Below are positions 1 to 64,000 of a stretch of DNA of 64,000 nucleotides, piece after piece (positions within the stretch are counted from its first letter, which is position 1; each line of letters starts with the position of its first letter). The notes under the pieces were generated by a model. It searched no databases, was not told where the DNA came from, and saw only the letters and a list, made by a program, of their open reading frames with translations. Made by a program: the position numbers and the translations under genes. The stretch is from Rhodanobacter sp. DHB23 (GTDB lineage: Bacteria > Pseudomonadota > Gammaproteobacteria > Xanthomonadales > Rhodanobacteraceae): positions 1 to 64,000 of the forward strand of contig NZ_JACYXK010000017.1 of NCBI RefSeq assembly GCF_014842975.1. The letters run 5' to 3'.

Positions 1-204
1 CGCGGCAAGGGCTACGCCATGAGTTTGAAGGTGCGTAAACGCATCGAGCAGTGCTTCGGCTGGGCCAAGACCGTCGGTGATTTGCGCAAGTTGCCGTTGG
101 TCGGGATGGCTAAGGTCAGCGCATGGGGGCACTGGAACTTCGCGGCCTACAACCTGATCCGGCTGGGCGGTATCGGCGAGTGGTGGAATCCCTCGCCGAC
201 CTGA
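1..204 (+). CDS. IS5-type transposase, C-terminal part (cut by window edge)
   Basis: The reading frame is open from base 1 to a TGA at 202-204. Its product matches the last ~65 residues of the complete transposase at 402-1511 almost residue for residue, including the RKRIEQ segment that carries the catalytic Glu of the DDE triad and the shared end GEWWNPSPT. It is therefore the C-terminus of a second, slightly diverged copy on the opposite strand, with its N-terminus left of the window. The ATG at 19 is internal to the family protein and is not a real start. Whether this copy is intact cannot be judged here. Confidence 0.85.
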   Translation, partial: RGKGYAMSLKVRKRIEQCFGWAKTVGDLRKLPLVGMAKVSAWGHWNFAAYNLIRLGGIGEWWNPSPT

Positions 205-299
205 GGAAACGTGCGTCCGGGGGGGCCATTACCGGGGGTTTTCGATCAACAAAATCGATCGATCGGCTTGGCGATAGGGGTTTCTCAACAGCCTGCTAG

Positions 300-1544
300 C
301 AGGCTGTTGAGAAGCACCCATCCAGCGATCGCACAATAGGTTCGGTGAATCATGAAACGGCCGCCATGGCATGGCGTTGTCGTCGCTGGACGCACGTCCC
401 CTCACGTCGGCGAGGGATTCCACCACTCACCAATACCGCCGAGCCGGATCAGGTTGTAGGCCGCAAAATTCCAGTGCACCCAGGCGCTGACCTTCGCCAA
501 ACCGACCAGGGGCAGCTTGCGTAGATCGCCGACGGTCTTGACCCAGCCAAAGCCCTGTTCGATGCGTTTGCGCACCTGCAGGCTGATGGCGTAGCCCTTG
601 CCACGCGCCGTGCGCCCGTCAATGGCGCTGCGCCGACCGTTGGCGGTGTTGCGGGCGATGTGCGCCTTGATACCGCGCTGCTTCAGCTGGCCGACGAAGT
701 CGCGCACGTCGTAACCCTTGTCGGCACCCAGCGTCGCGCCACGATGCAGGTGCGCATCAACCAAGGCCAAAGCGCCATCGCGCTCTCCCGTGCCCGTGGC
801 GTGACGGACGTCCACGCCCACCAGCAAGCCGTGGCGGTTTTCCATCAAGGCATTGGCCAGATAGGCCAGACGTGCCTGTTGACCTTGACCTTTGCGGGCC
901 AGCCGCGCGTCCGGGTCAGTGGTGGAGGCATGCGTGTCGTTGCTGCGCTTCTGACCACGGAAGTCGCTTCCATCCCCATCGTCCGCACCGTCCTTGGGAC
1001 GGAAGCTGCGGTGCGAGGCCCAGGCTTCCAGCAGCGTGCCATCCACCGAGAAGTGCTCGTCACTGACCAGTTCGCCCAGCCGGGCCAGTAGGACCGTGTG
1101 CGCGAAGAACCGCTGAGCGATCTCGGCGTCGAACAAGCGGTCGCGGTTGAACGAGAACGTGGAGTGGTCCCACACCGGGTCGTCGATATTCAGGCCCACG
1201 AACCAGCGAAACAGCAGGTTGTAGTTCAACTGCTCCATCAGCAGCCGCTCGCTGCGCACGCTGTAGACCACCTGCAGCAGCGAGGCCCGCAGTAGCCGTT
1301 CCGGCGGAATCGAGAGGCGGCCACCCGGTGCATAGCGCGACGCCAGGAGTTCGTCGAGTTCCTTCAGGATCGTGTCGACCAGCATGCGTAGCTTGCGGAT
1401 CGGATGATCGCCTGGCACGCGCTCGTCCACCGATACATACGAGAACATGCCCAACTGCTGGATATCTGCTCCGCGCACCGTGACAACCCGATCATTGATG
1501 AGGGCTATCATTGTCGCGACTGCGAGATGTTTCTCAACAGCCTG
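300..1544 (-). mobile_element. Complete IS5-type insertion sequence
   Basis: The element is bounded by imperfectly shown terminal inverted repeats: CAGGCTGTTGAGAA reading inward at 300-313 and TTCTCAACAGCCTG at 1531-1544. A CTAG tetranucleotide lies directly outside each end (296-299 and 1545-1548), as expected for a 4-bp target duplication of the YTAR type known for the IS5 group. It holds one transposase gene on the minus strand. Its left end abuts the right end of the other IS copy (281-295), so both share the CTAG at 296-299 and form a near-perfect palindrome at 281-313. Confidence 0.85.
402..1511 (-). CDS. IS5-type DDE transposase
   Basis: This 369-residue transposase has an N-terminal DUF772-like region (about residues 20-125) and a DDE domain. 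The likely catalytic residues are D157 (FSVDGTLLE), D264 (LGADKGYDV) and E318 (RKRIEQGFGW). It catalyses movement of the enclosing element. The gene fills nearly the whole IS, with the start only ~33 bp inside the right inverted repeat. The exact start is uncertain: the conserved part begins at MFSYVS, and a GTG a few codons downstream of the ATG would also serve. There is no frameshift or internal stop, so the enzyme looks intact. Confidence 0.9.
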   Translation of the reverse strand: MIALINDRVVTVRGADIQQLGMFSYVSVDERVPGDHPIRKLRMLVDTILKELDELLASRYAPGGRLSIPPERLLRASLLQVVYSVRSERLLMEQLNYNLLFRWFVGLNIDDPVWDHSTFSFNRDRLFDAEIAQRFFAHTVLLARLGELVSDEHFSVDGTLLEAWASHRSFRPKDGADDGDGSDFRGQKRSNDTHASTTDPDARLARKGQGQQARLAYLANALMENRHGLLVGVDVRHATGTGERDGALALVDAHLHRGATLGADKGYDVRDFVGQLKQRGIKAHIARNTANGRRSAIDGRTARGKGYAISLQVRKRIEQGFGWVKTVGDLRKLPLVGLAKVSAWVHWNFAAYNLIRLGGIGEWWNPSPT

Positions 1545-1632
1545 CTAGAGAAAATTAATACAAGCTCCGCGCACATGAGGGTTATGACTAATTCACGCCC
1601 CGGCCTGAATAAAAATACCCCCTAAAAATGAA

Positions 1633-2841
1633 TCAACCTCGCAACCCTGCGAGCTGTCCGCTTATATGATCGCCAAATTGCGGCCACGCAAATTGCTCAG
1701 CAAAAGCCATGCATGACCCACACAAGGCTCCGCGCATGGATAAAGTGAGGAGAGTCGCTTCTGCGAAAGCGGCATAATTGCCACTGTTCACTAGATAACC
1801 CGATTTGCCCTCGGCGACTGCATCAACTACACCGCCTGTGGCAAAAGCTACCGTAGGCAGACCATGAGCCGCCGCCTCCACTGCCACCATACCGAATCCT
1901 TCCGGATCACCAGGAATATCACGCACGGGAAACACGTGTACGTCTGCAGCACGGTAGATTGAACCAAGTACTTGGTAGTCGGTAATCGTACCTAGAAAGC
2001 GCAGATTTCCTTCCACATCTACTTGCTTGGCTGCAGCCCGAATGCTTTGTGGTGTCTGCGCCTGTGCATGCAACGCATCCTCGGGCGCACCGCCCACTAT
2101 CAACAGCAAGGTGTCAGGATGAACAGCAACAATGAGCGGCAGTACATGAGTAACAAATTCGCGCAGCCCCTTTCGCGTAGACAGGCGACCAACAGAGAGC
2201 AGCACGGGGCGACTACCAAGGCAATGATTCTGTCGAAAAATCGCCCTATCTGCATCTCTATCAAGCTCTTGCGCACCATAAATTCCAGCAGAATTTGCGA
2301 CCATAAGCTTATGAATTGCAGCAACAGGTAGATCAACACCTGGATGTACGATGCCGATACGCTCAGGCTCCACGCCAATGCCTTGTGCCAACACTGCAGT
2401 AGGTCGACTGTTGGCAATCACACGATCCATGCAGCGCAAAGCTGGCCGCCACAGGCAGCAATACACTGGATGGCGTACGGCAAGATCCAGCCCGTGTACG
2501 TACACCGCGGCGCGCGCACCACTTGCCCGCGCCACGAACCATGCCGCCAAGGCAGTGAGACCACTACCAGCCAGAACCACATCGGGCCTCCAAACACGGG
2601 CCACGCGCCATGCCTGCCACTGTGCATGGATCAGAAACTTCCATAATGGCTTGAACGGCACCTCATCAATCGTCACGTCTATCGGTGCAATGGCCGCAGA
2701 GCCCACGGGACCAACAATTCGAACATCCGCATGACGCGAAAGCTCATCTGCCATATGCCAGTTGAGCCGTTCCATCCCCCCCACAAGCGGGGGAAGATTG
2801 CGAGTGACTAACAGAATACGGGGCCTTGGCAAGTCAAGCAT
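1633..2841 (-). CDS. Family 4 glycosyltransferase (GT-B fold)
   Basis: This 402-residue protein has a GT-B layout. An N-terminal acceptor domain opens with a glycine-rich loop (LPPLVGGME, about residues 16-24). The C-terminal donor domain has SVGRLSTRKG near 215 and EGFGMVAVEAAAHG near 315-328, the E-x7-E type motif of retaining GT4 enzymes. It probably adds a sugar from a nucleotide donor to a surface glycan or lipid-linked acceptor; the sugar cannot be read from sequence. Its ATG overlaps the stop of the upstream GT2 gene (ATGCTTGA), so the two are translationally coupled. Base composition is clearly lower in GC than the genes to the right, which suggests recent acquisition together with the adjacent IS elements. 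Confidence 0.85.
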   Translation of the reverse strand: MLDLPRPRILLVTRNLPPLVGGMERLNWHMADELSRHADVRIVGPVGSAAIAPIDVTIDEVPFKPLWKFLIHAQWQAWRVARVWRPDVVLAGSGLTALAAWFVARASGARAAVYVHGLDLAVRHPVYCCLWRPALRCMDRVIANSRPTAVLAQGIGVEPERIGIVHPGVDLPVAAIHKLMVANSAGIYGAQELDRDADRAIFRQNHCLGSRPVLLSVGRLSTRKGLREFVTHVLPLIVAVHPDTLLLIVGGAPEDALHAQAQTPQSIRAAAKQVDVEGNLRFLGTITDYQVLGSIYRAADVHVFPVRDIPGDPEGFGMVAVEAAAHGLPTVAFATGGVVDAVAEGKSGYLVNSGNYAAFAEATLLTLSMRGALCGSCMAFAEQFAWPQFGDHISGQLAGLRG

Positions 2842-3718
2842 CTCGGCGATACATCAGCGCCGTGATCTGTTCTGATACCAGTCCGATCAAGAACACGATC
2901 ACCGCGGCGCTCCATAGCAATGTGCTGCCATTGGTAAGTCGGCTTTCGTGCAAGAAAGTCCAACCATAGTTGGCACATCCACTCAGAAAGAACACTGCAC
3001 TAGCCGGTGCGAAGAGCTTGAGCGGTGAGTACAGCGTTGCGATCTTGAAGATGATCAACAGGAAGCGCACGCCGTCCTTGATCGGCTTGATATGGCTCTT
3101 GCCCACCCGCTGCGCCGCCTTGATCGGCACGTAGGCCACCGGGTAGGCGCTGCGGAAGAAGGCCATGGTGCTGGTGGTGGGATAGCTGAAGCCGTTCGGA
3201 AGCAGGTAAAGGAACTCGCGGAACTTGTCCGCGCGCACGGCCCGGAAACCGGAAGTAAGGTCGACGACCTGGTGCCCGGTCATGCGGGTGGCCAGCCAGT
3301 TGTAGAGGGTGTTGGCGACGCCGCGGCCCACGCCGGCCTGGCTGCCCCAGTCGCGGGCGCCCACCGCCATGTCGTACCCCTCTTCCAGCCTGGCCAGCAG
3401 GCGCGCCACGTCGGCCGGGTCGTGCTGGCCGTCGCCATCCATGAATACCAGCACGTCACCCCGGGCTGCGCGCGCGCCGCGCTTGATGGCCGCGCCGTTG
3501 CCCATCGGGTACGGCGAGGAGAGGCAGGCGACGCCGGCCTCGGCGCAGACCCGGCGCGTGTCGTCGGTGGAACCGTCGTCCACCACGATGATCTCGGCGG
3601 CAGGCTGCGCGGCACGCAGGCGCGGCAGGAGCTCGGCCAGCGCCGGTGCTTCGTTCTTGGCGGGAAGGATGATGCTGAGGCGGTTCAACGGTGTGTTCCC
3701 CTGGTCTCCGTGAATCAT
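2834..3718 (-). CDS. Family 2 glycosyltransferase, DPM1-like, with C-terminal membrane segments
   Basis: This 294-residue GT-A enzyme shows LSIILPAKNE at the start of the fold, the VDDGSTDDT nucleotide-binding motif and FMDGDGQHDP with the metal-binding DxD. The family transfers sugars, often to polyprenyl phosphate. Two hydrophobic segments near the C-terminus suggest a membrane anchor. I start at the ATG at 3718; the open frame continues 114 bp further, but that part has no family similarity and runs into the pilB promoter region. It is divergent from pilB and overlaps the next glycosyltransferase by 8 bp. The 3' third is poorer in GC than the rest, so a composition break falls inside the gene near 3060. 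Confidence 0.85.
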   Translation of the reverse strand: MIHGDQGNTPLNRLSIILPAKNEAPALAELLPRLRAAQPAAEIIVVDDGSTDDTRRVCAEAGVACLSSPYPMGNGAAIKRGARAARGDVLVFMDGDGQHDPADVARLLARLEEGYDMAVGARDWGSQAGVGRGVANTLYNWLATRMTGHQVVDLTSGFRAVRADKFREFLYLLPNGFSYPTTSTMAFFRSAYPVAYVPIKAAQRVGKSHIKPIKDGVRFLLIIFKIATLYSPLKLFAPASAVFFLSGCANYGWTFLHESRLTNGSTLLWSAAVIVFLIGLVSEQITALMYRRDA

Positions 3719-3819
3719 AACGTGAAGCCCGCGCCACGACCGCGGCGGACCGCACGGATGACCTGCGGGGTGGACTGGGGTAGATTCGGCCGCAGCGAAA
3801 GACCAAGGGGGCGCCATCC

Positions 3820-5541
3820 ATGTCATCGACAATGCAAACGCCGCTCGCGGGGCTGACCGGGCTTGCCCGTCGCCTGGTGACCGAAGGGCTGCTGCCGGAA
3901 GCGGATGCCCGTCGCGCGGTGCAGGAAAGCACCCAGCAGCGGGCCACGCTGACCTCGTGGCTGCTGGACCAGAACCTGGTGGATGGCCTGCGCCTGCTGC
4001 GGCTGGCTTCGCAGGAGTTCGGCATGCCGATGCTGGACGTGACGGTGATGAATCCGGCGCAGTTGCCGGTCAACCTGGTCAGCGAGGCCTTGCTGACCAA
4101 GCACCGGGCCCTGCCGCTGTTCCAGCGCGGCAAGCGCCTGTTCGTGGGCATCGCCGACCCGATGCAGCTGAATGCGCTGGAGGAGATCAAGTTCCATTCC
4201 GGCTGCATGGTGGAGCCGATCCTGGTCGAGCGCGCCCAGCTCAACCGCGCCATCGACGTCGCGCTCAGCAGCATGCACGACGTGATGCCGGACATGGGTG
4301 GCGAGGATTTCGGCGACCTGGACACCGAAGGCGGCGACGGCGAGGAAGGCTCGACCGGCATCGACGCCAACGCCAACGACGACGCGCCGGTGGTGAAGTT
4401 CGTCAACAAGGTGCTGGTGGACGCGATCCGCCGCGGCGCCTCGGACATCCACTTCGAGCCGTTCGAGACCCAGTATCGCGTGCGCCTGCGCATGGACGGC
4501 ATGCTGCGCGCGGTGGCCAGCCCGCCGCTGAAGATGTCCAGCCGCATCGCCTCGCGCCTGAAGGTGATGGCGCAGCTCGACATCGCCGAGAAGCGCGTAC
4601 CGCAGGACGGTCGCATCAAGCTCAACCTCAGCAAGAGCCGGGCGGTGGACTTCCGCGTCAGCACCCTGCCCACGCTGTTCGGCGAGAAGATCGTGCTGCG
4701 CATCCTCGACGGCGCGGCGGCGAAGATCGGCATCGAGAAGCTGGGCTACGAGCCGGACCAGCAGAAGCTGTTCGTCGACGCCATCCACAAGCCCTACGGC
4801 ATGGTGCTGGTCACCGGCCCCACCGGCTCGGGCAAGACGGTGTCGCTGTACACCGGCCTCAACATGCTCAACACCGCCGAACGCAACATCTCCACGGCCG
4901 AGGACCCGGTGGAAATCCGCGTCGAGGGCATCAACCAGGTGCAGCAGAACGCCAAGCGCGGCATGACCTTCGCCAGCGCGCTGCGCTCCTTCCTGCGCCA
5001 GGACCCGGACGTGATCATGGTGGGCGAGATCCGCGACCTGGAAACCGCCGAGATCGCGATCAAGGCCGCGCAGACCGGCCACATGGTGCTCTCCACCCTG
5101 CACACCAACGACGCGGCGCAGACCATCTCGCGCCTGATGAACATGGGCATCGCGCCGTACAACATCACCTCCTCGGTCACCCTGATCATCGCCCAGCGCC
5201 TGGCGCGCCGCCTGCACAGTTGCAAGCGCGAGCAGCACCTGCCGCCGCAGGCCCTGCTGGCCGCCGGCTTCACCCAGAAGGAAATCGACGAGGGGTTCAC
5301 CCTCTACGAAGCCGTGGGTTGCGACGAGTGCAACGACGGCTACAAGGGCCGCGTCGGCATCTACCAGGTGATGCCCATGCTGGAAGAGATCCAGAAGATC
5401 GTGCTGCAGGGCGGCAATGCGCTGCAGATAGCCGAGGTCGCGCGGGCGGCCGGCATCAACGACCTGCGTGCCTCGGCCATGCTCAAGGTTAAGCAGGGCC
5501 TTACCAGCCTCACCGAGATCGACCGCGTGACCAAGGATTGA
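3820..5541 (+). CDS. pilB: Type IV pilus assembly ATPase PilB
   Basis: This 573-residue hexameric ATPase powers pilus extension at the inner membrane. An N-terminal T2SSE_N domain covers about residues 15-150. The ATPase core has Walker A GPTGSGKT at ~333-340, an Asp-box region (AEDPVEIR) and Walker B VIMVGEIRD at ~398, followed by the His-box region (STLHTNDA). Near the C-terminus only three cysteines of the usual zinc-binding tetracysteine are visible (C468, C501, C504); the first position appears to be His in RLHSCK. pilC follows after a 229-bp gap containing a REP palindrome. No pilin gene lies between them, unlike the pilB-pilA-pilC order of some Xanthomonads. Confidence 0.95.
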   Translation: MSSTMQTPLAGLTGLARRLVTEGLLPEADARRAVQESTQQRATLTSWLLDQNLVDGLRLLRLASQEFGMPMLDVTVMNPAQLPVNLVSEALLTKHRALPLFQRGKRLFVGIADPMQLNALEEIKFHSGCMVEPILVERAQLNRAIDVALSSMHDVMPDMGGEDFGDLDTEGGDGEEGSTGIDANANDDAPVVKFVNKVLVDAIRRGASDIHFEPFETQYRVRLRMDGMLRAVASPPLKMSSRIASRLKVMAQLDIAEKRVPQDGRIKLNLSKSRAVDFRVSTLPTLFGEKIVLRILDGAAAKIGIEKLGYEPDQQKLFVDAIHKPYGMVLVTGPTGSGKTVSLYTGLNMLNTAERNISTAEDPVEIRVEGINQVQQNAKRGMTFASALRSFLRQDPDVIMVGEIRDLETAEIAIKAAQTGHMVLSTLHTNDAAQTISRLMNMGIAPYNITSSVTLIIAQRLARRLHSCKREQHLPPQALLAAGFTQKEIDEGFTLYEAVGCDECNDGYKGRVGIYQVMPMLEEIQKIVLQGGNALQIAEVARAAGINDLRASAMLKVKQGLTSLTEIDRVTKD

Positions 5542-5553
5542 CGTTGCCGCCCC

Positions 5554-5631
5554 GTAGGAGCACACCCTGTGCGCGATGGCCCTGGTGCTTGATCAGAGCC
5601 AAGAGCCATCGCGCACAGGGTGCGCTCCTAC
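5554..5631. repeat. REP-like palindrome, copy 1 (pilB-pilC gap)
   Basis: The element begins GTAGGAGCACACCCTGTGCG and ends with the reverse complement CGCACAGGGTGCGCTCCTAC. Two inner arms (GATGGC... and ...GCCATC) surround an AGAGCC-type core, giving one long imperfect hairpin of about 78 nt. It sits in the pilB-pilC gap and could end or stabilise the pilB transcript. Confidence 0.9.
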
Positions 5632-5770
5632 AGGACAGCCACGCGGACTTCACACCGCGAAGCTGCGGCGGACGCCACGGTTTTAAGGCAGGAAAATGAC
5701 GTAAGCTACGGTATCGGAACGGTTCCGCGGCCCAGATTGCCTGCCGGAACGCACCACAGGGGAACAGCGC

Positions 5771-7042
5771 ATGGCTACGGCACCCGCAACCGTAAAGAAA
5801 GACACGCGCGCGCTCGGCGCCGAGCGCAGTGCGGTCAGCAAGCTCACCGTCTACGAGTGGGTGGCGCTGGACAAGCGCGGCAAGCTCATGAAGGGCGACA
5901 TGCCGGCGAAGAACGCCTCGCTGGTGAAGGCCGAATTGCGCCGCCAGGGCATGAACCCGCAGACCGTGAAGGAGCGCGCCAAGCCGCTGTTCGGCGCCGC
6001 GGGCAGCAAGGTGACGCCGCGCGACGTCGCGGTGTTCAGCCGCCAGATCGCCACCATGATGACCTCCGGCGTGCCGATGGTGCAGTCCTTCGACATCATC
6101 GCCGACGGCCAGAAGAACGTCCGCTTCAAGAACATCCTGATGGACGTGAAGCAGGGCCTCGAGGGCGGCCAGGCGCTGCACGAGGCGCTGGGCCGCTACC
6201 CGGTACAGTTCGACGAGCTGTACCGCAACCTGGTCCGCGCCGGCGAAGCCTCCGGCGTGCTGGACACCGTGCTGGACACCGTGGCCACCTACAAGGAACG
6301 CACCGAGGCGCTGAAGAAGAAGATCAAGAAGGCGCTGTTCTATCCCATCATGGTGGTTGCAGTGGCTTTTGCCGTCAGCATGATCATGCTGCTGTTCGTG
6401 GTGCCGGTCTTCGCGGACACCTTCAAGAACGCCGGCGCCTCCCTGCCCGCCCCCACCCAGTTCGTGGTCAGCGCCTCGGAGTTCATGAAGAGCTGGTGGT
6501 TGCTGATCATCGTCATCGTCATCGGCGGCGTGGTGGGCCTGATTGAGGGCAAGCGCCGTTCGGTGAAGTTCGCCCATTTCCTCGACCGTGTCACGCTGAA
6601 GTTGCCGGTATTCGGCAAGATCATGCGCGAATCGGCCATCGCGCGTTTCGCCCGCACCCTGGGCGTCACCTTCCACGCCGGCGTGCCGCTGGTGGAAGCC
6701 CTGGACTCCGTCTCCGGCGCCACCGGCAGCGTGGTCTACGGCGATGCCGTTAAGCAGATGCGCGACGACATCTCGGTGGGCCACCAGTTGCAGCTGGCGA
6801 TGAAGCAGACCGGCCTGTTCCCCAACATGGTGGTGCAGATGACCGCCATCGGCGAGGAATCCGGCGCGCTGGACAACATGCTGTTCAAGGTCGCCGAGTT
6901 CTACGAGGAAGAGGTCGAGAACGCGGTCGACACCCTCTCCACCCTGCTCGAACCCATGATCATGGTGATCCTGGGCGTGGTGGTGGGCGGCATGGTGGTG
7001 GCGCTGTACCTGCCGATCTTCAAGCTCGCCGGCACGTTCTGA
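5771..7042 (+). CDS. pilC: Type IV pilus inner-membrane platform protein PilC
   Basis: This 423-residue polytopic protein of the GspF/PilC family forms the inner-membrane platform under the pilus and couples PilB to pilin extraction. Two repeated T2SF domains are visible (about residues 85-205 and 285-410), each starting with a cytoplasmic helical bundle (VFSRQIATMMTSGVPM; FARTLGVTFHAGVPLVEAL). Three hydrophobic stretches lie near 190-215, 235-255 and 390-415. The N-terminal extension to about residue 25 is poorly conserved, so a start at an internal codon is possible. It belongs with pilB and pilD but has its own upstream gap with a palindromic motif at 5714-5728. Confidence 0.95.
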   Translation: MATAPATVKKDTRALGAERSAVSKLTVYEWVALDKRGKLMKGDMPAKNASLVKAELRRQGMNPQTVKERAKPLFGAAGSKVTPRDVAVFSRQIATMMTSGVPMVQSFDIIADGQKNVRFKNILMDVKQGLEGGQALHEALGRYPVQFDELYRNLVRAGEASGVLDTVLDTVATYKERTEALKKKIKKALFYPIMVVAVAFAVSMIMLLFVVPVFADTFKNAGASLPAPTQFVVSASEFMKSWWLLIIVIVIGGVVGLIEGKRRSVKFAHFLDRVTLKLPVFGKIMRESAIARFARTLGVTFHAGVPLVEALDSVSGATGSVVYGDAVKQMRDDISVGHQLQLAMKQTGLFPNMVVQMTAIGEESGALDNMLFKVAEFYEEEVENAVDTLSTLLEPMIMVILGVVVGGMVVALYLPIFKLAGTF

Positions 7043-7055
7043 TCCTCTTGTTGCG

Positions 7056-7133
7056 GTAGGAGCGCACCCTGTGCGCGATGGCTCTGGCGCTCGTTCGGAG
7101 CCAAGAGCATTCGCGCACAGGGTGCGCTCCTGC
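7056..7133. repeat. REP-like palindrome, copy 2 (pilC-pilD gap)
   Basis: This has the same ends as copy 1 (GTAGGAGCGCACCCTGTGCG ... GGTGCGCTCCTGC) and lies 13 bp after the pilC stop. The loop differs from other copies (CGCTCGTTCGGAG) while both arms are conserved, which indicates selection on the hairpin. Confidence 0.9.
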
Positions 7134-7180
7134 ATGCGACACCGTAAGCTTCGAGCGCCCCCAGCCGCCATCCGACGCGC

Positions 7181-8038
7181 ATGCCCGATTTCCCCCTACC
7201 CGCGTGGATCGCCCTTGCCGCCGTGCTCGGCCTGCTGGTGGGCAGCTTCCTCAACGTGGTGATACTGCGCCTGCCCGAGCGCATGGCCGCCGAATGGCGG
7301 CGCGAGGCGCGCGACGTGCTGGAGCTGGAAGCCACCGACGAAGCCCTGCCGCCCGGCATCGTGCGCGAACCTTCGCACTGCCCCCACTGCAAGCATCCGC
7401 TCTCGGCGGCGGACAACATCCCGCTGTTCGGCTGGCTGCTGCTCGGCGGACGTTGCCGCTACTGCAAGACGGGGATCTCGATCCAGTACCCCTTGGTGGA
7501 ACTGCTGAGCGGCGTGCTCAGCGCCATCGTGGTGTGGAAACTCGGCCCGACCTGGCCGGCGCTGGCCGGGCTCGTGCTGACCTGGACGCTGGTCGCGCTC
7601 TCGGGCATCGACTTCCGCACGCAGCTGCTGCCCGACCAGCTCACCCTGCCGCTGCTGTGGCTGGGCCTGCTGCTGGCGCTGAAGGCCACGTTCGTCGCCA
7701 CGTCCGGCGCCATCGTCGGCGCGGTCATCGGCTACCTCAGCCTGTGGAGCGTGTACTGGCTGTTCAAGCTGCTCACCGGCAAGGAAGGCATGGGCCATGG
7801 CGACTTCAAGCTGCTGGCCGCGCTGGGCGCGTGGATGGGACCGATGGCGCTGCTGCCCATCGTGCTGCTCTCCTCGCTGGTCGGCGCCATCGTGGGCGGC
7901 GGCCTGATCGCCCTGCGCCGCCACGAAAGCGGCGCGCCCATGCCGTTCGGCCCCTTCATCGCCATGGCCGGCTGGGTGTGGTTCGTGGCCGGCGACAGCC
8001 TGCTGCACGCCTACCTGCGGCTCACGGGCCTGCGATGA
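7181..8038 (+). CDS. pilD: Prepilin leader peptidase / N-methyltransferase PilD
   Basis: This 285-residue A24 aspartic peptidase removes the prepilin leader at the cytoplasmic membrane face and methylates the new N-terminus. The N-terminal methylase-type domain carries two zinc-type cysteine pairs, C67/C70 (CPHC) and C92/C95 (CRYC). The catalytic aspartates are D144 (GIDFRTQLLPD) and D208 (GHGDFKLLAALGAW). About seven or eight hydrophobic segments are present. Its stop overlaps the coaE start (ATGA), so both are translated from one mRNA, the arrangement seen in related Xanthomonads. Confidence 0.96.
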   Translation: MPDFPLPAWIALAAVLGLLVGSFLNVVILRLPERMAAEWRREARDVLELEATDEALPPGIVREPSHCPHCKHPLSAADNIPLFGWLLLGGRCRYCKTGISIQYPLVELLSGVLSAIVVWKLGPTWPALAGLVLTWTLVALSGIDFRTQLLPDQLTLPLLWLGLLLALKATFVATSGAIVGAVIGYLSLWSVYWLFKLLTGKEGMGHGDFKLLAALGAWMGPMALLPIVLLSSLVGAIVGGGLIALRRHESGAPMPFGPFIAMAGWVWFVAGDSLLHAYLRLTGLR

Positions 8039-8643
8039 GCAATTACATCATCGCCCTCACCGGCGGCATCGCCGCCGGCAAGAGCGCGGTGACGCGGCGC
8101 TTCGCCGCCTTGGGCGTGCCGGTGCACGACGCCGACGTGGCCGCGCGCGACGTGGTCGCGCCCGGCAACGAAGGGCTGGCCGACGTGGTCGCCGCTTTCG
8201 GCAACGGGGTGCTGGATGCCGAAGGCCGGCTGGATCGCCCCGCCATGCGCCGCCATGTGTTCGCCGATCCCGCGGCGCGACGGACGCTGGAGGCCATCGT
8301 CCATCCGCGCGTGCGCCAGTGGCTGCACGAACGGGCGCTGGCCGACACGGCGCCGTACTGCCTGCTGGCGATCCCGCTGCTGGTCGAGAACATCGGGCAT
8401 TACCGCTGGGTCGACCGCGTGCTGTTGGTCGATGCCCCGGTGGAACTGCAACTGGCCCGGCTGATAGCCCGCGACGGCATCGACGAGGCCTTGGCCCTGC
8501 GCATGCTGGCGCAGCAGGCCAACCGCGAGCAGCGGCTCACGCTGGCCCATGACGTGATCGACAACAGTGGCGACGAGGCGGCGCTGGATGCGGCTGTGGC
8601 GACGCTGCACCGGCGCTACCTCGCACTCGCGGCGGCCCGGTAG
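8035..8643 (+). CDS. coaE: Dephospho-CoA kinase
   Basis: This 202-residue P-loop kinase catalyses the last step of coenzyme A synthesis, phosphorylating the ribose 3'-hydroxyl of dephospho-CoA. The Walker A motif is at residues 9-17 (TGGIAAGKS). The DADVAAR segment of the substrate site and the HPRVRQWL motif of the lid region are present. The ATG at 8035 overlaps the pilD stop by 4 bp. The TAG stop at 8641-8643 is supplied by the first bases of the REP palindrome that follows. Confidence 0.96.
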   Translation: MSNYIIALTGGIAAGKSAVTRRFAALGVPVHDADVAARDVVAPGNEGLADVVAAFGNGVLDAEGRLDRPAMRRHVFADPAARRTLEAIVHPRVRQWLHERALADTAPYCLLAIPLLVENIGHYRWVDRVLLVDAPVELQLARLIARDGIDEALALRMLAQQANREQRLTLAHDVIDNSGDEAALDAAVATLHRRYLALAAAR

Positions 8644-8717
8644 GAGCGCACCCTGTGCGCGATGGCTCTGATGCTGGATCAAAGCCAAAAGCATTCGCGC
8701 ACAGGGTGCGCTCCTAC
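8640..8717. repeat. REP-like palindrome, copy 3, between convergent coaE and ldcA
   Basis: The palindrome provides TAG at 8641-8643 (coaE) and, on the other strand, TAG at 8716-8714 (ldcA). The two genes thus end exactly at the two tips of one hairpin, which would suit a bidirectional terminator. Confidence 0.92.
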
Positions 8718-9640
8718 GCCAGATGCGGGTAGCCGGAGAAATCCAGCCGCGCCGCGCCACCATCCACGCGCAACCGTGCCGGTACGCCAAACGGCAGGGT
8801 GAACTTGTCCGGTGCGTGGCCGAACGGCAGGCCGTCCAGCACCGGAATGCCGGCCACGCGACGGATCTGCGCGAAGCCTGCCGCGAGGTCGTAGCCGTTG
8901 TCGTAGGCACTGGGCCGGCAGTCAGTGAAGTCGCCGAGGATCAGGGCACGCTGCCGCCCCAGCACGCCGGACAGATGCAACTGGTACAGCAGCCGCTCGA
9001 TGCGGAACGGCGGCTCGCCCACGTCCTCCACGAACAGGATGCCGCCGTCGATGCGCGGGAAATACGGCGTGCCCAACAGGCTGCACAGCATGGCGAGATT
9101 GCCGCCCCACAGCGGGCCTGCGAGATCCAGCGCGTGCTCGCCGCTGCTGGCCCACTCGGCATGGCCATGCGCCGAACGGACCGTGCGCCAGAAATGCGGC
9201 AGGGTCACTCCGCTCAGGGTCTCCGCGCCGAAGTCCGGTCCGAGCATGGGGCCGCCGAAGCTGAGCAGGCCGCTTTTCGCATGCAACGCCAACTGGATCG
9301 CGGTGAAATCGCTGTGCCCCACCAGTACGGTGCCCGTGCCTGCCAAGCGTTCGCGCAGCGCGTCGTAGTGCAAATGCTCCAGCAGGCGCGTGGCGCCGTA
9401 GCCACCGCGGATCGACAGCGCGATGTCGGGCAGCGTGTCCAGCACGGCCAACGCGTTGATGTCGGCGGCGCGTTCGGCATCGCCCCCGGCGTAGCGCAAT
9501 TCGGTGCGTTCGAATACTTCGAGGCCTTCCAGCGCGCAGCCAGATTCGCGCAGGCGTGCCACGCCACGCGACATCGCCGCGCGGTCGTGCGGGTAGCCGG
9601 AAGGGGCGATCAATCGGACGCGGGTCGCGGGCATGGTCAT
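8714..9640 (-). CDS. ldcA: Muramoyltetrapeptide (LD-) carboxypeptidase
   Basis: This 308-residue S66 serine peptidase should release the terminal D-Ala from muropeptide tetrapeptides during murein recycling in the cytoplasm. The nucleophile is S110 in GHSDFTAI; the likely Glu and His of the triad are E205 (ILFVEDVGE) and H275 (GLPFGHAPDKF). Length and spacing fit the family. No signal peptide is visible. The start is at 9640, with an ATG two codons later (9634) as an alternative. It is convergent with coaE and takes its stop codon from the REP element. Confidence 0.93.
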   Translation of the reverse strand: MTMPATRVRLIAPSGYPHDRAAMSRGVARLRESGCALEGLEVFERTELRYAGGDAERAADINALAVLDTLPDIALSIRGGYGATRLLEHLHYDALRERLAGTGTVLVGHSDFTAIQLALHAKSGLLSFGGPMLGPDFGAETLSGVTLPHFWRTVRSAHGHAEWASSGEHALDLAGPLWGGNLAMLCSLLGTPYFPRIDGGILFVEDVGEPPFRIERLLYQLHLSGVLGRQRALILGDFTDCRPSAYDNGYDLAAGFAQIRRVAGIPVLDGLPFGHAPDKFTLPFGVPARLRVDGGAARLDFSGYPHLA

Positions 9641-9723
9641 GGTCGGTCGGCAGGGGTTCCCGGATTATGCGGGCAGGCGACGCGCAAGACATGGCCGGCA
9701 ACTGGCACGCCGCGGGCAATTCC

Positions 9724-9799
9724 GCAGGAGCGCACCCTGTGCGCGGTGGCTCTGGTGCTCGATCGGAGCCAAGAGCATTCGCGCACAGGGTGCTCCTAC
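9724..9799. repeat. REP-like palindrome, copy 4 (3' end of ribB)
   Basis: The element starts GCAGGAGCGCACCCTGTGCG and ends CAGGGTGCTCCTAC; the right arm has lost two bases relative to other copies. The minus-strand TAG at 9798-9796 inside it is the ribB stop codon. Confidence 0.9.
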
Positions 9800-10887
9800 A
9801 CGTACTCGACCACAGCGAGGTCGAAACCGGCGAGGCCCACCAGTTTGCGCGGCGTGCCCAGCACGCGCAGCTTGTGCACGCCGAGGTCAGCCAGCATCTG
9901 CGCGCCGAGGCCGAGCTGGCGCCACTCCTGTTGCTGCGCATCCTCCGGCGCCAGCGTGGCGGGCTGGCGCTTGAGACGGGCCAGCAGTGCGTCGGGCGTG
10001 TCCTCGCCGGAGAGCACCAGCAGCACACCGCGCCCCTCGTCGGCGATGCGACGCAACGCGCTGGTGACGGTGAGGCCGAGGTCGTCGCGCTTGAGATGCA
10101 GCACGTCGGACAAGGTGTTGCGTACATGCACGCGACTGAGCACCGGCGCGCCGTCGTCCACCGCACCGCGCACCAGGGCGTAGTGCAGGCCGTGGCGGAT
10201 CGCGTCGCGATACGCCACGAGCCGGAACGGGCCGAACTCGGTGTCCACGTCTTCCTCGTGCACGCGCTGCACGGTCTTCTCGGTTTCCAGCCGATAGCGG
10301 ATCAGGTCGGCGATGGTGCCGATCTTCAGGCCGTGCTTCTGCGCGAACACTTCCAGTTCGGGACGACGCGCCATCGAGCCGTCCTCGTGCAGGATCTCGA
10401 TCAGCACGGCCGACGGTTCCAACCCGGCCAGTGCCGCGAGATCGCAACCCGCCTCGGTATGGCCGGCACGAGTGAGCACGCCACCGGGTTGCGCGGTGAG
10501 CGGGAAGATGTGGCCGGGCTGGGAGAGGTCCTGCGGCTGCGCATCGCTCTTCACCGCCACCTGGATCGTGCGCGCGCGGTCATGCGCGGAGATGCCGGTG
10601 GTGACGCCCTCGGCCGCCTCGATCGAGACGGTGAAGTTGGTGTGGTACGGCGAGGTGTTGTCGCTGACCATGGGGCGCAGGCCGAGCTGACGCGTGCGCT
10701 GCTCGGTGAGCGTGAGGCACAGCAGGCCGCGCGCCTCGCGCACCATGAAGTTGACGTCCTCGGGCCGCACCATCTGCGCGGCCATCACGATGTCGCCTTC
10801 GTTCTCGCGGTCCTCGTCGTCGAGGATCACCACCATGCGGCCGGCGCGCAGGTCGTCGAGGATTTCGGGGATGGTGTTGAAAGACAT
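9796..10887 (-). CDS. ribB: 3,4-dihydroxy-2-butanone-4-phosphate synthase fused to a degenerate GTP cyclohydrolase II-like domain
   Basis: The N-terminal domain (about residues 1-205 of 363) has the RibB active-site motifs DDEDRENEGD, TGISAHDRA and HTEAGCDLA, so it should convert ribulose-5-phosphate to the four-carbon riboflavin precursor. The C-terminal domain aligns in general shape with RibA, but the zinc-binding cysteines expected after the VHVR segment are absent (it reads RNTLSDVLHL). GTP cyclohydrolase II activity is therefore unlikely; such RibBX-type fusions are known in Proteobacteria. I start at MSFNTIPEIL (10887); the longer frame upstream is repeat DNA. It lies downstream of ribE on the same strand. 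The ribH and nusB genes often found next are absent. Confidence 0.92.
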   Translation of the reverse strand: MSFNTIPEILDDLRAGRMVVILDDEDRENEGDIVMAAQMVRPEDVNFMVREARGLLCLTLTEQRTRQLGLRPMVSDNTSPYHTNFTVSIEAAEGVTTGISAHDRARTIQVAVKSDAQPQDLSQPGHIFPLTAQPGGVLTRAGHTEAGCDLAALAGLEPSAVLIEILHEDGSMARRPELEVFAQKHGLKIGTIADLIRYRLETEKTVQRVHEEDVDTEFGPFRLVAYRDAIRHGLHYALVRGAVDDGAPVLSRVHVRNTLSDVLHLKRDDLGLTVTSALRRIADEGRGVLLVLSGEDTPDALLARLKRQPATLAPEDAQQQEWRQLGLGAQMLADLGVHKLRVLGTPRKLVGLAGFDLAVVEYV

Positions 10888-10907
10888 GGGGGTATCCGTG
10901 GTGTGTT

Positions 10908-11020
10908 CCTTCTCCCGCCGGGAGAAGGTGCCCCGAAGGGGCGGATGAGGGTTCGGGCGGAGCGAAGCGTCGCGCTCCGCCCGAACCCTCACCCCAACCC
11001 CTCTCCCGGCGGGAGAGGGG
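10908..11020. repeat. CTCTCCC/GGGAGAG repeat element between ribE and ribB
   Basis: The element has three nested palindromes: a short hairpin CTTCTCCCGCCGGGAGAAG, a long central stem built on GGGTTCGGGCGGAGCG and its complement, and a hairpin CCTCTCCCGGCGGGAGAGG. The same family recurs elsewhere in the window, including inside valS. Confidence 0.85.
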
Positions 11021-11028
11021 TTATTGCG

Positions 11029-11667
11029 TCAAGCGAAGCCGTGCTGCTTGAGGAAGGCCTCGTCGAGTTTCGGCGCGTCGCCGCTGATCAGCCGCTCGAC
11101 GTAGCGCGCGATCACGTCCACCTCGATGTTCACCGCGTCGCCCGCGCGCTTCGCGTGGAAGGTGGTGCGCTCGACGGTGTGCGGGATCAGGTTGACGCCA
11201 AAGCGGTTGCCGCCCACCTCGTTGACGGTGAGGCTGGTGCCGTCGATGCACACCGAGCCCTTCGCGGCGATGTAGCGCGCCAGGCTGGCCGGCACCTCGA
11301 AGGTCCAGCGCTGCGAGCGGCCATCGGGTGTCACCGCCGCCACCTTGCCCAGGCCATCGACGTGGCCGGAAACCAGATGGCCGCCCAGGCGGTCGGCAAG
11401 GCGCAGCGCCTTCTCCAGGTTCACCGGATCGCCAGCCTTGAGCCCGCCCAGCGTGGTGAGCGACAGCGTTTCGTTGGAGACGTCGGCGGCAAAGCCGCGC
11501 GCTTCCAGCGCCACCGCCGTCAGGCACACGCCGGAGACGGCGATGGAATCGCCCAACTGCACGTCGTCGAGGTCGAGGTCGGCGGTATCGACGTGCAGGC
11601 GCAGGTCGCCGCCGCGCGGTTCCAGCCGCGCGATGCGGCCCACGGTCTGGATGATGCCGGTGAACAT
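11029..11667 (-). CDS. ribE: Riboflavin synthase, alpha subunit
   Basis: This 212-residue enzyme dismutates two lumazines to riboflavin. It has the diagnostic N-terminus MFTGIIQTVG and two internally repeated lumazine-binding barrels (about residues 1-95 and 97-195), each with a ligand-contact segment (VSGVCLTAV; IDGTSLTVNEV). The start is clear: AGGAAGG lies 8 nt upstream. It lies directly downstream of an FMN riboswitch and upstream of ribB, so flavin feedback probably controls ribE and perhaps ribB. Confidence 0.96.
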   Translation of the reverse strand: MFTGIIQTVGRIARLEPRGGDLRLHVDTADLDLDDVQLGDSIAVSGVCLTAVALEARGFAADVSNETLSLTTLGGLKAGDPVNLEKALRLADRLGGHLVSGHVDGLGKVAAVTPDGRSQRWTFEVPASLARYIAAKGSVCIDGTSLTVNEVGGNRFGVNLIPHTVERTTFHAKRAGDAVNIEVDVIARYVERLISGDAPKLDEAFLKQHGFA

Positions 11668-11720
11668 CAGCGCACCTTCCTGGCGAAGGCGGCCGTCGTG
11701 CTTGCGATGGATCGAATCAT
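11667..11720 (-). CDS. Possible 17-codon leader ORF coupled to ribE
   Basis: A short frame starts at ATG 11720, preceded by an ACGGAG motif about 8 nt upstream, and ends in a TGA whose last base is the first base of the ribE ATG (TGATG). It lies between the FMN riboswitch and ribE. The peptide is basic and recognises no family. It may simply be a chance frame, because ribE has its own good ribosome-binding site inside it. Confidence 0.3.
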   Translation of the reverse strand: MIRSIASTTAAFARKVR

Positions 11721-11796
11721 GAAACGTTCTCCGTGTGGTGACAGCGAGAACGCCTCAAGGCATGAGGCCGCCGCACGGCAAGCCGCGCGTCGAACC

Positions 11797-11965
11797 GTCT
11801 TCTCTTTATCCGGACTGTGGACCACCCCGGCGAACGGGTTGGCCTGACCGTCGGCTCCGGCATTCGACCGGATCTGCTGACCCTTCGCCGGGTGGCGAAG
11901 GCGCTCGCGGGCTCGCCTCGGAAGGCCTACCGCCGGTGGGGAATTCCGCCCCGCCCTGAAGACGT
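11797..11965 (-). promoter_or_regulatory. FMN riboswitch (RFN element) upstream of ribE
   Basis: Read on the minus strand, the conserved RFN blocks appear in order: the 5' strand with CTTCAGGGCGGGG, the GGAATTCCCCACCGGCGGTA block, then GGGTCAGCAGATCCGGT, a GAGCCGACGGTC block, and AGTCCGGAT followed by the closing purine-rich GAGAAG strand. An extra hairpin of about 25 nt (GGCCAACCCG...CGGGGTGGTCC) sits between the GACGGT and AGTCCGGAT blocks; optional arms are known in this class. It lies in the 5' leader of ribE, after the end of ribD. Binding of FMN should lower ribE expression. Whether it acts on transcription or translation is not evident. Confidence 0.93.
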
Positions 11966-12068
11966 CGTGCAATGCCGGCGAACCGGCCGGCGCATTCTAG
12001 CATCACCGCCCTGGCCGCCCTGGCCGCCCTGGCACGCCGGCGGAACGCTGCGTGCACGCGGCCACCCC

Positions 12069-13217
12069 TCAACGTTCCGGGCGAAACCGCAGGCGCATGT
12101 CCGACCCCAGCATGCGCTGGTCGACCAGTCGCAGCTTCCAGCGCGCGGCCATGTCGGCGAGCGGCGGCAGCACCAGCAGCGGGCGCGCGGTGTCGCCCAG
12201 CAGGATGGGTGCGACATAGAGCAGGAGCTCGTCGGCCAGGCCCGCCGCGAACAGGGCGCCGCACAAGGTCGGGCCGGCCTCGACATGCACCTCGTTGCAG
12301 TCGCGCTTGGCCAGCAGGGCCAGCACGGCGTGCAGGTCGAGCATGCCGTCCCGCTCCGCCACCGTGGCGAGCCGGACGCCGGCGAAGCGGTCGCCCGTGC
12401 AGGTCGCTTCCGGGCCGTGCAGCAACAGCGTGGGGGCCGAATCATCCAGGACGTGGCTGCCGGCAGGGGTGCGCAGGTGGCGGTCGAGGATCACGCGCAA
12501 GGGTGGCACGTGGGGGGGCGTCGCGGGTTCCCACTCCTCACCCGGCACCCTCTCCGCAGGGAAGAGGGAAAAGCTGTCGTTCAACCGCACGGTGAGGCGC
12601 GGGTCATCGGCCAGCACGGTGCCGCTGCCGGTGAGGATGGCGCTGCTGCGCGCACGCCAGCGCTGCACGTCGGCGCGGGCGGCTTCGCCGGTGATCCACT
12701 TCGACTCGCCGCCGGCCAGCGCAGTGCGGCCATCCAGGCTCATCGCCAGCTTCAGCCGCACGAAAGGTCGGCCGCGTTCGATGCGGCTGAAGAAACCGAT
12801 GTTGAGTTCGCGCGCCTCGTCGCGCAGCAGGCCGGTATCCACGGTGATGCCGGCGGCGCGCAGCTTTTCGAGGCCGCGGCCGGCCACCTGCGGAAATGGG
12901 TCTTCCGCGGCGACCACCACGCGCGCCACGCCGGCGGCGACCAGGGCATCAGCGCAGGGAGGCGTGCGGCCGTGGTGCGCGCAGGGCTCCAGCGTCACGT
13001 AGGCGGTGGCGCCGCGTGCGCGTTCGCCGGCTTCGCGCAGCGCATGCACCTCGGCGTGCGGTTCGCCCGCCCGCTGGTGCCAGCCGCTGCCGACCGCTTC
13101 GTCGCCGTGCGCGATCACGCAGCCCACGCGCGGGTTGGGTTGCGTGGTGCACAGGCCGCGTTCGGCGAGGCGCAATGCATGCGCCATGTGCTGGTGGTCG
13201 GTGGCGGTGAAGCTCAT
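12069..13217 (-). CDS. ribD: Bifunctional riboflavin biosynthesis deaminase/reductase
   Basis: This 382-residue enzyme deaminates the pyrimidine intermediate and reduces its ribosyl side chain. The N-terminal deaminase domain shows HAEVHAL and EPCAHHGRTPPC (zinc ligands) within residues 1-145. The reductase domain follows (RLKLAMSLDGRTA; GSGTVLADDPRLTVR). Inside the reductase, between DDPRLTVR and LRVILDRHLRTP, lies an insert of roughly 25 residues whose DNA (12531-12569) matches the CTCTCCC/GGGAGAG intergenic repeat family. The start is MSFTATDHQH at 13217; the longer frame upstream is repeat DNA. The riboswitch lies after this gene, so ribD is not under it. Confidence 0.94.
   Translation of the reverse strand: MSFTATDHQHMAHALRLAERGLCTTQPNPRVGCVIAHGDEAVGSGWHQRAGEPHAEVHALREAGERARGATAYVTLEPCAHHGRTPPCADALVAAGVARVVVAAEDPFPQVAGRGLEKLRAAGITVDTGLLRDEARELNIGFFSRIERGRPFVRLKLAMSLDGRTALAGGESKWITGEAARADVQRWRARSSAILTGSGTVLADDPRLTVRLNDSFSLFPAERVPGEEWEPATPPHVPPLRVILDRHLRTPAGSHVLDDSAPTLLLHGPEATCTGDRFAGVRLATVAERDGMLDLHAVLALLAKRDCNEVHVEAGPTLCGALFAAGLADELLLYVAPILLGDTARPLLVLPPLADMAARWKLRLVDQRMLGSDMRLRFRPER
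12531..12569. repeat. Repeat-derived insert inside ribD
   Basis: The block CTCACCCGGCACCCTCTCC followed by GCAGGGAAGAGGGA is a degraded copy of the CTCTCCC/GGGAGAG family. It is in frame inside the reductase domain and encodes a stretch rich in Pro and Glu with no family counterpart. Confidence 0.65.
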
Positions 13218-13221
13218 GCTT

Positions 13222-13368
13222 GTCTTCCTCTCCCCTCCGGGGAGAGGACTGAGGTGAGGGGACGAGGCTGGCGATAATGCTGCATCGGAGCGTGCTTCGA
13301 ACATGCGTCGAGGCCAGATTGGCCCCTCACCCCAACCCTCTCCCCGGAGGGAAGAGGGAGACAAGCAT
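13222..13368. repeat. Repeat element between nrdR and ribD
   Basis: Two arms with CTCTCCCCTCCGGGGAGAGG (left) and CTCTCCCCGGAGGGAAGAGG (right) are joined by complementary GAGGTGAGGGG and CCCCTCACCCC segments. It occupies essentially the whole nrdR-ribD gap. Confidence 0.8.
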
Positions 13369-13373
13369 GCGGC

Positions 13374-13901
13374 TCAGCCCTTGCGGGGGCGGCGCGGCTC
13401 GGAGCGCTCGCTGGCCAGCAGCGACAACTGCAGCTTCTCCAGCTCGGGCAGGTCGTGTTCCAGCCGCGCGATCTCCTCGAGGAAGGCCTGCACGTCCTCG
13501 AACTTGCGGTAGACCGAGGCGAAGCGCACGTAGGCCACCTGGTCGAGCTTCTTCAGCTCGCGCATCACCAGTTCGCCGAGCTGGCGCGATGGCACCTCGC
13601 GCTCGCCGCTGCGGCGCAGGTCGTTGACGATCTCGCGCACCGCGCTGTCCACGTCGTGGCTGGCCACCGGGCGCTTCTGCAGCGCGCGCTCGAAGCTCAC
13701 CCTGAGCTTGCGCTCATCGAAGGCCTCGCGCCGCTCGCCGCTCTTCACGATCGCCGGCAGCTTGAGCTCCGCCGTCTCGAAGGTGTTGAAGCGCTCGCCG
13801 CACTGCGGACACTCGCGGCGACGGCGCACGGTGGCGCCGTCCTCGGTGAGCCGCGAATCGATCACGCGGGTGTCTTCGTGCTGGCAGAAGGGGCAATGCA
13901 T
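13374..13901 (-). CDS. nrdR: Transcriptional repressor NrdR
   Basis: This 175-residue repressor of ribonucleotide reductase genes has an N-terminal zinc ribbon (C3, C6, C31, C34) and an ATP-cone domain from about residue 46 that senses ATP/dATP. The basic stretch RRRRECPQC is typical. It is a little longer than many homologs because of a charged C-terminal tail (from about residue 150). It lies between glyA and ribD, a common order in this lineage. No NrdR box is evident in the window, so its targets lie elsewhere. Confidence 0.96.
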
Positions 13902-13907
13902 TCAGCG

Positions 13908-14008
13908 ACGGGATTCGGGATTGGGGATACGGGATTCGGAAAAGCAGGAAGCTCGCGAGACCCGGGCTCTTTCGAATCCCGAATCCCGTCTCCCGAATCC
14001 CGGCCTCT
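13908..14008. repeat. GGGATTCGGGATT-type inverted repeat in the glyA-nrdR gap
   Basis: Tandem GGGATTCGGGATTGGGGATA units on the left are answered by CGAATCCCGAATCCCG and TCTCCCGAATCCCGG on the right, around a core with AGGAAGCTCGCGAGACCC. It fills the gap. It is a third, unrelated repeat family in this window and can form a large stem-loop after glyA. Confidence 0.8.
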
Positions 14009-15276
14009 CAACCATACACCGGGTACTTCCTGCACTGCGCCTCGACCTTGCCGCGCACGGCAGCGATCACCGCCTCGTCGTTCGGCGCGTCGAGCACGTC
14101 GCAGATCCAGTTGGCCAGGTCCACGCAGTCGGCTTCCTGGTAGCCGCGGGTGGTGACCGCGGGCGTGCCCACGCGCAGGCCGGAGGTGACGAAGGGCTTC
14201 TGCGGGTCGTTCGGCACGGCGTTCTTGTTGACCGTGATGTGCGCCTTGCCCAGCGCGGCCTCCGCATCCTTGCCGGTGACGCCCTTGCCGATCATGTCGA
14301 TCAGCATCAGGTGGTTCTCGGTGCCGCCGGAGACGATCTTGTAGCCGCGCTCGATGATGGTCTTCGCCATCGCCTTGGCGTTCTTCACCACCTGTGCCTG
14401 GTAGTCCTTGAAGGCCGGCTCCAGCGCTTCCTTGAACGCCACCGCCTTGGCCGCGATCACGTGCATCAGCGGGCCGCCCTGGATGCCGGGGAAGACGATG
14501 GACTGCAGCTTCTTCTCGATCTCCTCGGCCGCCTCGCCCATGCCCTGCTTGCTGGCGACGATGATGCCGCCGCGCGGGCCACGCAGGGTCTTGTGGGTGG
14601 TGGAGGTGACCACGTGCGCATGCGGCAGCGGGCTGGGGTACACGCCCGCGGCGATCAGGCCGGCGACGTGGGCCATGTCCACGAACAGGTAGGCGCCGAC
14701 CTTGTCGGCGATGGCGCGGAAGCGTGCCCAGTCCATCACCTGCGAGTAGGCACTGAAGCCGGCCACGATCATCTTCGGCTTGTGTTCGACGGCGAGGCGC
14801 TCGACTTCGTCCATGTCGACGATGCCGTTGGCGTCCACGCCGTACTGCACGGCGTTGAGGATCTTGCCGCTGAGGTTGACCTTGGCACCATGGGTGAGGT
14901 GGCCGCCGTGCGCCAGCGACATGCCGAGGATGGTGTCGCCCGGCTGCAGCAGTGCGAAGTACACCGCCTGGTTGGCCTGCGAGCCGGAGTGCGGCTGCAC
15001 GTTGGCGTAGTCGGCGCCGAACAGCTGTTTCACGCGCTCGATGGCCAGCTTCTCGGCCACGTCCACGTACTCGCAACCGCCGTAATAGCGCTTGCCCGGA
15101 TAGCCTTCGGCGTACTTGTTGGTGAGCTTGGAGCCCTGCGCCTCCATCACCCGCGGGCTGGCGTAGTTCTCGGAGGCGATCAGCTCGACGTGGTCTTCCT
15201 GGCGGCGGCCTTCGTCGGCGATGGCTTGGGCCAGTTCGGGGTCGTAACCGGCGATCGTGCAGTCCTTCGGGAACAT
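14008..15276 (-). CDS. glyA: Serine hydroxymethyltransferase
   Basis: This 422-residue PLP enzyme interconverts serine and glycine with tetrahydrofolate and feeds one-carbon units to purine and thymidylate synthesis. The PLP lysine is K229 ([13 protein letters not shown]). The [10 protein letters not shown] motif near 31-40 and [10 protein letters not shown] near 97-106 are present. Length is standard. It is the most upstream gene of the glyA-nrdR-ribD run on this strand. Confidence 0.98.
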
Positions 15277-15364
15277 TCGAACCTCGTGAATGCGGGGATG
15301 GGAAATGGCCGCCCATGATAGCGCAGCCGGCGCGACAGGCTGCGTATGGCCGTCCGGACGCGGT

Positions 15365-16129
15365 TTACTGCCTGACGAACAGCCCCACGGTCAGCGCCAC
15401 GCCGATGCACACCACGACCACGCGCAGCACCTTCTCGTTGACCCGGCGCAGCAGGTAGGCGCCGATCTGGCCGCCGACGATGGCCGGCACCGCCACGCAG
15501 GCGATCAGCAGCCACGGCAGTACATGCGCCTGCGCCATGAAGATCACCACCGCCGCCGCGTTCATCACTGCCGCCAGCACGTTCTTGGTGGCGGCGGCCA
15601 CGCGCACGCCCAGTCCCGCCGCGGTCAGCGCCGCCAGCATCAGGATGCCGATGCCGGCGCCGAAGTAGCCGCCGTAGATGGCGATGCCGACCTGGGCCGC
15701 CAGCGCCGCCTTGTGACCCAGCGCCGGCGGCTCGCCCTCCTTGCGCGGCTTGCGGAAAAAGCTGCCCCAGGTGAATACCACGGTGGCGAACAGCACCAGG
15801 AACGGCACCAGCCGGGTGAACACGCTGACCGGCGTCACCAGCAGCAGCACCGCGCCCGCCGCACCGCCGGCCAGGCTGATCCAGAACAGCGTGCGGAACG
15901 ACAGGCCCTCGGCGCCCGAGACCTGCCTGCGACCCGCCAGCCCGGTGGTCACCTGCCCCGGGAACAGCGCGATGGTCGAGGCGATGTTCGCCATGCGCGG
16001 ATCGAGGCCGGCGAACAGCAGCGCCGGGAACGTCATGAACGAGCCGCCGCCCGCCAGCGCATTCTGCACGCCGGCGGCGAAGGAGACGAGGATGAGCAGG
16101 GGCAGCGACCAGGCGGCGGGCATCGGCAT
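15365..16129 (-). CDS. TauE/SafE-family anion permease
   Basis: This 254-residue polytopic membrane protein has eight or so hydrophobic segments and the family's repeated glycine-rich motifs ([15 protein letters not shown] near 18-32; [16 protein letters not shown] near 158-173). Members export or take up sulfite, sulfonates or other small organic anions; the substrate here cannot be told. It is a single gene, separated from glyA by ~88 bp and from ettA by a repeat-rich gap. The start is at 16129. Confidence 0.88.
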
Positions 16130-16165
16130 GGGATCCGGGATTGACGTGAAATGGTCCAGTTACCT

Positions 16166-16268
16166 GGCTTTGCTCGTCATCCCGGCGGAGGCCGGGATCC
16201 AGCGCCGGCGGATCGTGAGTGCAAGGACACCGGATTCCTGCCTGCGCAGGAATGACGAGCAAAGCGTG
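16166..16268. repeat. TTTGCTCGTCAT palindromic element upstream of ettA
   Basis: The outer inverted repeats TTTGCTCGTCATCCC and GGAATGACGAGCAAAG flank inner hairpins (CCCGGCGGAGGCCGGG and CCTGCCTGCGCAGG). This resembles the CGTCATTCC-type elements common in Xanthomonads. It lies between the divergent TauE gene and ettA. Confidence 0.8.
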
Positions 16269-16393
16269 AAGCCGGCATTTTGCCAGCCCGCGATGGCGGG
16301 GAAAGAGGCTATCGGCGATAATTGGGGGTCTTTTGTTTCCCCTTGCCCACCCAGCCCGCCATCACGGCCTGCGGGCTGCCCTGAGGAGCACCC

Positions 16394-18055
16394 ATGCAAT
16401 ACATCTACACCATGAACGGGGTCAGCAAGATCGTCCCGCCGAAGCGCCAGATCATCAAGGACATCTCGCTGTCGTTCTTCCCCGGCGCGAAGATCGGCCT
16501 GCTCGGCGTCAATGGCGCGGGCAAGTCCACCGTGCTGAAGATCATGGCCGGCGTGGATACCGACTTCCAGGGCGAGGCGCGTGCGCAGCCCGGCACCAAG
16601 GTCGGCTACCTGGCGCAGGAGCCGGACCTGAACCCGGAAAAGACCGTGCGCGAAGTGGTCGAGGAAGGCGTGTCGGTGATCCTCGACGCACAGAAGCGGC
16701 TGGAAGAGGTCTACGCCGCCTATGCCGAGGAAGGTGCCGACTTCGACGCGCTCGCCAAGGAACAGGAACAGCTGGAAGGCATCCTCGCCGCGAACGACGC
16801 TCACGCGCTGGAGCGCCAGCTCGAAGTGGCCGCCGACGCGCTGCGCCTGCCGGCGTGGGACGCCAAGGTCGGCCCGCTGTCCGGTGGCGAGAAGCGCCGC
16901 GTGGCGCTGTGCCGCCTGCTGCTGTCCAAGCCCGACATGCTGCTGCTGGACGAACCCACCAACCATCTCGACGCCGAATCCGTCGACTGGCTGGAGCAGT
17001 TCCTGCACGACTACCCCGGCACCGTGGTGGCGGTCACGCATGACCGCTACTTCCTCGACAACGCCGCCGAGTGGATCCTCGAACTCGACCGCGGCCGCGG
17101 CATCCCGTGGAAGGGCAACTACACCGAGTGGCTGGAGCAGAAGGACGCGCGCCTGAAGCAGGAAGCCAACCAGGAGAAGTCGCGCCAGAAGGCGATCGAG
17201 AAGGAGCTGGAGTGGGTGCGTTCGGCCGCCAAGGGCCGCCAGTCCAAGGGCAAGGCGCGCCTGGCCCGCTTCGAGGAGCTGAACTCGGTCGACTACCAGC
17301 GCCGCAACGAGACCAACGAGATCTTCATCCCGCCGGGCGAGCGCCTGGGCCAGGAAGTGATCGAGTTCAAAAACGTCACCAAGTCGTTCGGCGACCGCGT
17401 GCTGATCGAGGACCTGTCGTTCAAGGTGCCGCCGGGCGCGATCATCGGCGTGATCGGCCCGAACGGCGCCGGCAAATCCACCCTGATGAAGATGATCATG
17501 GGCAAGGAAACGCCGGACTCGGGCGAGGTGAAGCTGGGCCACACCACCAAGCTGGCCTACGTCGACCAGTCGCGCGACGCGCTCGACCCGAAGAACAACG
17601 TGTGGCAGGAAGTCTCCGGCGGCTCGGACATCCTCACCATCGGCAACTTCGAGATCCAGTCGCGCGCCTACATCGGCCGCTTCAACTTCAAGGGCACCGA
17701 CCAGCAGAAGATCGTCGGCAGCCTGTCCGGCGGCGAACGCGGCCGCCTGCACATGGCCAAGACCCTGCTGCAGGGCGGCAACGTGCTGCTGCTCGACGAA
17801 CCGTCCAACGATCTCGACGTGGAAACCCTGCGCGCGCTGGAAGACGCGCTGCTGGAATTCCCCGGCGCGGCGATCGTGATCTCGCATGACCGCTGGTTCC
17901 TCGACCGCATCGCCACGCACATCATCGCGTTCGAAGGCGACTCGCACGTCGAGTTCTTCCCCGGCAACTACAACGAGTACGAGGCGGACAAGAAGCGCCG
18001 CATGGGCGACGAGGCCGCCAAACCGCACCGCGTGAAGTACAAGAAACTGGCCTGA
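16394..18055 (+). CDS. ettA: Energy-dependent translational throttle protein EttA (ABC-F)
   Basis: This 553-residue soluble ABC-F ATPase binds the ribosomal E site and gates early elongation according to the ATP/ADP ratio. It has two ABC domains: Walker A GVNGAGKS (~38-45) with signature LSGGEKRRV and Walker [12 protein letters not shown], and Walker A GPNGAGKS (~356-363) with LSGGERGRL and [12 protein letters not shown] charged linker (about 235-305) includes the arm-type insertion typical of EttA. There are no membrane segments, so it is not a transporter ATPase and is not a candidate partner for the permease array. Confidence 0.97.
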
Positions 18056-18434
18056 GCAGGCTTCAAGCCCCTCTGCTGTCGGCCTGATTGGCGTCGAGTC
18101 TCAGTCGTGCCATGTTCTGTCTCCCTCCCCTGCGTGCAGGGGAGGGCTGGGGTGGGGTCAAGCGCTTGCGAAAGCCATCCATGAGCGTCTTTCGCAAGGT
18201 TTCACCCCCTCCCAACCTCCCCCTGCAAGCAGGGGGTGGAGCAAATCGGCTCACCGCTGGGACTCTACGCTGATCAGGTTCTGGAGGGAGAAGGGTTGGA
18301 GTGAGGGTCCGGGCGGAGCGCACCACCGACTCGACCGGAAAGCTCCATCGCCCCGCTCCGCCCGCACCCTCATCCGCCCCTGCGGGGCACCTTCTCCCGG
18401 CGGGAGCAGGGAAACACCTGGAACGGAGCCTGTG
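18056..18434. repeat. Repeat-filled gap between ettA and pyrF
   Basis: Two elements occupy this 379-bp gap. At 18118-18241 an inverted pair is built on CCTCCCCTGCGTGCAGGGGA and CCTCCCCCTGCAAGCAGGGG, with complementary GCGAAAG / CTTTCGC inner arms. At 18275-18417 there is a CTCTCCC/GGGAGAG-family copy with GGTCCGGGCGGAGCG and CGCTCCGCCCG arms. I see no gene here. Confidence 0.8.
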
Positions 18435-19253
18435 ATGCACTTCATGCAATCCCTGCAAAACGCATGGAACCGCAACCAGTCGCTGGTCTGCGTCGGCCTC
18501 GACCCGGAACCCGCGAAATTCCCCGCGCACCTGAAGGGCCATCCTGACGCGGTCTTCGAGTTCTGCCGCGCCATCGTCGACGCCACCGCCGACCTCGTCT
18601 GCACCTACAAGCCGCAGATCGCGCACTTCGCCGCGCTGCGCGCCGAGGAAGCGCTGGAGCGCCTGATCGCGCACATCCACGACAAGCACCCCGGCGTGCC
18701 GGTGATCCTCGACGCCAAGCGCGGCGACATCGGCAGCACCGCGCAGCACTACGCCAGCGAGGCGTTCGAGCGCTACCGCGCGGACGCGGTGACGCTGAAC
18801 CCCTACCTGGGCCGCGACTCCATCGCGCCCTTCCTCGACCGCGCCGACAAGGGCGTGATCCTGCTCTGCCGCACCTCCAACCCCGGCGGCGCCGACTTCC
18901 AGGCGCTGGACTGCGGCGGCGCCCCGCTCTACCTGCGCGTGGCCGAAACCATCGCCCGCGACTGGAACGCCAACGGCAACTGCGCCCTGGTCACCGGCGC
19001 CACCTGGCCGGAGGAACTGGGCCGGGTACGCGGCGTGGTGGGCGACATGCCCCTGCTGGTGCCCGGCATCGGCGCGCAGGGCGGCGACCTGGAAGCCGTG
19101 CTCAGGCACGGCCTCACCGCCGGCGGCGACGGCCTGATGATCTCCTCCTCGCGCGCCATCCTCTACGCCGGCAACGGCGAGGACTTCGCGCAGGCCGCGC
19201 GCGCCGCCGCGCAGGCGCTGCGCGACGACATCAACCGGCACCGCCACGCCTGA
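18435..19253 (+). CDS. pyrF: Orotidine-5'-phosphate decarboxylase (long type)
   Basis: This 272-residue barrel enzyme makes UMP from OMP, the last step of de novo pyrimidine synthesis. The catalytic DAKRGDIGS motif lies near residues 93-101. The phosphate-binding end of the barrel ([12 protein letters not shown]) and an SSSRAI segment near the C-terminus match the longer, subgroup-2 form. I use the ATG at 18435, which has GGAG 6 nt upstream; a GTG one codon earlier is possible. Confidence 0.95.
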
Positions 19254-19263
19254 TTGCGCCTCC

Positions 19264-19342
19264 GTAGGAGCGCACCCTGTGCGCGATGGCTCTGGCGCTT
19301 CGATCAGAGCGAAAAGCAATCGCGCACAGGGTGCGCTCCTAC
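19264..19342. repeat. REP-like palindrome, copy 5 (pyrF / SpoU gene gap)
   Basis: The ends are GTAGGAGCGCACCCTGTGCG and the exact complement ending GCGCTCCTAC, with a variable loop (GCGCTTCGATCAGAGCG). It lies 10 bp after pyrF. Confidence 0.9.
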
Positions 19343-19367
19343 ACAACCCCACCAGCCGCCTCCAGGC

Positions 19368-19880
19368 ATGTCGAACACGCAGCTCGGCCACCGCACGCAC
19401 CAGCCCGCGCCCGCGAAGCACGCACTCTGCCTGCTGGCGCACGACGTGCGGCGACCCGCGAACGTGGGCGGCCTGTTCCGTCTCGCCGACGCGCTGGGCA
19501 TCGAGAAGATCTTCCTGACCGGCGGCTCCTGCACGCCGGCGCACCCGAAGGCACGCAAGGCCGCGCGCACCACCGAGCAACGCGTGCCGTTCGAGCAGGC
19601 CGACGATCCGCTGCCGGTCGTGGCCGCGCTGAAGCAGGCCGGCTACCGCATCGTCAGCCTGGAAATCAGTTCGACCAGCATCGACCTCGCCAAGCTCGCC
19701 ATCGCGCCCGGCGAGCGCATCTGCCTGGTCCTCGGCAACGAGAGCGCCGGCGTCTGCCAGTCGCTGCTGGACGCCTCGGACGCCACCGTGCACATCCCGA
19801 TGCGCGGCGGTAATTCCTCGATGAACGTCGCCAGCGCCTGTGCCATCGCCACTTACGTCATCGCGCGAAAGCTGGAATGA
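19368..19880 (+). CDS. SpoU/TrmH-family RNA 2'-O-methyltransferase
   Basis: This 170-residue SPOUT methyltransferase uses S-adenosylmethionine to methylate a ribose in rRNA or tRNA. The three family motifs are present: motif 1 NVGGLFRLADALG (~35-47), motif 2 LVLGNESAGV (~123-132) and motif 3 MRGGNSSMNVASACAIATY (~145-163). It lacks the N-terminal substrate-binding domain of RlmB, so it resembles short TrmL- or TrmH-like members; the target is not certain. The start at 19368 excludes the upstream frame, which is REP DNA. Confidence 0.88.
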   Translation: MSNTQLGHRTHQPAPAKHALCLLAHDVRRPANVGGLFRLADALGIEKIFLTGGSCTPAHPKARKAARTTEQRVPFEQADDPLPVVAALKQAGYRIVSLEISSTSIDLAKLAIAPGERICLVLGNESAGVCQSLLDASDATVHIPMRGGNSSMNVASACAIATYVIARKLE

Positions 19881-19943
19881 TCCCCGGAGGAAGCGTCGCC
19901 ACGGCACCTGGCTGAAGTCGCCACCCCGCATCGAGGTCCACTC

Positions 19944-20360
19944 ATGCGTACCAACCGATCCGTCCCCAACGCCACCATCATCCCCGTGCTCGGCTATGCC
20001 GACGTGCACGAGGCCGCCGACTGGCTGTGCCGGGCTTTCGGGCTCCGTACCAAGCTGCGCATCGGCGACCATCGCATCCAGCTTGTCTACGGTGACGGCG
20101 CGATGGTGGCCAGCGATGCCGGCCCGGAAAGCGACGAACGGCCGCCGCGGCAATCCGTGATGGTGCGGGTGGAAGATGCCGACGCACATCATGCGCATGC
20201 CGTCGCCGCGGGGGCGCGCATCGTCCGCGAGCCGGCCAGCTGGCCCTTTGGCGAACGCCAGTATTCGGCCATGGACATCGGCGGCCACCTGTGGACGTTC
20301 ACGCAGACGGTGGCCGATGTGGATCCCGCCGACTGGGGCGGCGAGCTGGTCGAACCCTGA
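19944..20360 (+). CDS. VOC-superfamily (glyoxalase/dioxygenase-fold) protein
   Basis: This 138-residue single-domain protein has the beta-alpha-beta-beta-beta modules of the vicinal oxygen chelate fold: [19 protein letters not shown] at the start and [20 protein letters not shown] with DIGGHLWTF at the end. The final E/H positions are like those of PhnB- or bleomycin-resistance-like members. The substrate is unknown. It stands alone between the SpoU gene and valS. Confidence 0.8.
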
Positions 20361-20488
20361 GCCATGGCCGCCTGGCGGCTGGGTTGCCGGCGGCATCGGC
20401 GTTTTGTCAGCCCTGCCCCCGCCCCGTACAATTCATGGCTTTGACGCCAGATTTCGCACCCGGCCGGTGCGTGCCAACGCGAGTCCCC

Positions 20489-23455
20489 ATGGAAAAGAGC
20501 TTCGAACCCGCCCAGATCGAGTCGACGTGGTACGCCCGCTGGGAAGCCAGCGGCGCGTTCAAGCCGGGCGGCCCGGGCGAGCCCTACTGCATCCTGCTGC
20601 CGCCGCCCAACGTCACCGGCACGCTGCACATGGGCCACGCGTTCCAGCAGACCGTGATGGACATGCTGGTGCGCCACCAGCGCATGCGCGGCATGAACGT
20701 GCTGTGGCAGGTGGGCACCGACCATGCCGGCATCGCCACGCAGAAGATCGTGGAAAACCAGCTCGCCGCGCAGGGCAAGACGCGCCACGACCTCGGCCGC
20801 GAGCCGTTCGTGGAGCGCGTGTGGCAGTGGAAGGAGGAATCCGGCTCCACCATCACCCACCAGATGCGCCGCATCGGCGCCGCCGCCGACTGGTCGCGCG
20901 AGCGCTTCACCATGGACGAGGGCCTGTCCGCCGCGGTGCGCAAGGTGTTCGTGGAGTGGTATCGCGCCGGGCTGATCTACCGCGGCAACCGCCTGGTGAA
21001 CTGGGACCCGGCGCTGGGCACCGCCGTCTCCGACCTCGAAGTGAACAATGTGGAGCGTGACGGCCACATGTGGTCGATCCGCTATCCGGTCACCGGCAGC
21101 GACGAAAGCATCGTCGTCGCCACCACCCGTCCGGAAACCATGCTGGGCGACGTCGCCGTGGCCGTGCATCCGGAGGACGAGCGCTACGCGCACCTCGTCG
21201 GCAGGACGCTCACGCTGCCGCTGTCGAACCGCCAGATCCCGGTGATCGCCGACGACTACGTGGACCGCGAATTCGGCACCGGCTGCGTGAAGATCACCCC
21301 GGCGCACGACTTCAACGACTACGCCATCGGCCAGCGCCACAAGCTGGCGCCGATCACCATCTTCACGCTGGACGCCAAGGTCAACGACAACGCGCCGGAG
21401 GCCTACCGCGGCCTCGACCGCTACGACGCCCGCAAGCGCGTGCTGGCCGACCTGGAAGCCGCCGGCCTGCTGGTCGAGACCAGGGCGCACAAGCTGCAGG
21501 TGCCGGTGAGCCAACGCTCGGACGCGGTGATCGAGCCCATGCTCACCGACCAGTGGTTCGTCGACCTCACCTCGGACGTCCAGGCGGACGGCCGTCCGGG
21601 CGGCCGCAAGGCGATCACCGAACCCGCGCTGGACGCCGTGCGTTCCGGCGAGATCAGGTTCGTGCCCGAGAACTGGACCACCACCTACACGCAATGGCTG
21701 GACAACATCCAGGACTGGTGCATCAGCCGCCAGCTCTGGTGGGGCCACCGCATCCCGGCGTGGTACGACGAGGCCGGCAACATCTTCGTGGGCGAGGACG
21801 AGGCCGACGCGCGCGCACATGCCGCCGTTCCACCGGTGGGCGCACTGAAGCAGGACGAGGACGTGCTCGACACCTGGTTCTCCTCCGCGCTGTGGCCGTT
21901 CTCCACGCTGGGCTGGCCGGCCGATGGCCCGGTCAAGAACGAGCGCGGCGAAGTCGTCGCCGACTGGCAGGCCGACAAGATCTTCCTGCCCAGCGCAGTG
22001 CTGGTCACCGGCTTCGACATCATCTTCTTCTGGGTCGCGCGCATGGTGATGGCGACCAGGTACTTCACCGGCCAGGTGCCGTTCCGCGAGGTGTACATCA
22101 ACGCCATCGTGCGCGACGCCGAAGGCCAGAAGATGTCCAAGTCCAAGGGCAACACGCTGGACCCGCTGGACCTGATCGACGGCATCGCGCTGGAACCGCT
22201 GGTGGAGAAATCCACCCGGTCGCTGCTGATCCCGCAGGTGCGCGAGAAGGTGGAGAAGCGCATCCGCAAGGAATACCCCGAAGGCATCAAGGCGATCGGC
22301 ACCGATGCGCTGCGCTTCACCTTCGCCGCGCTGGCCAGCTACAGCCGCACCATCAACTTCGACATCAAGCGCGCCGAAGGCTACAAGGCGTTCTGCAACA
22401 AGCTGTGGAACGCCGCGCGCTTCGTGCTGATGAACGTCTCCCCTCTCCCTGCGGGAGAGGGTGGCGCGGATGCGCCGGGAGAGGGTTCGGGCGGAGCGCG
22501 AGCTCCCGGCACGGCCGAACCCTCACCCCAACCCCTCTCCCGGGGGGAGAGGGGCTTGGCACCGGCCACCGAGGCCGAACGCTGGATCCTGACGCGCCTC
22601 GGGCAGACGCTGGCGGAAGCGGAGCAGCACTTCGCCTCGTACCGCTTCGACCACTTGGCGCAGGCGCTCTACGAGTTCGTGTGGAACGAGTACTGCGACT
22701 GGTTCCTCGAACTGTCGAAGCCCGCATTGAATGGCGATGACGCCGAAGCCGCCGCCTCCACCCGCCACACCCTGCTGGTGGTGCTGGAAGCGGTGCTGCG
22801 CGCGCTGCATCCAGTGATCCCCTTCATCACCGAGGAGATCTATCAAGAAGTTTCGCATGCACTTGTGCGCTCCTCCATGAGCGCAAAGAACAAACCGGCA
22901 TCCCTGCCGGACTCTTCAACGAAGAGCATTCTGCAATGCGCGTATCCGCAGGCGTCGGACTTCACGGCCGACGACGCGGCCACCGCCGAGATCGAGTGGT
23001 TCAAGGCGGTGCTCTCGGGCGTCCGCAGGATCCGCTCTGAGATGAACATCGCGCCGGGCAAGACCATCCCGCTGCTGCTCGCCGGCGGCGAGGCCGCGGA
23101 TCGCGCGCGCGCCGCGAAGTTCGCCGCGCAGATCGCCTTCCTCGCCCGCACCGAATCTCCCGCCTGGATAGCGCCCGACGCGGATGAACCCGCCGCCGCC
23201 GCCGCCGTGGTCGGCTCGCTGCGCGTGCTGATCCCGCTGGCCGGCCTGATCGACCTGGGCGCGGAAAAGGCCCGCCTCGCCAAGGAGATCGCCCGCGTCG
23301 AAGGCGAGATCAGGAAGTGCGAAGGCAAGCTAGGCAACGCGAACTTCGTCGCCAACGCGCCAGCGGAAGTGGTGGCGCAGGAGCGCCAGCGCATCGTGGA
23401 CTGGAACACCCAGCTCGCGGCGATGCGCGAGCAGGCGGAGAAGCTGGCCGGCTGA
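20489..23455 (+). CDS. valS: Valyl-tRNA synthetase
   Basis: This 988-residue class I synthetase charges tRNA-Val. The HIGH motif appears as HMGH near residue 47 ([13 protein letters not shown]) and KMSKS near 548. The CP1 editing domain, anticodon-binding domain and C-terminal coiled coil (about 920-988) follow. Two inserts are unusual. Residues ~651-690, between FVLMN and ERWILTRL, are encoded by a complete CTCTCCC/GGGAGAG repeat element in frame. Residues ~789-818, after ITEEIYQEV, are about 15 longer than in E. coli ValRS and also encode hairpin-forming DNA. The start is MEKSFEPAQ at 20489, not the longer frame. Confidence 0.97.
22439..22554. repeat. CTCTCCC/GGGAGAG repeat element inserted in frame in valS
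   Basis: The block starts TCCCCTCTCCCTGCGGGAGA, contains GAGGGTTCGGGCGGAGCG with its complement CGGCCGAACCCTC, and ends CCTCTCCCGGGGGGAGAGG. This is the same three-part architecture as the intergenic copy at 10908-11020. It encodes a Gly/Pro/Ala-rich stretch with no stop codon, between the catalytic and anticodon-binding parts of ValRS. Confidence 0.9.
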
Positions 23456-23466
23456 ATCCACCGCGC

Positions 23467-23544
23467 GCAGGAGCGCGCCCTGTGCGCGATGGCTCTGACG
23501 CCCGTTCGGAGCCAAGAGCATTCGCGCACAGGGTGCGCTCCTGC
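23467..23544. repeat. REP-like palindrome, copy 6, between convergent valS and rimI
   Basis: It runs from GCAGGAGCGCGCCCTGTGCG to GGGTGCGCTCCTGC. It lies 11 bp beyond the valS stop and 11 bp before the rimI stop, so a single hairpin separates convergent genes. Confidence 0.9.
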
Positions 23545-23555
23545 CGCGACGCGGC

Positions 23556-24035
23556 CTAGGTGCGCGATCCGGCCATATCGGGCAACTCCATCACGATCGC
23601 ATCCTCCCGCCCATCCTTCGCGGGGTAGTAGCGCGGCCTGCGGCCGATCTCGCGAAAGCCCACCGATTCGTACAGCGCCTTGGCCAACGGATTCGAGGGC
23701 CGCACCTCCAGGAACACGCGCTGCGCACCGCTCCAGCGCGACACGTCCAGCAACCGCCCCAGCAGGTGGCGCCCCAGGCCAAGCCCCCGGTGCACGGGAG
23801 CGATGCAGATATTGAGCACGTGCGCCTCGCCCGCGCCCACCGAGAGGACACCGTAGCCGGCCACCTCCTCGTCGATGCACAGCACCCAGCACGGGTGCCC
23901 CGCCCTGAGGCAGTCGGCGAAGATGCCGCGCGTCCACGGGAAATCGTAGGAGGCCTGCTCCACCGCCGCGACCGCATCGAGGTCGTCCATGCGCATCAGG
24001 CGCATGTGGCTGGCCGGCCTGGCCACCGCGACCAT
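23556..24035 (-). CDS. rimI: Ribosomal-protein S18 alanine N-acetyltransferase
   Basis: This 159-residue GNAT enzyme has the acetyl-CoA-binding segment LNICIAPVHRGLGLGRHLL (motif A, R/Q-x-x-G-x-G/A form) and the RimI-like FLEVRPSNPLAKALYESVGF stretch. In E. coli it acetylates the N-terminus of ribosomal protein S18. I start at ATG 24035, 8 bp after the preceding gene's stop; 24059 and 24008 are alternatives. It is the last gene of the pssA-holD-like-rimI run. Confidence 0.9.
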   Translation of the reverse strand: MVAVARPASHMRLMRMDDLDAVAAVEQASYDFPWTRGIFADCLRAGHPCWVLCIDEEVAGYGVLSVGAGEAHVLNICIAPVHRGLGLGRHLLGRLLDVSRWSGAQRVFLEVRPSNPLAKALYESVGFREIGRRPRYYPAKDGREDAIVMELPDMAGSRT

Positions 24036-24042
24036 CGCGCGC

Positions 24043-24510
24043 CTACTGCCCCGTCGCAAGACCGCGGCGCAGGGTGCGCAACGCGATCCACAAGCGCCGC
24101 TTGGCCGCGGCGTCGCCCAGCAGCCGTGCCGGCTCGTCCACCAGCACGATCTGCGCTTGCGACGTCACCTGCATCGGCAGGCTGCGGCCCAGCGCGTGCG
24201 CCTGTGCCTCGCCGCAGGCCAGGTAGGCCCGGGCCTGCGGCACGTCGACCTCCGCCGCCCCGGGCTGCACCCGCACGCGCGCGGCGCGCGCCAATGCCGC
24301 GCCGCCACTGGTCAGGGCACGGCCCAGCAGGTCCAGTTCGCGCGCCTCGCAGGCCGCCGGCAGCAGCACTACGCACTCGGCGCCGGCGACGGCCATCGGC
24401 GGTGCCTCGTCCGCCACGGCCGGCGCCTCACCATCGACTGGCTGCCGGCGCTGCCAGGGCTCCAGCCCCAGCGCGCGCAGCACGCGCCCGCGGTGCGCGA
24501 CGGCGGACAT
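24043..24510 (-). CDS. holD: Probable DNA polymerase III psi subunit (HolD-like)
   Basis: This 155-residue protein has no strong family motif, but its layout resembles E. coli HolD: an N-terminal R-x-L-x-x-LGLEPW-x-R segment, a central strand-helix unit with a short hydrophobic strand (CVVLLPAA), and a C-terminal A-x-x-R-x-LWIALRTL helix. In E. coli holD lies immediately upstream of and overlaps rimI, the same arrangement as here. The psi subunit links the clamp loader to chi and SSB. The start ATG shares one base with the pssA stop (TGATG). The assignment rests on context and a by-eye pattern; it could be another small protein. Confidence 0.5.
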   Translation of the reverse strand: MSAVAHRGRVLRALGLEPWQRRQPVDGEAPAVADEAPPMAVAGAECVVLLPAACEARELDLLGRALTSGGAALARAARVRVQPGAAEVDVPQARAYLACGEAQAHALGRSLPMQVTSQAQIVLVDEPARLLGDAAAKRRLWIALRTLRRGLATGQ

Positions 24511-25292
24511 CAGGCGCCCCCGCGCCGTGCGCGCCGGCGGTGCGCGGCCAGGCCCCACAGCGTCATCGCCGGGCCGGACAACAGGTAGATGCTGAAGCCG
24601 ACGAACAACACGCGCGGGGGATCGAGGTACAGCAGCACCAGGATCAGCAGCGCCGCCACGATCCAGCCGAACGGCACGTGCTGGCGGTCGCCCAGCGGCA
24701 GCGACTTGAAGCTGAAATAGCGGATGCGGCTGACCATCAGCAGGCCGGTGACCGCGGCGATCCCCGGCGTGATGAAGCACAGCTCGGCGCCCGGTATGCC
24801 GAACTTGTCCATCGTCCACACGAAGGACATGCACACCGCCGCCGCCGCCGGACTGGCCAGGCCCTGGAAATAGCGCTTGTCCGCCACGCCCGCCTGGGTG
24901 TTGAAACGCGCCAGCCGCAATGCGGCGCAGGCGGCGTAGATGAAGGCGGTGGCCCAGCCCAGCTTGCCCCACAGCGGGCCGAAGTCGCGCAGGGTGGACA
25001 GCGACCACGTGTACATCACCAGCGCCGGCGCCAGGCCGAAGCTCACCAGGTCCGACAGCGAGTCGTACTGCACGCCGAACTCGCTCTGCGTGCCGGTGAG
25101 CCGCGCCACGCGGCCGTCCAACCCGTCCAGCAGCGCGGCGACGAACACCGCCACCGCCGCGTCGGCGTAATGGCCGCCGATGCTCGCCAGGATCGCGTAG
25201 AAGCCGGCGAACATCGCCCCGGTGGTGAACAGGTTCGGCAGCAGGTAGATGCCGCGGTGCCGGGGCTGGCGGGCGGGCAGCGAGTCGCTCAT
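24510..25292 (-). CDS. pssA: CDP-diacylglycerol-serine O-phosphatidyltransferase
   Basis: This 260-residue polytopic enzyme makes phosphatidylserine, the precursor of phosphatidylethanolamine. It carries the CDP-alcohol phosphotransferase motif DGLDGRVARLTG...GVQYDSLSD (about residues 57-78), with its three or four conserved aspartates. About seven hydrophobic segments follow. The true start is MSDSLPARQP at 25292; the frame upstream of it is not conserved. It is the first gene of a three-gene run with the HolD-like gene and rimI. Confidence 0.94.
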   Translation of the reverse strand: MSDSLPARQPRHRGIYLLPNLFTTGAMFAGFYAILASIGGHYADAAVAVFVAALLDGLDGRVARLTGTQSEFGVQYDSLSDLVSFGLAPALVMYTWSLSTLRDFGPLWGKLGWATAFIYAACAALRLARFNTQAGVADKRYFQGLASPAAAAVCMSFVWTMDKFGIPGAELCFITPGIAAVTGLLMVSRIRYFSFKSLPLGDRQHVPFGWIVAALLILVLLYLDPPRVLFVGFSIYLLSGPAMTLWGLAAHRRRARRGGA

Positions 25293-25467
25293 GGAGCTAT
25301 CCGTGACAGGTTGCACGCAGTTTAGAGCCTGTTCGATGCCTTCGCATGGCCCGCGCCGGGAAGGCAGCGAGCAGGCTCCCCGCCATCGCCCGCTTGAGTC
25401 CTGGCGGCGCGGGAGTTCTACTAATGCACCTGACGGGGCGGGGAGCCCCGGTCCACCGGAGAACTCC

Positions 25468-25914
25468 ATGTCCCGTTCGCTGATCGCCGTGGCGCTGCTG
25501 CTGCTCGCCCCGCTGGCCACCGCCCAGCAAATCTACAAGTGGACCGATGCGTCGGGCACGGTGCACTACTCGCAGTCGGCGCCGGCGCAAGGCACCAAGT
25601 ACCAGCAGGTGAAGCTGGCCGGCGGGGTGGAATCCGCCAACGGCGACGCGCCGGCCGAGCAGCCGGCCACCGACAACAACACGCCCGCTCCGGCCGACAG
25701 CCCTGCTCCCGCGCCCGCGGCGCCGATGGCCGATACGCCCGACAACCGCGCCAAGCTGTGTGCCACGCTGAAGTCCAACCTCGCCGCCCTGCAGGGCAGC
25801 GGCCCGGTGGTGATGCAGCAGGGCGGCAAGCCTGCCGTGCTGGACGACGCGCAGCGCAAGCAGCAGGTCGATACCGCCAATGCGCAATACCAGCAGTATT
25901 GCTCGGGCAAATAG
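25468..25914 (+). CDS. Secreted DUF4124-domain protein
   Basis: This 148-residue protein has an N-terminal signal peptide ([20 protein letters not shown], cleavage probably after ATA) and then a DUF4124 unit with the [16 protein letters not shown] signature at about 20-35. A Pro/Ala-rich linker (about 63-90) leads to a short C-terminal helical region holding two cysteines (LCATLK; QYCSGK). Such proteins are periplasmic and of unknown function. GGAG lies 6 nt before the start. It precedes proS but is separated from it by a promoter. Confidence 0.85.
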
Positions 25915-25965
25915 TCGCTTCACGCGTAGCGCATAACCCGGCACATCGGAAGCGGCGCCTGTTTT

Positions 25966-26000
25966 GCGGAACCGTCGGAACGGTTCCGCACGGCTATAAT
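25966..26000 (+). promoter_or_regulatory. Promoter with overlapping palindrome upstream of proS
   Basis: A perfect -10 hexamer TATAAT lies at 25995-26000, 31 bp before the proS ATG. No clear -35 hexamer is visible. Instead the -35 region is occupied by a 24-nt inverted repeat, GCGGAACCG-TCGGAA-CGGTTCCGC (25966-25989), which could bind a regulator. The right half of this motif recurs upstream of pilC at 5714-5728. Confidence 0.6.
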
Positions 26001-26030
26001 CCGGCTCTTTCAACGCCGGAAACCGCCTGC

Positions 26031-27728
26031 ATGCGCCTCAGCCAATTCCACCTGGCCACCGTCAAGGAAGTACCCGCCGACGCCGAGGTCGCCAGCCACC
26101 GGCTGATGCTGCGCGCCGGCATGATCCGCAAGCTCGCCTCCGGCCTCTACACCTGGTCGCCGCTGGGCCTGCGCGTGCTGCGCAAGGTGGAAAACGTGGT
26201 GCGCGAGGAAATGAACCGCGCCGGCGCCATCGAGATGCTGATGCCCACGATCCAGCCGAAGGAGCTGTGGGAAGAAACCGCCCGCTGGGCGAAATTCGGT
26301 CCGCAGCTGCTGAAGATCAGGGACCGCAAGGAACAGGAATTCTGTTACGCGCCCACCGCCGAGGAAGTCGTCACCGATTACGCGCGCAACGAACTCAACA
26401 GCTACAAGCAACTGCCGGTCAACTTCTACCAGATCCAGACCAAGTTCCGCGACGAGATCCGCCCGCGCTTCGGCGTGATGCGCGCGCGCGAGTTCCTGAT
26501 GAAGGACGCGTATTCCTTCCATCTCGGGCAGGAATCGCTGGCCGAAACCTACCAGGCGATGTACGACGCCTATTCGCGCATTTTCACCCGGCTGGGCTTG
26601 CAGTTCCGCGCGGTACAGGCCGACACCGGCGCGATCGGCGGCAATGCCAGCCACGAATTCCAGGTGCTGGCCGATTCGGGCGAGGACGCCATCGTGTTTT
26701 CCGACGGTTCCGATTACGCGGCGAACGTGGAAAAGGCCGAGGCATTGGCGCCGGCCGTTTCGCGCCCCGCCGCCCGCGCCGAATTGCAGCGCGTCGACAC
26801 GCCCGCCCAGAAAACCATTGCCGAGGTCAGCGCATTCCTCGGCGTTTCACCCGCGCAATGCGTGAAAACCCTGCTGGTGAAAGGCCGCGACGGGCTGGTG
26901 GCGCTGTGCCTGCGCGGCGACCACGAATTGAACGAAGTGAAGGCCGGCAAGCTGGCCGAATTGGCCGACGAGGTCGAGCTCGCCAGCGAGGCGGAGATCC
27001 TCGCCGCCACCGGCACGCGCCCCGGCTTCATCGGGCCCGCCGGCCTGCCGGGAACCATCCCGGTGATCGTGGACCGCAGCGCGGCCGTGCTGGCCGATTT
27101 CGTCTGCGGCGGCAATGCCGACGGCACCCACCATGCCGGCGCCAACTGGGAGCGCGACGCGCGCATCACGCGCGTCGAGGACATCCGCCAGGTGGTCGAG
27201 GGCGATCCCTCGCCCGACGGCAAGGGCACGCTGCGCCTGGCCCGCGGCATCGAGGTGGGCCACGTGTTCCAGCTCGGCAGCAAGTACGCCGAGGCGCTGG
27301 GCGCCACCGTGCTGGACGACCAGGGCAAGGCCCAGGTGATGATGATGGGCTGCTACGGCATCGGCATCAGCCGCATCGTGGCCGCCGCCATCGAGCAGCG
27401 CCACGACGAGGCCGGCATCGTCTGGCCGGAGGCGATGGCGCCGTGGCGCATGGCGGTGTGCGTGATCAATCCCAAGGGCAACCCGGAGATCGCCGCCGCG
27501 GGCGAATCGCTGTACCAGGAGCTCGCCGCGCGCGGCATCGAGACGGTGCTGGACGACCGCGGCCTGCGCCCCGGCGCGATGTTCGCCGACATGGAACTGA
27601 TCGGCATTCCGCACCGCGTGGTGGTCAGCGAACGCGGCCTCGCCGCCGGCACGCTGGAATACCGCGCGCGCCACGAAGCGGAAAGCCGCGCCGTAACGCG
27701 CGACGAATTGCTGGGAATGCTCGACTGA
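26031..27728 (+). CDS. proS: Prolyl-tRNA synthetase (bacterial type)
   Basis: This 565-residue class II synthetase charges tRNA-Pro. Motif 2 (the [21 protein letters not shown] region near 140-160) and motif 3 ([10 protein letters not shown], about 442-451) are visible. Between them sits an INS editing domain (about 230-390) with the CVKTLLVKG segment that deacylates Ala-tRNA-Pro. The anticodon-binding domain occupies the C-terminal ~100 residues. The start is ATG 26031 ([10 protein letters not shown]), fitting the family. A strong intrinsic terminator follows at 27751. Confidence 0.97.
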
Positions 27729-27750
27729 AAACGGTTTCAAATGCAACGAC

Positions 27751-27780
27751 AAACGGCCGCCTCGCGCGGCCGTTTGCTTT
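27751..27780 (+). terminator. Intrinsic terminator after proS
   Basis: A perfect 10-bp stem AAACGGCCGC / GCGGCCGTTT with a 5-nt loop is followed by a short T run (GCTTT), 22 bp after the proS stop. Confidence 0.85.
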
Positions 27781-27956
27781 CGTGCCCGCGCCACGGATTA
27801 TCCCGGCTAATTGCCTAAATGCGCGCAACGGCCAATTCGCGACGCCATGTCTTTTGCAAAATGGCATTTATTCGGGTAAAAATGGCGACCGCACCGGCAA
27901 TGCCCGTCTGCGCGCATCCGGATCGCATTAAATCCATCCTGTCACTGGAGTCTCCG

Positions 27957-28280
27957 ATGGCCGCCATCGATATCAAGAACCTCAACCACAACCAGCTCAA
28001 CGACCTGATCAGCAAGGCGCAGTCGCGCCAGCACGAAATGAAAAAGGAAAAGGTCGTCAAGCTGCGCGAAAAGATCCACGCCCTGATCAAGGCCGAGGGT
28101 TACAGCTTCGACGACATTTTCGGCGGCACCCGCGGCAAGCGCCGCAGCGGTGGCGTGGTGCCCCCGAAGTACCGCAACCCGGCGAATGCCGAGCAGACCT
28201 GGTCCGGCCGCGGCAAGCGCCCGCGCTGGTTCAACGACGCGCTGAAGGCCGGCAAGAAGGAAAAGGACCTGCTGGTCTGA
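27957..28280 (+). CDS. H-NS-family nucleoid protein
   Basis: This 107-residue protein has an N-terminal coiled-coil oligomerisation region (about residues 10-45), a short linker with the GYSFDDIFG motif and a C-terminal DNA-binding loop WSGRGKRPRW at about 83-92, equivalent to the AT-hook-like loop of H-NS. It should coat and silence AT-rich or foreign DNA. GGAG lies 7 nt before the ATG. The 180 bp upstream are noticeably richer in A and T than the surroundings, which would suit self-regulation. The gene is monocistronic, closed by a terminator at 28353. Confidence 0.9.
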   Translation: MAAIDIKNLNHNQLNDLISKAQSRQHEMKKEKVVKLREKIHALIKAEGYSFDDIFGGTRGKRRSGGVVPPKYRNPANAEQTWSGRGKRPRWFNDALKAGKKEKDLLV

Positions 28281-28352
28281 TTCGATGCTTTGCGATCATC
28301 CGTGATCGCGGAGATCAAACGGGCGGCCATCCCTGGCCGCACTCTTGACGAA

Positions 28353-28380
28353 AACGCCGACTTCCGGGTCGGCGTTTTTG
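28353..28380 (+). terminator. Intrinsic terminator after the H-NS gene
   Basis: The stem AACGCCGAC / GTCGGCGTT with loop TTCCGG is followed by TTTTTG. It lies about 75 bp after the stop. Confidence 0.85.
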
Positions 28381-28413
28381 TTCCAGCTTATTCGGGATAC
28401 GACCGGTGGCTGA

Positions 28414-29691
28414 TTACAGGGAGCGGCGCGGCGACACCAGCAATTCGCCGAACAGCAGGCCCGCCACCAGCGACACCAGCAGGGTGACCAGCAGCAGCGC
28501 CGTATCCATGCCCAGGCTGGTATCGCGCTCGAGCAGGAAGGAGACGCTGCGGAAACCCACGCTGCCCGGCACCAGCAGCAGGATGCCCGGCTCGCGGATC
28601 ACCGCGCCCGGTCGCCGCCACTGCCGCGCATACAGGTTGGACAATGCGCTGACCAGCAGGCCGCCGACGAACACGCCGAATGGCGCACTGGGCAGGCGGC
28701 CGGAGAACTCGCCGCCCCAGCGCGTGGCGAGGTAGCCGGCGATCACCGCCACGATCACCGCCGGCCAGTCGCGCCATGCCGCGCGGAACAGCATCGCGAA
28801 CGCCACCGCGGCCACCAGCAGGGCCGGCCAGTCGGCCCACTCCGGCAGCGGCGGCAGCGCGAAATCGCGCGCATGGATGCCGAGCGCGTCGCAGACCTCG
28901 CTGGCCGCCACCGTGCCGAAGACCAGCTTGAGCAGGGTCGCCGTGGCGCCGCCCATGCGCGCCATGCCGGATACCAGGTGGCCGCTGGACACCTCGCGCA
29001 CCGCCGTGGTGAGCGACATGCCGGGCACCAGGATGATCAGCGCAGCCAGCACCACCGACTTGATTGACAGCGGCACCACGAAGGCACTGACCAGGATCGC
29101 CACCGCGGTCGCCACGATGGCACTGATCGCGTCGCTGGCCGCGGCCAGCCGCGGCCGGCTGGCCGCGCGCAGGGTGATCACGCCGATCAGCATGCCGATC
29201 ACTGCCGCCACCACGAGGTCGGCCCAGGAGCTGTGCAGGAACAGCGCCGCGATGCTGGCCGCGGAGAGGCCGTAGCTGACCACGGTGTTGACCATCGCCT
29301 TGCGCGACTCCGGCGCGCCCAGCGCACGCAGCAGGCGCCAGCCCTGGCGCAGGTCCAGCTCGCCCGCGATCACGCGGTCGGCGATCGCATCCGCCTCGCA
29401 CAGGCGCGCCAGGTTCACGTCGCCGGGGGCCAGCCGCATCACCTGCGTGGTCTGCGCCACGCCCTCGTTGCCCTGCGCCAGGTCCGCGAAGGAAACGATG
29501 ATCGCGGTGGGGCTGGACCATACGTCGGCCTGCAGGCCCAGCCGGCGCGCACAGAGGTCGATGGCCATCTCCAGCCGCGGCGCCGAGGTGCCGTACTGGT
29601 GCAGCCGCCGCGCCAGTTCCAGCAGGAAGGCGATGCGCGTGTTCAACGCCGCGGTGACCGGCGGGTGCACGCTCACGGGCGATGCGCTCAT
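28414..29691 (-). CDS. ThrE-type threonine/serine exporter
   Basis: This 425-residue membrane protein combines the N-terminal ThrE region (cytosolic about 1-115, then five segments) and the C-terminal ThrE_2 region with about five more, ten hydrophobic segments in all. The family exports threonine and serine; in other lineages the two halves are separate genes. The start at 29691 overlaps the nfeD stop (ATGA), so the two are co-translated. Confidence 0.87.
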   Translation of the reverse strand: MSASPVSVHPPVTAALNTRIAFLLELARRLHQYGTSAPRLEMAIDLCARRLGLQADVWSSPTAIIVSFADLAQGNEGVAQTTQVMRLAPGDVNLARLCEADAIADRVIAGELDLRQGWRLLRALGAPESRKAMVNTVVSYGLSAASIAALFLHSSWADLVVAAVIGMLIGVITLRAASRPRLAAASDAISAIVATAVAILVSAFVVPLSIKSVVLAALIILVPGMSLTTAVREVSSGHLVSGMARMGGATATLLKLVFGTVAASEVCDALGIHARDFALPPLPEWADWPALLVAAVAFAMLFRAAWRDWPAVIVAVIAGYLATRWGGEFSGRLPSAPFGVFVGGLLVSALSNLYARQWRRPGAVIREPGILLLVPGSVGFRSVSFLLERDTSLGMDTALLLVTLLVSLVAGLLFGELLVSPRRSL

Positions 29692-30140
29692 GCGGCCGCA
29701 CGCACCTTGAGCGTGGTGCCATCCACCGCCACCACCTCCACCGTGCTGCCCAGCGGCAGGTCCTCCGGCCCGCTCACCAGCCACTGGCCGTCGCCCACGC
29801 GCACCTTGCCACGTCCGTTGACGATGGGCTCGACCAGTTCGTAGCGCTGGCCGACCATCTGCTCGGCACGGCGGTTGAGCCGTTCGCCGCCGGGCGCATC
29901 GCGCTCGACGCGCGGCCGCAGCCAGCGCGCATAGGCCAGGCACGCGGCCAGCGCCAGCACGGCGAACAACACCGCCTGCGCCAGCAGGCCCAGGCCCGGG
30001 AACAGCCACAGCAGCACGCCCATCGCCGCCGCCGCGATGCCGACCCACAGCAGGAAGTAGCCGGGCATCATCACCTCGCCCGCGATCAGCAGCAGGGCGA
30101 GGATCCACCACAGGTAGTGCGTTGCGATCTGTCCGAGCAT
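29688..30140 (-). CDS. NfeD-family membrane protein
   Basis: This 150-residue protein has two or three N-terminal membrane segments (about 5-70) and a C-terminal soluble OB-fold (about 90-150; GQRYELVEPIVNGRGKVRV and GSTVEVVAVDG). NfeD proteins partner with SPFH/stomatin proteins encoded next to them and affect membrane microdomain organisation. The SPFH gene is upstream on this strand at 30672-31616. Here the pair is split by a broken DUF559 gene and repeats. It overlaps the downstream ThrE gene. Confidence 0.88.
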   Translation of the reverse strand: MLGQIATHYLWWILALLLIAGEVMMPGYFLLWVGIAAAAMGVLLWLFPGLGLLAQAVLFAVLALAACLAYARWLRPRVERDAPGGERLNRRAEQMVGQRYELVEPIVNGRGKVRVGDGQWLVSGPEDLPLGSTVEVVAVDGTTLKVRAAA

Positions 30141-30153
30141 GGGAGGTTTCCGT

Positions 30154-30532
30154 TCAACTCCCCTCTCCCGCTTGCGGGAGAGGGGTTGGGGGAGAGGGCA
30201 CGCCCTCGACGAATTGCCTGATTCGTTCGAGCACGCTTTCCGTCCGGTTCAATACATCGTGGTTCCAGAAGCGCAGCACGGTGAAACCCTGCCCCGCCAG
30301 CCACGCCTCACGCCCACGATCATAGGCGACTTGATCGCCATGCTGGCTGCCGTCCAGCTCGACCACCAGGAATGCATTCCATGCAGACGAAATCGACGAT
30401 GTAGGGGCCGAGCGGTTTCTGTCGCTAGAACTTGAGACCGAGGAAGCGGTGTGCCCGCAGGTGATACCACAGGCGTTCTTCGGCGGGCGTCTGGGTCGAG
30501 CGCAGGGATTTGGCGTGGTCCAGATGGCTCAT
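30154..30532 (-). pseudogene. DUF559 endonuclease-domain gene, disrupted
   Basis: Reading from ATG 30532, the product begins MSHLDHAKSLRSTQTPAEER, typical of DUF559 proteins (a Vsr-like restriction-endonuclease fold). It meets an in-frame TAG after about 35 codons (GLKF-stop-RQKPLGPYIVDF). A frameshift near 30375 then moves the frame before VVELDGSQHGDQ. The remaining domain (GFTVLRFWNHDV) is intact to 30154, and the last ~17 codons are repeat DNA. At least two lesions mean no full protein can be made. It is flanked on both sides by CTCTCCC/GGGAGAG repeats. Confidence 0.82.
30157..30200. repeat. CTCTCCC/GGGAGAG hairpin at the end of the DUF559 remnant
   Basis: CCTCTCCCGCTTGCGGGAGAGG is a 22-nt near-perfect hairpin, followed by GGTTGGGGGAGAGGG. 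It supplies the last codons of the broken gene. Confidence 0.8.
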
Positions 30533-30551
30533 GCCTGGTTCCTCCGTGAAA

Positions 30552-30663
30552 AGCCCCTCTCCCCCAACCCCTCCCCTCTCCCGCAAGCGGGAGAGGGGAG
30601 CAAAACCCCTCGGACCGCAGACTCCCCTCGCCCGCTTGCGGGAGAGGGGCCGGGGGAGCGGGC
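30552..30663. repeat. Tandem CTCTCCC/GGGAGAG hairpins between the SPFH gene and the DUF559 remnant
   Basis: Two hairpins of the CCTCTCCCGCAAGCGGGAGA type lie about 45 bp apart, with CCCTCTCCCCCAACC between flanks. They lie just downstream of the SPFH gene. Confidence 0.8.
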
Positions 30664-30671
30664 GCCTTTCC

Positions 30672-31616
30672 TCAACGCGGCGGCGGCACGACCTTGGCCG
30701 CCGCCTGCTGCTGGCCCAGCGACTCCTTGGCCAGCTCGGCGATGCCGGCCATCGCGCCGATCACGCCGGTGGCCTCGATGGGCAGCAGCAGCATCTTCTG
30801 GTTGGGCGAGGCGGCCATCGCCTTCAGCGCCTCGACGTAGTTGTTGGCGACGAAGTAATTGAGCGCATTGACGTTGCCGCCGGCGATCGCCTCGGACACC
30901 ATCGTCGTGGCCTTGGCCTCGGCTTCCGCCGTGCGCTCGCGCGCCTCGGCGGCGCGGAAGGCGGCCTCCTTCTCGCCTTCGGCGGCAAGGATCACCGACT
31001 GCTTCTCGCCCTCGGCCTTGAGGATCGCCGCCTGGCGGAAGCCCTCGGCGTCGAGGATGTTGGCGCGCTTCTCGCGCTCGGCCTTCATCTGCCGCGCCAT
31101 CGCGTCCACCAGGTCGCGCGGCGGTGCGATGTCCTTGATCTCGATGCGGTTGACCTTGACGCCCCACGGATGCGTCGCCTCGTCCACCACCTTGAGCAGG
31201 CGCGCATTGATCTCGTCGCGCTTGCTGAGCGATTCGTCCAGGTCCAGCGAACCGAGCACGGTACGGATGTTGGTCATCACCAGCGCCAGCGCGGCCTGTT
31301 CCAGCTGCGCCACCTCGTAGGCCGCCTTGGCGGCGTCCAGCACCTGGTAGAACACCACGCCGTCCACGCGCACCACGGCGTTGTCCTTGGTGATGACGTC
31401 CTGCGAGGGCACGTCCAGCACCTGCTCCATCAGGTTCATCTTGCGCCCGACCGACTGGTAGACCGGGACCAGCAGGTGCAGCCCGGGCTCGAGCGTGCGC
31501 GTGTACTTGCCGAAGGTCTCCACCGTCCACTCGTAGCCCTGCGGCACGATGCGCACCATCTTCAGCAGGGCGACCACCACCAGCACCACGATGACCAACG
31601 CGAGAACCGATCCCAT
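30672..31616 (-). CDS. SPFH/band-7 protein, QmcA-like stomatin
   Basis: This 314-residue protein is anchored by one N-terminal membrane helix (about 2-22) and then has an SPFH domain (about 25-185; VPQGYEWTVETFGKY, PSQDVITKDNAVVRVDG) and a long Ala/Glu-rich coiled coil (about 185-265). Such proteins form ring-like membrane scaffolds and work with NfeD proteins and membrane proteases. The start is MGSVLALVIV at 31616; the frame upstream is REP DNA. The NfeD gene follows on the same strand after about 530 bp of remnant gene and repeats. Confidence 0.9.
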   Translation of the reverse strand: MGSVLALVIVVLVVVALLKMVRIVPQGYEWTVETFGKYTRTLEPGLHLLVPVYQSVGRKMNLMEQVLDVPSQDVITKDNAVVRVDGVVFYQVLDAAKAAYEVAQLEQAALALVMTNIRTVLGSLDLDESLSKRDEINARLLKVVDEATHPWGVKVNRIEIKDIAPPRDLVDAMARQMKAEREKRANILDAEGFRQAAILKAEGEKQSVILAAEGEKEAAFRAAEARERTAEAEAKATTMVSEAIAGGNVNALNYFVANNYVEALKAMAASPNQKMLLLPIEATGVIGAMAGIAELAKESLGQQQAAAKVVPPPR

Positions 31617-31670
31617 GACTTGCCCCTCTTCCCAGTGAGGCCTGCAGTATAGGCGAGCGCACCCGCCATC

Positions 31671-31745
31671 GTAGGAGCACCCTGTGCGCGATGGCTTTTG
31701 CTCCGATCGAACATCAGGGCATTCGCGCACAGGGTGCGCTCCTGC
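31671..31745. repeat. REP-like palindrome, copy 7 (histidine kinase / SPFH gene gap)
   Basis: It begins GTAGGAGCACCCTGTGCG, two bases shorter in the left arm, and ends GGTGCGCTCCTGC. It separates the kinase gene from the SPFH gene. Confidence 0.88.
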
Positions 31746-31755
31746 CGGTTCCCGC

Positions 31756-33150
31756 CTAGCGTGCGCCGTATTGCGGCAGGCGCAGGCTCACGCGCAGGCC
31801 GCCGCCCTCGCGGTTGGCGAGCAGCACGCGCCCGCCGTGCGCCTCGGCGATCTCGCGCGCCAGCGCCAGGCCCAGGCCGGTGCCGGAGCGCTTGGTGGAA
31901 TAGAACGGCAGCAGCGCCTGCGCCAGCACGGTTTCGCTCATGCCGGGGCCGCGGTCGGCCACCTCGATGCGCAGCTCGCTGCCGACGTCGAGGATGGCGA
32001 GGCTCACCTCGTCCTCCGCGCTGCCCGATTCGTGCGCGTTCTTGATCAGGTTGATCAGCACCTGCTCGATCTGCACCGGGTCGAAGCGGCTGGGATGCGT
32101 GGGCACGGGCGAAGCCAGTTGGTAGCGGCAATGCAGCGCCAGCGAGGCAAGGAACGGCTCCCACTCCACCACCTGCGGCTGCGGCGCCGGCAGCTTGGCG
32201 AAGCTGGCGTAGCCGGCGATGAAGCCGTGCAGGTGCTTGGCGCGCCCGCTGATGGTGGCGAACACCCCGGGCAGGCGTTCCAGGTCGCCGCGGCGCGCCA
32301 GCTCCGCGCCGGAATGCGCCAGCGAGGAAATCGGCGCCAGCGAGTTGTTGAGCTCGTGGCTGATCACGCGGATCACCCGCTTCCACGTCGCCACTTCCTG
32401 CCGCGACAGCTCGCGCGTCATGCGCCGGAACAGGTGCAGCCGGTGCGGCCGGCCCTGCAGGCGGAACGCGCGCTGCGACAGGTGGAAGGTTTCCTCGGTG
32501 CCGTCCAGCTCCACGCTGAGCAGGGCATCCTCGCCGCTTTCCACCGCGCGTGACAGCGCCTCCGGTGCGGTCTTCAGCACCTCGGCGAAGTCCAGGCCGT
32601 TGAGGCTCCTGCCGTCGTTGAAGAGATGGCGCGAGGCGATGTTGGAATACACCACGCGGCCGCCGACGTCGGTGAGCACCAGCGCCACCGGCGTGTTCTG
32701 CACCACCGTCTCCAGCAGCAGTTCACGCTGCACCAGGCTCTGGCGCTGGTCGCGCAGGGTCTGGCCCAGCGCGTTGTGCATGCGGATCAGCTCGCCCAGT
32801 TCGTCGCTGCGGCGCGTGGCGATGGAGAAGCTGAAGTCGCCGTCGCGGTAGCTCGCCACCGCGCCCTCCAGCGCCCGCAGCATCCGGCTCACTGGCGACA
32901 TCACCTGGTAGGCCAGCCACCACGCCAGCGGCAGCAGCACCAGCACGCTGACCACGAGGCCGCCATACACGCCCATCTGCGCCGGCGTGCGCAGCGACAC
33001 CGACAGGTCCTTGTGCAGCCAGCCGATCAATTGCGGCAGCGGCCACTGGGTCAGCCCCACGTAGACCAGCGCACCGGTCACCGCTGCCACCGCGAGCAGC
33101 ACGGTCAGCCGGAATTGCAGCGAGCTCAGGTGGCGCCACATCAGCGGCAT
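31756..33150 (-). CDS. NtrY-like sensor histidine kinase
   Basis: This 464-residue inner-membrane kinase has two membrane segments (about 15-35 and 62-82) enclosing a short ~25-residue periplasmic loop, a HAMP-like region (83-140), a PAS-like domain (about 145-240), and HisKA/HATPase parts. The phosphorylated His is H265 (VISHELNNSLAP), with N371 in the N box (LINLIKNAHES) and G boxes DRGPGM and GTGLGLA. It is the likely partner of the NtrC-type regulator at 33765. Its start overlaps the stop of the small secreted protein gene by 10 bp. The tiny periplasmic loop argues for sensing in the membrane or via a partner protein. Confidence 0.93.
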   Translation of the reverse strand: MPLMWRHLSSLQFRLTVLLAVAAVTGALVYVGLTQWPLPQLIGWLHKDLSVSLRTPAQMGVYGGLVVSVLVLLPLAWWLAYQVMSPVSRMLRALEGAVASYRDGDFSFSIATRRSDELGELIRMHNALGQTLRDQRQSLVQRELLLETVVQNTPVALVLTDVGGRVVYSNIASRHLFNDGRSLNGLDFAEVLKTAPEALSRAVESGEDALLSVELDGTEETFHLSQRAFRLQGRPHRLHLFRRMTRELSRQEVATWKRVIRVISHELNNSLAPISSLAHSGAELARRGDLERLPGVFATISGRAKHLHGFIAGYASFAKLPAPQPQVVEWEPFLASLALHCRYQLASPVPTHPSRFDPVQIEQVLINLIKNAHESGSAEDEVSLAILDVGSELRIEVADRGPGMSETVLAQALLPFYSTKRSGTGLGLALAREIAEAHGGRVLLANREGGGLRVSLRLPQYGAR

Positions 33151-33467
33151 GCGGGGTCGTGCGGCGTCTGTGCGCAGGCGACCGGCGGCTGGCCGTTCAT
33201 CCATGCGTGCTGGGTACCCATCACCGTCTCCTGGTCGTTGGCGCGCGGCGGCGGCGGCTCCTTCTCCCAGGTCTTGCGCGGCTCCTTGAACTTGAACGGC
33301 GAAGGCCTGGCCGCCGCGTCGCCGGCGTGCGCCGCATGGTTGCCGTCGGAAACGACACTGGCGGCAGGCGTGACGGGAGCCCACTGGTCGGAAGCGGTCG
33401 TCGTCTGCGCCGACGCGGCAAAGGCGGACAGGCAGAGCGGCAAGGCAACGAACTTCAGGATACGCAT
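33141..33467 (-). CDS. Small secreted protein of unknown function, coupled to the kinase
   Basis: This 108-residue protein has a signal peptide (MRILKFVALPLCLSAFAASA, cleavage probably before QTTT). The mature part is short, Pro/Lys-rich and low in complexity (FKFKEPRKTWEKEPPPPR), with two cysteines near the C-terminus. I recognise no family. GGGAG lies about 8 nt before the start. It overlaps the kinase start by 10 bp, so both are made together. That coupling suggests a periplasmic accessory or sensor component for the kinase, but this is inference. Confidence 0.65.
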   Translation of the reverse strand: MRILKFVALPLCLSAFAASAQTTTASDQWAPVTPAASVVSDGNHAAHAGDAAARPSPFKFKEPRKTWEKEPPPPRANDQETVMGTQHAWMNGQPPVACAQTPHDPACR

Positions 33468-33567
33468 GATGTGCTCCCAGTGGTTACTCGCGGCAGTTTC
33501 GTCGCAACCTGCGGCAGCGACAAGGGAGGTATGGCACCCCTGCCACCATCCCGGCACACACGGGAAC

Positions 33568-33616
33568 ACCGCCCAGCAATCCCCTCTCCCTCCGGGAGAG
33601 GGGATTGCTGGGCGGT
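33568..33616. repeat. 23-bp perfect inverted repeat downstream of the response-regulator gene
   Basis: The arms ACCGCCCAGCAATCCCCTCT+CCC and its exact complement are separated by only three bases (TCC), making a 23-bp stem. The inner part matches the CTCTCCC/GGGAGAG family; the outer ACCGCCCAGCAAT arms are unique to this copy. It lies in the 297-bp gap between the regulator gene and the small secreted protein gene, in the path of transcription toward the kinase. Confidence 0.85.
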
Positions 33617-33764
33617 GAGGGTTCGGGCGGAGCGAAACGCCGATGACTTGCACAAGACATCGGCAACGCACCTCGACCGCCTCCTCATCCCCTCCCCTCT
33701 TCCTCGCTCCTCAAGACACGGCCACCCATGCCTGCTCCCCGCGTCCAAAGGGAGAAAAGGCAAC

Positions 33765-35105
<1,341 letters not shown>

Positions 35106-35122
35106 GCTTTTCCTGCACATGT

Positions 35123-35136
35123 CCGCATGGATGCGG
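35123..35136. promoter_or_regulatory. 14-bp perfect palindrome upstream of the response regulator
   Basis: CCGCATGGATGCGG lies 18 bp before the regulator start, in the 88-bp gap after permease B1. It could be a small hairpin or an operator. No convincing -24/-12 promoter is visible in the gap. Confidence 0.35.
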
Positions 35137-35193
35137 CTCCGGTCGAAAAGGTTGCCATGACGATTGGCCTACGTATATGAAATTCTGCGCACA

Positions 35194-36438
35194 TCACACG
35201 CTGCGCGTGGCGACCACCGGCGGCACGCGGGATGCCCGCCGCGCCGGCACGAACACCGCCGCCTGCCCCAGCAGCAGCATGGCAACCATGCCGGCCAGCA
35301 CGTAGGCGGTGGGCAACCGCTCGAGCGCGTAGCGGTGCATCAACCAGAAGTTGAAACCAATCGCCAGCAACAGGCCCAACGCGGCGCCCATCCCTGCGAT
35401 GAAAAGGTTTTCGAGCTGGAAATACCGCAGGATGTCGATCCTGCGCGCACCCAATGCACGGCGCACGCCGATCTGCTTGCGCCGCTGACCCACCCAGAAG
35501 CTGGTGAGGCCGACGATGCCGGCGGCGGTGACACACAGCAGGATCAGGCAGATCGCGCCCATCAACAGCGCCATGCCGCGGTCGGCACGATAGACCTTGG
35601 CCCGGATTTCGGAGAACGGCTGGACACCCCAGCTGTCCGGCATCAGCCGCATCGGATCGACCGCCAGCAACGCCTTGCGCGCCTCGCGCATCACGGCCTG
35701 CTCGCGGCCCGGCTTCGCGCGCAGCGCATAGCTGGCCGCGGCACCGTCCAGGCGCATCGGCTCCAGCACCGAGTTGTACGACCAGCCGCTGCCCCAGGCC
35801 GACAGCGTCGGCGTCTGCAACCGCCGCACGATGCCGACGATGGTCGCCGGCTTGCCGTCCTGGTAGATCGTCTTGCCCAGCGCGCCGCCCCGTGGAAACA
35901 GCGCATCCGCCACCGGTTGGCTCACGATGACCACGGACGAACCGGCCGTGCCGCGGATCGCGCGGTGCTGGATTTCGCTGGCCGTGAAGTCGCGCCCCGC
36001 AACCAGTTGCAGGCCGAGCGTGCTGCGCAGATGTTCGTCACCGTAGTAGTAGGCCGCCTGCACGTTCGGCGCTGTCGGCTGCGGCACAAGCGTGAGGTAG
36101 CCGCTCCAGATCATGCCTTGCAGTGGCATGCTGGCGGAGGCCGCGACCTGCTGGACATCGGGCAGGCCGCCCAGCACGGCGAGATCCGTGCGTTGCATGG
36201 CGTCCAGTTGCTCGACGGCGGCGGCATCGTCGCCCACCGGCGCGTCCAGCCATTGTTGCGAAATGCGGACCAGGCCAGCTTCGGCCACACCGGTCGGGCG
36301 ATCGATGCGCACCATGCGCTGGCCGATGATGAAGGTCGCGTTGCAGACGATCGCCAGGGTCAGCGCGATCTGCAGCGCGATCAACCCGACACCGGTCTTG
36401 TGGGGGCGCAGGGCGGCGAGGATCGGGTGCAGTCTCAT
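35194..36438 (-). CDS. MacB/FtsX-type ABC permease, B subunit of pair 1
   Basis: The 414-residue product has TM1 at about 20-42, a ~235-residue periplasmic MacB_PCD domain, and an FtsX unit with TM2-TM4. The cytoplasmic segment after TM2 reads FWVGQRRKQIGVRRALGA and should contact an ATPase. The C-terminus is VPPVVATRSV, as in most B subunits. In the periplasmic domain RISQQWLDAPVGDDA is close to VSQQWVGAPAGDDA of B10, making these sister genes. It follows A1 by 10 bp. It is the last permease gene of the array before the regulator. Confidence 0.9.
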   Translation of the reverse strand: MRLHPILAALRPHKTGVGLIALQIALTLAIVCNATFIIGQRMVRIDRPTGVAEAGLVRISQQWLDAPVGDDAAAVEQLDAMQRTDLAVLGGLPDVQQVAASASMPLQGMIWSGYLTLVPQPTAPNVQAAYYYGDEHLRSTLGLQLVAGRDFTASEIQHRAIRGTAGSSVVIVSQPVADALFPRGGALGKTIYQDGKPATIVGIVRRLQTPTLSAWGSGWSYNSVLEPMRLDGAAASYALRAKPGREQAVMREARKALLAVDPMRLMPDSWGVQPFSEIRAKVYRADRGMALLMGAICLILLCVTAAGIVGLTSFWVGQRRKQIGVRRALGARRIDILRYFQLENLFIAGMGAALGLLLAIGFNFWLMHRYALERLPTAYVLAGMVAMLLLGQAAVFVPARRASRVPPVVATRSV

Positions 36439-36448
36439 CGCATTCCCC

Positions 36449-37771
36449 TCATTGCGTCTTCAACTGCCACGCGGGTTGCACGCGCGAAGCCCGTATCGCC
36501 GGATACAGGCCGGCCAGCATGGTCGCCAGCACGGCCACCGCCACGGCGAGCAAGAGCAGGCTCACGTCCACATGCGCCAGGCCGGTCAGGTCCATGGGCA
36601 GCACCTGGTCGGCCGCAAGCACGCCGAACCCGGTCAGCAACAGACCAAGCATTCCACCGGCCATGCCTATCACCGCGGCCTCGGCGAGGAACTGCATGCA
36701 GACCGCGCTGCGCGAGGCTCCCAACGCGCGGCGCACGCCGATCTCTCCGCTGCGTCGCAGGAACTTCGTCAGCAGCAGCCCCACCGTGTTGAGCAGACAC
36801 ACCAACAGCAGACCCAGGGCCACCAGCATCGATACCCTGGTGTCGTCGGGCACGATGTGTTCGTGGTCCAGCCAGGCCCGCAGGCCGCGCAGCCGGTTGT
36901 CGGGCGACCAGCCGAAGCGGCCGAGCCGCTGCTGTTCGCGCGCATACTCGTCGAGGTATTGCCGGTAACCGCGCACCGCCGCCGCATCATCCAGTTCGGC
37001 CATGTAGACGATCCACGTGCAGGCCGACGATTGCAGGCCGGCGAAACCCGGCGCGGCCGGCGTGCCGCCCTTCGGGCAGTTGGTGCTGCCGGCGTTCTCC
37101 ATGCCGGCTGCAATGGCGGCCTGGAAGGGCAGGAACAGATCGGGGCCGTCGCCGCCGAAACCGCCGGTGTCCACCACGTCGAAGAACGCCGGCTGCGGGT
37201 TCCATGGCTTCATCACGCCGACCACGCGGTAGCCGCGCCCGTCGATGCCCACCGTCCTGCCCACACTGTTCGCACCGCCGAACAGCCTGCGGTTGAGCGC
37301 ATCGCCGATCACCGCCACGGGCGCGCCGCGCGCATCGTCCCCCGAGCCCCAGCCGCTGCCGTATTCGAACGGGACATCCAGCATCGGGAAGAACTCGCCA
37401 TACACCGCGAAGCCATCCAGCGGAATCGGCGTGCGGCTGGCGTCCGTGGGCAGCACCGAAGGGGCTACGGCATAGATCGCCGATTGCCGTGCGGCACGGT
37501 GATCGCGCATCAGGGCCATCGCATCGGCGTAGGCCAGCGCATCCTGCGGCTCGCCGCTCCCGCCACGCTCCGCCGGCCCCCATGCGTCGATCTGCGGCAC
37601 GAACAAACGGGATGACTTCCATGGGATCGGGTCTCCCGATACTGCACGGAATACCGCGTAGGCCGTCATCGATGCACCCACGCCAAAGCCGATGGCAAGC
37701 ACCATCAACAGGGTGAGCCCCATGCTGCGGCGCAGGCTGCGCACGGCGATTTCAAGGTAGTAGCCGAACAT
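36449..37771 (-). CDS. MacB/FtsX-type ABC permease, A subunit of pair 1
   Basis: The 440-residue product starts MFGYYLEIAVRSLRR, as A subunits do, and has FLRRSGEIGVRRALGA as its coupling segment. The stretch FRAVSGDPIPWKSSRLFVPQ after TM1 is shared almost exactly with A10 and with no other A gene. The periplasmic cysteine pair is C232 and C251. The start at 37771 excludes an upstream frame of REP DNA. No ATPase domain is present. Confidence 0.9.
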   Translation of the reverse strand: MFGYYLEIAVRSLRRSMGLTLLMVLAIGFGVGASMTAYAVFRAVSGDPIPWKSSRLFVPQIDAWGPAERGGSGEPQDALAYADAMALMRDHRAARQSAIYAVAPSVLPTDASRTPIPLDGFAVYGEFFPMLDVPFEYGSGWGSGDDARGAPVAVIGDALNRRLFGGANSVGRTVGIDGRGYRVVGVMKPWNPQPAFFDVVDTGGFGGDGPDLFLPFQAAIAAGMENAGSTNCPKGGTPAAPGFAGLQSSACTWIVYMAELDDAAAVRGYRQYLDEYAREQQRLGRFGWSPDNRLRGLRAWLDHEHIVPDDTRVSMLVALGLLLVCLLNTVGLLLTKFLRRSGEIGVRRALGASRSAVCMQFLAEAAVIGMAGGMLGLLLTGFGVLAADQVLPMDLTGLAHVDVSLLLLAVAVAVLATMLAGLYPAIRASRVQPAWQLKTQ

Positions 37772-37794
37772 CCATCCCCCTTTGTCTCGTGCCT

Positions 37795-37871
37795 GCAGGA
37801 GCGCACCCTGTGCGCGATTGCCTTTGCTTCGATCAAGCATCGGAGCCATCGCGCACAGGGTGCGCTCCTAC
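37795..37871. repeat. REP-like palindrome, copy 8 (between pair 2 and pair 1)
   Basis: It runs from GCAGGAGCGCACCCTGTGCG to GGTGCGCTCCTAC. The minus-strand TAG at 37870-37868 is the stop codon of permease B2. Confidence 0.9.
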
Positions 37872-39106
37872 ACCGACCGCGTCGCCACCACCGGCGGCAC
37901 GCGCGCGGCACGCAATGCCGGCGACAGCACGGCGAGCTGGCCGAGCAGCAGCATCAGCGCCGCGCCATATGGCAGGTAGGTCCACGGCAGGCGCGCCAGC
38001 TCGTAGTGGTGCATCAGCCACAGGTTGATCGCGTAGGCCAGCGCCATGCCGAGCAGGATCCCGCCGCCCACCACCAGCAGGTTCTCCAGTTGCACGTCGC
38101 GCAGGATGTTGCCGCGGCGCGCGCCCAGCGCGCGGCGGATGCCGATCTGCCGCGTGCGTTGCTGCACCCAGTAGCTGGTCAGGCCCATGATGCCGACCAC
38201 GGTGACCAGCAGCACGATCAGGCTGACGCCGGACAGCAGCCACACCGCGGCCTTCGGCTGCGCCATCTGGCGTTCGCGCATGTCGCCGTACATCTCGTAG
38301 GCGGGGTCGATGCCCTGGATCATCTCGGGACCGAGTTCGCGCTTGAGCGTGGCCTTGGCCGCCTTGAGCACGCCGTCCACCTCCGCGGCCGAGCGCGCCC
38401 GCAGCGCGAATATCGGCATCGGCCAGTTCGTGGGTATGCTCGGGAACAGCATGCTGTAGTCGATGTCCTCGCGGTCGTCCTGGCCGAACTTGTTGCGCAT
38501 CAGGTGCTCGACCACGCCGACCACGGTGCGCCGTCCCGCGTCCGCGGCATCGCCCAGGCGCAGCACATGGCCCAGCGCGTCGCCACCGGGGAACAGCCGC
38601 TCCGCCAGTGCGCGCGTGATGATCGCCGGCCCGTTCTCGTCGAGGCCCATGCCCTTGTACGACACGCCTTCCTCGGCGGCGCTGAAGTCGCGCCCCGCCA
38701 CCAGCTTCAGGCCCAGCGTGTCGCGCAGATGGGTGCCGATGTAGACCGCGGTATCGGCCTTGGCCGGGTGGGCGCCTTCGCCGTACACGCCGCCGTTCAT
38801 CTGCGCCACGGTCTCCATCGGGAAGGAGCCGGCCACGCTGACCGAGCCCACTCCGGGAATGGCGCGCAGTTCCGCCGCGACCTGGTCGAGTCGGCTGGTC
38901 GGCCAGGGCTGGCCGCGCGGCGCGATGTTCCACGCCACGATCAGGCGATCCGGGTTCCCCACGCCGTCCGGGGACACGATGGGCACCAGTTTCTGCTGCA
39001 GCAGGAACAGCGCGTTGCACGCGATGGCGCAGGCCAGCGCCACCTGCAGCAGCACCAGCAGCGGCATCATGCGATGGCGGAACAGCGGCTTGATGATGTG
39101 TCGCAT
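37868..39106 (-). CDS. MacB/FtsX-type ABC permease, B subunit of pair 2 (divergent)
   Basis: The 412-residue product opens MRHIIKPLFRHRMMP, unlike the HPILSALRRHK-type start of the other B subunits. It is otherwise complete: TM1 with ACAIACNALFLL, a long periplasmic domain, the coupling segment QQRTRQIGIRRALGARRGNI, and the VPPVVATRSV end. With A2 it forms the most divergent pair of the array. The stop codon is supplied by REP copy 8. It follows A2 by 10 bp. Confidence 0.9.
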   Translation of the reverse strand: MRHIIKPLFRHRMMPLLVLLQVALACAIACNALFLLQQKLVPIVSPDGVGNPDRLIVAWNIAPRGQPWPTSRLDQVAAELRAIPGVGSVSVAGSFPMETVAQMNGGVYGEGAHPAKADTAVYIGTHLRDTLGLKLVAGRDFSAAEEGVSYKGMGLDENGPAIITRALAERLFPGGDALGHVLRLGDAADAGRRTVVGVVEHLMRNKFGQDDREDIDYSMLFPSIPTNWPMPIFALRARSAAEVDGVLKAAKATLKRELGPEMIQGIDPAYEMYGDMRERQMAQPKAAVWLLSGVSLIVLLVTVVGIMGLTSYWVQQRTRQIGIRRALGARRGNILRDVQLENLLVVGGGILLGMALAYAINLWLMHHYELARLPWTYLPYGAALMLLLGQLAVLSPALRAARVPPVVATRSV

Positions 39107-39116
39107 GGCGGTTCCC

Positions 39117-40436
39117 TTACGCGATCTTGATCTGCAACGCCGGCGGCTGCCGGCACACGCGCCATGCCGGCAGGATGCCGACCAGCAGGCCCACGCCCAC
39201 CGAGAGCGCGAACAGGATGACGAACACGCCCGGGCTGAAACGCGCGGCCTCCGCGTAGCTCACCGGCTGCATGCGCACGATCCACAGCCCCAGCCAGGTC
39301 AGCGGCAGCGCCAGCGCGCCGCCGATCAGGCCCAGCAGCCCGGTCTCGACCAGGTGCTGCACGAACACGTCGCGCCTGGAGGCGCCCAGCGCGCGGCGGA
39401 TCGCCACGTCGCCCTGCCGGCGCAGGAAGCGCGCGGCCAGCAGGCCCGCCACGTTGACCAGGCACAGCAGCAGGAAGGCGCCCGCCAGCATCAGGTTGAG
39501 GTGCACGTCGTCCGGCACCACGCGGTTCAGCGTCATCCACGCCTGCGTGCCGTACAGCTTCGCCTGCGGCGGATAGGCGAAGCGGCCGGCATCGTGCTGG
39601 GCATCCGCGTAACCGGCAAGGAAGCGGCCGTAGTCGGCCAGCTGCGACGGCGTGTCCAGCCGCACCCAGGTCTCCATCCAGCGGCACTGCGCCACCGCCG
39701 CCGACTGGAAGCTGACCACCGGCGCCCCCTTGCCGCATTCGCCCGCGATGAGCGGCCCCACGCCCGCGTCCAGCGCGGCCTGCGCCGGCACGAAGAAGTT
39801 CTCCTCCTGCCCCATCACGCTGCCGGCGTTCTCGGCCAGGTTGAAGATCTGCACGCGCGGCTTCCATTCGCCGGACACGCCGATCACGCGGAAGCTGCGC
39901 TGCCCCAGCATGACGCTGCGGCCGACGGCGTCCTCGGTGCCGAACAGCTTCTGCGCCACGTGCGTGTCGATCACCAGCACCGGCGCATTCGCGGCCAGTT
40001 CGGCCTCGGTCCACGGCCGCCCGTAGCGCAGCGGCACGCCCAGGGCCTGCACCGCCAGCCCGTAGGCCATCAGGCCATAGGCCTGCTCGGATTTCCTGCC
40101 GTCCATGTCGCCCAGCAGCGTGAGGCTCTGCGCCACCGCCACCTGCTGCACGGCGCGATGCGCGTCCACCAGGACCCTGGCGTCGACCAGCTTGAGCAGA
40201 CTGTCGGGCTGCTTGTAGTCGGGGTTATCCTTGTCCACTTCCTCGCGCGCGTCCATCGTCGCCACGTAGAGGTACGGGCTGACGCCGGGCAACGGCGCGC
40301 CGGACAGCGCGCGGAAGATGGTCATCGCCGTCATGCACGCGGCGATGCCGATGGCCATGGTCAGCACCAGCAGCAGCACCATCGGCACGTTCTGCCGGCA
40401 GCGGCGCAGGGCCAGGCGCAGGTAGTAGTCGAACAT
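39117..40436 (-). CDS. MacB/FtsX-type ABC permease, A subunit of pair 2 (divergent)
   Basis: The 439-residue product begins MFDYYLRLALRRCRQN. Its coupling segment is FLRRQGDVAIRRALGA, with GDVAI where other A subunits have GEIGV or GELSV, and the C-terminal PALQIKIA is also atypical. The cysteine pair is kept (C234, C251). GGAG lies before the ATG at the usual distance. This pair may use the same ATPase less tightly, or a different one. Confidence 0.9.
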   Translation of the reverse strand: MFDYYLRLALRRCRQNVPMVLLLVLTMAIGIAACMTAMTIFRALSGAPLPGVSPYLYVATMDAREEVDKDNPDYKQPDSLLKLVDARVLVDAHRAVQQVAVAQSLTLLGDMDGRKSEQAYGLMAYGLAVQALGVPLRYGRPWTEAELAANAPVLVIDTHVAQKLFGTEDAVGRSVMLGQRSFRVIGVSGEWKPRVQIFNLAENAGSVMGQEENFFVPAQAALDAGVGPLIAGECGKGAPVVSFQSAAVAQCRWMETWVRLDTPSQLADYGRFLAGYADAQHDAGRFAYPPQAKLYGTQAWMTLNRVVPDDVHLNLMLAGAFLLLCLVNVAGLLAARFLRRQGDVAIRRALGASRRDVFVQHLVETGLLGLIGGALALPLTWLGLWIVRMQPVSYAEAARFSPGVFVILFALSVGVGLLVGILPAWRVCRQPPALQIKIA

Positions 40437-40460
40437 CCATCACTCCTTCATTTCGTTTCC

Positions 40461-40538
40461 GCAGGAGCGCACCTTGCGCGCGAATGCCTTGATGCCGGAT
40501 CAAAGCCAAGGGCATTCGCGCACGGGGTGCGCTCCTAC
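40461..40538. repeat. REP-like palindrome, copy 9 (between pair 3 and pair 2)
   Basis: The left arm is partly decayed (GCAGGAGCGCACCTTGCGCG) while the right arm is GGGGTGCGCTCCTAC. The TAG at 40537-40535 on the minus strand is the stop codon of permease B3. Confidence 0.88.
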
Positions 40539-41773
40539 ACCGTCCGCGTCGCCACCACCGGCGGCACGCGCGACGCGCGCAGCGCAGGACCGAGCACGGC
40601 GCACTGCCCCAGCGACCACAGCACGACGGCGCCCGAGGCCAGCCACGCCAGCGGCATGTGCGCCAGCTCGTAACGCCGCATCAGCCACAGGTTCAACCCG
40701 ACCGCGCCGAGCGAGCCGACCGCGATACCCATCGTGACGATCAGCAGGTTCTCGAACTGGAAGTAGCGCAGGATGTCGCGCCGCGTGGCGCCGATGGCGC
40801 GGCGGATGCCGATCTGCCGCGTGCGCTGCTGCACCCAGAAGCTGGACAGGCCCACCACGCCCAGTGCGGTCAGCGCCAGCAGGCAGCCGGTGACCACCAG
40901 CAGGACCCAGACCATGGCGCGGTCGCCGTGGTAGTAGTCCGCGATGGTATCGGCGTAGATCTCCGCCTTCACCATGCGCGCGGGGTCGATGCGGGTGAGC
41001 ACGCCGGGCAGGTCGCGCGCGACCGCGCCGCGCATGTCCGGCCTCACGTTCAGTACGTACACGCCACCGACCAGCCTGGTCGACGGCAAGATCATGTTGC
41101 GGTCCGCGCCCTGGTATTTGGTGATGCGCGGATTGAGCAGATGGCCGGTCACCCCCACCACCTGCACGGGCTCCTTGCCGTCGCTGTCCAGCCAGAAGGT
41201 TTTCCCCAGCGGGTTCTCGCCGGGCCAGAGCGCCTCGGCCAGCGTGTGCGTGACGATGGCGGCCGTTGGCGGCGGCGCCTTGCTGTCCGGACTGCCAAAG
41301 AGGCCAGGGGTGTAGGGCACATAGTCCTGCGGCAGGAAATCGCGCCCCGCCGACAGCTTGATGCCCAGCGTATGCAGCAGGCCGGGCGTTCCCGCGTACT
41401 CGACCACGTTGTCGATTTCGCTTTTCTTGTCGCCGGGGCGGCGCCATGCTCCCACGCTCATGTAGTTGCGACTCAACGGCAGCGTGTTGGCCATCGCCAC
41501 CGACTCGACGCCGGGCATGCCGCGCAGGGCGGCCAGGTCGGCATCGATATCGGCGCCCATCCTGGTGTCCTGCCCAAGGTCGAGGCCGGTGGTGCGCGCC
41601 CACACCAGTTCATGGTCGGCCACACCGGTGACCACGCGCATGGCCGCCACGCGGTCGCCGATCAGGAACAGCGCATTGGTGACGATGGCGCAGGTCAGCG
41701 CGATCTCCAGCGCCACCAGTACGACGGTGGTCTTGTGGTGCTTCAGGGCGGAAACGATGGGATGCATGCTCAC
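40535..41773 (-). CDS. MacB/FtsX-type ABC permease, B subunit of pair 3
   Basis: The 412-residue product starts MSMHPIVSALKHHKT and has the coupling segment QQRTRQIGIRRAIGATRRDI. It ends VPPVVATRTV, one residue off the common tail. The periplasmic domain carries a Lys/Asp-rich region near 115-135 (PGDKKSEIDN) not seen in other B subunits. It lies only 4 bp after A3, the tightest non-overlapping pair. Its stop is inside REP copy 9. Confidence 0.9.
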   Translation of the reverse strand: MSMHPIVSALKHHKTTVVLVALEIALTCAIVTNALFLIGDRVAAMRVVTGVADHELVWARTTGLDLGQDTRMGADIDADLAALRGMPGVESVAMANTLPLSRNYMSVGAWRRPGDKKSEIDNVVEYAGTPGLLHTLGIKLSAGRDFLPQDYVPYTPGLFGSPDSKAPPPTAAIVTHTLAEALWPGENPLGKTFWLDSDGKEPVQVVGVTGHLLNPRITKYQGADRNMILPSTRLVGGVYVLNVRPDMRGAVARDLPGVLTRIDPARMVKAEIYADTIADYYHGDRAMVWVLLVVTGCLLALTALGVVGLSSFWVQQRTRQIGIRRAIGATRRDILRYFQFENLLIVTMGIAVGSLGAVGLNLWLMRRYELAHMPLAWLASGAVVLWSLGQCAVLGPALRASRVPPVVATRTV

Positions 41774-41777
41774 GTCC

Positions 41778-43082
41778 TCATTGTGTCTTCAGCAGGCGGG
41801 CCGGCACGATGCGGCAGGCCCGCCATGCCGGGAACAAGGCCGCCAGCAAGGCGGCGCACACGGCCAGCACGAAGGTGGCGGCGAGCATGGCCCCGTCCAT
41901 GTGCGCAAACGCCGCATATTCCACCGGCTGCTGGCGCACGACCCACAAGCCGAAGGCCGCCAGCAGCAGCCCCACGGCGCCACCCGCCAGGCCGACCAGC
42001 GCAGCCTCCACCAGCAACTGCGCGAACACCGCGCGTTTCGAGGCGCCCATGGCGCGGCGCACGGAGAGCTCGCCGCCGCGGCGCAGGAACTTCACCAGCA
42101 GCATCGCCACCGTGTTGACCAGGCACACCAGCAGGAAACCCAGCGCCAGAAGGGTCTGCAGCTGCACGCTGCCCGGCACCACGTGGTTGTAGTCCAGCCA
42201 TTGCATCACGTCGCGCAACCGTACGTTCGGCGGTCGCGCAAAACGGCCCAGCGCCTTCTGCTGTTCCGAGTAGCCGGCGAGAAAGTCGCGATAGGAGGCG
42301 ACTCGCGCCGGCGTGTCCAGTTGCACCCAGAACTGCACCCAGGCGCACCCGTTGGCCTTCGTCATGTCGCCGTCCGTCGGGAAATCCCCCCAGCACATCA
42401 TGCTGCCCTGGGTGCCCTGCTTCAGCTCCATGGCCGTCTCGAACGGCAGGAATACCTGTTCCGGCTTGGCGTAGCTGCCCATCGAGAGATCGTAGAAATG
42501 CGGTGCCGGGTTCCAGTCGTCGAGCACGCCGACGACGCGGAAGTCGTACTTGCCCAACCGCAGCAACTGGCCCACCGCATGCGGCGTGCCGTAGAGCTTG
42601 TCGGCCAGCTCGCGCGCGATCACCGCCACGCGCGCATGCTTGTCGTCGTCGCTGGCCGCCCAGCCGCCGCCATCGGCGAACGGCACGTCGAACATCGGAA
42701 AGAAATCCGCCGTGGCGTAACGGGCATCCGCAATGAAGGCGTGCGTCGCCCCCTGTGGCGGCACCACCGTCACCCGGCCGGCCGACATCGCCGCCTGGCG
42801 CACGCCCTTGCGCGCATGCAGCAGGCTCATCGCATCGAGCCACGTCAACTGGTCCGGCGGATCGCTGGCCTTGCTGTAGCCCTCCATGCCCTGTGGATCG
42901 ACCTGCGGATAGAACAGCTGCCCGCTGCGCCCCGGGATCGGGTCGGCCGTCATCACGTGCAGCACCGTGATCATCGTCATGCTGGCGCCGATGCCCAGCG
43001 CGATGGCCAGCACCATCAGCGTGGTGAGCACCTTGTTGCGCCCGAGACTGCGCCAGGCCAGGTCGAGGTAGTAGCCGAACAT
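41778..43082 (-). CDS. MacB/FtsX-type ABC permease, A subunit of pair 3
   Basis: The 434-residue product begins MFGYYLDLAWRSLGRNK. It has the coupling segment FLRRGGELSVRRAMGA and the conserved post-domain stretch QQKALGRFARPPNVRLRD before TM2. The cysteine pair is C230 and C246. The C-terminus VPARLLKTQ lacks the PALQLK form of its neighbours. AAGGAG precedes the start. Confidence 0.9.
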   Translation of the reverse strand: MFGYYLDLAWRSLGRNKVLTTLMVLAIALGIGASMTMITVLHVMTADPIPGRSGQLFYPQVDPQGMEGYSKASDPPDQLTWLDAMSLLHARKGVRQAAMSAGRVTVVPPQGATHAFIADARYATADFFPMFDVPFADGGGWAASDDDKHARVAVIARELADKLYGTPHAVGQLLRLGKYDFRVVGVLDDWNPAPHFYDLSMGSYAKPEQVFLPFETAMELKQGTQGSMMCWGDFPTDGDMTKANGCAWVQFWVQLDTPARVASYRDFLAGYSEQQKALGRFARPPNVRLRDVMQWLDYNHVVPGSVQLQTLLALGFLLVCLVNTVAMLLVKFLRRGGELSVRRAMGASKRAVFAQLLVEAALVGLAGGAVGLLLAAFGLWVVRQQPVEYAAFAHMDGAMLAATFVLAVCAALLAALFPAWRACRIVPARLLKTQ

Positions 43083-43104
43083 CCGTCACTCCTTCGTTGA
43101 GCTC

Positions 43105-43226
43105 TCTCCTCTCACGCTTGCTGGAGAGGGGTCGGGGGAGGGGGCTTGGCCAGCGCGCAATGTCACGCCCCGCCCTGCCCTCTCCCGCCCTTCAAGCACC
43201 CTCTCCCGCAGGCGGGAGAGGGGAAA
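43105..43226. repeat. CTCTCCC/GGGAGAG repeat between pairs 4 and 3
   Basis: CTCTCACGCTTGCTGGAGAGGG opens the element and CCTCTCCCGCAGGCGGGAGAG closes it, with GGGGGAGGGGGC and GCCCTCTCCCGCCC complementary parts between. It fills the gap between B4 and A3. Confidence 0.8.
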
Positions 43227-43229
43227 ACT

Positions 43230-44462
43230 TCACACGCTGCGCGTCGCCACCACCGGCGGCACCGCCGCCGCGCGCAGCGCGGGCGACAGCACCGAAAGCT
43301 GGCCCAGCGCCCACAACGCCAGCGCGCCGATCGGCAGGTACCACAGCGGCAGGCGCGGCAATTCGTAGTGCGTCATCAGCAAAAGGTTCAGCACCACCGC
43401 CAGCACCACGCCAAGCACGACGCCGGCGGTGACGATCAGGAAGTTCTCGGTCTGGAAGTAGTGAAGGATGTCGCCGCGCGTCGCCCCTATCGCACGGCGG
43501 ATGCCGATGCTGCGCGTGCGCTGCTGCACCCAGAAGTTCGCCAGCCCGGCGATGCCCAGCGCGGTGACGAACAGCAGGCCCAGCGCGGAGGCGATCAGCA
43601 GGCCGATCATGGTGGTGTCACGCTGGAAATAGGCGCGGCGGATCTGCGTGTAGGTCTGCATCTGCCCGGGGGCGATGATGCGGTTGGGGCTGGCCTGGAG
43701 CAACGCGGCCTCGGCGGCCTTGAGCACGCGCTGGCGGTCCTGCGGGGCGCTGCGCAGCACATAGGTGACGCCGGAGCCGTCGGGGCGCTGCGGCCAGATC
43801 AGGCTGTCGCCGTCGACGCCCGGCTTGCGCAAGGCCGGCCGCAGCAGGGTATCCACGATGCCGACGACGCGGATGAAGTGGTCGCCGTCGTACATGCTCT
43901 GCCCCAGCGCCGGCCGCCCCGGATACATTTTCTGCGCCAATGCGCGCGTGATGATCGCCACCGCGGGCTTGCCCTTGCCCACGTACTCGTCCGGCAGGAA
44001 GTCGCGCCCCGCCACGAGCTGCAGGCCCAACGTGGCGATCAAACCCGGCGTACCGTCGTACGAGGCGGGTTGCACGCAACCGCTGCCGTCGATCGAATTG
44101 AGCTGCATCGCCCGGTCCAGCGCCTGCTTGCTGGGGCAGATGCCGCTGGACGACTCGCTCTGGTTCAGCGGCAACGAATAACTGACCGCCACGGCGGAAC
44201 GCACCCCGGGAATCGCGCGCAGGGCCGCCAGGTCGGCCGTCTGCCGCGCCTGCATGTTTTCGCCTTTTTCGATGCCACTGCTGGAGATCGCCGACAGCTC
44301 GTTCTCGGCGATGCCGGTGGGCACGCTGATGCGCTGCACGCGCTTGGCCACCATGAAGGCCACGTTGCAGACGATGGCGCAGGTGAAGGCCACCTGCAGG
44401 GTCAGCAGGATGGCGGTGAGCTTGTGGTGACGCAGGGTGGAAAGGATCGGTCGGATTTGCAT
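43230..44462 (-). CDS. MacB/FtsX-type ABC permease, B subunit of pair 4
   Basis: The 410-residue product starts MQIRPILSTLRHHK at 44462; the longer frame upstream overlaps A4 in another frame and is not coding. The coupling segment is QQRTRSIGIRRAIGA. The periplasmic domain has two extra cysteines (GICPSK near 110 and GCVQ near 130) not found in other B subunits. It lies 62 bp after A4, with a partial REP between. Confidence 0.9.
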   Translation of the reverse strand: MQIRPILSTLRHHKLTAILLTLQVAFTCAIVCNVAFMVAKRVQRISVPTGIAENELSAISSSGIEKGENMQARQTADLAALRAIPGVRSAVAVSYSLPLNQSESSSGICPSKQALDRAMQLNSIDGSGCVQPASYDGTPGLIATLGLQLVAGRDFLPDEYVGKGKPAVAIITRALAQKMYPGRPALGQSMYDGDHFIRVVGIVDTLLRPALRKPGVDGDSLIWPQRPDGSGVTYVLRSAPQDRQRVLKAAEAALLQASPNRIIAPGQMQTYTQIRRAYFQRDTTMIGLLIASALGLLFVTALGIAGLANFWVQQRTRSIGIRRAIGATRGDILHYFQTENFLIVTAGVVLGVVLAVVLNLLLMTHYELPRLPLWYLPIGALALWALGQLSVLSPALRAAAVPPVVATRSV

Positions 44463-44501
44463 GATCGTGTTTTCTCCGGGACGGGAGCCGGCGACGCCGG
44501 C

Positions 44502-44528
44502 TCCATCGCGCGCAGGGCGCGCTACTAC
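44502..44528. repeat. Partial REP-like element at the A4 stop
   Basis: CCATCGCGCGCAGGGCGCGC followed by TACTAC matches only the right arm of the REP family. It still provides the TAG stop codon of A4 at 44527-44525. Confidence 0.65.
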
Positions 44529-45835
44529 ATGGTTTTCAACTGCAGCGCGGGCGCCACCCGGCAGGCGCGCCACGACGGCAGCAGGCCGGCCAGAACGCTG
44601 GCGACGACGGCCAGCGCCAGCGTGCCCAGCAGCATCGGCACGTCCATCTGCGCCAGCCTGGCGTAGTCGTCCGGGCGCTGGCGGATGCTCCACAGGCCGA
44701 GTTGCGCGATGGCCAGGCCCAGCACGCCGCCGGCCACGCCGATCAGCGCCGACTCGATGCCGAGTTGGACGAAGATGTCACGCCGCCTGGCGCCCAGCGC
44801 GCGGCGCACGCTGATCTCGCCGCCACGGCGCAGGAACTTGGCCAGCAGCAGCGCCACGATGTTGAGCATGCACACGAACAGGAAGCCCAGCGCCAGCCAC
44901 AATTGCAGGTCCACGTCGTTGGGCACCAGGTTCTCGTGCGCCAGCCAGCCCATCAAGCCGTACAGCTTCGCGTTCGTCGGCGGGCGCTGGAAACGGCCCA
45001 GCGCCTTCTGCTGCGCGGAGTAGTCGACCAGGTATTGCCGATACGCCGCGACTTGTGCCGGCGTATCCAGCTGCACCCAGAACTGCAGCCAGCTCATGTT
45101 CGCGCTGGTCAGCGACATCGAATCGCCCTTGCCCCAGCCGGACTGGTTGCCGCTGACCTGAAACTTCTGGCTCACCGCCACCGACAACGGCAGGAAGAAC
45201 AGGTCGGCGTCGCTGTATTGGGTGCCGGTCTGGTCGGCATAGAACAAGGGCTTCGGCGCCCAATCCGCCGTCACGCCGATCACGCGGAAATCGTGCTCGC
45301 CCAGGTGCACCGTCTGGCCGACCGCATTGCCTGCGCCGAACAGCTTGCGCGCCAACGCGTCGCTCAGCACCACCACCTGCGCGTCGGCCGCGTCGGCCGC
45401 CGCGCTCCAGCCGCCGCCGCGCTCGAACGGAACGCCGAACAGCGCGAAGAAATCCGCCGTGGCATAGCGTCCCGCCACGTAGAACGGCCGCAGTCCTGCC
45501 CGCTCCGGCCGCAGCAGCAGCGAACCGCCCGCCATCGCCGCCTGCCGCACGCCGCGCCGCGCCGCGAGCAGCGCCATCGCATCGGGCCAGGTCAGGTCGG
45601 CGGTGGGGTCGGGGCCGTCGCCGCGCCGCTTGTGATCCAGTGGCAGCGGATCGAGGTGCGGCGTGTACAACTGCGCGCTGCGCCCCGGCATCGGGTCGTC
45701 CGTCATCACGTGCAGCACCGTCAGCATGGTCATCGACGCGCCGATGCCCAGGCCGATCGCCAGCACCATCAGGCCGGTGAGGACCGGCGTGCGCCTGAGG
45801 CTGCGCCGTGCCAGGTCGAGGTAATAAGTGAACAT
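44525..45835 (-). CDS. MacB/FtsX-type ABC permease, A subunit of pair 4, lacking the cysteine pair
   Basis: The 436-residue product begins MFTYYLDLARRSLRR and has the coupling segment FLRRGGEISVRRALGA. At the positions of the otherwise conserved periplasmic cysteines it has Gly (SGWGKG near 233) and Met (NMSW near 247), while the following Trp residues are kept. This is the only A subunit of the ten without the pair. The start at 45835 follows GGAG; the longer frame belongs to the gap after the hydrolase gene. Confidence 0.9.
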   Translation of the reverse strand: MFTYYLDLARRSLRRTPVLTGLMVLAIGLGIGASMTMLTVLHVMTDDPMPGRSAQLYTPHLDPLPLDHKRRGDGPDPTADLTWPDAMALLAARRGVRQAAMAGGSLLLRPERAGLRPFYVAGRYATADFFALFGVPFERGGGWSAAADAADAQVVVLSDALARKLFGAGNAVGQTVHLGEHDFRVIGVTADWAPKPLFYADQTGTQYSDADLFFLPLSVAVSQKFQVSGNQSGWGKGDSMSLTSANMSWLQFWVQLDTPAQVAAYRQYLVDYSAQQKALGRFQRPPTNAKLYGLMGWLAHENLVPNDVDLQLWLALGFLFVCMLNIVALLLAKFLRRGGEISVRRALGARRRDIFVQLGIESALIGVAGGVLGLAIAQLGLWSIRQRPDDYARLAQMDVPMLLGTLALAVVASVLAGLLPSWRACRVAPALQLKTM

Positions 45836-45914
45836 CGCATCTCCATGTGTGTATGTACCACGGCCATCCCACGCAGCCGGCCGCGATGCCAGGGCATCAC
45901 GGCCGCCCCCCGGA

Positions 45915-47075
45915 TCAGTGGTCGCGCACCGTCTCGGCCGGCGCCGCGTCGCCCGCCTTCTGCGCATACGGCAGCACGTCGTCCACCAGGTGGATCAGGA
46001 AGCGACCAGGCTGCTCCAGCATGATCATGTGCGCCGAATCGGCGAACACCACCAGCCGCTTGGACGGCGCCTGCAGCTTGTCGAACCACTGCTCGGCCAA
46101 CGTGTGCGACGTGGTGTTGTCATGCGCGCCGACGAACATCACCACGGGGCAACCGAACCGGGTGGTGCGGTCGAAATCTACCGACAGCAGCGGCTTGAGC
46201 AGGTGCTTCAGCGAGAAGACGCTGCCTTTGCCGATGGCGCTGACGTCGCTTGCGCTGTAGTCGGGCGACAGGTCCCAGGTATCCGCCGCGAACTGGTAGT
46301 CCTGGCGCCCCCAGGCGAGGCCGCCGTAGTACATCTCCCATTTGTCGCGCACGCTGATCTGGTCGAGCGTGATGCCCTTCAGCCCCGGATAGGGCGCGAT
46401 CGCTTCCAGCTCGCGCACGGCGGCGGCATTGCCGTGCGCCTTGGCTTCGCGCATGGCGAAGGCGTAACCGTCCTCTTCGTTGCGGCGCATGTTCACGACC
46501 TGGCCCACACTGATATAGGCGTAGAACCAGTCCGGGTGGCGCTGCGTCAGTTCCACGCCCAGCACGCTGCCCCAGGAGTGCCCCATCACGAAGATCTTCT
46601 GCCTGTGGAAGCGCTGGCGCAGGTAGTCCACGACCTGGGCCGCATCGTCGGTCATGCCCTCGATGCTCATGCCCGGCGCCATCAGCGCTTCGGTATTGGC
46701 GGCATAGGTCTTGCCTGCGCCGCGCTGGTCCCACTCGACCACGGTGAAGTAGTCCTGCCACGGCGACTCGAACGTCCAGGCCTGCGGCATGTCCGGCGAT
46801 GCCGGGCCGCCGTGCAGCACCAGCAGGATGGGGTTGCGGAGATCGCGGCCGCGTATCGTCAGCCACTGGTCGATACCGTTGATGCGTACCTTGATCTGCT
46901 CCTGGATGCCGTTCTGCGAAACGATCTTCTGGTTGGCGGCGATGACGCCGGTGACCTGGGCTCGCGTCATCCAATGCGCGGCATCCTGTTCCGCCGCGGT
47001 GGCACCCGCGACACCTGCCGTCACGAGCGTGGCCGCAGCCAACAGGGCACCGACTGCCCGCCGAATCTTCTTCAT
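45915..47075 (-). CDS. Secreted alpha/beta-hydrolase, proline-iminopeptidase-like (S33 type)
   Basis: This 386-residue protein has a signal peptide (about residues 1-28, ending ATA-AEQ) and an alpha/beta-hydrolase fold. HGGP (89-92) forms the oxyanion hole and WDQRGAG follows, both typical of prolyl aminopeptidases. The nucleophile is S167 (GHSWGS), with D319 (GAHD) and H349 (DSAH) completing the triad. It should act in the periplasm on peptides or small esters or amides. It is the only non-permease gene inside the array, lying between B5 and A4 on the same strand. Its place suggests processing or detoxifying a transported substrate, but no direct evidence shows that. Confidence 0.88.
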   Translation of the reverse strand: MKKIRRAVGALLAAATLVTAGVAGATAAEQDAAHWMTRAQVTGVIAANQKIVSQNGIQEQIKVRINGIDQWLTIRGRDLRNPILLVLHGGPASPDMPQAWTFESPWQDYFTVVEWDQRGAGKTYAANTEALMAPGMSIEGMTDDAAQVVDYLRQRFHRQKIFVMGHSWGSVLGVELTQRHPDWFYAYISVGQVVNMRRNEEDGYAFAMREAKAHGNAAAVRELEAIAPYPGLKGITLDQISVRDKWEMYYGGLAWGRQDYQFAADTWDLSPDYSASDVSAIGKGSVFSLKHLLKPLLSVDFDRTTRFGCPVVMFVGAHDNTTSHTLAEQWFDKLQAPSKRLVVFADSAHMIMLEQPGRFLIHLVDDVLPYAQKAGDAAPAETVRDH

Positions 47076-47129
47076 GCATCACTCCATCAAGGTCAACGAT
47101 TGGTGGCGGGTTCCCCCGCCCATGGAAAA

Positions 47130-48341
47130 TCACACGGACCGCGTCGCCACCACCGGCGGCACCGCCGCCGCGCGCAACGCCGGGCCGAGCACCGCGAGCT
47201 GCCCCAGCACCCACAGCGCCAGCGCGCCCATCGGCAGGTAGTACAGCGGCAGGTGCGGCAGTTCGTAGAACTTCATCAGCACCGCGTTGATCACGTAGGC
47301 CAGCAGCATGCCGAGCGCGATGCCGAACGTGACGATCAGGAAATTCTCGGTCTGGAAGTAGCGCAGGATGTCGCCGCGCGTGGCGCCGATCGCACGGCGG
47401 ATGCCGATCTGCTTGCGCCGCTGCGCCACCCAGAAGCTGGCGAGGCCGACGATGCCCAGTGCGGTGACGAGCAACAGCGCGACGATCACGCCGACCAGGA
47501 TGCCGGCCATCGCGCGATCCGCCTGAAAGTAACTATCGCGCAATTCGCCAATCGTGCGACTGGCCTGCTGGTCGAGCACGGCCTCGGGAACGATGCTGGC
47601 GATCGCCGCACGCGCATCGCGCAATACCTGCTGCAAATGCGCCGGGTCGGCACGTAACAGGTAGTTGTTGGTGAGTTGCTTGCCGGGCAATGCCGGCACG
47701 AACACCGACCATTCGCGCGTGGACGGCCCGCCCTCGCCGCCACCTGGTCGCGCGAAATGCGCCAGCACGCCGGCCACGCGAAAGTGGTACTTGCCCATCC
47801 AGAACTCCTTGCCCAGCGGCGATTCATCCGGCCACAGATGCCCGGCCAGCGCGCGCGTCACCCATACGGAGGCGTCCGCCGGCAGGAAGTTTTCGACGGC
47901 CTGGAAATCGCCCTGCGCAGGCGCCGAACCGGCTACAACTTGCAGGCCAAGCGCCTCGAAGCTGCCCGGCCCTGCGACATAGAAATCCACCACGCCACCG
48001 GAATGCTGGCCTGCCGCGTCCAGTGTGATGCCTGCGGTGCCGGCATGGTTGCCGAAGGGCACCGCGTTGATCACGCTCACCGACTGCACGCTGGGCAACT
48101 TACCCAGGCCGGACAGCACGCGCGCATTGACGTCGTTTGCATTGCAGTCGTCGCAATCCAGCGTGATCTGTGCGAGTGCGGCCTCGTCCACGCCACTGTG
48201 GATGTTCATCGCCTCCATGCGCGAGGCGATCAGGAAGCAAGCGTTGCATAACACCGCGCAGGCAAGCGCGACTTCCAGCGCGATCAGCAGCGTGGCGAGG
48301 CGATGTTTGCGCAGTGCCGAAAGAATGGGCTTGATCTGCAT
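47130..48341 (-). CDS. MacB/FtsX-type ABC permease, B subunit of pair 5
   Basis: At 403 residues this is the shortest B subunit. It starts MQIKPILSALRKHR at 48341. Its periplasmic domain carries a distinctive CDDCNAND stretch near residue 65, so two cysteines lie close together there. The coupling segment is AQRRKQIGIRRAIGATRGDI and the tail is VPPVVATRSV. It follows A5 by 44 bp and precedes the hydrolase gene by 54 bp. Confidence 0.9.
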   Translation of the reverse strand: MQIKPILSALRKHRLATLLIALEVALACAVLCNACFLIASRMEAMNIHSGVDEAALAQITLDCDDCNANDVNARVLSGLGKLPSVQSVSVINAVPFGNHAGTAGITLDAAGQHSGGVVDFYVAGPGSFEALGLQVVAGSAPAQGDFQAVENFLPADASVWVTRALAGHLWPDESPLGKEFWMGKYHFRVAGVLAHFARPGGGEGGPSTREWSVFVPALPGKQLTNNYLLRADPAHLQQVLRDARAAIASIVPEAVLDQQASRTIGELRDSYFQADRAMAGILVGVIVALLLVTALGIVGLASFWVAQRRKQIGIRRAIGATRGDILRYFQTENFLIVTFGIALGMLLAYVINAVLMKFYELPHLPLYYLPMGALALWVLGQLAVLGPALRAAAVPPVVATRSV

Positions 48342-48385
48342 GGTGGCGGTACCTTTATGGAAAGCGCTCTGGTTGGGAGTGCGCA

Positions 48386-49675
48386 TCACAAAGCCTTCAG
48401 TTGCAGCGCCGGCGCGACGCGACAGGCACGCCACGCTGGCAACACGCCGGCCAGCACGCTGGTGGCGATCGCCACCGCGAACGTGGCCAGGAACATCGGC
48501 AGGTCGAGGCGGATGAGGTCGGCGTAGTCAGTCGGCTGCCGGCGCACCAACCACAGGCCCGCCATCGTCAGCAGCCAGCCGCCGATGCCACCGAGCAGGC
48601 CAAGCAGCCCCGCCTCCACCAGGCATTGTGCGAAGATCGCCGCGCGGCTCGCGCCCAAGGCGCGGCGCACGCCGATCTCGCCGCTCCGACGCAGGAACTT
48701 CGCCAGCAACAAGCCAATGGTGTTGAACAGGCAGATGGCGAGGAAGGCGAAGGCCAGCCAGTTTTGCAGGCGCACGTCGTCCGGCACCACGCCAAGGTAA
48801 TCCAGCCACTGCATCAGGCTGCGCAAACGCGTGACGCCGCTGGTGAAGCGGCCAAGCGATTTCTGCTGCGCGGCGTAATCGCCCAGAAACTGCTTGTACG
48901 CGGACACCTTGGCGGCATCGTCCAGTTGCACCCACAGCCCAACCCATTCGCATGGTGCATTCTGCAGATGGCCTGGCGTGGATGGCATATCCCAGCAGGT
49001 GAACTGCATGAAATGGCCGTCGTTGATCTCCAGGCCGGAGGTCAGCGGCGTCATCACGTCCTGCGGCCTGGTGTAGTTTCCCCATGCCTCGTAGAACAGC
49101 GGCGCAGGCCGCCACGGCTTGAGCACGCCGACGATATGCAAGTCGCTGCGACCCAGACGCAGGGTGCGGCCCACGCTATTGGCACCGCCGAACAGCTTGT
49201 TGTTGAGATCGTCGGAGATCACCACTACCCGCGCATGTTGCGCGTCATCGTCCGCGCTCCAGCCGCTGCCATAGTGGAACGGTACGCCGAACATCGGGAA
49301 GAAATCCGTCGTGGTCGAAAGCATGTCCAGCTGCAGTGGCGGCACGGCGGACTCCGGCGCGACTACTTTGATCGCGCTGTTCACGATCAACGCTTGGCGG
49401 TCGGCGCGATGTGCTCCCCACAGATCCATCGCGGAGTGGTAATCCATTACGTAAGCCGGCTCCTTGGCATGTGGCCGGGCGATGTCCGGATTCAACTGCG
49501 CATAGAACAGGTGCGCGCTCCTGCCCGGCAGCGGGTCGCCGGACAGGATGTGCATCACCGTCAGCGTGGTCATGGACGCGCCGATACCCACCGCGATGGC
49601 CAGCACCATCAGCACGGTGAGCACCTTGTTGCGCTTGAGGCTGCGCAAGGCCAGGTCCAGGTAATAGCCGAACAT
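48386..49675 (-). CDS. MacB/FtsX-type ABC permease, A subunit of pair 5
   Basis: The 429-residue product begins MFGYYLDLALRSLKRNK and is the shortest A subunit. The coupling segment is FLRRSGEIGVRRALGA and the cysteine pair is C227 and C242. AAGGAG precedes the ATG at 49675; an in-frame ATG seven codons earlier is less likely. The periplasmic domain lacks the RPPNVRL form after QQKSLGRF and has TSGVTRL instead. Confidence 0.9.
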   Translation of the reverse strand: MFGYYLDLALRSLKRNKVLTVLMVLAIAVGIGASMTTLTVMHILSGDPLPGRSAHLFYAQLNPDIARPHAKEPAYVMDYHSAMDLWGAHRADRQALIVNSAIKVVAPESAVPPLQLDMLSTTTDFFPMFGVPFHYGSGWSADDDAQHARVVVISDDLNNKLFGGANSVGRTLRLGRSDLHIVGVLKPWRPAPLFYEAWGNYTRPQDVMTPLTSGLEINDGHFMQFTCWDMPSTPGHLQNAPCEWVGLWVQLDDAAKVSAYKQFLGDYAAQQKSLGRFTSGVTRLRSLMQWLDYLGVVPDDVRLQNWLAFAFLAICLFNTIGLLLAKFLRRSGEIGVRRALGASRAAIFAQCLVEAGLLGLLGGIGGWLLTMAGLWLVRRQPTDYADLIRLDLPMFLATFAVAIATSVLAGVLPAWRACRVAPALQLKAL

Positions 49676-49727
49676 TTCCGTTTCTCCTTGTTGCATTTCC
49701 TTCCCCCGCTGGCGGAAGAAGGGGAAC

Positions 49728-50957
49728 TCACGCGCTCCGCGTCGCCACCACCGGCGGCACGTTCGCTGCGCGCAGCGCTGGACCGAGCACGGCGAGCTGG
49801 CCCAGTACCCACAGCGCGATCGCGCTGACCGGCAGGTAGTACCAGGGCATCCGCGTGATTTCGTAGTGCCGCATCAGGTACAGGTTGATGCCGTAGGCCA
49901 GCGACATGCCGAGCACCACGCCGGCGCCGCTGAGCAGGAAGTTCTCGGTCTGGAAGTACTGCAGGATGTGGCTGCGGCTGGCGCCCACCGCGCGGCGGAT
50001 GCCGATCTGCTGGCGCCGCTGCCCCACCCAGAAGCTGGTGAGGCCGACGATGCCGAACGCGGTCACCGCGAGCATCACGACGCAGACCAGCACCAGCATC
50101 CACGCCATGCTGCGCATGTCGGCGAAGTACTGGTCGCGCATGTCCGAGTAGATCGCGCTCTTGGTCACGCCGTTGGGATTCAGCTCGTCGAGCTTCTGCT
50201 CCGCAGCGCGCATCACACGATCACGGTCGCCCGGCGCGCTGCTCAGCACATAGCGCCGGAGGTTGCCTTTGGAGCCTTCCGCGCTCATCGGGAAGAAGGC
50301 GCTGTAGTAGTTGGCCGCCTCGCCCGGACCATCGATGTTCGGGCGCAGCACGTCGGCGATCACGCCGACCACGGTGTAGTAATGCGACGTGGTGTAGTAG
50401 GTCTTGCCCAGCGCCGACTGCCCGGGCCACATGCGCTCCGCGATGCTGTGCGTCACCAGAGTCACGTGCGTCTCCGGCAGGGGCGCGCTGCCGAACGAGC
50501 TGTCCGCGTAGTCGTCGGCGTTGAAGAAGCGCCCTTCCAGCAGGCGCAGGCCCAACGCCTTGTCGGCACCTTCGCCGAGGAAGAACAGCGAGAAGTTGAC
50601 CGTCTTCTTGTCGAAGACGGACACATCCGGCGAGGTACCGAAGCTCCATCCCCAGTTGTTGTGGCTGAGCGGCAAGGTGCTGATTGCCCCTGCCGCCTGC
50701 ACGCCGGGAATGCCGCGCAGCGCCGCGAGGTTGCGCGGGATGTCGCTGCCGGCGGTTTTCTCGTCGGTGCCGCTCAGCCCGACCATGCTCAGGCTGTGCT
50801 CGTCGATGGCATTGGGCAGGCGGATGGCGCTCACGCGCTGGCCGATCATGAACACGGCATTGCACAGCACGGCGCAGGTCAGCGCGATCTCCAGCACGAT
50901 CAACACGGTCGGGATGCGGTGCTTGCTCAGGCTGGCGAGTATCGGACGGATTTCCAT
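49728..50957 (-). CDS. MacB/FtsX-type ABC permease, B subunit of pair 6
   Basis: The 409-residue product starts MEIRPILASLSKHR at 50957. The coupling segment is VGQRRQQIGIRRAVGASRSHI and the tail is VPPVVATRSA. The periplasmic domain has an aromatic-rich stretch (NNWGWSFG near 103, NFSLFFLG near 122) unlike its paralogs, pointing to a different ligand surface. It follows A6 by 10 bp. Confidence 0.9.
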   Translation of the reverse strand: MEIRPILASLSKHRIPTVLIVLEIALTCAVLCNAVFMIGQRVSAIRLPNAIDEHSLSMVGLSGTDEKTAGSDIPRNLAALRGIPGVQAAGAISTLPLSHNNWGWSFGTSPDVSVFDKKTVNFSLFFLGEGADKALGLRLLEGRFFNADDYADSSFGSAPLPETHVTLVTHSIAERMWPGQSALGKTYYTTSHYYTVVGVIADVLRPNIDGPGEAANYYSAFFPMSAEGSKGNLRRYVLSSAPGDRDRVMRAAEQKLDELNPNGVTKSAIYSDMRDQYFADMRSMAWMLVLVCVVMLAVTAFGIVGLTSFWVGQRRQQIGIRRAVGASRSHILQYFQTENFLLSGAGVVLGMSLAYGINLYLMRHYEITRMPWYYLPVSAIALWVLGQLAVLGPALRAANVPPVVATRSA

Positions 50958-50967
50958 GGGTATCTCC

Positions 50968-52275
50968 TCAGCTGGCCTTGAGTTGCGGTGCCGGCGCCAC
51001 CGCGCAGGCACGCCATGCGGGCAGCAGCCCGGCGATCAGGCTGGCCACCAGTGCCACCACGAAGGTGAACAGGAACATCGACAGGTCCAGGTGCGCGAGG
51101 CTGGCGTACTCGGCAGGCTGGTGGCGTATCCCGAACAGGCCCAGCTCGGCAAAGCCGAGGCCGAGCAGGCCGCCGACCAGGCCGACGATGCCGGCCTCGA
51201 CCATGAACTGGCCGAAGATCGCACCGCGCGTGGCGCCCAGCGCACGACGCACGCCGATCTCGCGCGAGCGGCGCAGGCACTTGGCCAGCAGCAGGCCCAC
51301 CGTGTTCAGCACGCAGATCAACAGGAAGCCGTACGCCAGGCCGGCCTGCAGCCGCACGTCGTCGGGCACTACCTGCTGGTCGCGCAGCCAGCCCATCAGA
51401 TCCAGCAGCGCGGTCTCGTCGCGGCTGAAGCGACCCTGGGCCACCTGTTGCTTCGCATAGTTGGCGAGAAACGTCCGGTAGTCGGCCACGGCCGCCTGGT
51501 CCGGCAGCTCGACCCACATGCCAAGCCACATGCACGGCGCGGCCGCGAGGTTGTCGACATCGGTGACCGCGTTGTAGCACTCGATGTCCTGCGGCCCCAT
51601 CTTCAGGTCCATGGCGGTCTTCAGCGGCAGGAACATCGCATCGCCATCGCCGCCGTAGTCATGGCCGCCCAGGTCCAGCGCATAGAAGCGCGGCTGCGGC
51701 GACCACGGCTTGAGCACGCCGACGATCCGGAAGTCGTGGTCGTTCATGCGGATCGTCTTGCCCACGCTGTTGGCGCCGCCGAACAGCTTCTGGTTGAGGA
51801 AGCCCGCGATCACGATCACCCGGGAACCACCCTCGTCGTCCGCCGCCGTCCAGCCGCTGCCGTACTCGAACGGCGCATCGAACAGGCCGAAGAAATCCGC
51901 CGTTGTCTGCACTCCGTCGCTGTAGAAGGGCCGCTCGTTGGCCCGCTGCGGCGCGATCTTGCCCGAGGTCAGCGCCACCGCCGCCTGCCGCTTCGCGCGG
52001 TGCGCGTGCAGCAGGAACATCGCGTCGACGTAGGTCATCGTCGCCGGCGGCTCGGTCTGGCCGGCGATATAGCCTTCTTTGGCGTTGGGATCGACCTGCG
52101 CATAGAACAGCCGGTCGCTCTTCTGCGGCAGCGGATCGCCCGAAAGCAGCCGCAGCACGGTCGTGGTGGTGATGCAGGCGCCGATGCCCAGCGCCAGCGA
52201 CAGCACCATCAATCCGGTGAGCACCCGGTGGCGTTTCAAGCTGCGCAAGGCCAGGTCTAGGTAATAACCGAACAT
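50968..52275 (-). CDS. MacB/FtsX-type ABC permease, A subunit of pair 6
   Basis: The 435-residue product begins MFGYYLDLALRSLKRHR. Its coupling segment reads CLRRSREIGVRRALGA, with an Arg where others have Gly before EIG. The cysteine pair is C233 and C248, in a changed context (ECYNAV rather than CWG). GAGGAG precedes the ATG. The GGHDYGGDGD stretch near 203-212 is glycine-rich, like DTGGFGGDG in A1. Confidence 0.9.
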   Translation of the reverse strand: MFGYYLDLALRSLKRHRVLTGLMVLSLALGIGACITTTTVLRLLSGDPLPQKSDRLFYAQVDPNAKEGYIAGQTEPPATMTYVDAMFLLHAHRAKRQAAVALTSGKIAPQRANERPFYSDGVQTTADFFGLFDAPFEYGSGWTAADDEGGSRVIVIAGFLNQKLFGGANSVGKTIRMNDHDFRIVGVLKPWSPQPRFYALDLGGHDYGGDGDAMFLPLKTAMDLKMGPQDIECYNAVTDVDNLAAAPCMWLGMWVELPDQAAVADYRTFLANYAKQQVAQGRFSRDETALLDLMGWLRDQQVVPDDVRLQAGLAYGFLLICVLNTVGLLLAKCLRRSREIGVRRALGATRGAIFGQFMVEAGIVGLVGGLLGLGFAELGLFGIRHQPAEYASLAHLDLSMFLFTFVVALVASLIAGLLPAWRACAVAPAPQLKAS

Positions 52276-52297
52276 GTCCGCTTCTCCTCAATTGCAG

Positions 52298-52324
52298 CCC
52301 TCTCCCGCAGGCGGGAGAAGGAAG
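52298..52324. repeat. Short CTCTCCC/GGGAGAA hairpin between pairs 7 and 6
   Basis: CCCTCTCCCGCAGGCGGGAG followed by AAGG forms a compact hairpin in the 52-bp gap between B7 and A6. It is placed so that it separates modules rather than subunits. Confidence 0.75.
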
Positions 52325-52327
52325 AGT

Positions 52328-53563
52328 TCACACGCTGCGCGTCGCCACCACCGGCGGCACGTTCGACGCACGCAGCGCGGGACCGAGCACCGCAAGCTGG
52401 CCGATGCCCCACAGCACCAGCGCGCCCACCGGCAGGTAGATGCCGGGCAGGCGCGGCAGTTCGTAATGCAGCATCAGGAACAGGTTGAGGCCGTAGGCCA
52501 GCACCATGCCGAGCGCGATGCCGAAGCTGGCGAGCAGGAAGTTCTCGGTCTGGAAGTAGCGCAGGATGTCGCCGCGCGTGGCGCCCAGCGCACGGCGCAC
52601 GCCAATCGTGCGGCGGCGCTGCCCCACCCAGAAACTGGCCAGGCCCACGATACCCAGCGCGGTGACGGTGAGCAGCGCCACGATCACGCCGACCAGGATG
52701 CCGGCCATCGCGCGGTCGTCGGCGAAATACTCGCGGCGCGCCGCGTCGTAGGTGCGCTTCACCAGCACCACGCGATTGGGATCAAGTTGCTTGAGCTTGG
52801 CCACTGCGGCCTTGAGCACCGCTCCGCGCTCCTGCGGCGACGTGCGGAGGATGTAGCTGGAACCGTCGGCCGCCGTCATGCTTATCGGCAGCACCGTGCT
52901 GTACTGGACGCCCTGCTCCAGCTGTTTCGGCCGCGCCAGGCTCGCGACCACGCCGATGACGCGGAACGGCAGGTTGTTGCCGAAATAGACCGTCTTGCCC
53001 AATGCGTCCTGCCCTGGCCACAGGCGCTTGGCAAGCCCGCGGGTGAGAATGATCTCCTGCGGCAGGCCACGCGCGTCGCCATCGTGCAACGCCTGCACCG
53101 CCGCATCGAAATCGACGTACTCGCCGGGCTGGAAATCGCGTCCCGCCACCAGTTGCGCACCCAGGGTGGGCAACAGACCCGGCCCTCCCATGAACTCCGC
53201 GACTTGCGCGGTCTTCTGTTGCTGGCGCGGATCGAGCATGAGGCTACCGTTGGAGTCGCTGCCGAAGCTGAAGGGCAACTGGTTGGCCACCGCCACCTGC
53301 CGTACTCCGGCAATCTGCCGCAAGGCGGCCAGGTCCGCTTCCGTCTGCGCCTTGGCATCGACGTTCTTGCCGACGTGGCCCAGCTGGATCTGCACCAGCT
53401 CGTGCTCGGCGATGCCACTGGGGAGATCCATGCGCTGCAGGCGCTGGCCGATCAGGAACACCGCGTTGCAGACGATGGCGCAGGTCAGCGCGATTTCCAG
53501 GATCAGCAACCACGCCGTGGTCTTGTGCCGCCGCAGGGTGGAAAGGATCGGTCGCAATTCCAT
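52328..53563 (-). CDS. MacB/FtsX-type ABC permease, B subunit of pair 7
   Basis: The 411-residue product starts MELRPILSTLRRHK. The coupling segment is VGQRRRTIGVRRALGATRGDI and the tail is VPPVVATRSV. In the periplasmic domain DPRQQQKTAQ near 112-121 is a Gln-rich loop not seen in other B subunits. It lies 82 bp after A7; the gap holds a hairpin (GCGGCCATCGACGGCCGC at about 53606). Confidence 0.9.
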   Translation of the reverse strand: MELRPILSTLRRHKTTAWLLILEIALTCAIVCNAVFLIGQRLQRMDLPSGIAEHELVQIQLGHVGKNVDAKAQTEADLAALRQIAGVRQVAVANQLPFSFGSDSNGSLMLDPRQQQKTAQVAEFMGGPGLLPTLGAQLVAGRDFQPGEYVDFDAAVQALHDGDARGLPQEIILTRGLAKRLWPGQDALGKTVYFGNNLPFRVIGVVASLARPKQLEQGVQYSTVLPISMTAADGSSYILRTSPQERGAVLKAAVAKLKQLDPNRVVLVKRTYDAARREYFADDRAMAGILVGVIVALLTVTALGIVGLASFWVGQRRRTIGVRRALGATRGDILRYFQTENFLLASFGIALGMVLAYGLNLFLMLHYELPRLPGIYLPVGALVLWGIGQLAVLGPALRASNVPPVVATRSV

Positions 53564-53645
53564 GGTGTCGCCTCATGCCCCAAGCGGAGCGTTTTCTTGA
53601 GAAGTGCGGCCATCGACGGCCGCTCCCGCGTGCAGGGCAAGCGGA

Positions 53646-54953
53646 TTAATTGCTCTTCAATTGCAGGGCAGGCGTCACCTGGCAGGCGCGCCACGCGGGC
53701 AGCAGGCCGGCCAGCAGGCTCGCACCCAGCGCCAGCAGAAAGGTGGCCAGCAGCATCATCGGATCGAGATGCGCCAGCGACGCGTACTCCGCCGGTTGAC
53801 GGCGCACCAGCCACAGGCCGGCCAGCGCCAGCAGCAGGCCGCCCGCGCCACCGACCAGCCCGACCACGCCGGATTCCACCAGGAGCTGCGCGAACAGCGC
53901 GCGGCGCGAGGCACCCAGCGCACGGCGCACGCCCAGTTCGCCGGCATGGCGCAGGAACTTCGCCAGCATCAGGCCCACCGTGTTCACCAGGCATACCAGC
54001 AGGAAACCGAAGGCCAGCCCCGCCTGCAGGCGCACGTCGTCGGGCACCACCTGCTGGTAAGCCAGCCATTGCATCACGTTGCGCAGCCGCACGTTCGGTG
54101 GCCGCTGGAAACGCCCCAGCGCCTTCTGCTGCTCGGCGTAGTGCAGAAGGAACTCCTTGTACCCGGCGACCTTGGCCGGGCTGTCCAACTGCACCCAGAA
54201 CTGCAGCCACGCGCAAGGCGAGTCATGGTCCGGCGCCTGGCCGGAGCCCCCGTTGCCCCAGCAGTCGACGCTGCCGTCGTGGGCCATGCCGAGGTCCTGC
54301 GAGGTGGACAGCGGCAGGAACACGCCTTCGTTCTCGTTGTAGTTCTTGCGGTTCAGGTCGTAGAAGTTCGGATTGGGGTGCCAGTCGCCGATCACGCCGA
54401 CGACGCGGAAGGCCGAGCCATCCAGCCGCAGCGTCTTGCCGGTGCTGTCGCCGCCGCCGAAAACCTTGTCGTTGAGCTGGCTGCTGATCACCACTACCCG
54501 CGCATGCGCATCGTCTTCCGCCTCGCCCCAGGCATGGCCATACTCGAACGGCACGCCGAACATGGGAAAGAAGCCTGCCGTGGTGAAGCGCATGTCCTCG
54601 TAGAACGGATCGAACGCGCCGTTCTCGGGCTGTATCGCCGCATCGCCGCCGGTCATCAGCGCCTGCCGGTCCGCGCGCTTCGCCTGCAGCAGGTTCATGC
54701 CGTCGATCCAGGCCATTTGATCCATCGGCTCCGTCTTGCCTGGCAGGTAACCATGGCCGTCACGGGGGTCGAGTTGCGGGTAATACAGCGACCCGCTGCG
54801 CCCCGGCAGCGGATCGCCGGACAGCACGTGCAGCACGGTAAGCGTGGTCATCGAAGCACCGATGCCCAGCGCGATCGCCAGCACCATCAGCGCGGTGAGC
54901 GCCTTGTTGCGCCGGAGGCTGCGCAAGGCGAGGTCGAGGTAGTAACCGAACAT
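53646..54953 (-). CDS. MacB/FtsX-type ABC permease, A subunit of pair 7
   Basis: The 435-residue product begins MFGYYLDLALRSLRRNK. The coupling segment is FLRHAGELGVRRALGA, with His-Ala where most have Arg-Ser. The cysteine pair is C231 and C247, and the post-domain stretch QQKALGRFQRPPNVRLRN is fully typical. GGAGGAG precedes the ATG, the strongest ribosome-binding site in the array. Confidence 0.9.
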   Translation of the reverse strand: MFGYYLDLALRSLRRNKALTALMVLAIALGIGASMTTLTVLHVLSGDPLPGRSGSLYYPQLDPRDGHGYLPGKTEPMDQMAWIDGMNLLQAKRADRQALMTGGDAAIQPENGAFDPFYEDMRFTTAGFFPMFGVPFEYGHAWGEAEDDAHARVVVISSQLNDKVFGGGDSTGKTLRLDGSAFRVVGVIGDWHPNPNFYDLNRKNYNENEGVFLPLSTSQDLGMAHDGSVDCWGNGGSGQAPDHDSPCAWLQFWVQLDSPAKVAGYKEFLLHYAEQQKALGRFQRPPNVRLRNVMQWLAYQQVVPDDVRLQAGLAFGFLLVCLVNTVGLMLAKFLRHAGELGVRRALGASRRALFAQLLVESGVVGLVGGAGGLLLALAGLWLVRRQPAEYASLAHLDPMMLLATFLLALGASLLAGLLPAWRACQVTPALQLKSN

Positions 54954-55001
54954 CTCTGTTTCTCCTCCAAATCCCCCTTCAAGGGAGAGGCTTCAAAGCC
55001 G

Positions 55002-56225
55002 TCACACGCTCCGCGTCGCCACCACCGGCGGCACGTGCGACGCGCGCAACGCGGGGCCGAGCACGGCCAGCTGGCCGATGATCCACAGCGTCACGGCACC
55101 CACCGGGAAATACCAACCCGGCAGGCGCCCCAGTTCGTAATGCAGCATCAGCACCAGGTTGAGGCCGTAGGCCAGCACCATGCCCAGCACGATGCCGAGC
55201 GTGGCGATCAGGAAGTTCTCGGTCTGGAAGTAGCGCAGGATGTCGCTGCGCGTCGCCCCGACGGCGCGACGGATGCCGATCTGCCGGCGGCGCTGCGCCA
55301 CCCAGAAACTGGCCAGGCCACCGATGCCGACTGCGGTGACGATCAACAGCAGCAGGCACACGCCCACCAGCATCCAGGCCATCGCGCGGTCGTTGCGGTA
55401 GTACTTGGCGCGCGCCGCTTCCAGCGTCCGGGCGTTCTTCGGCGACACCAGCCGCAACGGGCCATCGCCCTTCAATGCCTGCAAGGCAGTGCGGATCACC
55501 GCATCGCGCTGCGACGCGTCCTTCACGCGCAGCAGGTAGGCACCTTGCGCATACGACAGGTTCACCGGGAACAGCATGGCGTATTCGTAGGACTCCGCAG
55601 GCCCGTAATCCTTCGGCTGCACCAGTCGATCCACCACGCCCACGACGCGGTTGGTGCCGAAGGCATAGATCACCTTGCCGGCCGCCGACTGGCCCGGGAA
55701 AAAATGCTCGGCCAGCGCACGGGTGATGATGACCGGCACGGTGGCGCCGCCGCCTTCCAGCTGTTCGTCGCTGACGAATTCGTCCGGCTTGAACCAGCGC
55801 CCGTCGACCAATTTCAGGCCCAGCGTGCCAGCCAGCTGCGCGTTGCCGAAGTACTGGGTCACCGTGATGGTCGGCGCATTGGGCGCGTCGCTGAGGCCGA
55901 CGCCGCTTCCGCTGAACGAGTCGCCGAACAGGGTCTGGTTGATGATGGACACGCTGGCCACGTCGGGAATGGTGCCCAGCGCAGCGAGGTCGGTGCGCGT
56001 CTGCGCCATGATCGCCTCCGGCGAACCGGGCGCGACACTGCGCACCCCCACTTCCACGAGGTGCGCCTCATCGACGCCAGTGAGTCGATGCATGCGATCC
56101 AGCCGTGCACCGATCAGGAACAGCGCGTTGCAGACCACCGCGCAGGAGAAGGCGATTTCCAGCACCAGCAGGCATACCGCGATACGGTGGCGGCCAAGCG
56201 CGCTGAGGATGTGGCGGAAGTGCAT
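55002..56225 (-). CDS. MacB/FtsX-type ABC permease, B subunit of pair 8
   Basis: The 407-residue product starts MHFRHILSALGRHR. The coupling segment is AQRRRQIGIRRAVGATRSDI and the tail is VPPVVATRSV. The periplasmic domain contains a Gly/Ser-rich stretch (SFSGSGVGLSDAP, near 103-115). It follows A8 by 10 bp. No cysteines are seen in the periplasmic domain. Confidence 0.9.
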   Translation of the reverse strand: MHFRHILSALGRHRIAVCLLVLEIAFSCAVVCNALFLIGARLDRMHRLTGVDEAHLVEVGVRSVAPGSPEAIMAQTRTDLAALGTIPDVASVSIINQTLFGDSFSGSGVGLSDAPNAPTITVTQYFGNAQLAGTLGLKLVDGRWFKPDEFVSDEQLEGGGATVPVIITRALAEHFFPGQSAAGKVIYAFGTNRVVGVVDRLVQPKDYGPAESYEYAMLFPVNLSYAQGAYLLRVKDASQRDAVIRTALQALKGDGPLRLVSPKNARTLEAARAKYYRNDRAMAWMLVGVCLLLLIVTAVGIGGLASFWVAQRRRQIGIRRAVGATRSDILRYFQTENFLIATLGIVLGMVLAYGLNLVLMLHYELGRLPGWYFPVGAVTLWIIGQLAVLGPALRASHVPPVVATRSV

Positions 56226-56235
56226 GGGCGCTCTC

Positions 56236-57528
56236 CTAATTCGACTTGATCGCGGCGGCGGGCGCCACCTGCATCGCCCGCCATGCGGGCAGCAGGCCGG
56301 CCAGCAGGCTGCTCGTCAGGGCCAGCACGAACGTGCCCAGCAGCATGCGCAGATCCATATGGATGAACGCCGCGTAGTCGGTGGGCTGGTGGCGCACAAG
56401 CAGCATGCCGAGCCCGGCCAGCGCCAGCCCGAACACGCCGCCGACCAGGCCCACCACACCGGCCTCGATCAGGCATTGCAGGAAGATCGCGCGCCGCGAT
56501 GCACCCAGCGCGCGGCGCACGCCAAGCTCGCCGCTGCGGCGCAGGAACTTCGCCAGCAGCAAGCCCACGGTGTTGAGCAGGCATATGCCGAGGAACCCAA
56601 GCGCCAGCCACATCTGCAGGCGCACGTCGGAGGGCACCACGCCCTTGAAGTCCAGCCATTGCATCACGTCGCGCAGATCGGCCTGGCCGGAATGGTGGAA
56701 GCGGCCCGCCTGCTGCTGCAGGGCGATGTAGTTGCCGAGGTATTGGCGGTAGGCCGACACCTTGGCCGGCGTATCCAGCTGCACCCAATACTGCAACCAC
56801 AGGCAGGGCGCGTCCGCCGCCTGCATGTCGTTCGAGTTCCCCCAGCACCACATGTTTCCGCTGGCGCTCAGCTTCATGTCCTCCGCCGTGGACAACGGCA
56901 TGAACACGTCTTCGCTGTCGCCGAACTGGCCGTTGCTCAGGTCGTAGAAACGCGGATTCATGTCCCATTCGCCCAGCACCCCGACGATGCGCAGCCCCTG
57001 GTCGCCCACCTTCAGCGTCTGCCCCACGCTGTCCTTGCCGCCGAACAGCTGCTCGTTCAACGCACTGGAGATCACTGCGACGCGTGCGCGATTGGCATCG
57101 TCGTCGGGCCCCCACGCGTGGCCGTAGCGCAACGGCACGTCGAACATGGGGAAGAAACCCGCGCCGGTGTAGCGCGCCTGCACCCATTGCGGATCGCCCT
57201 GCACCGGCGTCACCGCCATCGAGCCGGCCGACATCGCCACCTGGCGATCGCCACGCGTGTCGTGCAACAGCGCCTCGGCATCGCGCCGGGCCAGGTTGTC
57301 GGGCACGTCGTCGCCCGCGCGGAAACGATCATCGGGAAACACATTCATGCGCACGCGGAACAGCTGCGCGCTCTTCTGCGGGATCGGGTCGCCCGACAGC
57401 ACGTGCATCACCGTCAACGTGGTCATGCTGGTGCCGATGCCCAGCGCGATGGTCAACACCATCAGCGCCGTGAGCACCTTGTTGCGCCTGAGGCTGCGCA
57501 GTGCCAGATCGAGGTAGTAGCCGTACAT
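56236..57528 (-). CDS. MacB/FtsX-type ABC permease, A subunit of pair 8
   Basis: The 430-residue product begins MYGYYLDLALRSLRRNK, with Tyr for the usual Phe2. The coupling segment is FLRRSGELGVRRALGA and the cysteine pair is C228 and C242. After TM1 it reads FRVRMNVFPDDRF where most A subunits have a Y-x-P/A-Q-x-D/N-P form, so the N-terminal part of its periplasmic domain is distinct. The C-terminus is PAAAIKSN. AAGGAG precedes the start. Confidence 0.9.
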   Translation of the reverse strand: MYGYYLDLALRSLRRNKVLTALMVLTIALGIGTSMTTLTVMHVLSGDPIPQKSAQLFRVRMNVFPDDRFRAGDDVPDNLARRDAEALLHDTRGDRQVAMSAGSMAVTPVQGDPQWVQARYTGAGFFPMFDVPLRYGHAWGPDDDANRARVAVISSALNEQLFGGKDSVGQTLKVGDQGLRIVGVLGEWDMNPRFYDLSNGQFGDSEDVFMPLSTAEDMKLSASGNMWCWGNSNDMQAADAPCLWLQYWVQLDTPAKVSAYRQYLGNYIALQQQAGRFHHSGQADLRDVMQWLDFKGVVPSDVRLQMWLALGFLGICLLNTVGLLLAKFLRRSGELGVRRALGASRRAIFLQCLIEAGVVGLVGGVFGLALAGLGMLLVRHQPTDYAAFIHMDLRMLLGTFVLALTSSLLAGLLPAWRAMQVAPAAAIKSN

Positions 57529-57548
57529 GCCGCACTCCTTCTTGATCT

Positions 57549-57572
57549 CCCTCTCCTGCAAGCGGGAGAGGG
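57549..57572. repeat. Short CTCTCCT/GGGAGAG hairpin between pairs 9 and 8
   Basis: CCCTCTCCTGCAAGCGGGAG followed by AGGG forms a hairpin in the 50-bp gap between B9 and A8. Confidence 0.75.
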
Positions 57573-57578
57573 AAGAAC

Positions 57579-58799
57579 TCAAACCGACCGTGTCGCCACC
57601 ACCGGCGGGACGTTTGAAGCGCGCAGCGCAGGGCCGAGCACCGCCAGCTGGCCGAGCAGCCACAACGCCACCGCGCCAACCAGCAGGTAATGCGCCGGCA
57701 GGTGGGGCAGTTCGAAGCGCTGCATCAGGAACAGGTTCAGCGCATAGGCGAACAGCACGCCAAGCAGCACGCCACCGGTGACGATGAGGAAGTTCTCGGC
57801 CTGGAAGTAATGCCGGATGTCGCCGCGCGTGGCGCCCAGCGCGCGGCGCATGCCGATCTGCCGGCGCCGCTGCTGCACCCAGAAGCTGGCCAGCCCGCTC
57901 ACGCCCAGCGCGGTCACCACCAGCAGGATGACGATGATCGCCACCAGCATGCGGCCGGCGGCGAGCGAGCTCCTGAAGTAGCCCTCGCGCAGTTCGGCCA
58001 TCGTGTACAGCTTGTTCTGCACGTGGCCGGGGTTGGCCTTCTGCAGGGCGGCGGCAGCGGCGTGCAGCGCCTCGGGCAGCCGGCCCGGCTGGCTGCGGAC
58101 GAGGAAACCGCCGCCCACGTCCTGGGTGCTGACGTGGTACTCGTAGACCAGCGAATCGTCGTCGCCGGCGCTTCCGGTGAGCTCGCCCCGCAGGTGGTCC
58201 ACGATGCCGATGACGCGCAGGCCGTGCGTGCCGTCGTAAAGGATGCGGCCCAGCGCGCTGCCATCCGGGTACAGGCGCCTGGCGAGCGATTCCGTCAGCA
58301 GCGCCGGGATCGGCGCGGTGGCCTTGCCCATGTAGACGTCCATGGCGTCGGGCAGTTCGCCGTCGTCGAAGTCGTGCCCCTGCACCACGCGCAGGCCCAG
58401 CGTGCTGTTCAGGTGCTGGCTGCCCTGGAACTCATAGGCATGCAGCGCGGGATGCTGCCGCGATGCATCGAGGAAGAGCGGGTTGTGGTCCACCCACCAC
58501 AGCGGCAGCGAACCGTAGGCGGCATCCGCCACGCCGGGTGCGGCGCGCATCGCCGCGAGGTTGCCCGCGACCGTGCCCGGGTTGTCCTGGCCGATCACGC
58601 CGATGCTCTGGATCAGGCCGATCTCGCTCTCCGCCACGCCCGTCGGCTCGTGCGAACGCTGGATGGTGCCGTACACGATGAACACCAGGTTGCCGAGCAC
58701 CGCCATGGTCAGCGCGATCTCCAGCATCAGCAGGACCACCGCGGCGCGGTGGCTGCGCAGGGCGGCGAGGATGGGACGTATCTGCCGGTGGATCCTCAT
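57579..58799 (-). CDS. MacB/FtsX-type ABC permease, B subunit of pair 9
   Basis: The 406-residue product starts MRIHRQIRPILAALRSHR at 58799, overlapping the A9 stop by 4 bp (ATGA), the only overlapping pair. TM1 reads ALTMAVLGNLVFIV, without the cysteines usual there. The coupling segment is QQRRRQIGMRRALGATRGDI and the tail is VPPVVATRSV. The periplasmic domain is Asp/Gly-rich near 145-160 (HDFDDGELPDAMD). Confidence 0.9.
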   Translation of the reverse strand: MRIHRQIRPILAALRSHRAAVVLLMLEIALTMAVLGNLVFIVYGTIQRSHEPTGVAESEIGLIQSIGVIGQDNPGTVAGNLAAMRAAPGVADAAYGSLPLWWVDHNPLFLDASRQHPALHAYEFQGSQHLNSTLGLRVVQGHDFDDGELPDAMDVYMGKATAPIPALLTESLARRLYPDGSALGRILYDGTHGLRVIGIVDHLRGELTGSAGDDDSLVYEYHVSTQDVGGGFLVRSQPGRLPEALHAAAAALQKANPGHVQNKLYTMAELREGYFRSSLAAGRMLVAIIVILLVVTALGVSGLASFWVQQRRRQIGMRRALGATRGDIRHYFQAENFLIVTGGVLLGVLFAYALNLFLMQRFELPHLPAHYLLVGAVALWLLGQLAVLGPALRASNVPPVVATRSV

Positions 58800-60106
58800 A
58801 GCGACTTCACCTGCAGCGCGGGGGCCACGCGGGAAGCGCGCAGCGCCGGCCATACGCCGGCAGCCAGCGCCGACAGCACGGCCAGCGCCAGCGCCGCGCC
58901 CAGCATGGATGGATCGAAACGCGCGGACGCGGCGAAACTCACCGGCTGCTGGCGCACCATCCACAGGCCCAGCCAGGCCAGCGGCAGGCCGAGCAGGCCA
59001 CCGGCCACGCCCACCACCCCGGCCTCGACCAGGCATTGCAGGAACACCATGCGGCGCGAGGCACCCAGCGCGCGGCGCACGCCGATCTCGCCCGACTTGC
59101 GCAGGAACTTGGCCACCATCAGCCCCACCGTGTTGACCATGCAGATCAGCAGCACGCCGAAGGCGATCCAGGTCTGCATGCGCACCGTCACCGGGATCAC
59201 GCGCTTGTAATCCAGCCAGTCGACCAGCCCGGCCAGCCGCACGTTCGGCGGACGCTGGAAACGCCCCAGCCGATGCTGCTGCGCGCTGTACTGGACGAGC
59301 GCGGCGCGGTAGCCCGCCACCTGCGCCGGTGTATCCAGCTGCACCCAGAACTGTGCCCAGGTGCATTGCTGCGCCTTCGGGTCGTGCATGCCCGCGTTCG
59401 GGTCGTTGCCCCAGCAGTCCATCGGGCCGTAGCCGTAGTCCTGCGGCAGGTCCAGCCAGGTGAAGAACGGCAGGTACATCTGCTCGGCCTTGCCGAAAGC
59501 GCCGTCGTTCAGGTCGTAGAAGCGCGGCTGCGGGTTCCAGTCGTCGACCACGCCTGCCACGCGGAAGGTCTTGGTGGCGATCACCAGGTTCCTGCCCACG
59601 CTGTCCTCGCCACCGAACAGTTGCTGGTTCATCGCCCGCGACAGCACCACCACCTGCGCGTGGCTGGCGTCGTCCTGCGCCGACCAGGCGGAGCCGTAGA
59701 TGAAGGGCACGCCGAACATCGCGAAGAAGTCGGCGGTGGTGGCACGGTCGGTAACCATCGCCAGCGGGCTGTCCTGCGCATCCTTGCGCACCGGCAGCCA
59801 GTTGCTGCTCATCAGCGCGCGACGCGGCGCGACGCCGAGCTGGTAGAGGTTCACCGCATCGAGATAGCTGAGGTCGTCCGGCGGCTCGTCCTTCGCGCCC
59901 GGCAGATCGGCCGGGCGGGGATCGACCTGCGGATGGAACAGCGCGTCGCTGCGCCCCGGCAGCGGATTGCCCGACAGGTTGTGCAATACCGCCAGCATGG
60001 TGATCGACGCGCCGATACCCAGCGCGATCGCCAGCGTCATCAGGCCGGCGAGCACGGGCGTGCGCCTGAAACTGTGCAGCGCAAGGTCGAGGTAATAGCC
60101 GAACAT
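58796..60106 (-). CDS. MacB/FtsX-type ABC permease, A subunit of pair 9
   Basis: The 436-residue product begins MFGYYLDLALHSFRRTP. The coupling segment is FLRKSGEIGVRRALGA and the cysteine pair is C231 and C248. The longer frame upstream of 60106 is repeat DNA. It is translationally coupled to B9, supporting an obligate A/B complex. Confidence 0.9.
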   Translation of the reverse strand: MFGYYLDLALHSFRRTPVLAGLMTLAIALGIGASITMLAVLHNLSGNPLPGRSDALFHPQVDPRPADLPGAKDEPPDDLSYLDAVNLYQLGVAPRRALMSSNWLPVRKDAQDSPLAMVTDRATTADFFAMFGVPFIYGSAWSAQDDASHAQVVVLSRAMNQQLFGGEDSVGRNLVIATKTFRVAGVVDDWNPQPRFYDLNDGAFGKAEQMYLPFFTWLDLPQDYGYGPMDCWGNDPNAGMHDPKAQQCTWAQFWVQLDTPAQVAGYRAALVQYSAQQHRLGRFQRPPNVRLAGLVDWLDYKRVIPVTVRMQTWIAFGVLLICMVNTVGLMVAKFLRKSGEIGVRRALGASRRMVFLQCLVEAGVVGVAGGLLGLPLAWLGLWMVRQQPVSFAASARFDPSMLGAALALAVLSALAAGVWPALRASRVAPALQVKSL

Positions 60107-60125
60107 GCCCACTCCTTCGTTGGTT

Positions 60126-60296
60126 CCCCCTCTCCTTGCGGAGAAGCCACACTTCACTCCCCTCAACCGCTTGCGGGAGAGGGGTTGGGGAAGGGTCGCT
60201 CTGGCGTCACGGCAACCCCACCTCCTCTCTCCCGGCCCCTCTCCCACAAGTGGGGGAAGGGAACGGGGCACCCCTCCCGCACGGAGAGGGCAGAAC
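60126..60296. repeat. CTCTCCC/GGGAGAG repeat cluster between pairs 10 and 9
   Basis: Several hairpin arms fill the 192-bp gap: CCCCTCTCCTTGCGGAGAAG, CCGCTTGCGGGAGAGG, and CCCCTCTCCCACAAGTGGGG with further CTCCCGCACGGAGAGG. No gene is seen. Confidence 0.8.
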
Positions 60297-60298
60297 CA

Positions 60299-61552
60299 TC
60301 ACGCCGCCCGCGTCGCCACCACCGGCGGCACGTTGGAAGCGCGGCGGGCGGGGGCGAATACCGCGCCCTGCCCCAGCGCCAGCACCATGGCCACGCCGGC
60401 CAGCACGTAGAGCACGGGCATGCGGTCCATCTCGTAGTGCTTCATCAGCAGCAGGTTGAGGCCGATCGCCAGCGCCACCCCGGCCACCGCGCCGATGCCG
60501 GCGATCAGCAGGTTCTCCATCTGGAAGTAATGCAGGATGTCCGCCTTGCGCGCGCCCAGCGCGCGGCGCACGCCGATCTGGCGATGGCGCTGGCCCACCC
60601 AGAAGCTGGTGAGGCCGACGATGCCCGCGGCGGTGACGCCGAGCAGGATCAGGCAGATCACGCCCATCAGCGCGGCCATGCCGACGTCGGCGCGGTAGGC
60701 CTCCTTGCGGATGTCGGCGAACGACTTGACGCTGTCGTCGTCGAGCACGCGCATCGGGTTGGCCTTGTACAGCGCCGGCGTCACCTCGCGCATCGCCGCC
60801 TGCAACCGGCCCGGCCTGGCGCGCACGGCATAGCGGGAGAAATTGGCGTTGAGGCGCACCGGCTCGATCGTCGCGTTCCACGTGAAGGCGCTGACCCAGC
60901 CGCCGGTGGCGGGCACCTGCAGGCGCTCGACCTCGCCGATGATGGTGCTCGGCGTGCCGCTGCCGTCGAGGTAGATGACCTTGCCGAGCGCATCGCCCTT
61001 CGGGAACAGCTTGTCCCCCAGTGCCTTGGTCACCAGGATCATGCCGGGCTCGGTGGTGTTGCGGAAACCCTTGTTGATGACGTCGCCCGCATTGAAGTCG
61101 CGCCCCGCGACCAGGTGCAGGCCCAGCGTGCGCAGGAAGTTCTCGTCGCCGAAGTAGTAGGTGGTGCGCGCATTGCCGCCGATCAGCTTGGCGTCGGCGT
61201 TGATCGACGCCGAGCCGTTCCAGCTCGAGTTGAGCAGCGGCAGCGAATTGGTCGGCGTCACCGATTCCACGTCGGGCAGCGCGCGCAGCGTGGCGAGGTC
61301 CTCGCGCTGCAGCGCATCCAGCTTCTGGATGCTGTCCGCGTCGTCGCCGGCGGGCGCGCCCACCCATTGCTGGCTGACCAGGAACAGATCCTGTTCGTTG
61401 AGCCCGGTGGGGCGGTTCACGCGCTGGATGCGCTGGCCGATGATGAACACCGCGTTGCAGACGATGGCCAGGGTCAGCGCGATCTGCAGGGCGATCAGCA
61501 CCACGCCTGCCTTGTGCTTGCGCAGCGCGGAGATCATGGGATGAATGGTCAT
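60299..61552 (-). CDS. MacB/FtsX-type ABC permease, B subunit of pair 10
   Basis: The 417-residue product starts MTIHPMISALRKHK at 61552 and ends VPPVVATRAA. The coupling segment is VGQRHRQIGVRRALGARKADI. It groups with B1 and the partial B11 by its ITSALA-like TM1 (ALTLAIVCNAVFIIG) and the SQQWVGAPAGDDADSIQ stretch. It lies 154 bp after A10, the widest gap within a pair, because a repeat has entered there. Confidence 0.9.
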   Translation of the reverse strand: MTIHPMISALRKHKAGVVLIALQIALTLAIVCNAVFIIGQRIQRVNRPTGLNEQDLFLVSQQWVGAPAGDDADSIQKLDALQREDLATLRALPDVESVTPTNSLPLLNSSWNGSASINADAKLIGGNARTTYYFGDENFLRTLGLHLVAGRDFNAGDVINKGFRNTTEPGMILVTKALGDKLFPKGDALGKVIYLDGSGTPSTIIGEVERLQVPATGGWVSAFTWNATIEPVRLNANFSRYAVRARPGRLQAAMREVTPALYKANPMRVLDDDSVKSFADIRKEAYRADVGMAALMGVICLILLGVTAAGIVGLTSFWVGQRHRQIGVRRALGARKADILHYFQMENLLIAGIGAVAGVALAIGLNLLLMKHYEMDRMPVLYVLAGVAMVLALGQGAVFAPARRASNVPPVVATRAA

Positions 61553-61575
61553 GTGGGAACCCTCATTGTTTGTTG

Positions 61576-61697
61576 GCTCCCCTCTCCCGCAGGCGGGAGA
61601 GGGGTTGGGGGAGAGGGCGCTTTTTGTGATGCCGCAAAAAGCCGGACCCTCTCCCGCCCTGTCGGGCACCCTCTCCCGCCCGTGGGAGAGGGGATCA
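61576..61697. repeat. CTCTCCC/GGGAGAG repeat between A10 and B10
   Basis: The left hairpin CCCTCTCCCGCAGGCGGGAG and the right arms CCCTCTCCCGCCC and CCTCTCCCGCCCGTGGGAGA flank a core with GCGCTTTTTGTGATGCC and its complement GCAAAAAGCC. It is the only full-size repeat that separates two subunits of one pair. Confidence 0.8.
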
Positions 61698-61706
61698 GCA
61701 GACCGC

Positions 61707-63032
61707 TCAGTTCGACTTCAATTGCCACGCCGGCTGCACGCGCGAAGCGCGCCAGGTGGGGTACAAGCCCGCCAGCACGGTGGCGACCACCGCCAGCAGC
61801 AACGTCGTGGCCAGCAGCGACACGTCCAGCCTCGCCAGCGCGGCGATGTCCTTCGGCAGCACCCAACCCACGCAGGCCACGCCCGCGCCGGTGAGCAGCA
61901 GGCCCAGCACGCCGCCCGCCGCGCCGACGATGCCCGCCTCGGTGAGGAACTGCGCGTACACCGCCGCGCGCGGCGCGCCCAGCGCGCGGCGCACGCCGAT
62001 CTCGCCGCTGCGGCGCAGGAACTTCGCCAGCAGCAGGCCTGCCGTGTTCACCAGGCAGACGATCAGCAGGCCCAGCGCCACCAGCAGCGACACCTTGGTG
62101 TCGTCGGGCACCACGTGCTCGGAGTCCAGCCATGCGGGCAGGTCGCGCAGCTCGTACTTGGGTGCCCAGTTGAAACGGCCGGCCTGCTTCTGCTGGCGCA
62201 TGTAGCCGTCGAGGTAGTTCCTGTAGCTGTCCACGTCGGCGGCGCTGTCCAGCTCGACCATGTAGGCGATCCACACGCAGGTGGATTGCTGCAGGCCGAC
62301 GAAGCCGGAGCCCTTGGGGATCTCGCTGCAATTGGTGTTGCCGTTGTTGGGCATGCCCACGTCGATGGCGGTGTTGAACGGCAGGAACACGTCCTCGGCG
62401 CCGTCGCCGACGAAACCGCCGGTGTTGACCACGTCGTAGTAGCGCGGCTGCGGGTTCCACTTGGCGACCACGCCGGCCACGCGGTAATCCTTGCCTTCGA
62501 TGCTCACGCTCCTGCCCACGCTGTTGACGTCGCCGAACAGCTTCTGGTTGAGCTTGTCGCTGAGCACCACCACGTGCGCGCGGTTCGCGTCGTCCTGCGC
62601 GCCCCAGCCGCTGCCGTACTTGAACGGCGCCTCCACCATCGGGAAGAACTCGCCGAACACCGCATGGCCGGTGACGTTGATCGGATGCTTGGTGGCGTCC
62701 GCCGGCACCACCGAGGGCGACACCTGGTACATCGCCGACTGCAGCTTGCCGCGGTGGTCGCGCATCAGCGCCACCGCGTCGGTGTAGTCGAACGCGTCGG
62801 CGATGTCGTCGTAGCCGCCCTTCTTGCGGCTGTCCGGCCCCCAGATGTCGAGCTGCGGCACGAACAGCCTGGACGATTTCCACGGGATCGGATCGCCCGA
62901 CACGGCGCGGAACACCGACCACGTGGTCATCGAGGCCGCCACGCCGAAGCCGATGGCGAGCACCATCAGCGCGGTGAGGCCGGGGCTGCGTCTCAGGCTG
63001 CGCAGGGCCAGGTCGAGGTAGTAGGCGAACAT
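61707..63032 (-). CDS. MacB/FtsX-type ABC permease, A subunit of pair 10
   Basis: The 441-residue product begins MFAYYLDLALRSLRRSP and has FRAVSGDPIPWKSSRLFVPQ after TM1, shared with A1. The cysteine pair is C235 and C252, with the surrounding NCSEIPKGSGFVGLQQ again like A1. The coupling segment is FLRRSGEIGVRRALGA and the C-terminus is VQPAWQLKSN, matching PAWQLKTQ of A1. Pairs 1 and 10 are therefore sister modules at opposite ends of the visible array. Confidence 0.9.
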   Translation of the reverse strand: MFAYYLDLALRSLRRSPGLTALMVLAIGFGVAASMTTWSVFRAVSGDPIPWKSSRLFVPQLDIWGPDSRKKGGYDDIADAFDYTDAVALMRDHRGKLQSAMYQVSPSVVPADATKHPINVTGHAVFGEFFPMVEAPFKYGSGWGAQDDANRAHVVVLSDKLNQKLFGDVNSVGRSVSIEGKDYRVAGVVAKWNPQPRYYDVVNTGGFVGDGAEDVFLPFNTAIDVGMPNNGNTNCSEIPKGSGFVGLQQSTCVWIAYMVELDSAADVDSYRNYLDGYMRQQKQAGRFNWAPKYELRDLPAWLDSEHVVPDDTKVSLLVALGLLIVCLVNTAGLLLAKFLRRSGEIGVRRALGAPRAAVYAQFLTEAGIVGAAGGVLGLLLTGAGVACVGWVLPKDIAALARLDVSLLATTLLLAVVATVLAGLYPTWRASRVQPAWQLKSN

Positions 63033-63056
63033 TTCATTCTCTCCTCAAGTTTCGAC

Positions 63057-63086
63057 TCCCCTCTCCCGCAAACGGGAAAGGAGGTT
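63057..63086. repeat. Short CTCTCCC/GGGAAAG hairpin between B11 and A10
   Basis: CCCCTCTCCCGCAAACGGGA followed by AAGG lies in the 61-bp gap, again at a module boundary. Confidence 0.7.
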
Positions 63087-63093
63087 AAGAACG

Positions 63094-64000
63094 TCACACC
63101 GAGCGCGTCGCCTCCACCGGCGGCACGCGCGAGGCGCGCAGCGCCGGGGCCAGCACGGCACCCTGTCCGAGTAGGAGCAGCACGACCACGCCCGCCACCA
63201 CGTAACCCGGCGCGATCCGCGCCAGCTCGAACTGCTTCATCAGCCACAGGTTCAGGCCCAGTGCGAGCACGCTGCCGACCAGCACGCCCACCGTGCTGAT
63301 AAGCAGGTTCTCGGTGAGGAAATAACCGAGGATGTCGTGCCGCGTGGCGCCCAGCGCACGGCGCACGCCGATCTGCTTGCGGCGCTGTCCGACCCAGAAG
63401 CTGCTGAGCCCCACGATGCCGGCCGCGGTGATGGCCAGCAGCACCACGCTGATGACGCCCATCAGGATCGCCATGCCACGATCGCTCTTGTAGGCATCCG
63501 CGCGGATCTCGGCGAAAGTCCGCACGCCGTCCTTCGGGCTGATCACCCGCATGCGGTTGGCGGCATACAGCGCCGCGCGCACGTGGCGGCGCACGTCTTC
63601 GAGCTGCCCCGGCCGCACCCGCAGCACGTATCGCGTGGCCGCGGTCAGCTGCCGGTACGGGACCAGGGTCGAACAGTCGGCCCACTCGGCCATGCCGCTG
63701 TCCACCCAGGGCGACTGCAGGCGCTCGACGATGCCCACGATGGTGCTCGGCTGCCTGCTGATGTAGGCGGTCTTGCCCAGCGCCGAGCCATCGGGGAACA
63801 GGCGGTCCGCCAGCCCGCGCGTCACGATGATGGCGCCGGGCTGGATATCGCCGTGCCGGTCGACCTGGCCGATCTCGTCGGCGCGGAAGTTGCGGCCCGC
63901 CACCAGCTTCAGCCCCAGGGTCGGCAATGCGTCCTGGTCCGCGAAATAGATCGCGGTGGTCGATACGGGCTTGAGCTTGTCGGGGGAATGGCCGATGCCG
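63094..64000 (-). CDS. MacB/FtsX-type ABC permease, B subunit of pair 11 (cut by window edge)
   Basis: The frame is open to the right edge, so the start lies outside. About 301 residues are visible: most of the periplasmic domain (LKLVAGRNFRADE near the cut), TM2-TM4, the coupling segment VGQRRKQIGVRRALGATRHDI and the end VPPVEATRSV. It resembles B1 and B10. An A11 gene would be expected just beyond the edge. The TTG at 63927 is internal and not a start. Confidence 0.9.
   Translation of the reverse strand, partial: GIGHSPDKLKPVSTTAIYFADQDALPTLGLKLVAGRNFRADEIGQVDRHGDIQPGAIIVTRGLADRLFPDGSALGKTAYISRQPSTIVGIVERLQSPWVDSGMAEWADCSTLVPYRQLTAATRYVLRVRPGQLEDVRRHVRAALYAANRMRVISPKDGVRTFAEIRADAYKSDRGMAILMGVISVVLLAITAAGIVGLSSFWVGQRRKQIGVRRALGATRHDILGYFLTENLLISTVGVLVGSVLALGLNLWLMKQFELARIAPGYVVAGVVVLLLLGQGAVLAPALRASRVPPVEATRSV

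Follow-up and report, generated by a model that had tools for sequence, protein, structure and literature searches.

One ABC ATPase gene at the head of a twelve-pair array of split MacB-type permeases in Rhodanobacter sp. DHB23

Rhodanobacter sp. DHB23 carries, on one strand of contig C13, an array of 24 permease genes arranged as 12 alternating A-B pairs, which runs past the edge of the window (the whole 64,000-nt stretch analysed here, C13:1-64000) into the adjoining stretch L009 (C13:64001-84000). The array is headed by genes for an HlyD adaptor, one ABC ATPase and a TolC-type channel, and this cluster, with a single ATPase per array and, in most heads examined, the promoter and palindrome upstream, recurs among relatives; structural models of one A and one B adopt the MacB fold. 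On balance, we favour the reading that the gene row is an inducible regulon for efflux from the periplasm to the outside, in which one set of ATPase, adaptor and channel would drive a repertoire of heterodimeric heads.

Results

Layout of the permease array

Twenty of the permease genes lie wholly inside the window and a 21st crosses its edge, all on the minus strand and strictly alternating, as a first-pass annotation of the window had described; its total of ten modules and a partial eleventh gives way to 12 pairs when the contig is followed further. A simple codon model, for which array genes served as the training set, supplied the gene starts. The last pair, at the 3′ end of the array, comprises B12 (35194..36438) and A12 (36449..37771), and is preceded in transcription by B11 (37868..39106) and the most diverged A, A11 (39117..40436), by B10 (40535..41767) and A10 (41778..43082), and by B9 (43230..44462) and A9 (44525..45835), a module of type C. 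An alpha/beta hydrolase gene (45915..47075, minus strand; Pfam Hydrolase_4/Abhydrolase_1), whose product has a signal-peptide-like N-terminus as judged by eye, lies between modules 8 and 9, in a stretch that had been annotated as permeases alone. Upstream of it follow B8 (47130..48341), A8 (48386..49675), B7 (49728..50957), A7 (50968..52275), B6 (52328..53563), A6 (53646..54953), B5 (55002..56225), A5 (56236..57561, starting at the TTG at 57561 or at a later codon), B4 (57579..58799), A4 (58796..60106), B3 (60299..61552), A3 (61707..63032) and B2 (63094..64000, the gene extending to C13 64320). A2 (C13 64331-65647), B1 (C13 65689-66927) and A1 (C13 66938-68254) lie beyond the edge.

A profile search of the whole array, a check that the first-pass annotation had proposed, detected an FtsX domain in all 24 permeases and MacB_PCD in 20 (12/12 A and 8/12 B), with no MacB_PCD match in B4, B9, B10 and B11. 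Every permease has an intact reading frame and four predicted transmembrane helices (TMs). The models of A6 (pLDDT 89.6) and B6 (pLDDT 93.4) both find MacB (5gko) as best Foldseek match and place a periplasmic domain of ~235-260 residues between a single N-terminal TM and three C-terminal TMs, the characteristic MacB arrangement and the one that had been read from the sequence.

Genes at the head and tail of the array

Upstream of the array in transcription, 4-8 kb past the window edge, profile searches identify the HlyD adaptor (C13 70707-71978), the ABC ATPase (C13 69831-70556) and the TolC-type channel (C13 68443-69786), so that the DHB23 operon encodes both the HlyD/MacA-type adaptor and the channel of a MacB-type tripartite pump. 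The annotated lack of ATPase and adaptor thus holds for the permease stretch within the window and ends just beyond its right edge, where the same annotation had suspected a single ATPase; the label 'orphan' was an effect of the window edge.

No ATPase gene was found between the modules of the DHB23 array and none is labelled inside the arrays of relatives, which rejects an arrangement with one ATPase per module. In the genus, 10 arrays have their head within the examined stretch, and all of these have a single ATPase, whatever the number of pairs. HlyD is followed by the ATPase in 22 of 23 named loci, the remaining locus (L018) ending at HlyD; in one relative (G013) the ATPase frame is broken, either by sequencing error or in reality. 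A channel gene is not labelled in G002, in 18 further heads and, among the 22 named loci that extend past the ATPase, in eight.

The 3′ end of the array is occupied by a two-component system on the minus strand. An NtrC-type response regulator (33765..35105) contains a receiver domain (Pfam Response_reg) and a sigma-54 activation domain (Sigma54_activat, 4.7e-65), and a histidine kinase (31756..33150; HATPase_c, HAMP) has two N-terminal TMs separated, by eye, by a very short periplasmic loop. Between them lies a short secreted-looking ORF of 108 aa (33141..33467, minus strand), and similar short ORFs occupy the same position in the four relatives whose sequences were compared.

A conserved sigma-54 promoter and palindrome

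Upstream of HlyD lie a sigma-54 (-24/-12) promoter (C13 72023-72038) and, further upstream, the perfect palindrome TGTCCGCGGACA (C13 72105-72116); together with the regulator, these are the features of a sigma-54/NtrC operon. Among 46 distinct heads from two families (51 rows before five loci read twice were removed), 43 have a sigma-54 site matching at least 10/11 positions, and the palindrome is exact in 41, carries one mismatch in two and is absent from three. From this conservation and their linkage, the palindrome is probably bound by the NtrC-type regulator, and would then provide a direct entry point to the regulon, to what induces it and to further members.

A scan of the 3.97 Mb DHB23 genome finds the palindrome three times (backwards control, 0). 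Across the 16 genomes searched, the exact form is absent from four (G012 and three more), and the backwards control gives one match in three. Eight of the 16 extra sites have a sigma-54 site of at least 10/11 within 250 bp; the others are six tolC sites and two sites adjoining 69-aa genes, the palindrome lying between tetR and pcm-tolC in 6/6 genomes whose extra sites were read. A gene for a 67-aa single-TM protein carries the same combination of promoter and palindrome as the array. Inside the window, a one-mismatch palindrome at 48895 is at chance level, and the scattered 9-10/11 matches between modules do not support sigma-54 promoters there as a rule.

Pair types in relatives and a lone pair

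The copy-number survey, which set aside G007, G010 and G011 as fragmented or small, found the cluster in all 11 other genus genomes examined, with 5-11 pairs each (the arrays of G005 and G012 being cut by the end of the examined stretch). The 100 pairs in the 12 genus genomes fall into 23 types, and the same type occurs twice within an array in just two of the 12. DHB23 and G008 have six types in common, their HlyD proteins being 97% identical. The hydrolase gene lies directly upstream of the type C module in all four arrays that have it among the 12 genomes. Single genes are broken or shortened in relatives, as with an A interrupted by a stop codon in G123 and a 329-aa B in G008. In four of the scans, at most 11, 6, 6 and 4 candidates were scored per genome, and the per-genome counts from them are lower bounds.

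A lone type E pair resides away from the array in G009, with its own palindrome and an 11/11 sigma-54 site. Type E is found in seven other arrays and is missing from the G009 array. No ABC ATPase is present among the six other genes called in the 11 kb stretch around the lone pair. An HlyD-type gene nearby, on the opposite strand, belongs to a separate MFS-type transporter. DHB23 itself has three more A-B pairs, on contigs C29 and C19, with no neighbouring ATPase and no palindrome-promoter combination.

In a midpoint-rooted module tree, some deep branches of which are weakly supported, module clades are common to several genera and to two families. Modules from the multi-pair genus of the second family fall in several clades of the first, which contradicts a separate expansion in each family.

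Divergence, coupling and selection

A and B are fixed couples that evolve together. Distances among A and among B proteins correlate with r = 0.91 over 151 pairs (A score >380, B score >330, gap <400 bp), compared with a mean of 0.07 and a maximum of 0.17 in 1000 shuffles within genomes; for the DHB23 array alone the correlation is 0.81, a value reached in 0 of 5000 shuffles. Free A-B exchange, as the earlier notion of exchangeable heads might imply, is therefore not supported, although the nearest A and the nearest B in other genomes come from one module in just 86 of the 151 cases.

Within the DHB23 array, identities of 33-65% among A proteins rule out recent tandem duplication; those among B proteins reach at most 57%. 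The array genes are under purifying selection, with dN/dS of 0.12-0.46 in all 38 comparisons with three relatives. Pseudogene decay is contradicted by these values and by the 24 open frames, although individual genes are broken or shortened in some relatives. In synonymous divergence between G000 and G008, modules range over 0.12-0.68 (12 comparisons, the second type C copy excluded) and head and tail genes over 0.17-0.36, and this unevenness suggests that modules may have been exchanged between arrays.

The coupling-helix loop is 72-76% identical among paralogues and the periplasmic domain 30-40% (12 A and 11 of the 12 B, B2 being left out of the alignment; A boundaries were set before the A model). 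In transporters of this kind, coupling helices usually vary less than periplasmic domains do. Moreover, coupling-helix identity within a genome (A 72%, B 76%) does not exceed that across families (A 73%, B 79%), and hence does not single out ATPase sharing.

Discussion

In the mechanism that we propose, HlyD, the ATPase, the TolC-type channel and then the twelve A-B pairs would form one large inducible operon with its own two-component switch. The kinase would detect envelope disturbance and activate the NtrC-type regulator, which, on the palindrome, would start sigma-54 transcription. The single ATPase, expressed from the end nearest the promoter, would dock on any A-B heterodimer through the conserved coupling helices; each heterodimer, with a diverged periplasmic domain of its own, would draw a different kind of compound out of the periplasm or the outer leaflet; and MacB-like mechanotransmission would push the compound out via the common adaptor and channel. 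We infer A-B heterodimers, this direction of transport and a shared ATPase. One ATPase serving many heads, as the first-pass annotation had conjectured, fits the one-per-array count, the lack of ATPase genes among the DHB23 modules, the purifying selection and the lone G009 pair, sharing itself being the putative part. As substrates we can only guess at antimicrobial peptides or other envelope-active hydrophobic compounds from soil competitors, and no cargo gene pointing to a substrate adjoins the array. We see about an even chance that the scheme extends further, the single ATPase, adaptor and channel energising in trans a variable, inherited set of heterodimeric Type VII heads that are gained, lost, exchanged and moved as promoter-bearing cassettes within one sigma-54 regulon.

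It is unlikely, though worth serious attention, that each pair is devoted to exporting a single product of the cell itself (a secreted peptide, lipoprotein or glycolipid), with motor and exit in common. DevBCA and the darobactin exporter, with one product each, provide the analogy; DarD is the best named model for the ATPase and the adaptor matches DarC, both below cut-off; in four of the 12 genomes a secreted-looking hydrolase accompanies the type C module; and the 67-aa protein, whose gene has the array's promoter and palindrome, might be the precursor of a peptide. Against this, an accessory gene adjoins just one of the twelve DHB23 pairs, and the set of pairs varies between relatives as close as DHB23 and G008.

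The shared-motor efflux reading also compares well with two improbable accounts. The pairs might act more as detectors than as transporters, with the short-loop kinase receiving their signal in the way that BceS receives that of BceAB. The near absence of a periplasmic domain from the kinase and the promoter and palindrome upstream of the head would suit such a sensor array, and reviews describe Type VII transporters that act with a two-component system as sensors; but HlyD, for which a pure sensor would have no use, accompanies the pairs in the heads examined, and with a single kinase behind 5-12 pairs the identity of the signal would be lost. Still less credible is selfish or neutral tandem amplification of redundant copies with no distinct roles: the tandem layout, the varying copy number and the occasional defective genes could be so explained, but DHB23 lacks recent duplicates, types are seldom repeated within an array, selection is purifying in every comparison and module clades are common to genera and to two families.

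Should the extended scheme, with heads energised in trans, be right, the Xanthomonadales would share a plug-in system for efflux. Two reviews of Type VII ABC systems, in the portions available, give each permease unit its own ATPase. With up to twelve couples per ATPase, species-specific head sets and a lone pair, service of many permeases by one ATPase becomes testable. The array is not described in titles and abstract openings on tandem MacB/FtsX arrays, ADOP, sigma-54 control, the darobactin exporter or Xanthomonadales homologues, and the portion of PMC3162934 covered does not mention MacB, ABC, efflux or permease.

Comparison with known systems

The array resembles MacAB-TolC in permease fold, HlyD/MacA-type adaptor and TolC-type channel, and departs from it in having a separate ATPase, a putative heterodimeric permease and up to 12 pairs per ATPase; A6 and B6, the two proteins scanned, reach 34.0 and 37.9 bits against the fused-MacB model PRK10535 (cut-off 966). 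DevBCA-HgdD of Anabaena likewise combines a separate ATPase, a MacB-type permease, an adaptor and a TolC homologue, but there whole three-gene sets are paralogous, whereas here the permease pair alone has multiplied. For the darobactin exporter DarBCD, the array ATPase scores 252.9 bits with DarD (cut-off 375) and the adaptor 77.6 bits with DarC (cut-off 450), and a scan of 20 proteins from the array and its neighbourhood shows no radical SAM gene.

LolCDE, according to the text available from PMC5985334, joins two different 4-TM MacB-type subunits to one separate ATPase, as here. Unlike the array, which has both, it needs no adaptor or TolC, and the array ATPase scores 215.2 bits against the LolD equivalog cut-off of 307.75. 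In YbbAP-TesA, according to the available parts of the sources, a periplasmic hydrolase is associated with a Type VII transporter (PMC12646458), whose permease is fused and contains two linking TMs (PMC5985334). The hydrolase adjoining type C modules is a likeness to this system. The array differs in its split permeases and in its alpha/beta hydrolase, which belongs to another enzyme family than TesA.

A further parallel is with ADOP (TIGR03434), which forms large paralogous families in Acidobacteria, and whose name means 'orphan', the family description specifying no associated ATPase. All 24 permeases match the expected half of this model, the 12 A within positions 5-413 and the 12 B within 402-802, each at 120-192 bits (cut-off 622.3, for both halves). 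The parallel drawn in the first-pass annotation thus stands at family level, A corresponding to the N-terminal and B to the C-terminal half, and fails for orphan status. On contig C17 of DHB23, HlyD and one ATPase are followed by a tandem of three further permeases, which are fused and as long as ADOP; two of these permeases exceed the TIGR03434 cut-off (656.5 and 645.2) and one falls below it (609.3); the relaxed dyad was not found there. The halves that are fused in ADOP are separate genes in the array, with an ATPase and an adaptor in the same gene row, and a motor acting in trans, as in the extended scheme, would suggest how 'orphan' ADOP permeases elsewhere are powered, a question that likewise becomes testable.

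A permease array with one ATPase, adaptor and channel at its head

Gene calling and profile searches along the 91.6-kb contig C13, whose bases 1–64000 make up the window, reveal a gene row on the minus strand in which an HlyD adaptor (70707–71978) is followed, in transcription order, by an ABC ATPase (69831–70556), a TolC-type channel (68443–69786), twelve pairs of A and B permease genes (from 68254 to 35194), a response regulator of NtrC type (33765–35105), a short ORF and, last, a histidine kinase (31756–33150). An alpha/beta hydrolase gene (45915–47075) lies between pairs 8 and 9. The A/B alternation described in the first-pass annotation is borne out, and all 24 permease reading frames are open; the absence of an ATPase or adaptor, also claimed there, reflects only where the window ends, and the guess made there of a single ATPase past the right edge was correct. 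Identity between paralogues is 33–65% for A-A, 35–57% for B-B and 16–25% for A-B, and the nearest named HlyD is that of Rhodanobacter sp. 7MK24 (97%).

Beyond the kinase come SPFH, NfeD-like and ThrE-like genes (28414–31616), as in several relatives. The likeness to E. coli, where SPFH/NfeD genes lie near ybbAP-tesA, is possibly coincidental. Upstream of the array head, a TonB-dependent receptor and TPR-sulfotransferase pair (L009:8358–12994, L009 being C13:64001–84000) is found in some relatives and not in others.

The cluster is present in all 11 other genus genomes examined (G001–G014 less G007, G010 and G011), with one ATPase in each of the ten genus arrays whose head is in view, the present one included. 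Against 12 pairs here, the relatives carry 11 (G003), 9 (G008, G009, G013), 8 (G001), 7 (G002, G004, G014) or 5 (G006), and the partial arrays of G005 and G012 at least 6 and at least 11. The ATPase frame of G013 is interrupted (L046:6624–7350), through either a sequencing error or genuine loss. In G005, MacB matches on the 182,054-base contig C44 (twice 91,027) are mirrored about its midpoint, probably an inverted-duplicate assembly artefact. Non-permease ORFs separate modules in G002 (L059:1393–1791, 4430–4962) and G006 (L062:12688–13179); by eye, these likely include a DUF559/Vsr-like ORF in both and a toxin-antitoxin pair in G002.

A-type permeases occur in 139 of the 147 genomes searched in the family and 144 of the 250 in the order, but at class level in only 7 of 274; the present genome and two more of its order account for three of those seven. 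In a second family, 9 of the 15 loci read are minimal HlyD-ATPase-A-B-regulator-kinase clusters, one with an additional permease, and a single genus has 5 pairs in three loci and 3 pairs in one. Modules of these arrays are spread over several distinct first-family clades in the tree, so module types would either predate the family split or have been transferred between families.

A and B diverge together as module types

Distance matrices of A and B are strongly correlated across 151 pairs (r = 0.91), while within-genome shuffling of partners yields a mean of 0.07 and a maximum of 0.17 (1000 trials). Within the present array alone the correlation is 0.81, a value reached by none of 5000 shuffles. 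The nearest A and nearest B from other genomes lie in one module in only 86 of the 151 cases, so the coupling holds for types and not for each closest relative.

Grouping 100 modules from 12 genus genomes at 70% mean identity gives 23 types, a number that keeps rising as each genome is added. Module identity is 80% inside types and 45% between types of one genome, and only 2 of the 12 arrays hold the same type twice. In those 11 arrays of this set that include the head, the first position is taken by one type, and another stands in second or third place.

Judged from codon comparisons with three relatives, the array genes are under purifying selection (dN/dS 0.12–0.46 in 38 of 38 comparisons); in 34 of these the ratio is higher for the periplasmic part. 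Because dS is several-fold uneven among modules of the same two genomes, the data suggest that modules are exchanged between lineages.

The A-B pair resembles a split ADOP

Structure models of A6 and B6 (pLDDT 89.6 and 93.4) both have the MacB layout, with Acinetobacter MacB (5gko) as best structural match. In NCBIfam profile searches, all 12 A proteins match the N-terminal half and all 12 B proteins the C-terminal half of ADOP, the duplicated orphan permease family, which makes the pair resemble an ADOP divided in two. All 24 array permeases stay below the ADOP cut-off, and they are therefore not classed as ADOP. In some second-family genomes a third permease type (390–401 aa) follows the last B (L068:6395–7600, L071:17058–18233, L076:17363–18535); that of L071, the sole one scanned, matches the ADOP C-terminal half.

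Contig C17 of the same genome carries an HlyD, one ATPase and three tandem fused 8-TM permeases of ADOP length (L010:1008–14040), two of which pass the ADOP cut-off; the plan of one ATPase with several permeases is thus present twice in this genome. A 10/11 sigma-54 site lies 11 bp before this HlyD, and matches to an NtrC-type regulator and a kinase follow the permeases.

A sigma-54 promoter and a palindrome mark most array heads

Upstream of the array HlyD lies a sigma-54 promoter, and a perfect palindrome, TGTCCGCGGACA, begins 78 bp farther upstream. A sigma-54 match of at least 10/11 is present in 43 of the 46 distinct heads compared across two families; the palindrome is exact in 41, where it starts 64–80 bp upstream of the promoter, has one mismatch in 2 and is absent from 3. 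A search of the whole of the present genome finds the palindrome three times and its backwards control not once; among 15 relatives the control has a single match in each of three genomes. Four of the 16 genomes searched contain no exact palindrome.

The second palindrome accompanies the promoter, an 11/11 sigma-54 site, that serves a gene for a 67-aa single-TM protein (L091:6268–6603; relatives in L092, L098, L102 and L104). This site recurs in 5 of the 6 genomes in which extra sites were read. Such genes often come two in tandem, and in 4 of the 5 genomes they adjoin an M16 peptidase gene that is divergent; 13 of the 15 genomes of the genus have homologues. The one protein scanned had no Pfam match. 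In two relatives a further palindrome, accompanied by a 10/11 promoter, is directed towards a degenerate relative of this gene. The third palindrome occupies the tetR / pcm-tolC gap (L011 near 3245) in all six genomes read (also L093, L095, L099, L101 and L103), with no sigma-54 site there in any of them. In G004 (L100 near 5407) and G005 (L106 near 5719) the palindrome adjoins 69-aa genes that by eye look cold-shock-like; these copies have no good sigma-54 site and are possibly due to chance.

A proposed pump with exchangeable pairs

According to PMC5985334, Type VII transporters such as MacB do not transfer substrate across the inner membrane; ATP moves their periplasmic domains, which push periplasmic substrate into the adaptor and the channel. 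In the array, one ATPase, adaptor and channel would form the common parts of the pump, and each A-B pair would contribute a periplasmic domain that has diverged from those of the other pairs, set on a conserved loop facing the ATPase. Identity between paralogues is 30–40% in the periplasmic domain and 72–76% in the loop, a gradient that is expected in any such family and is no more than compatible with this proposal.

The strongest single piece of evidence for a pair working with an ATPase encoded elsewhere is a solitary type E pair on C33 of G009, which carries a palindrome of its own together with a sigma-54 promoter matching 11/11. Type E is absent from the G009 array and present in seven others. 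No ABC signature motif occurs in six frames of the surrounding 11 kb, where the six other genes are DUF817, beta-lactamase-type, glycosyl hydrolase, weakly PagL-like, and an MFS transporter with its HlyD-type partner. Three further pairs in the present genome (L011:6244–11541 on C29, L013:7025–9618 on C19) have neither an adjoining ATPase nor a palindrome-promoter pair.

A putative role in defence against competitors' envelope-active compounds is the best fit to the variable, non-redundant repertoire; the main rival is that the pairs are dedicated exporters of the cell's own products. Judged by eye, the kinase nearly lacks a periplasmic domain, much like BceS and other kinases that sense within the membrane. 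At a guess, the 67-aa membrane protein, whose gene has the same promoter and palindrome, might modulate the pump as the small protein AcrZ modulates AcrB.

A literature search, with subscription papers largely outside it, returned no title or abstract opening describing such an array. The closest published parallel found is in Anabaena, where, according to PMC8277102, the TolC homologue HgdD works with at least seven DevBCA paralogues.
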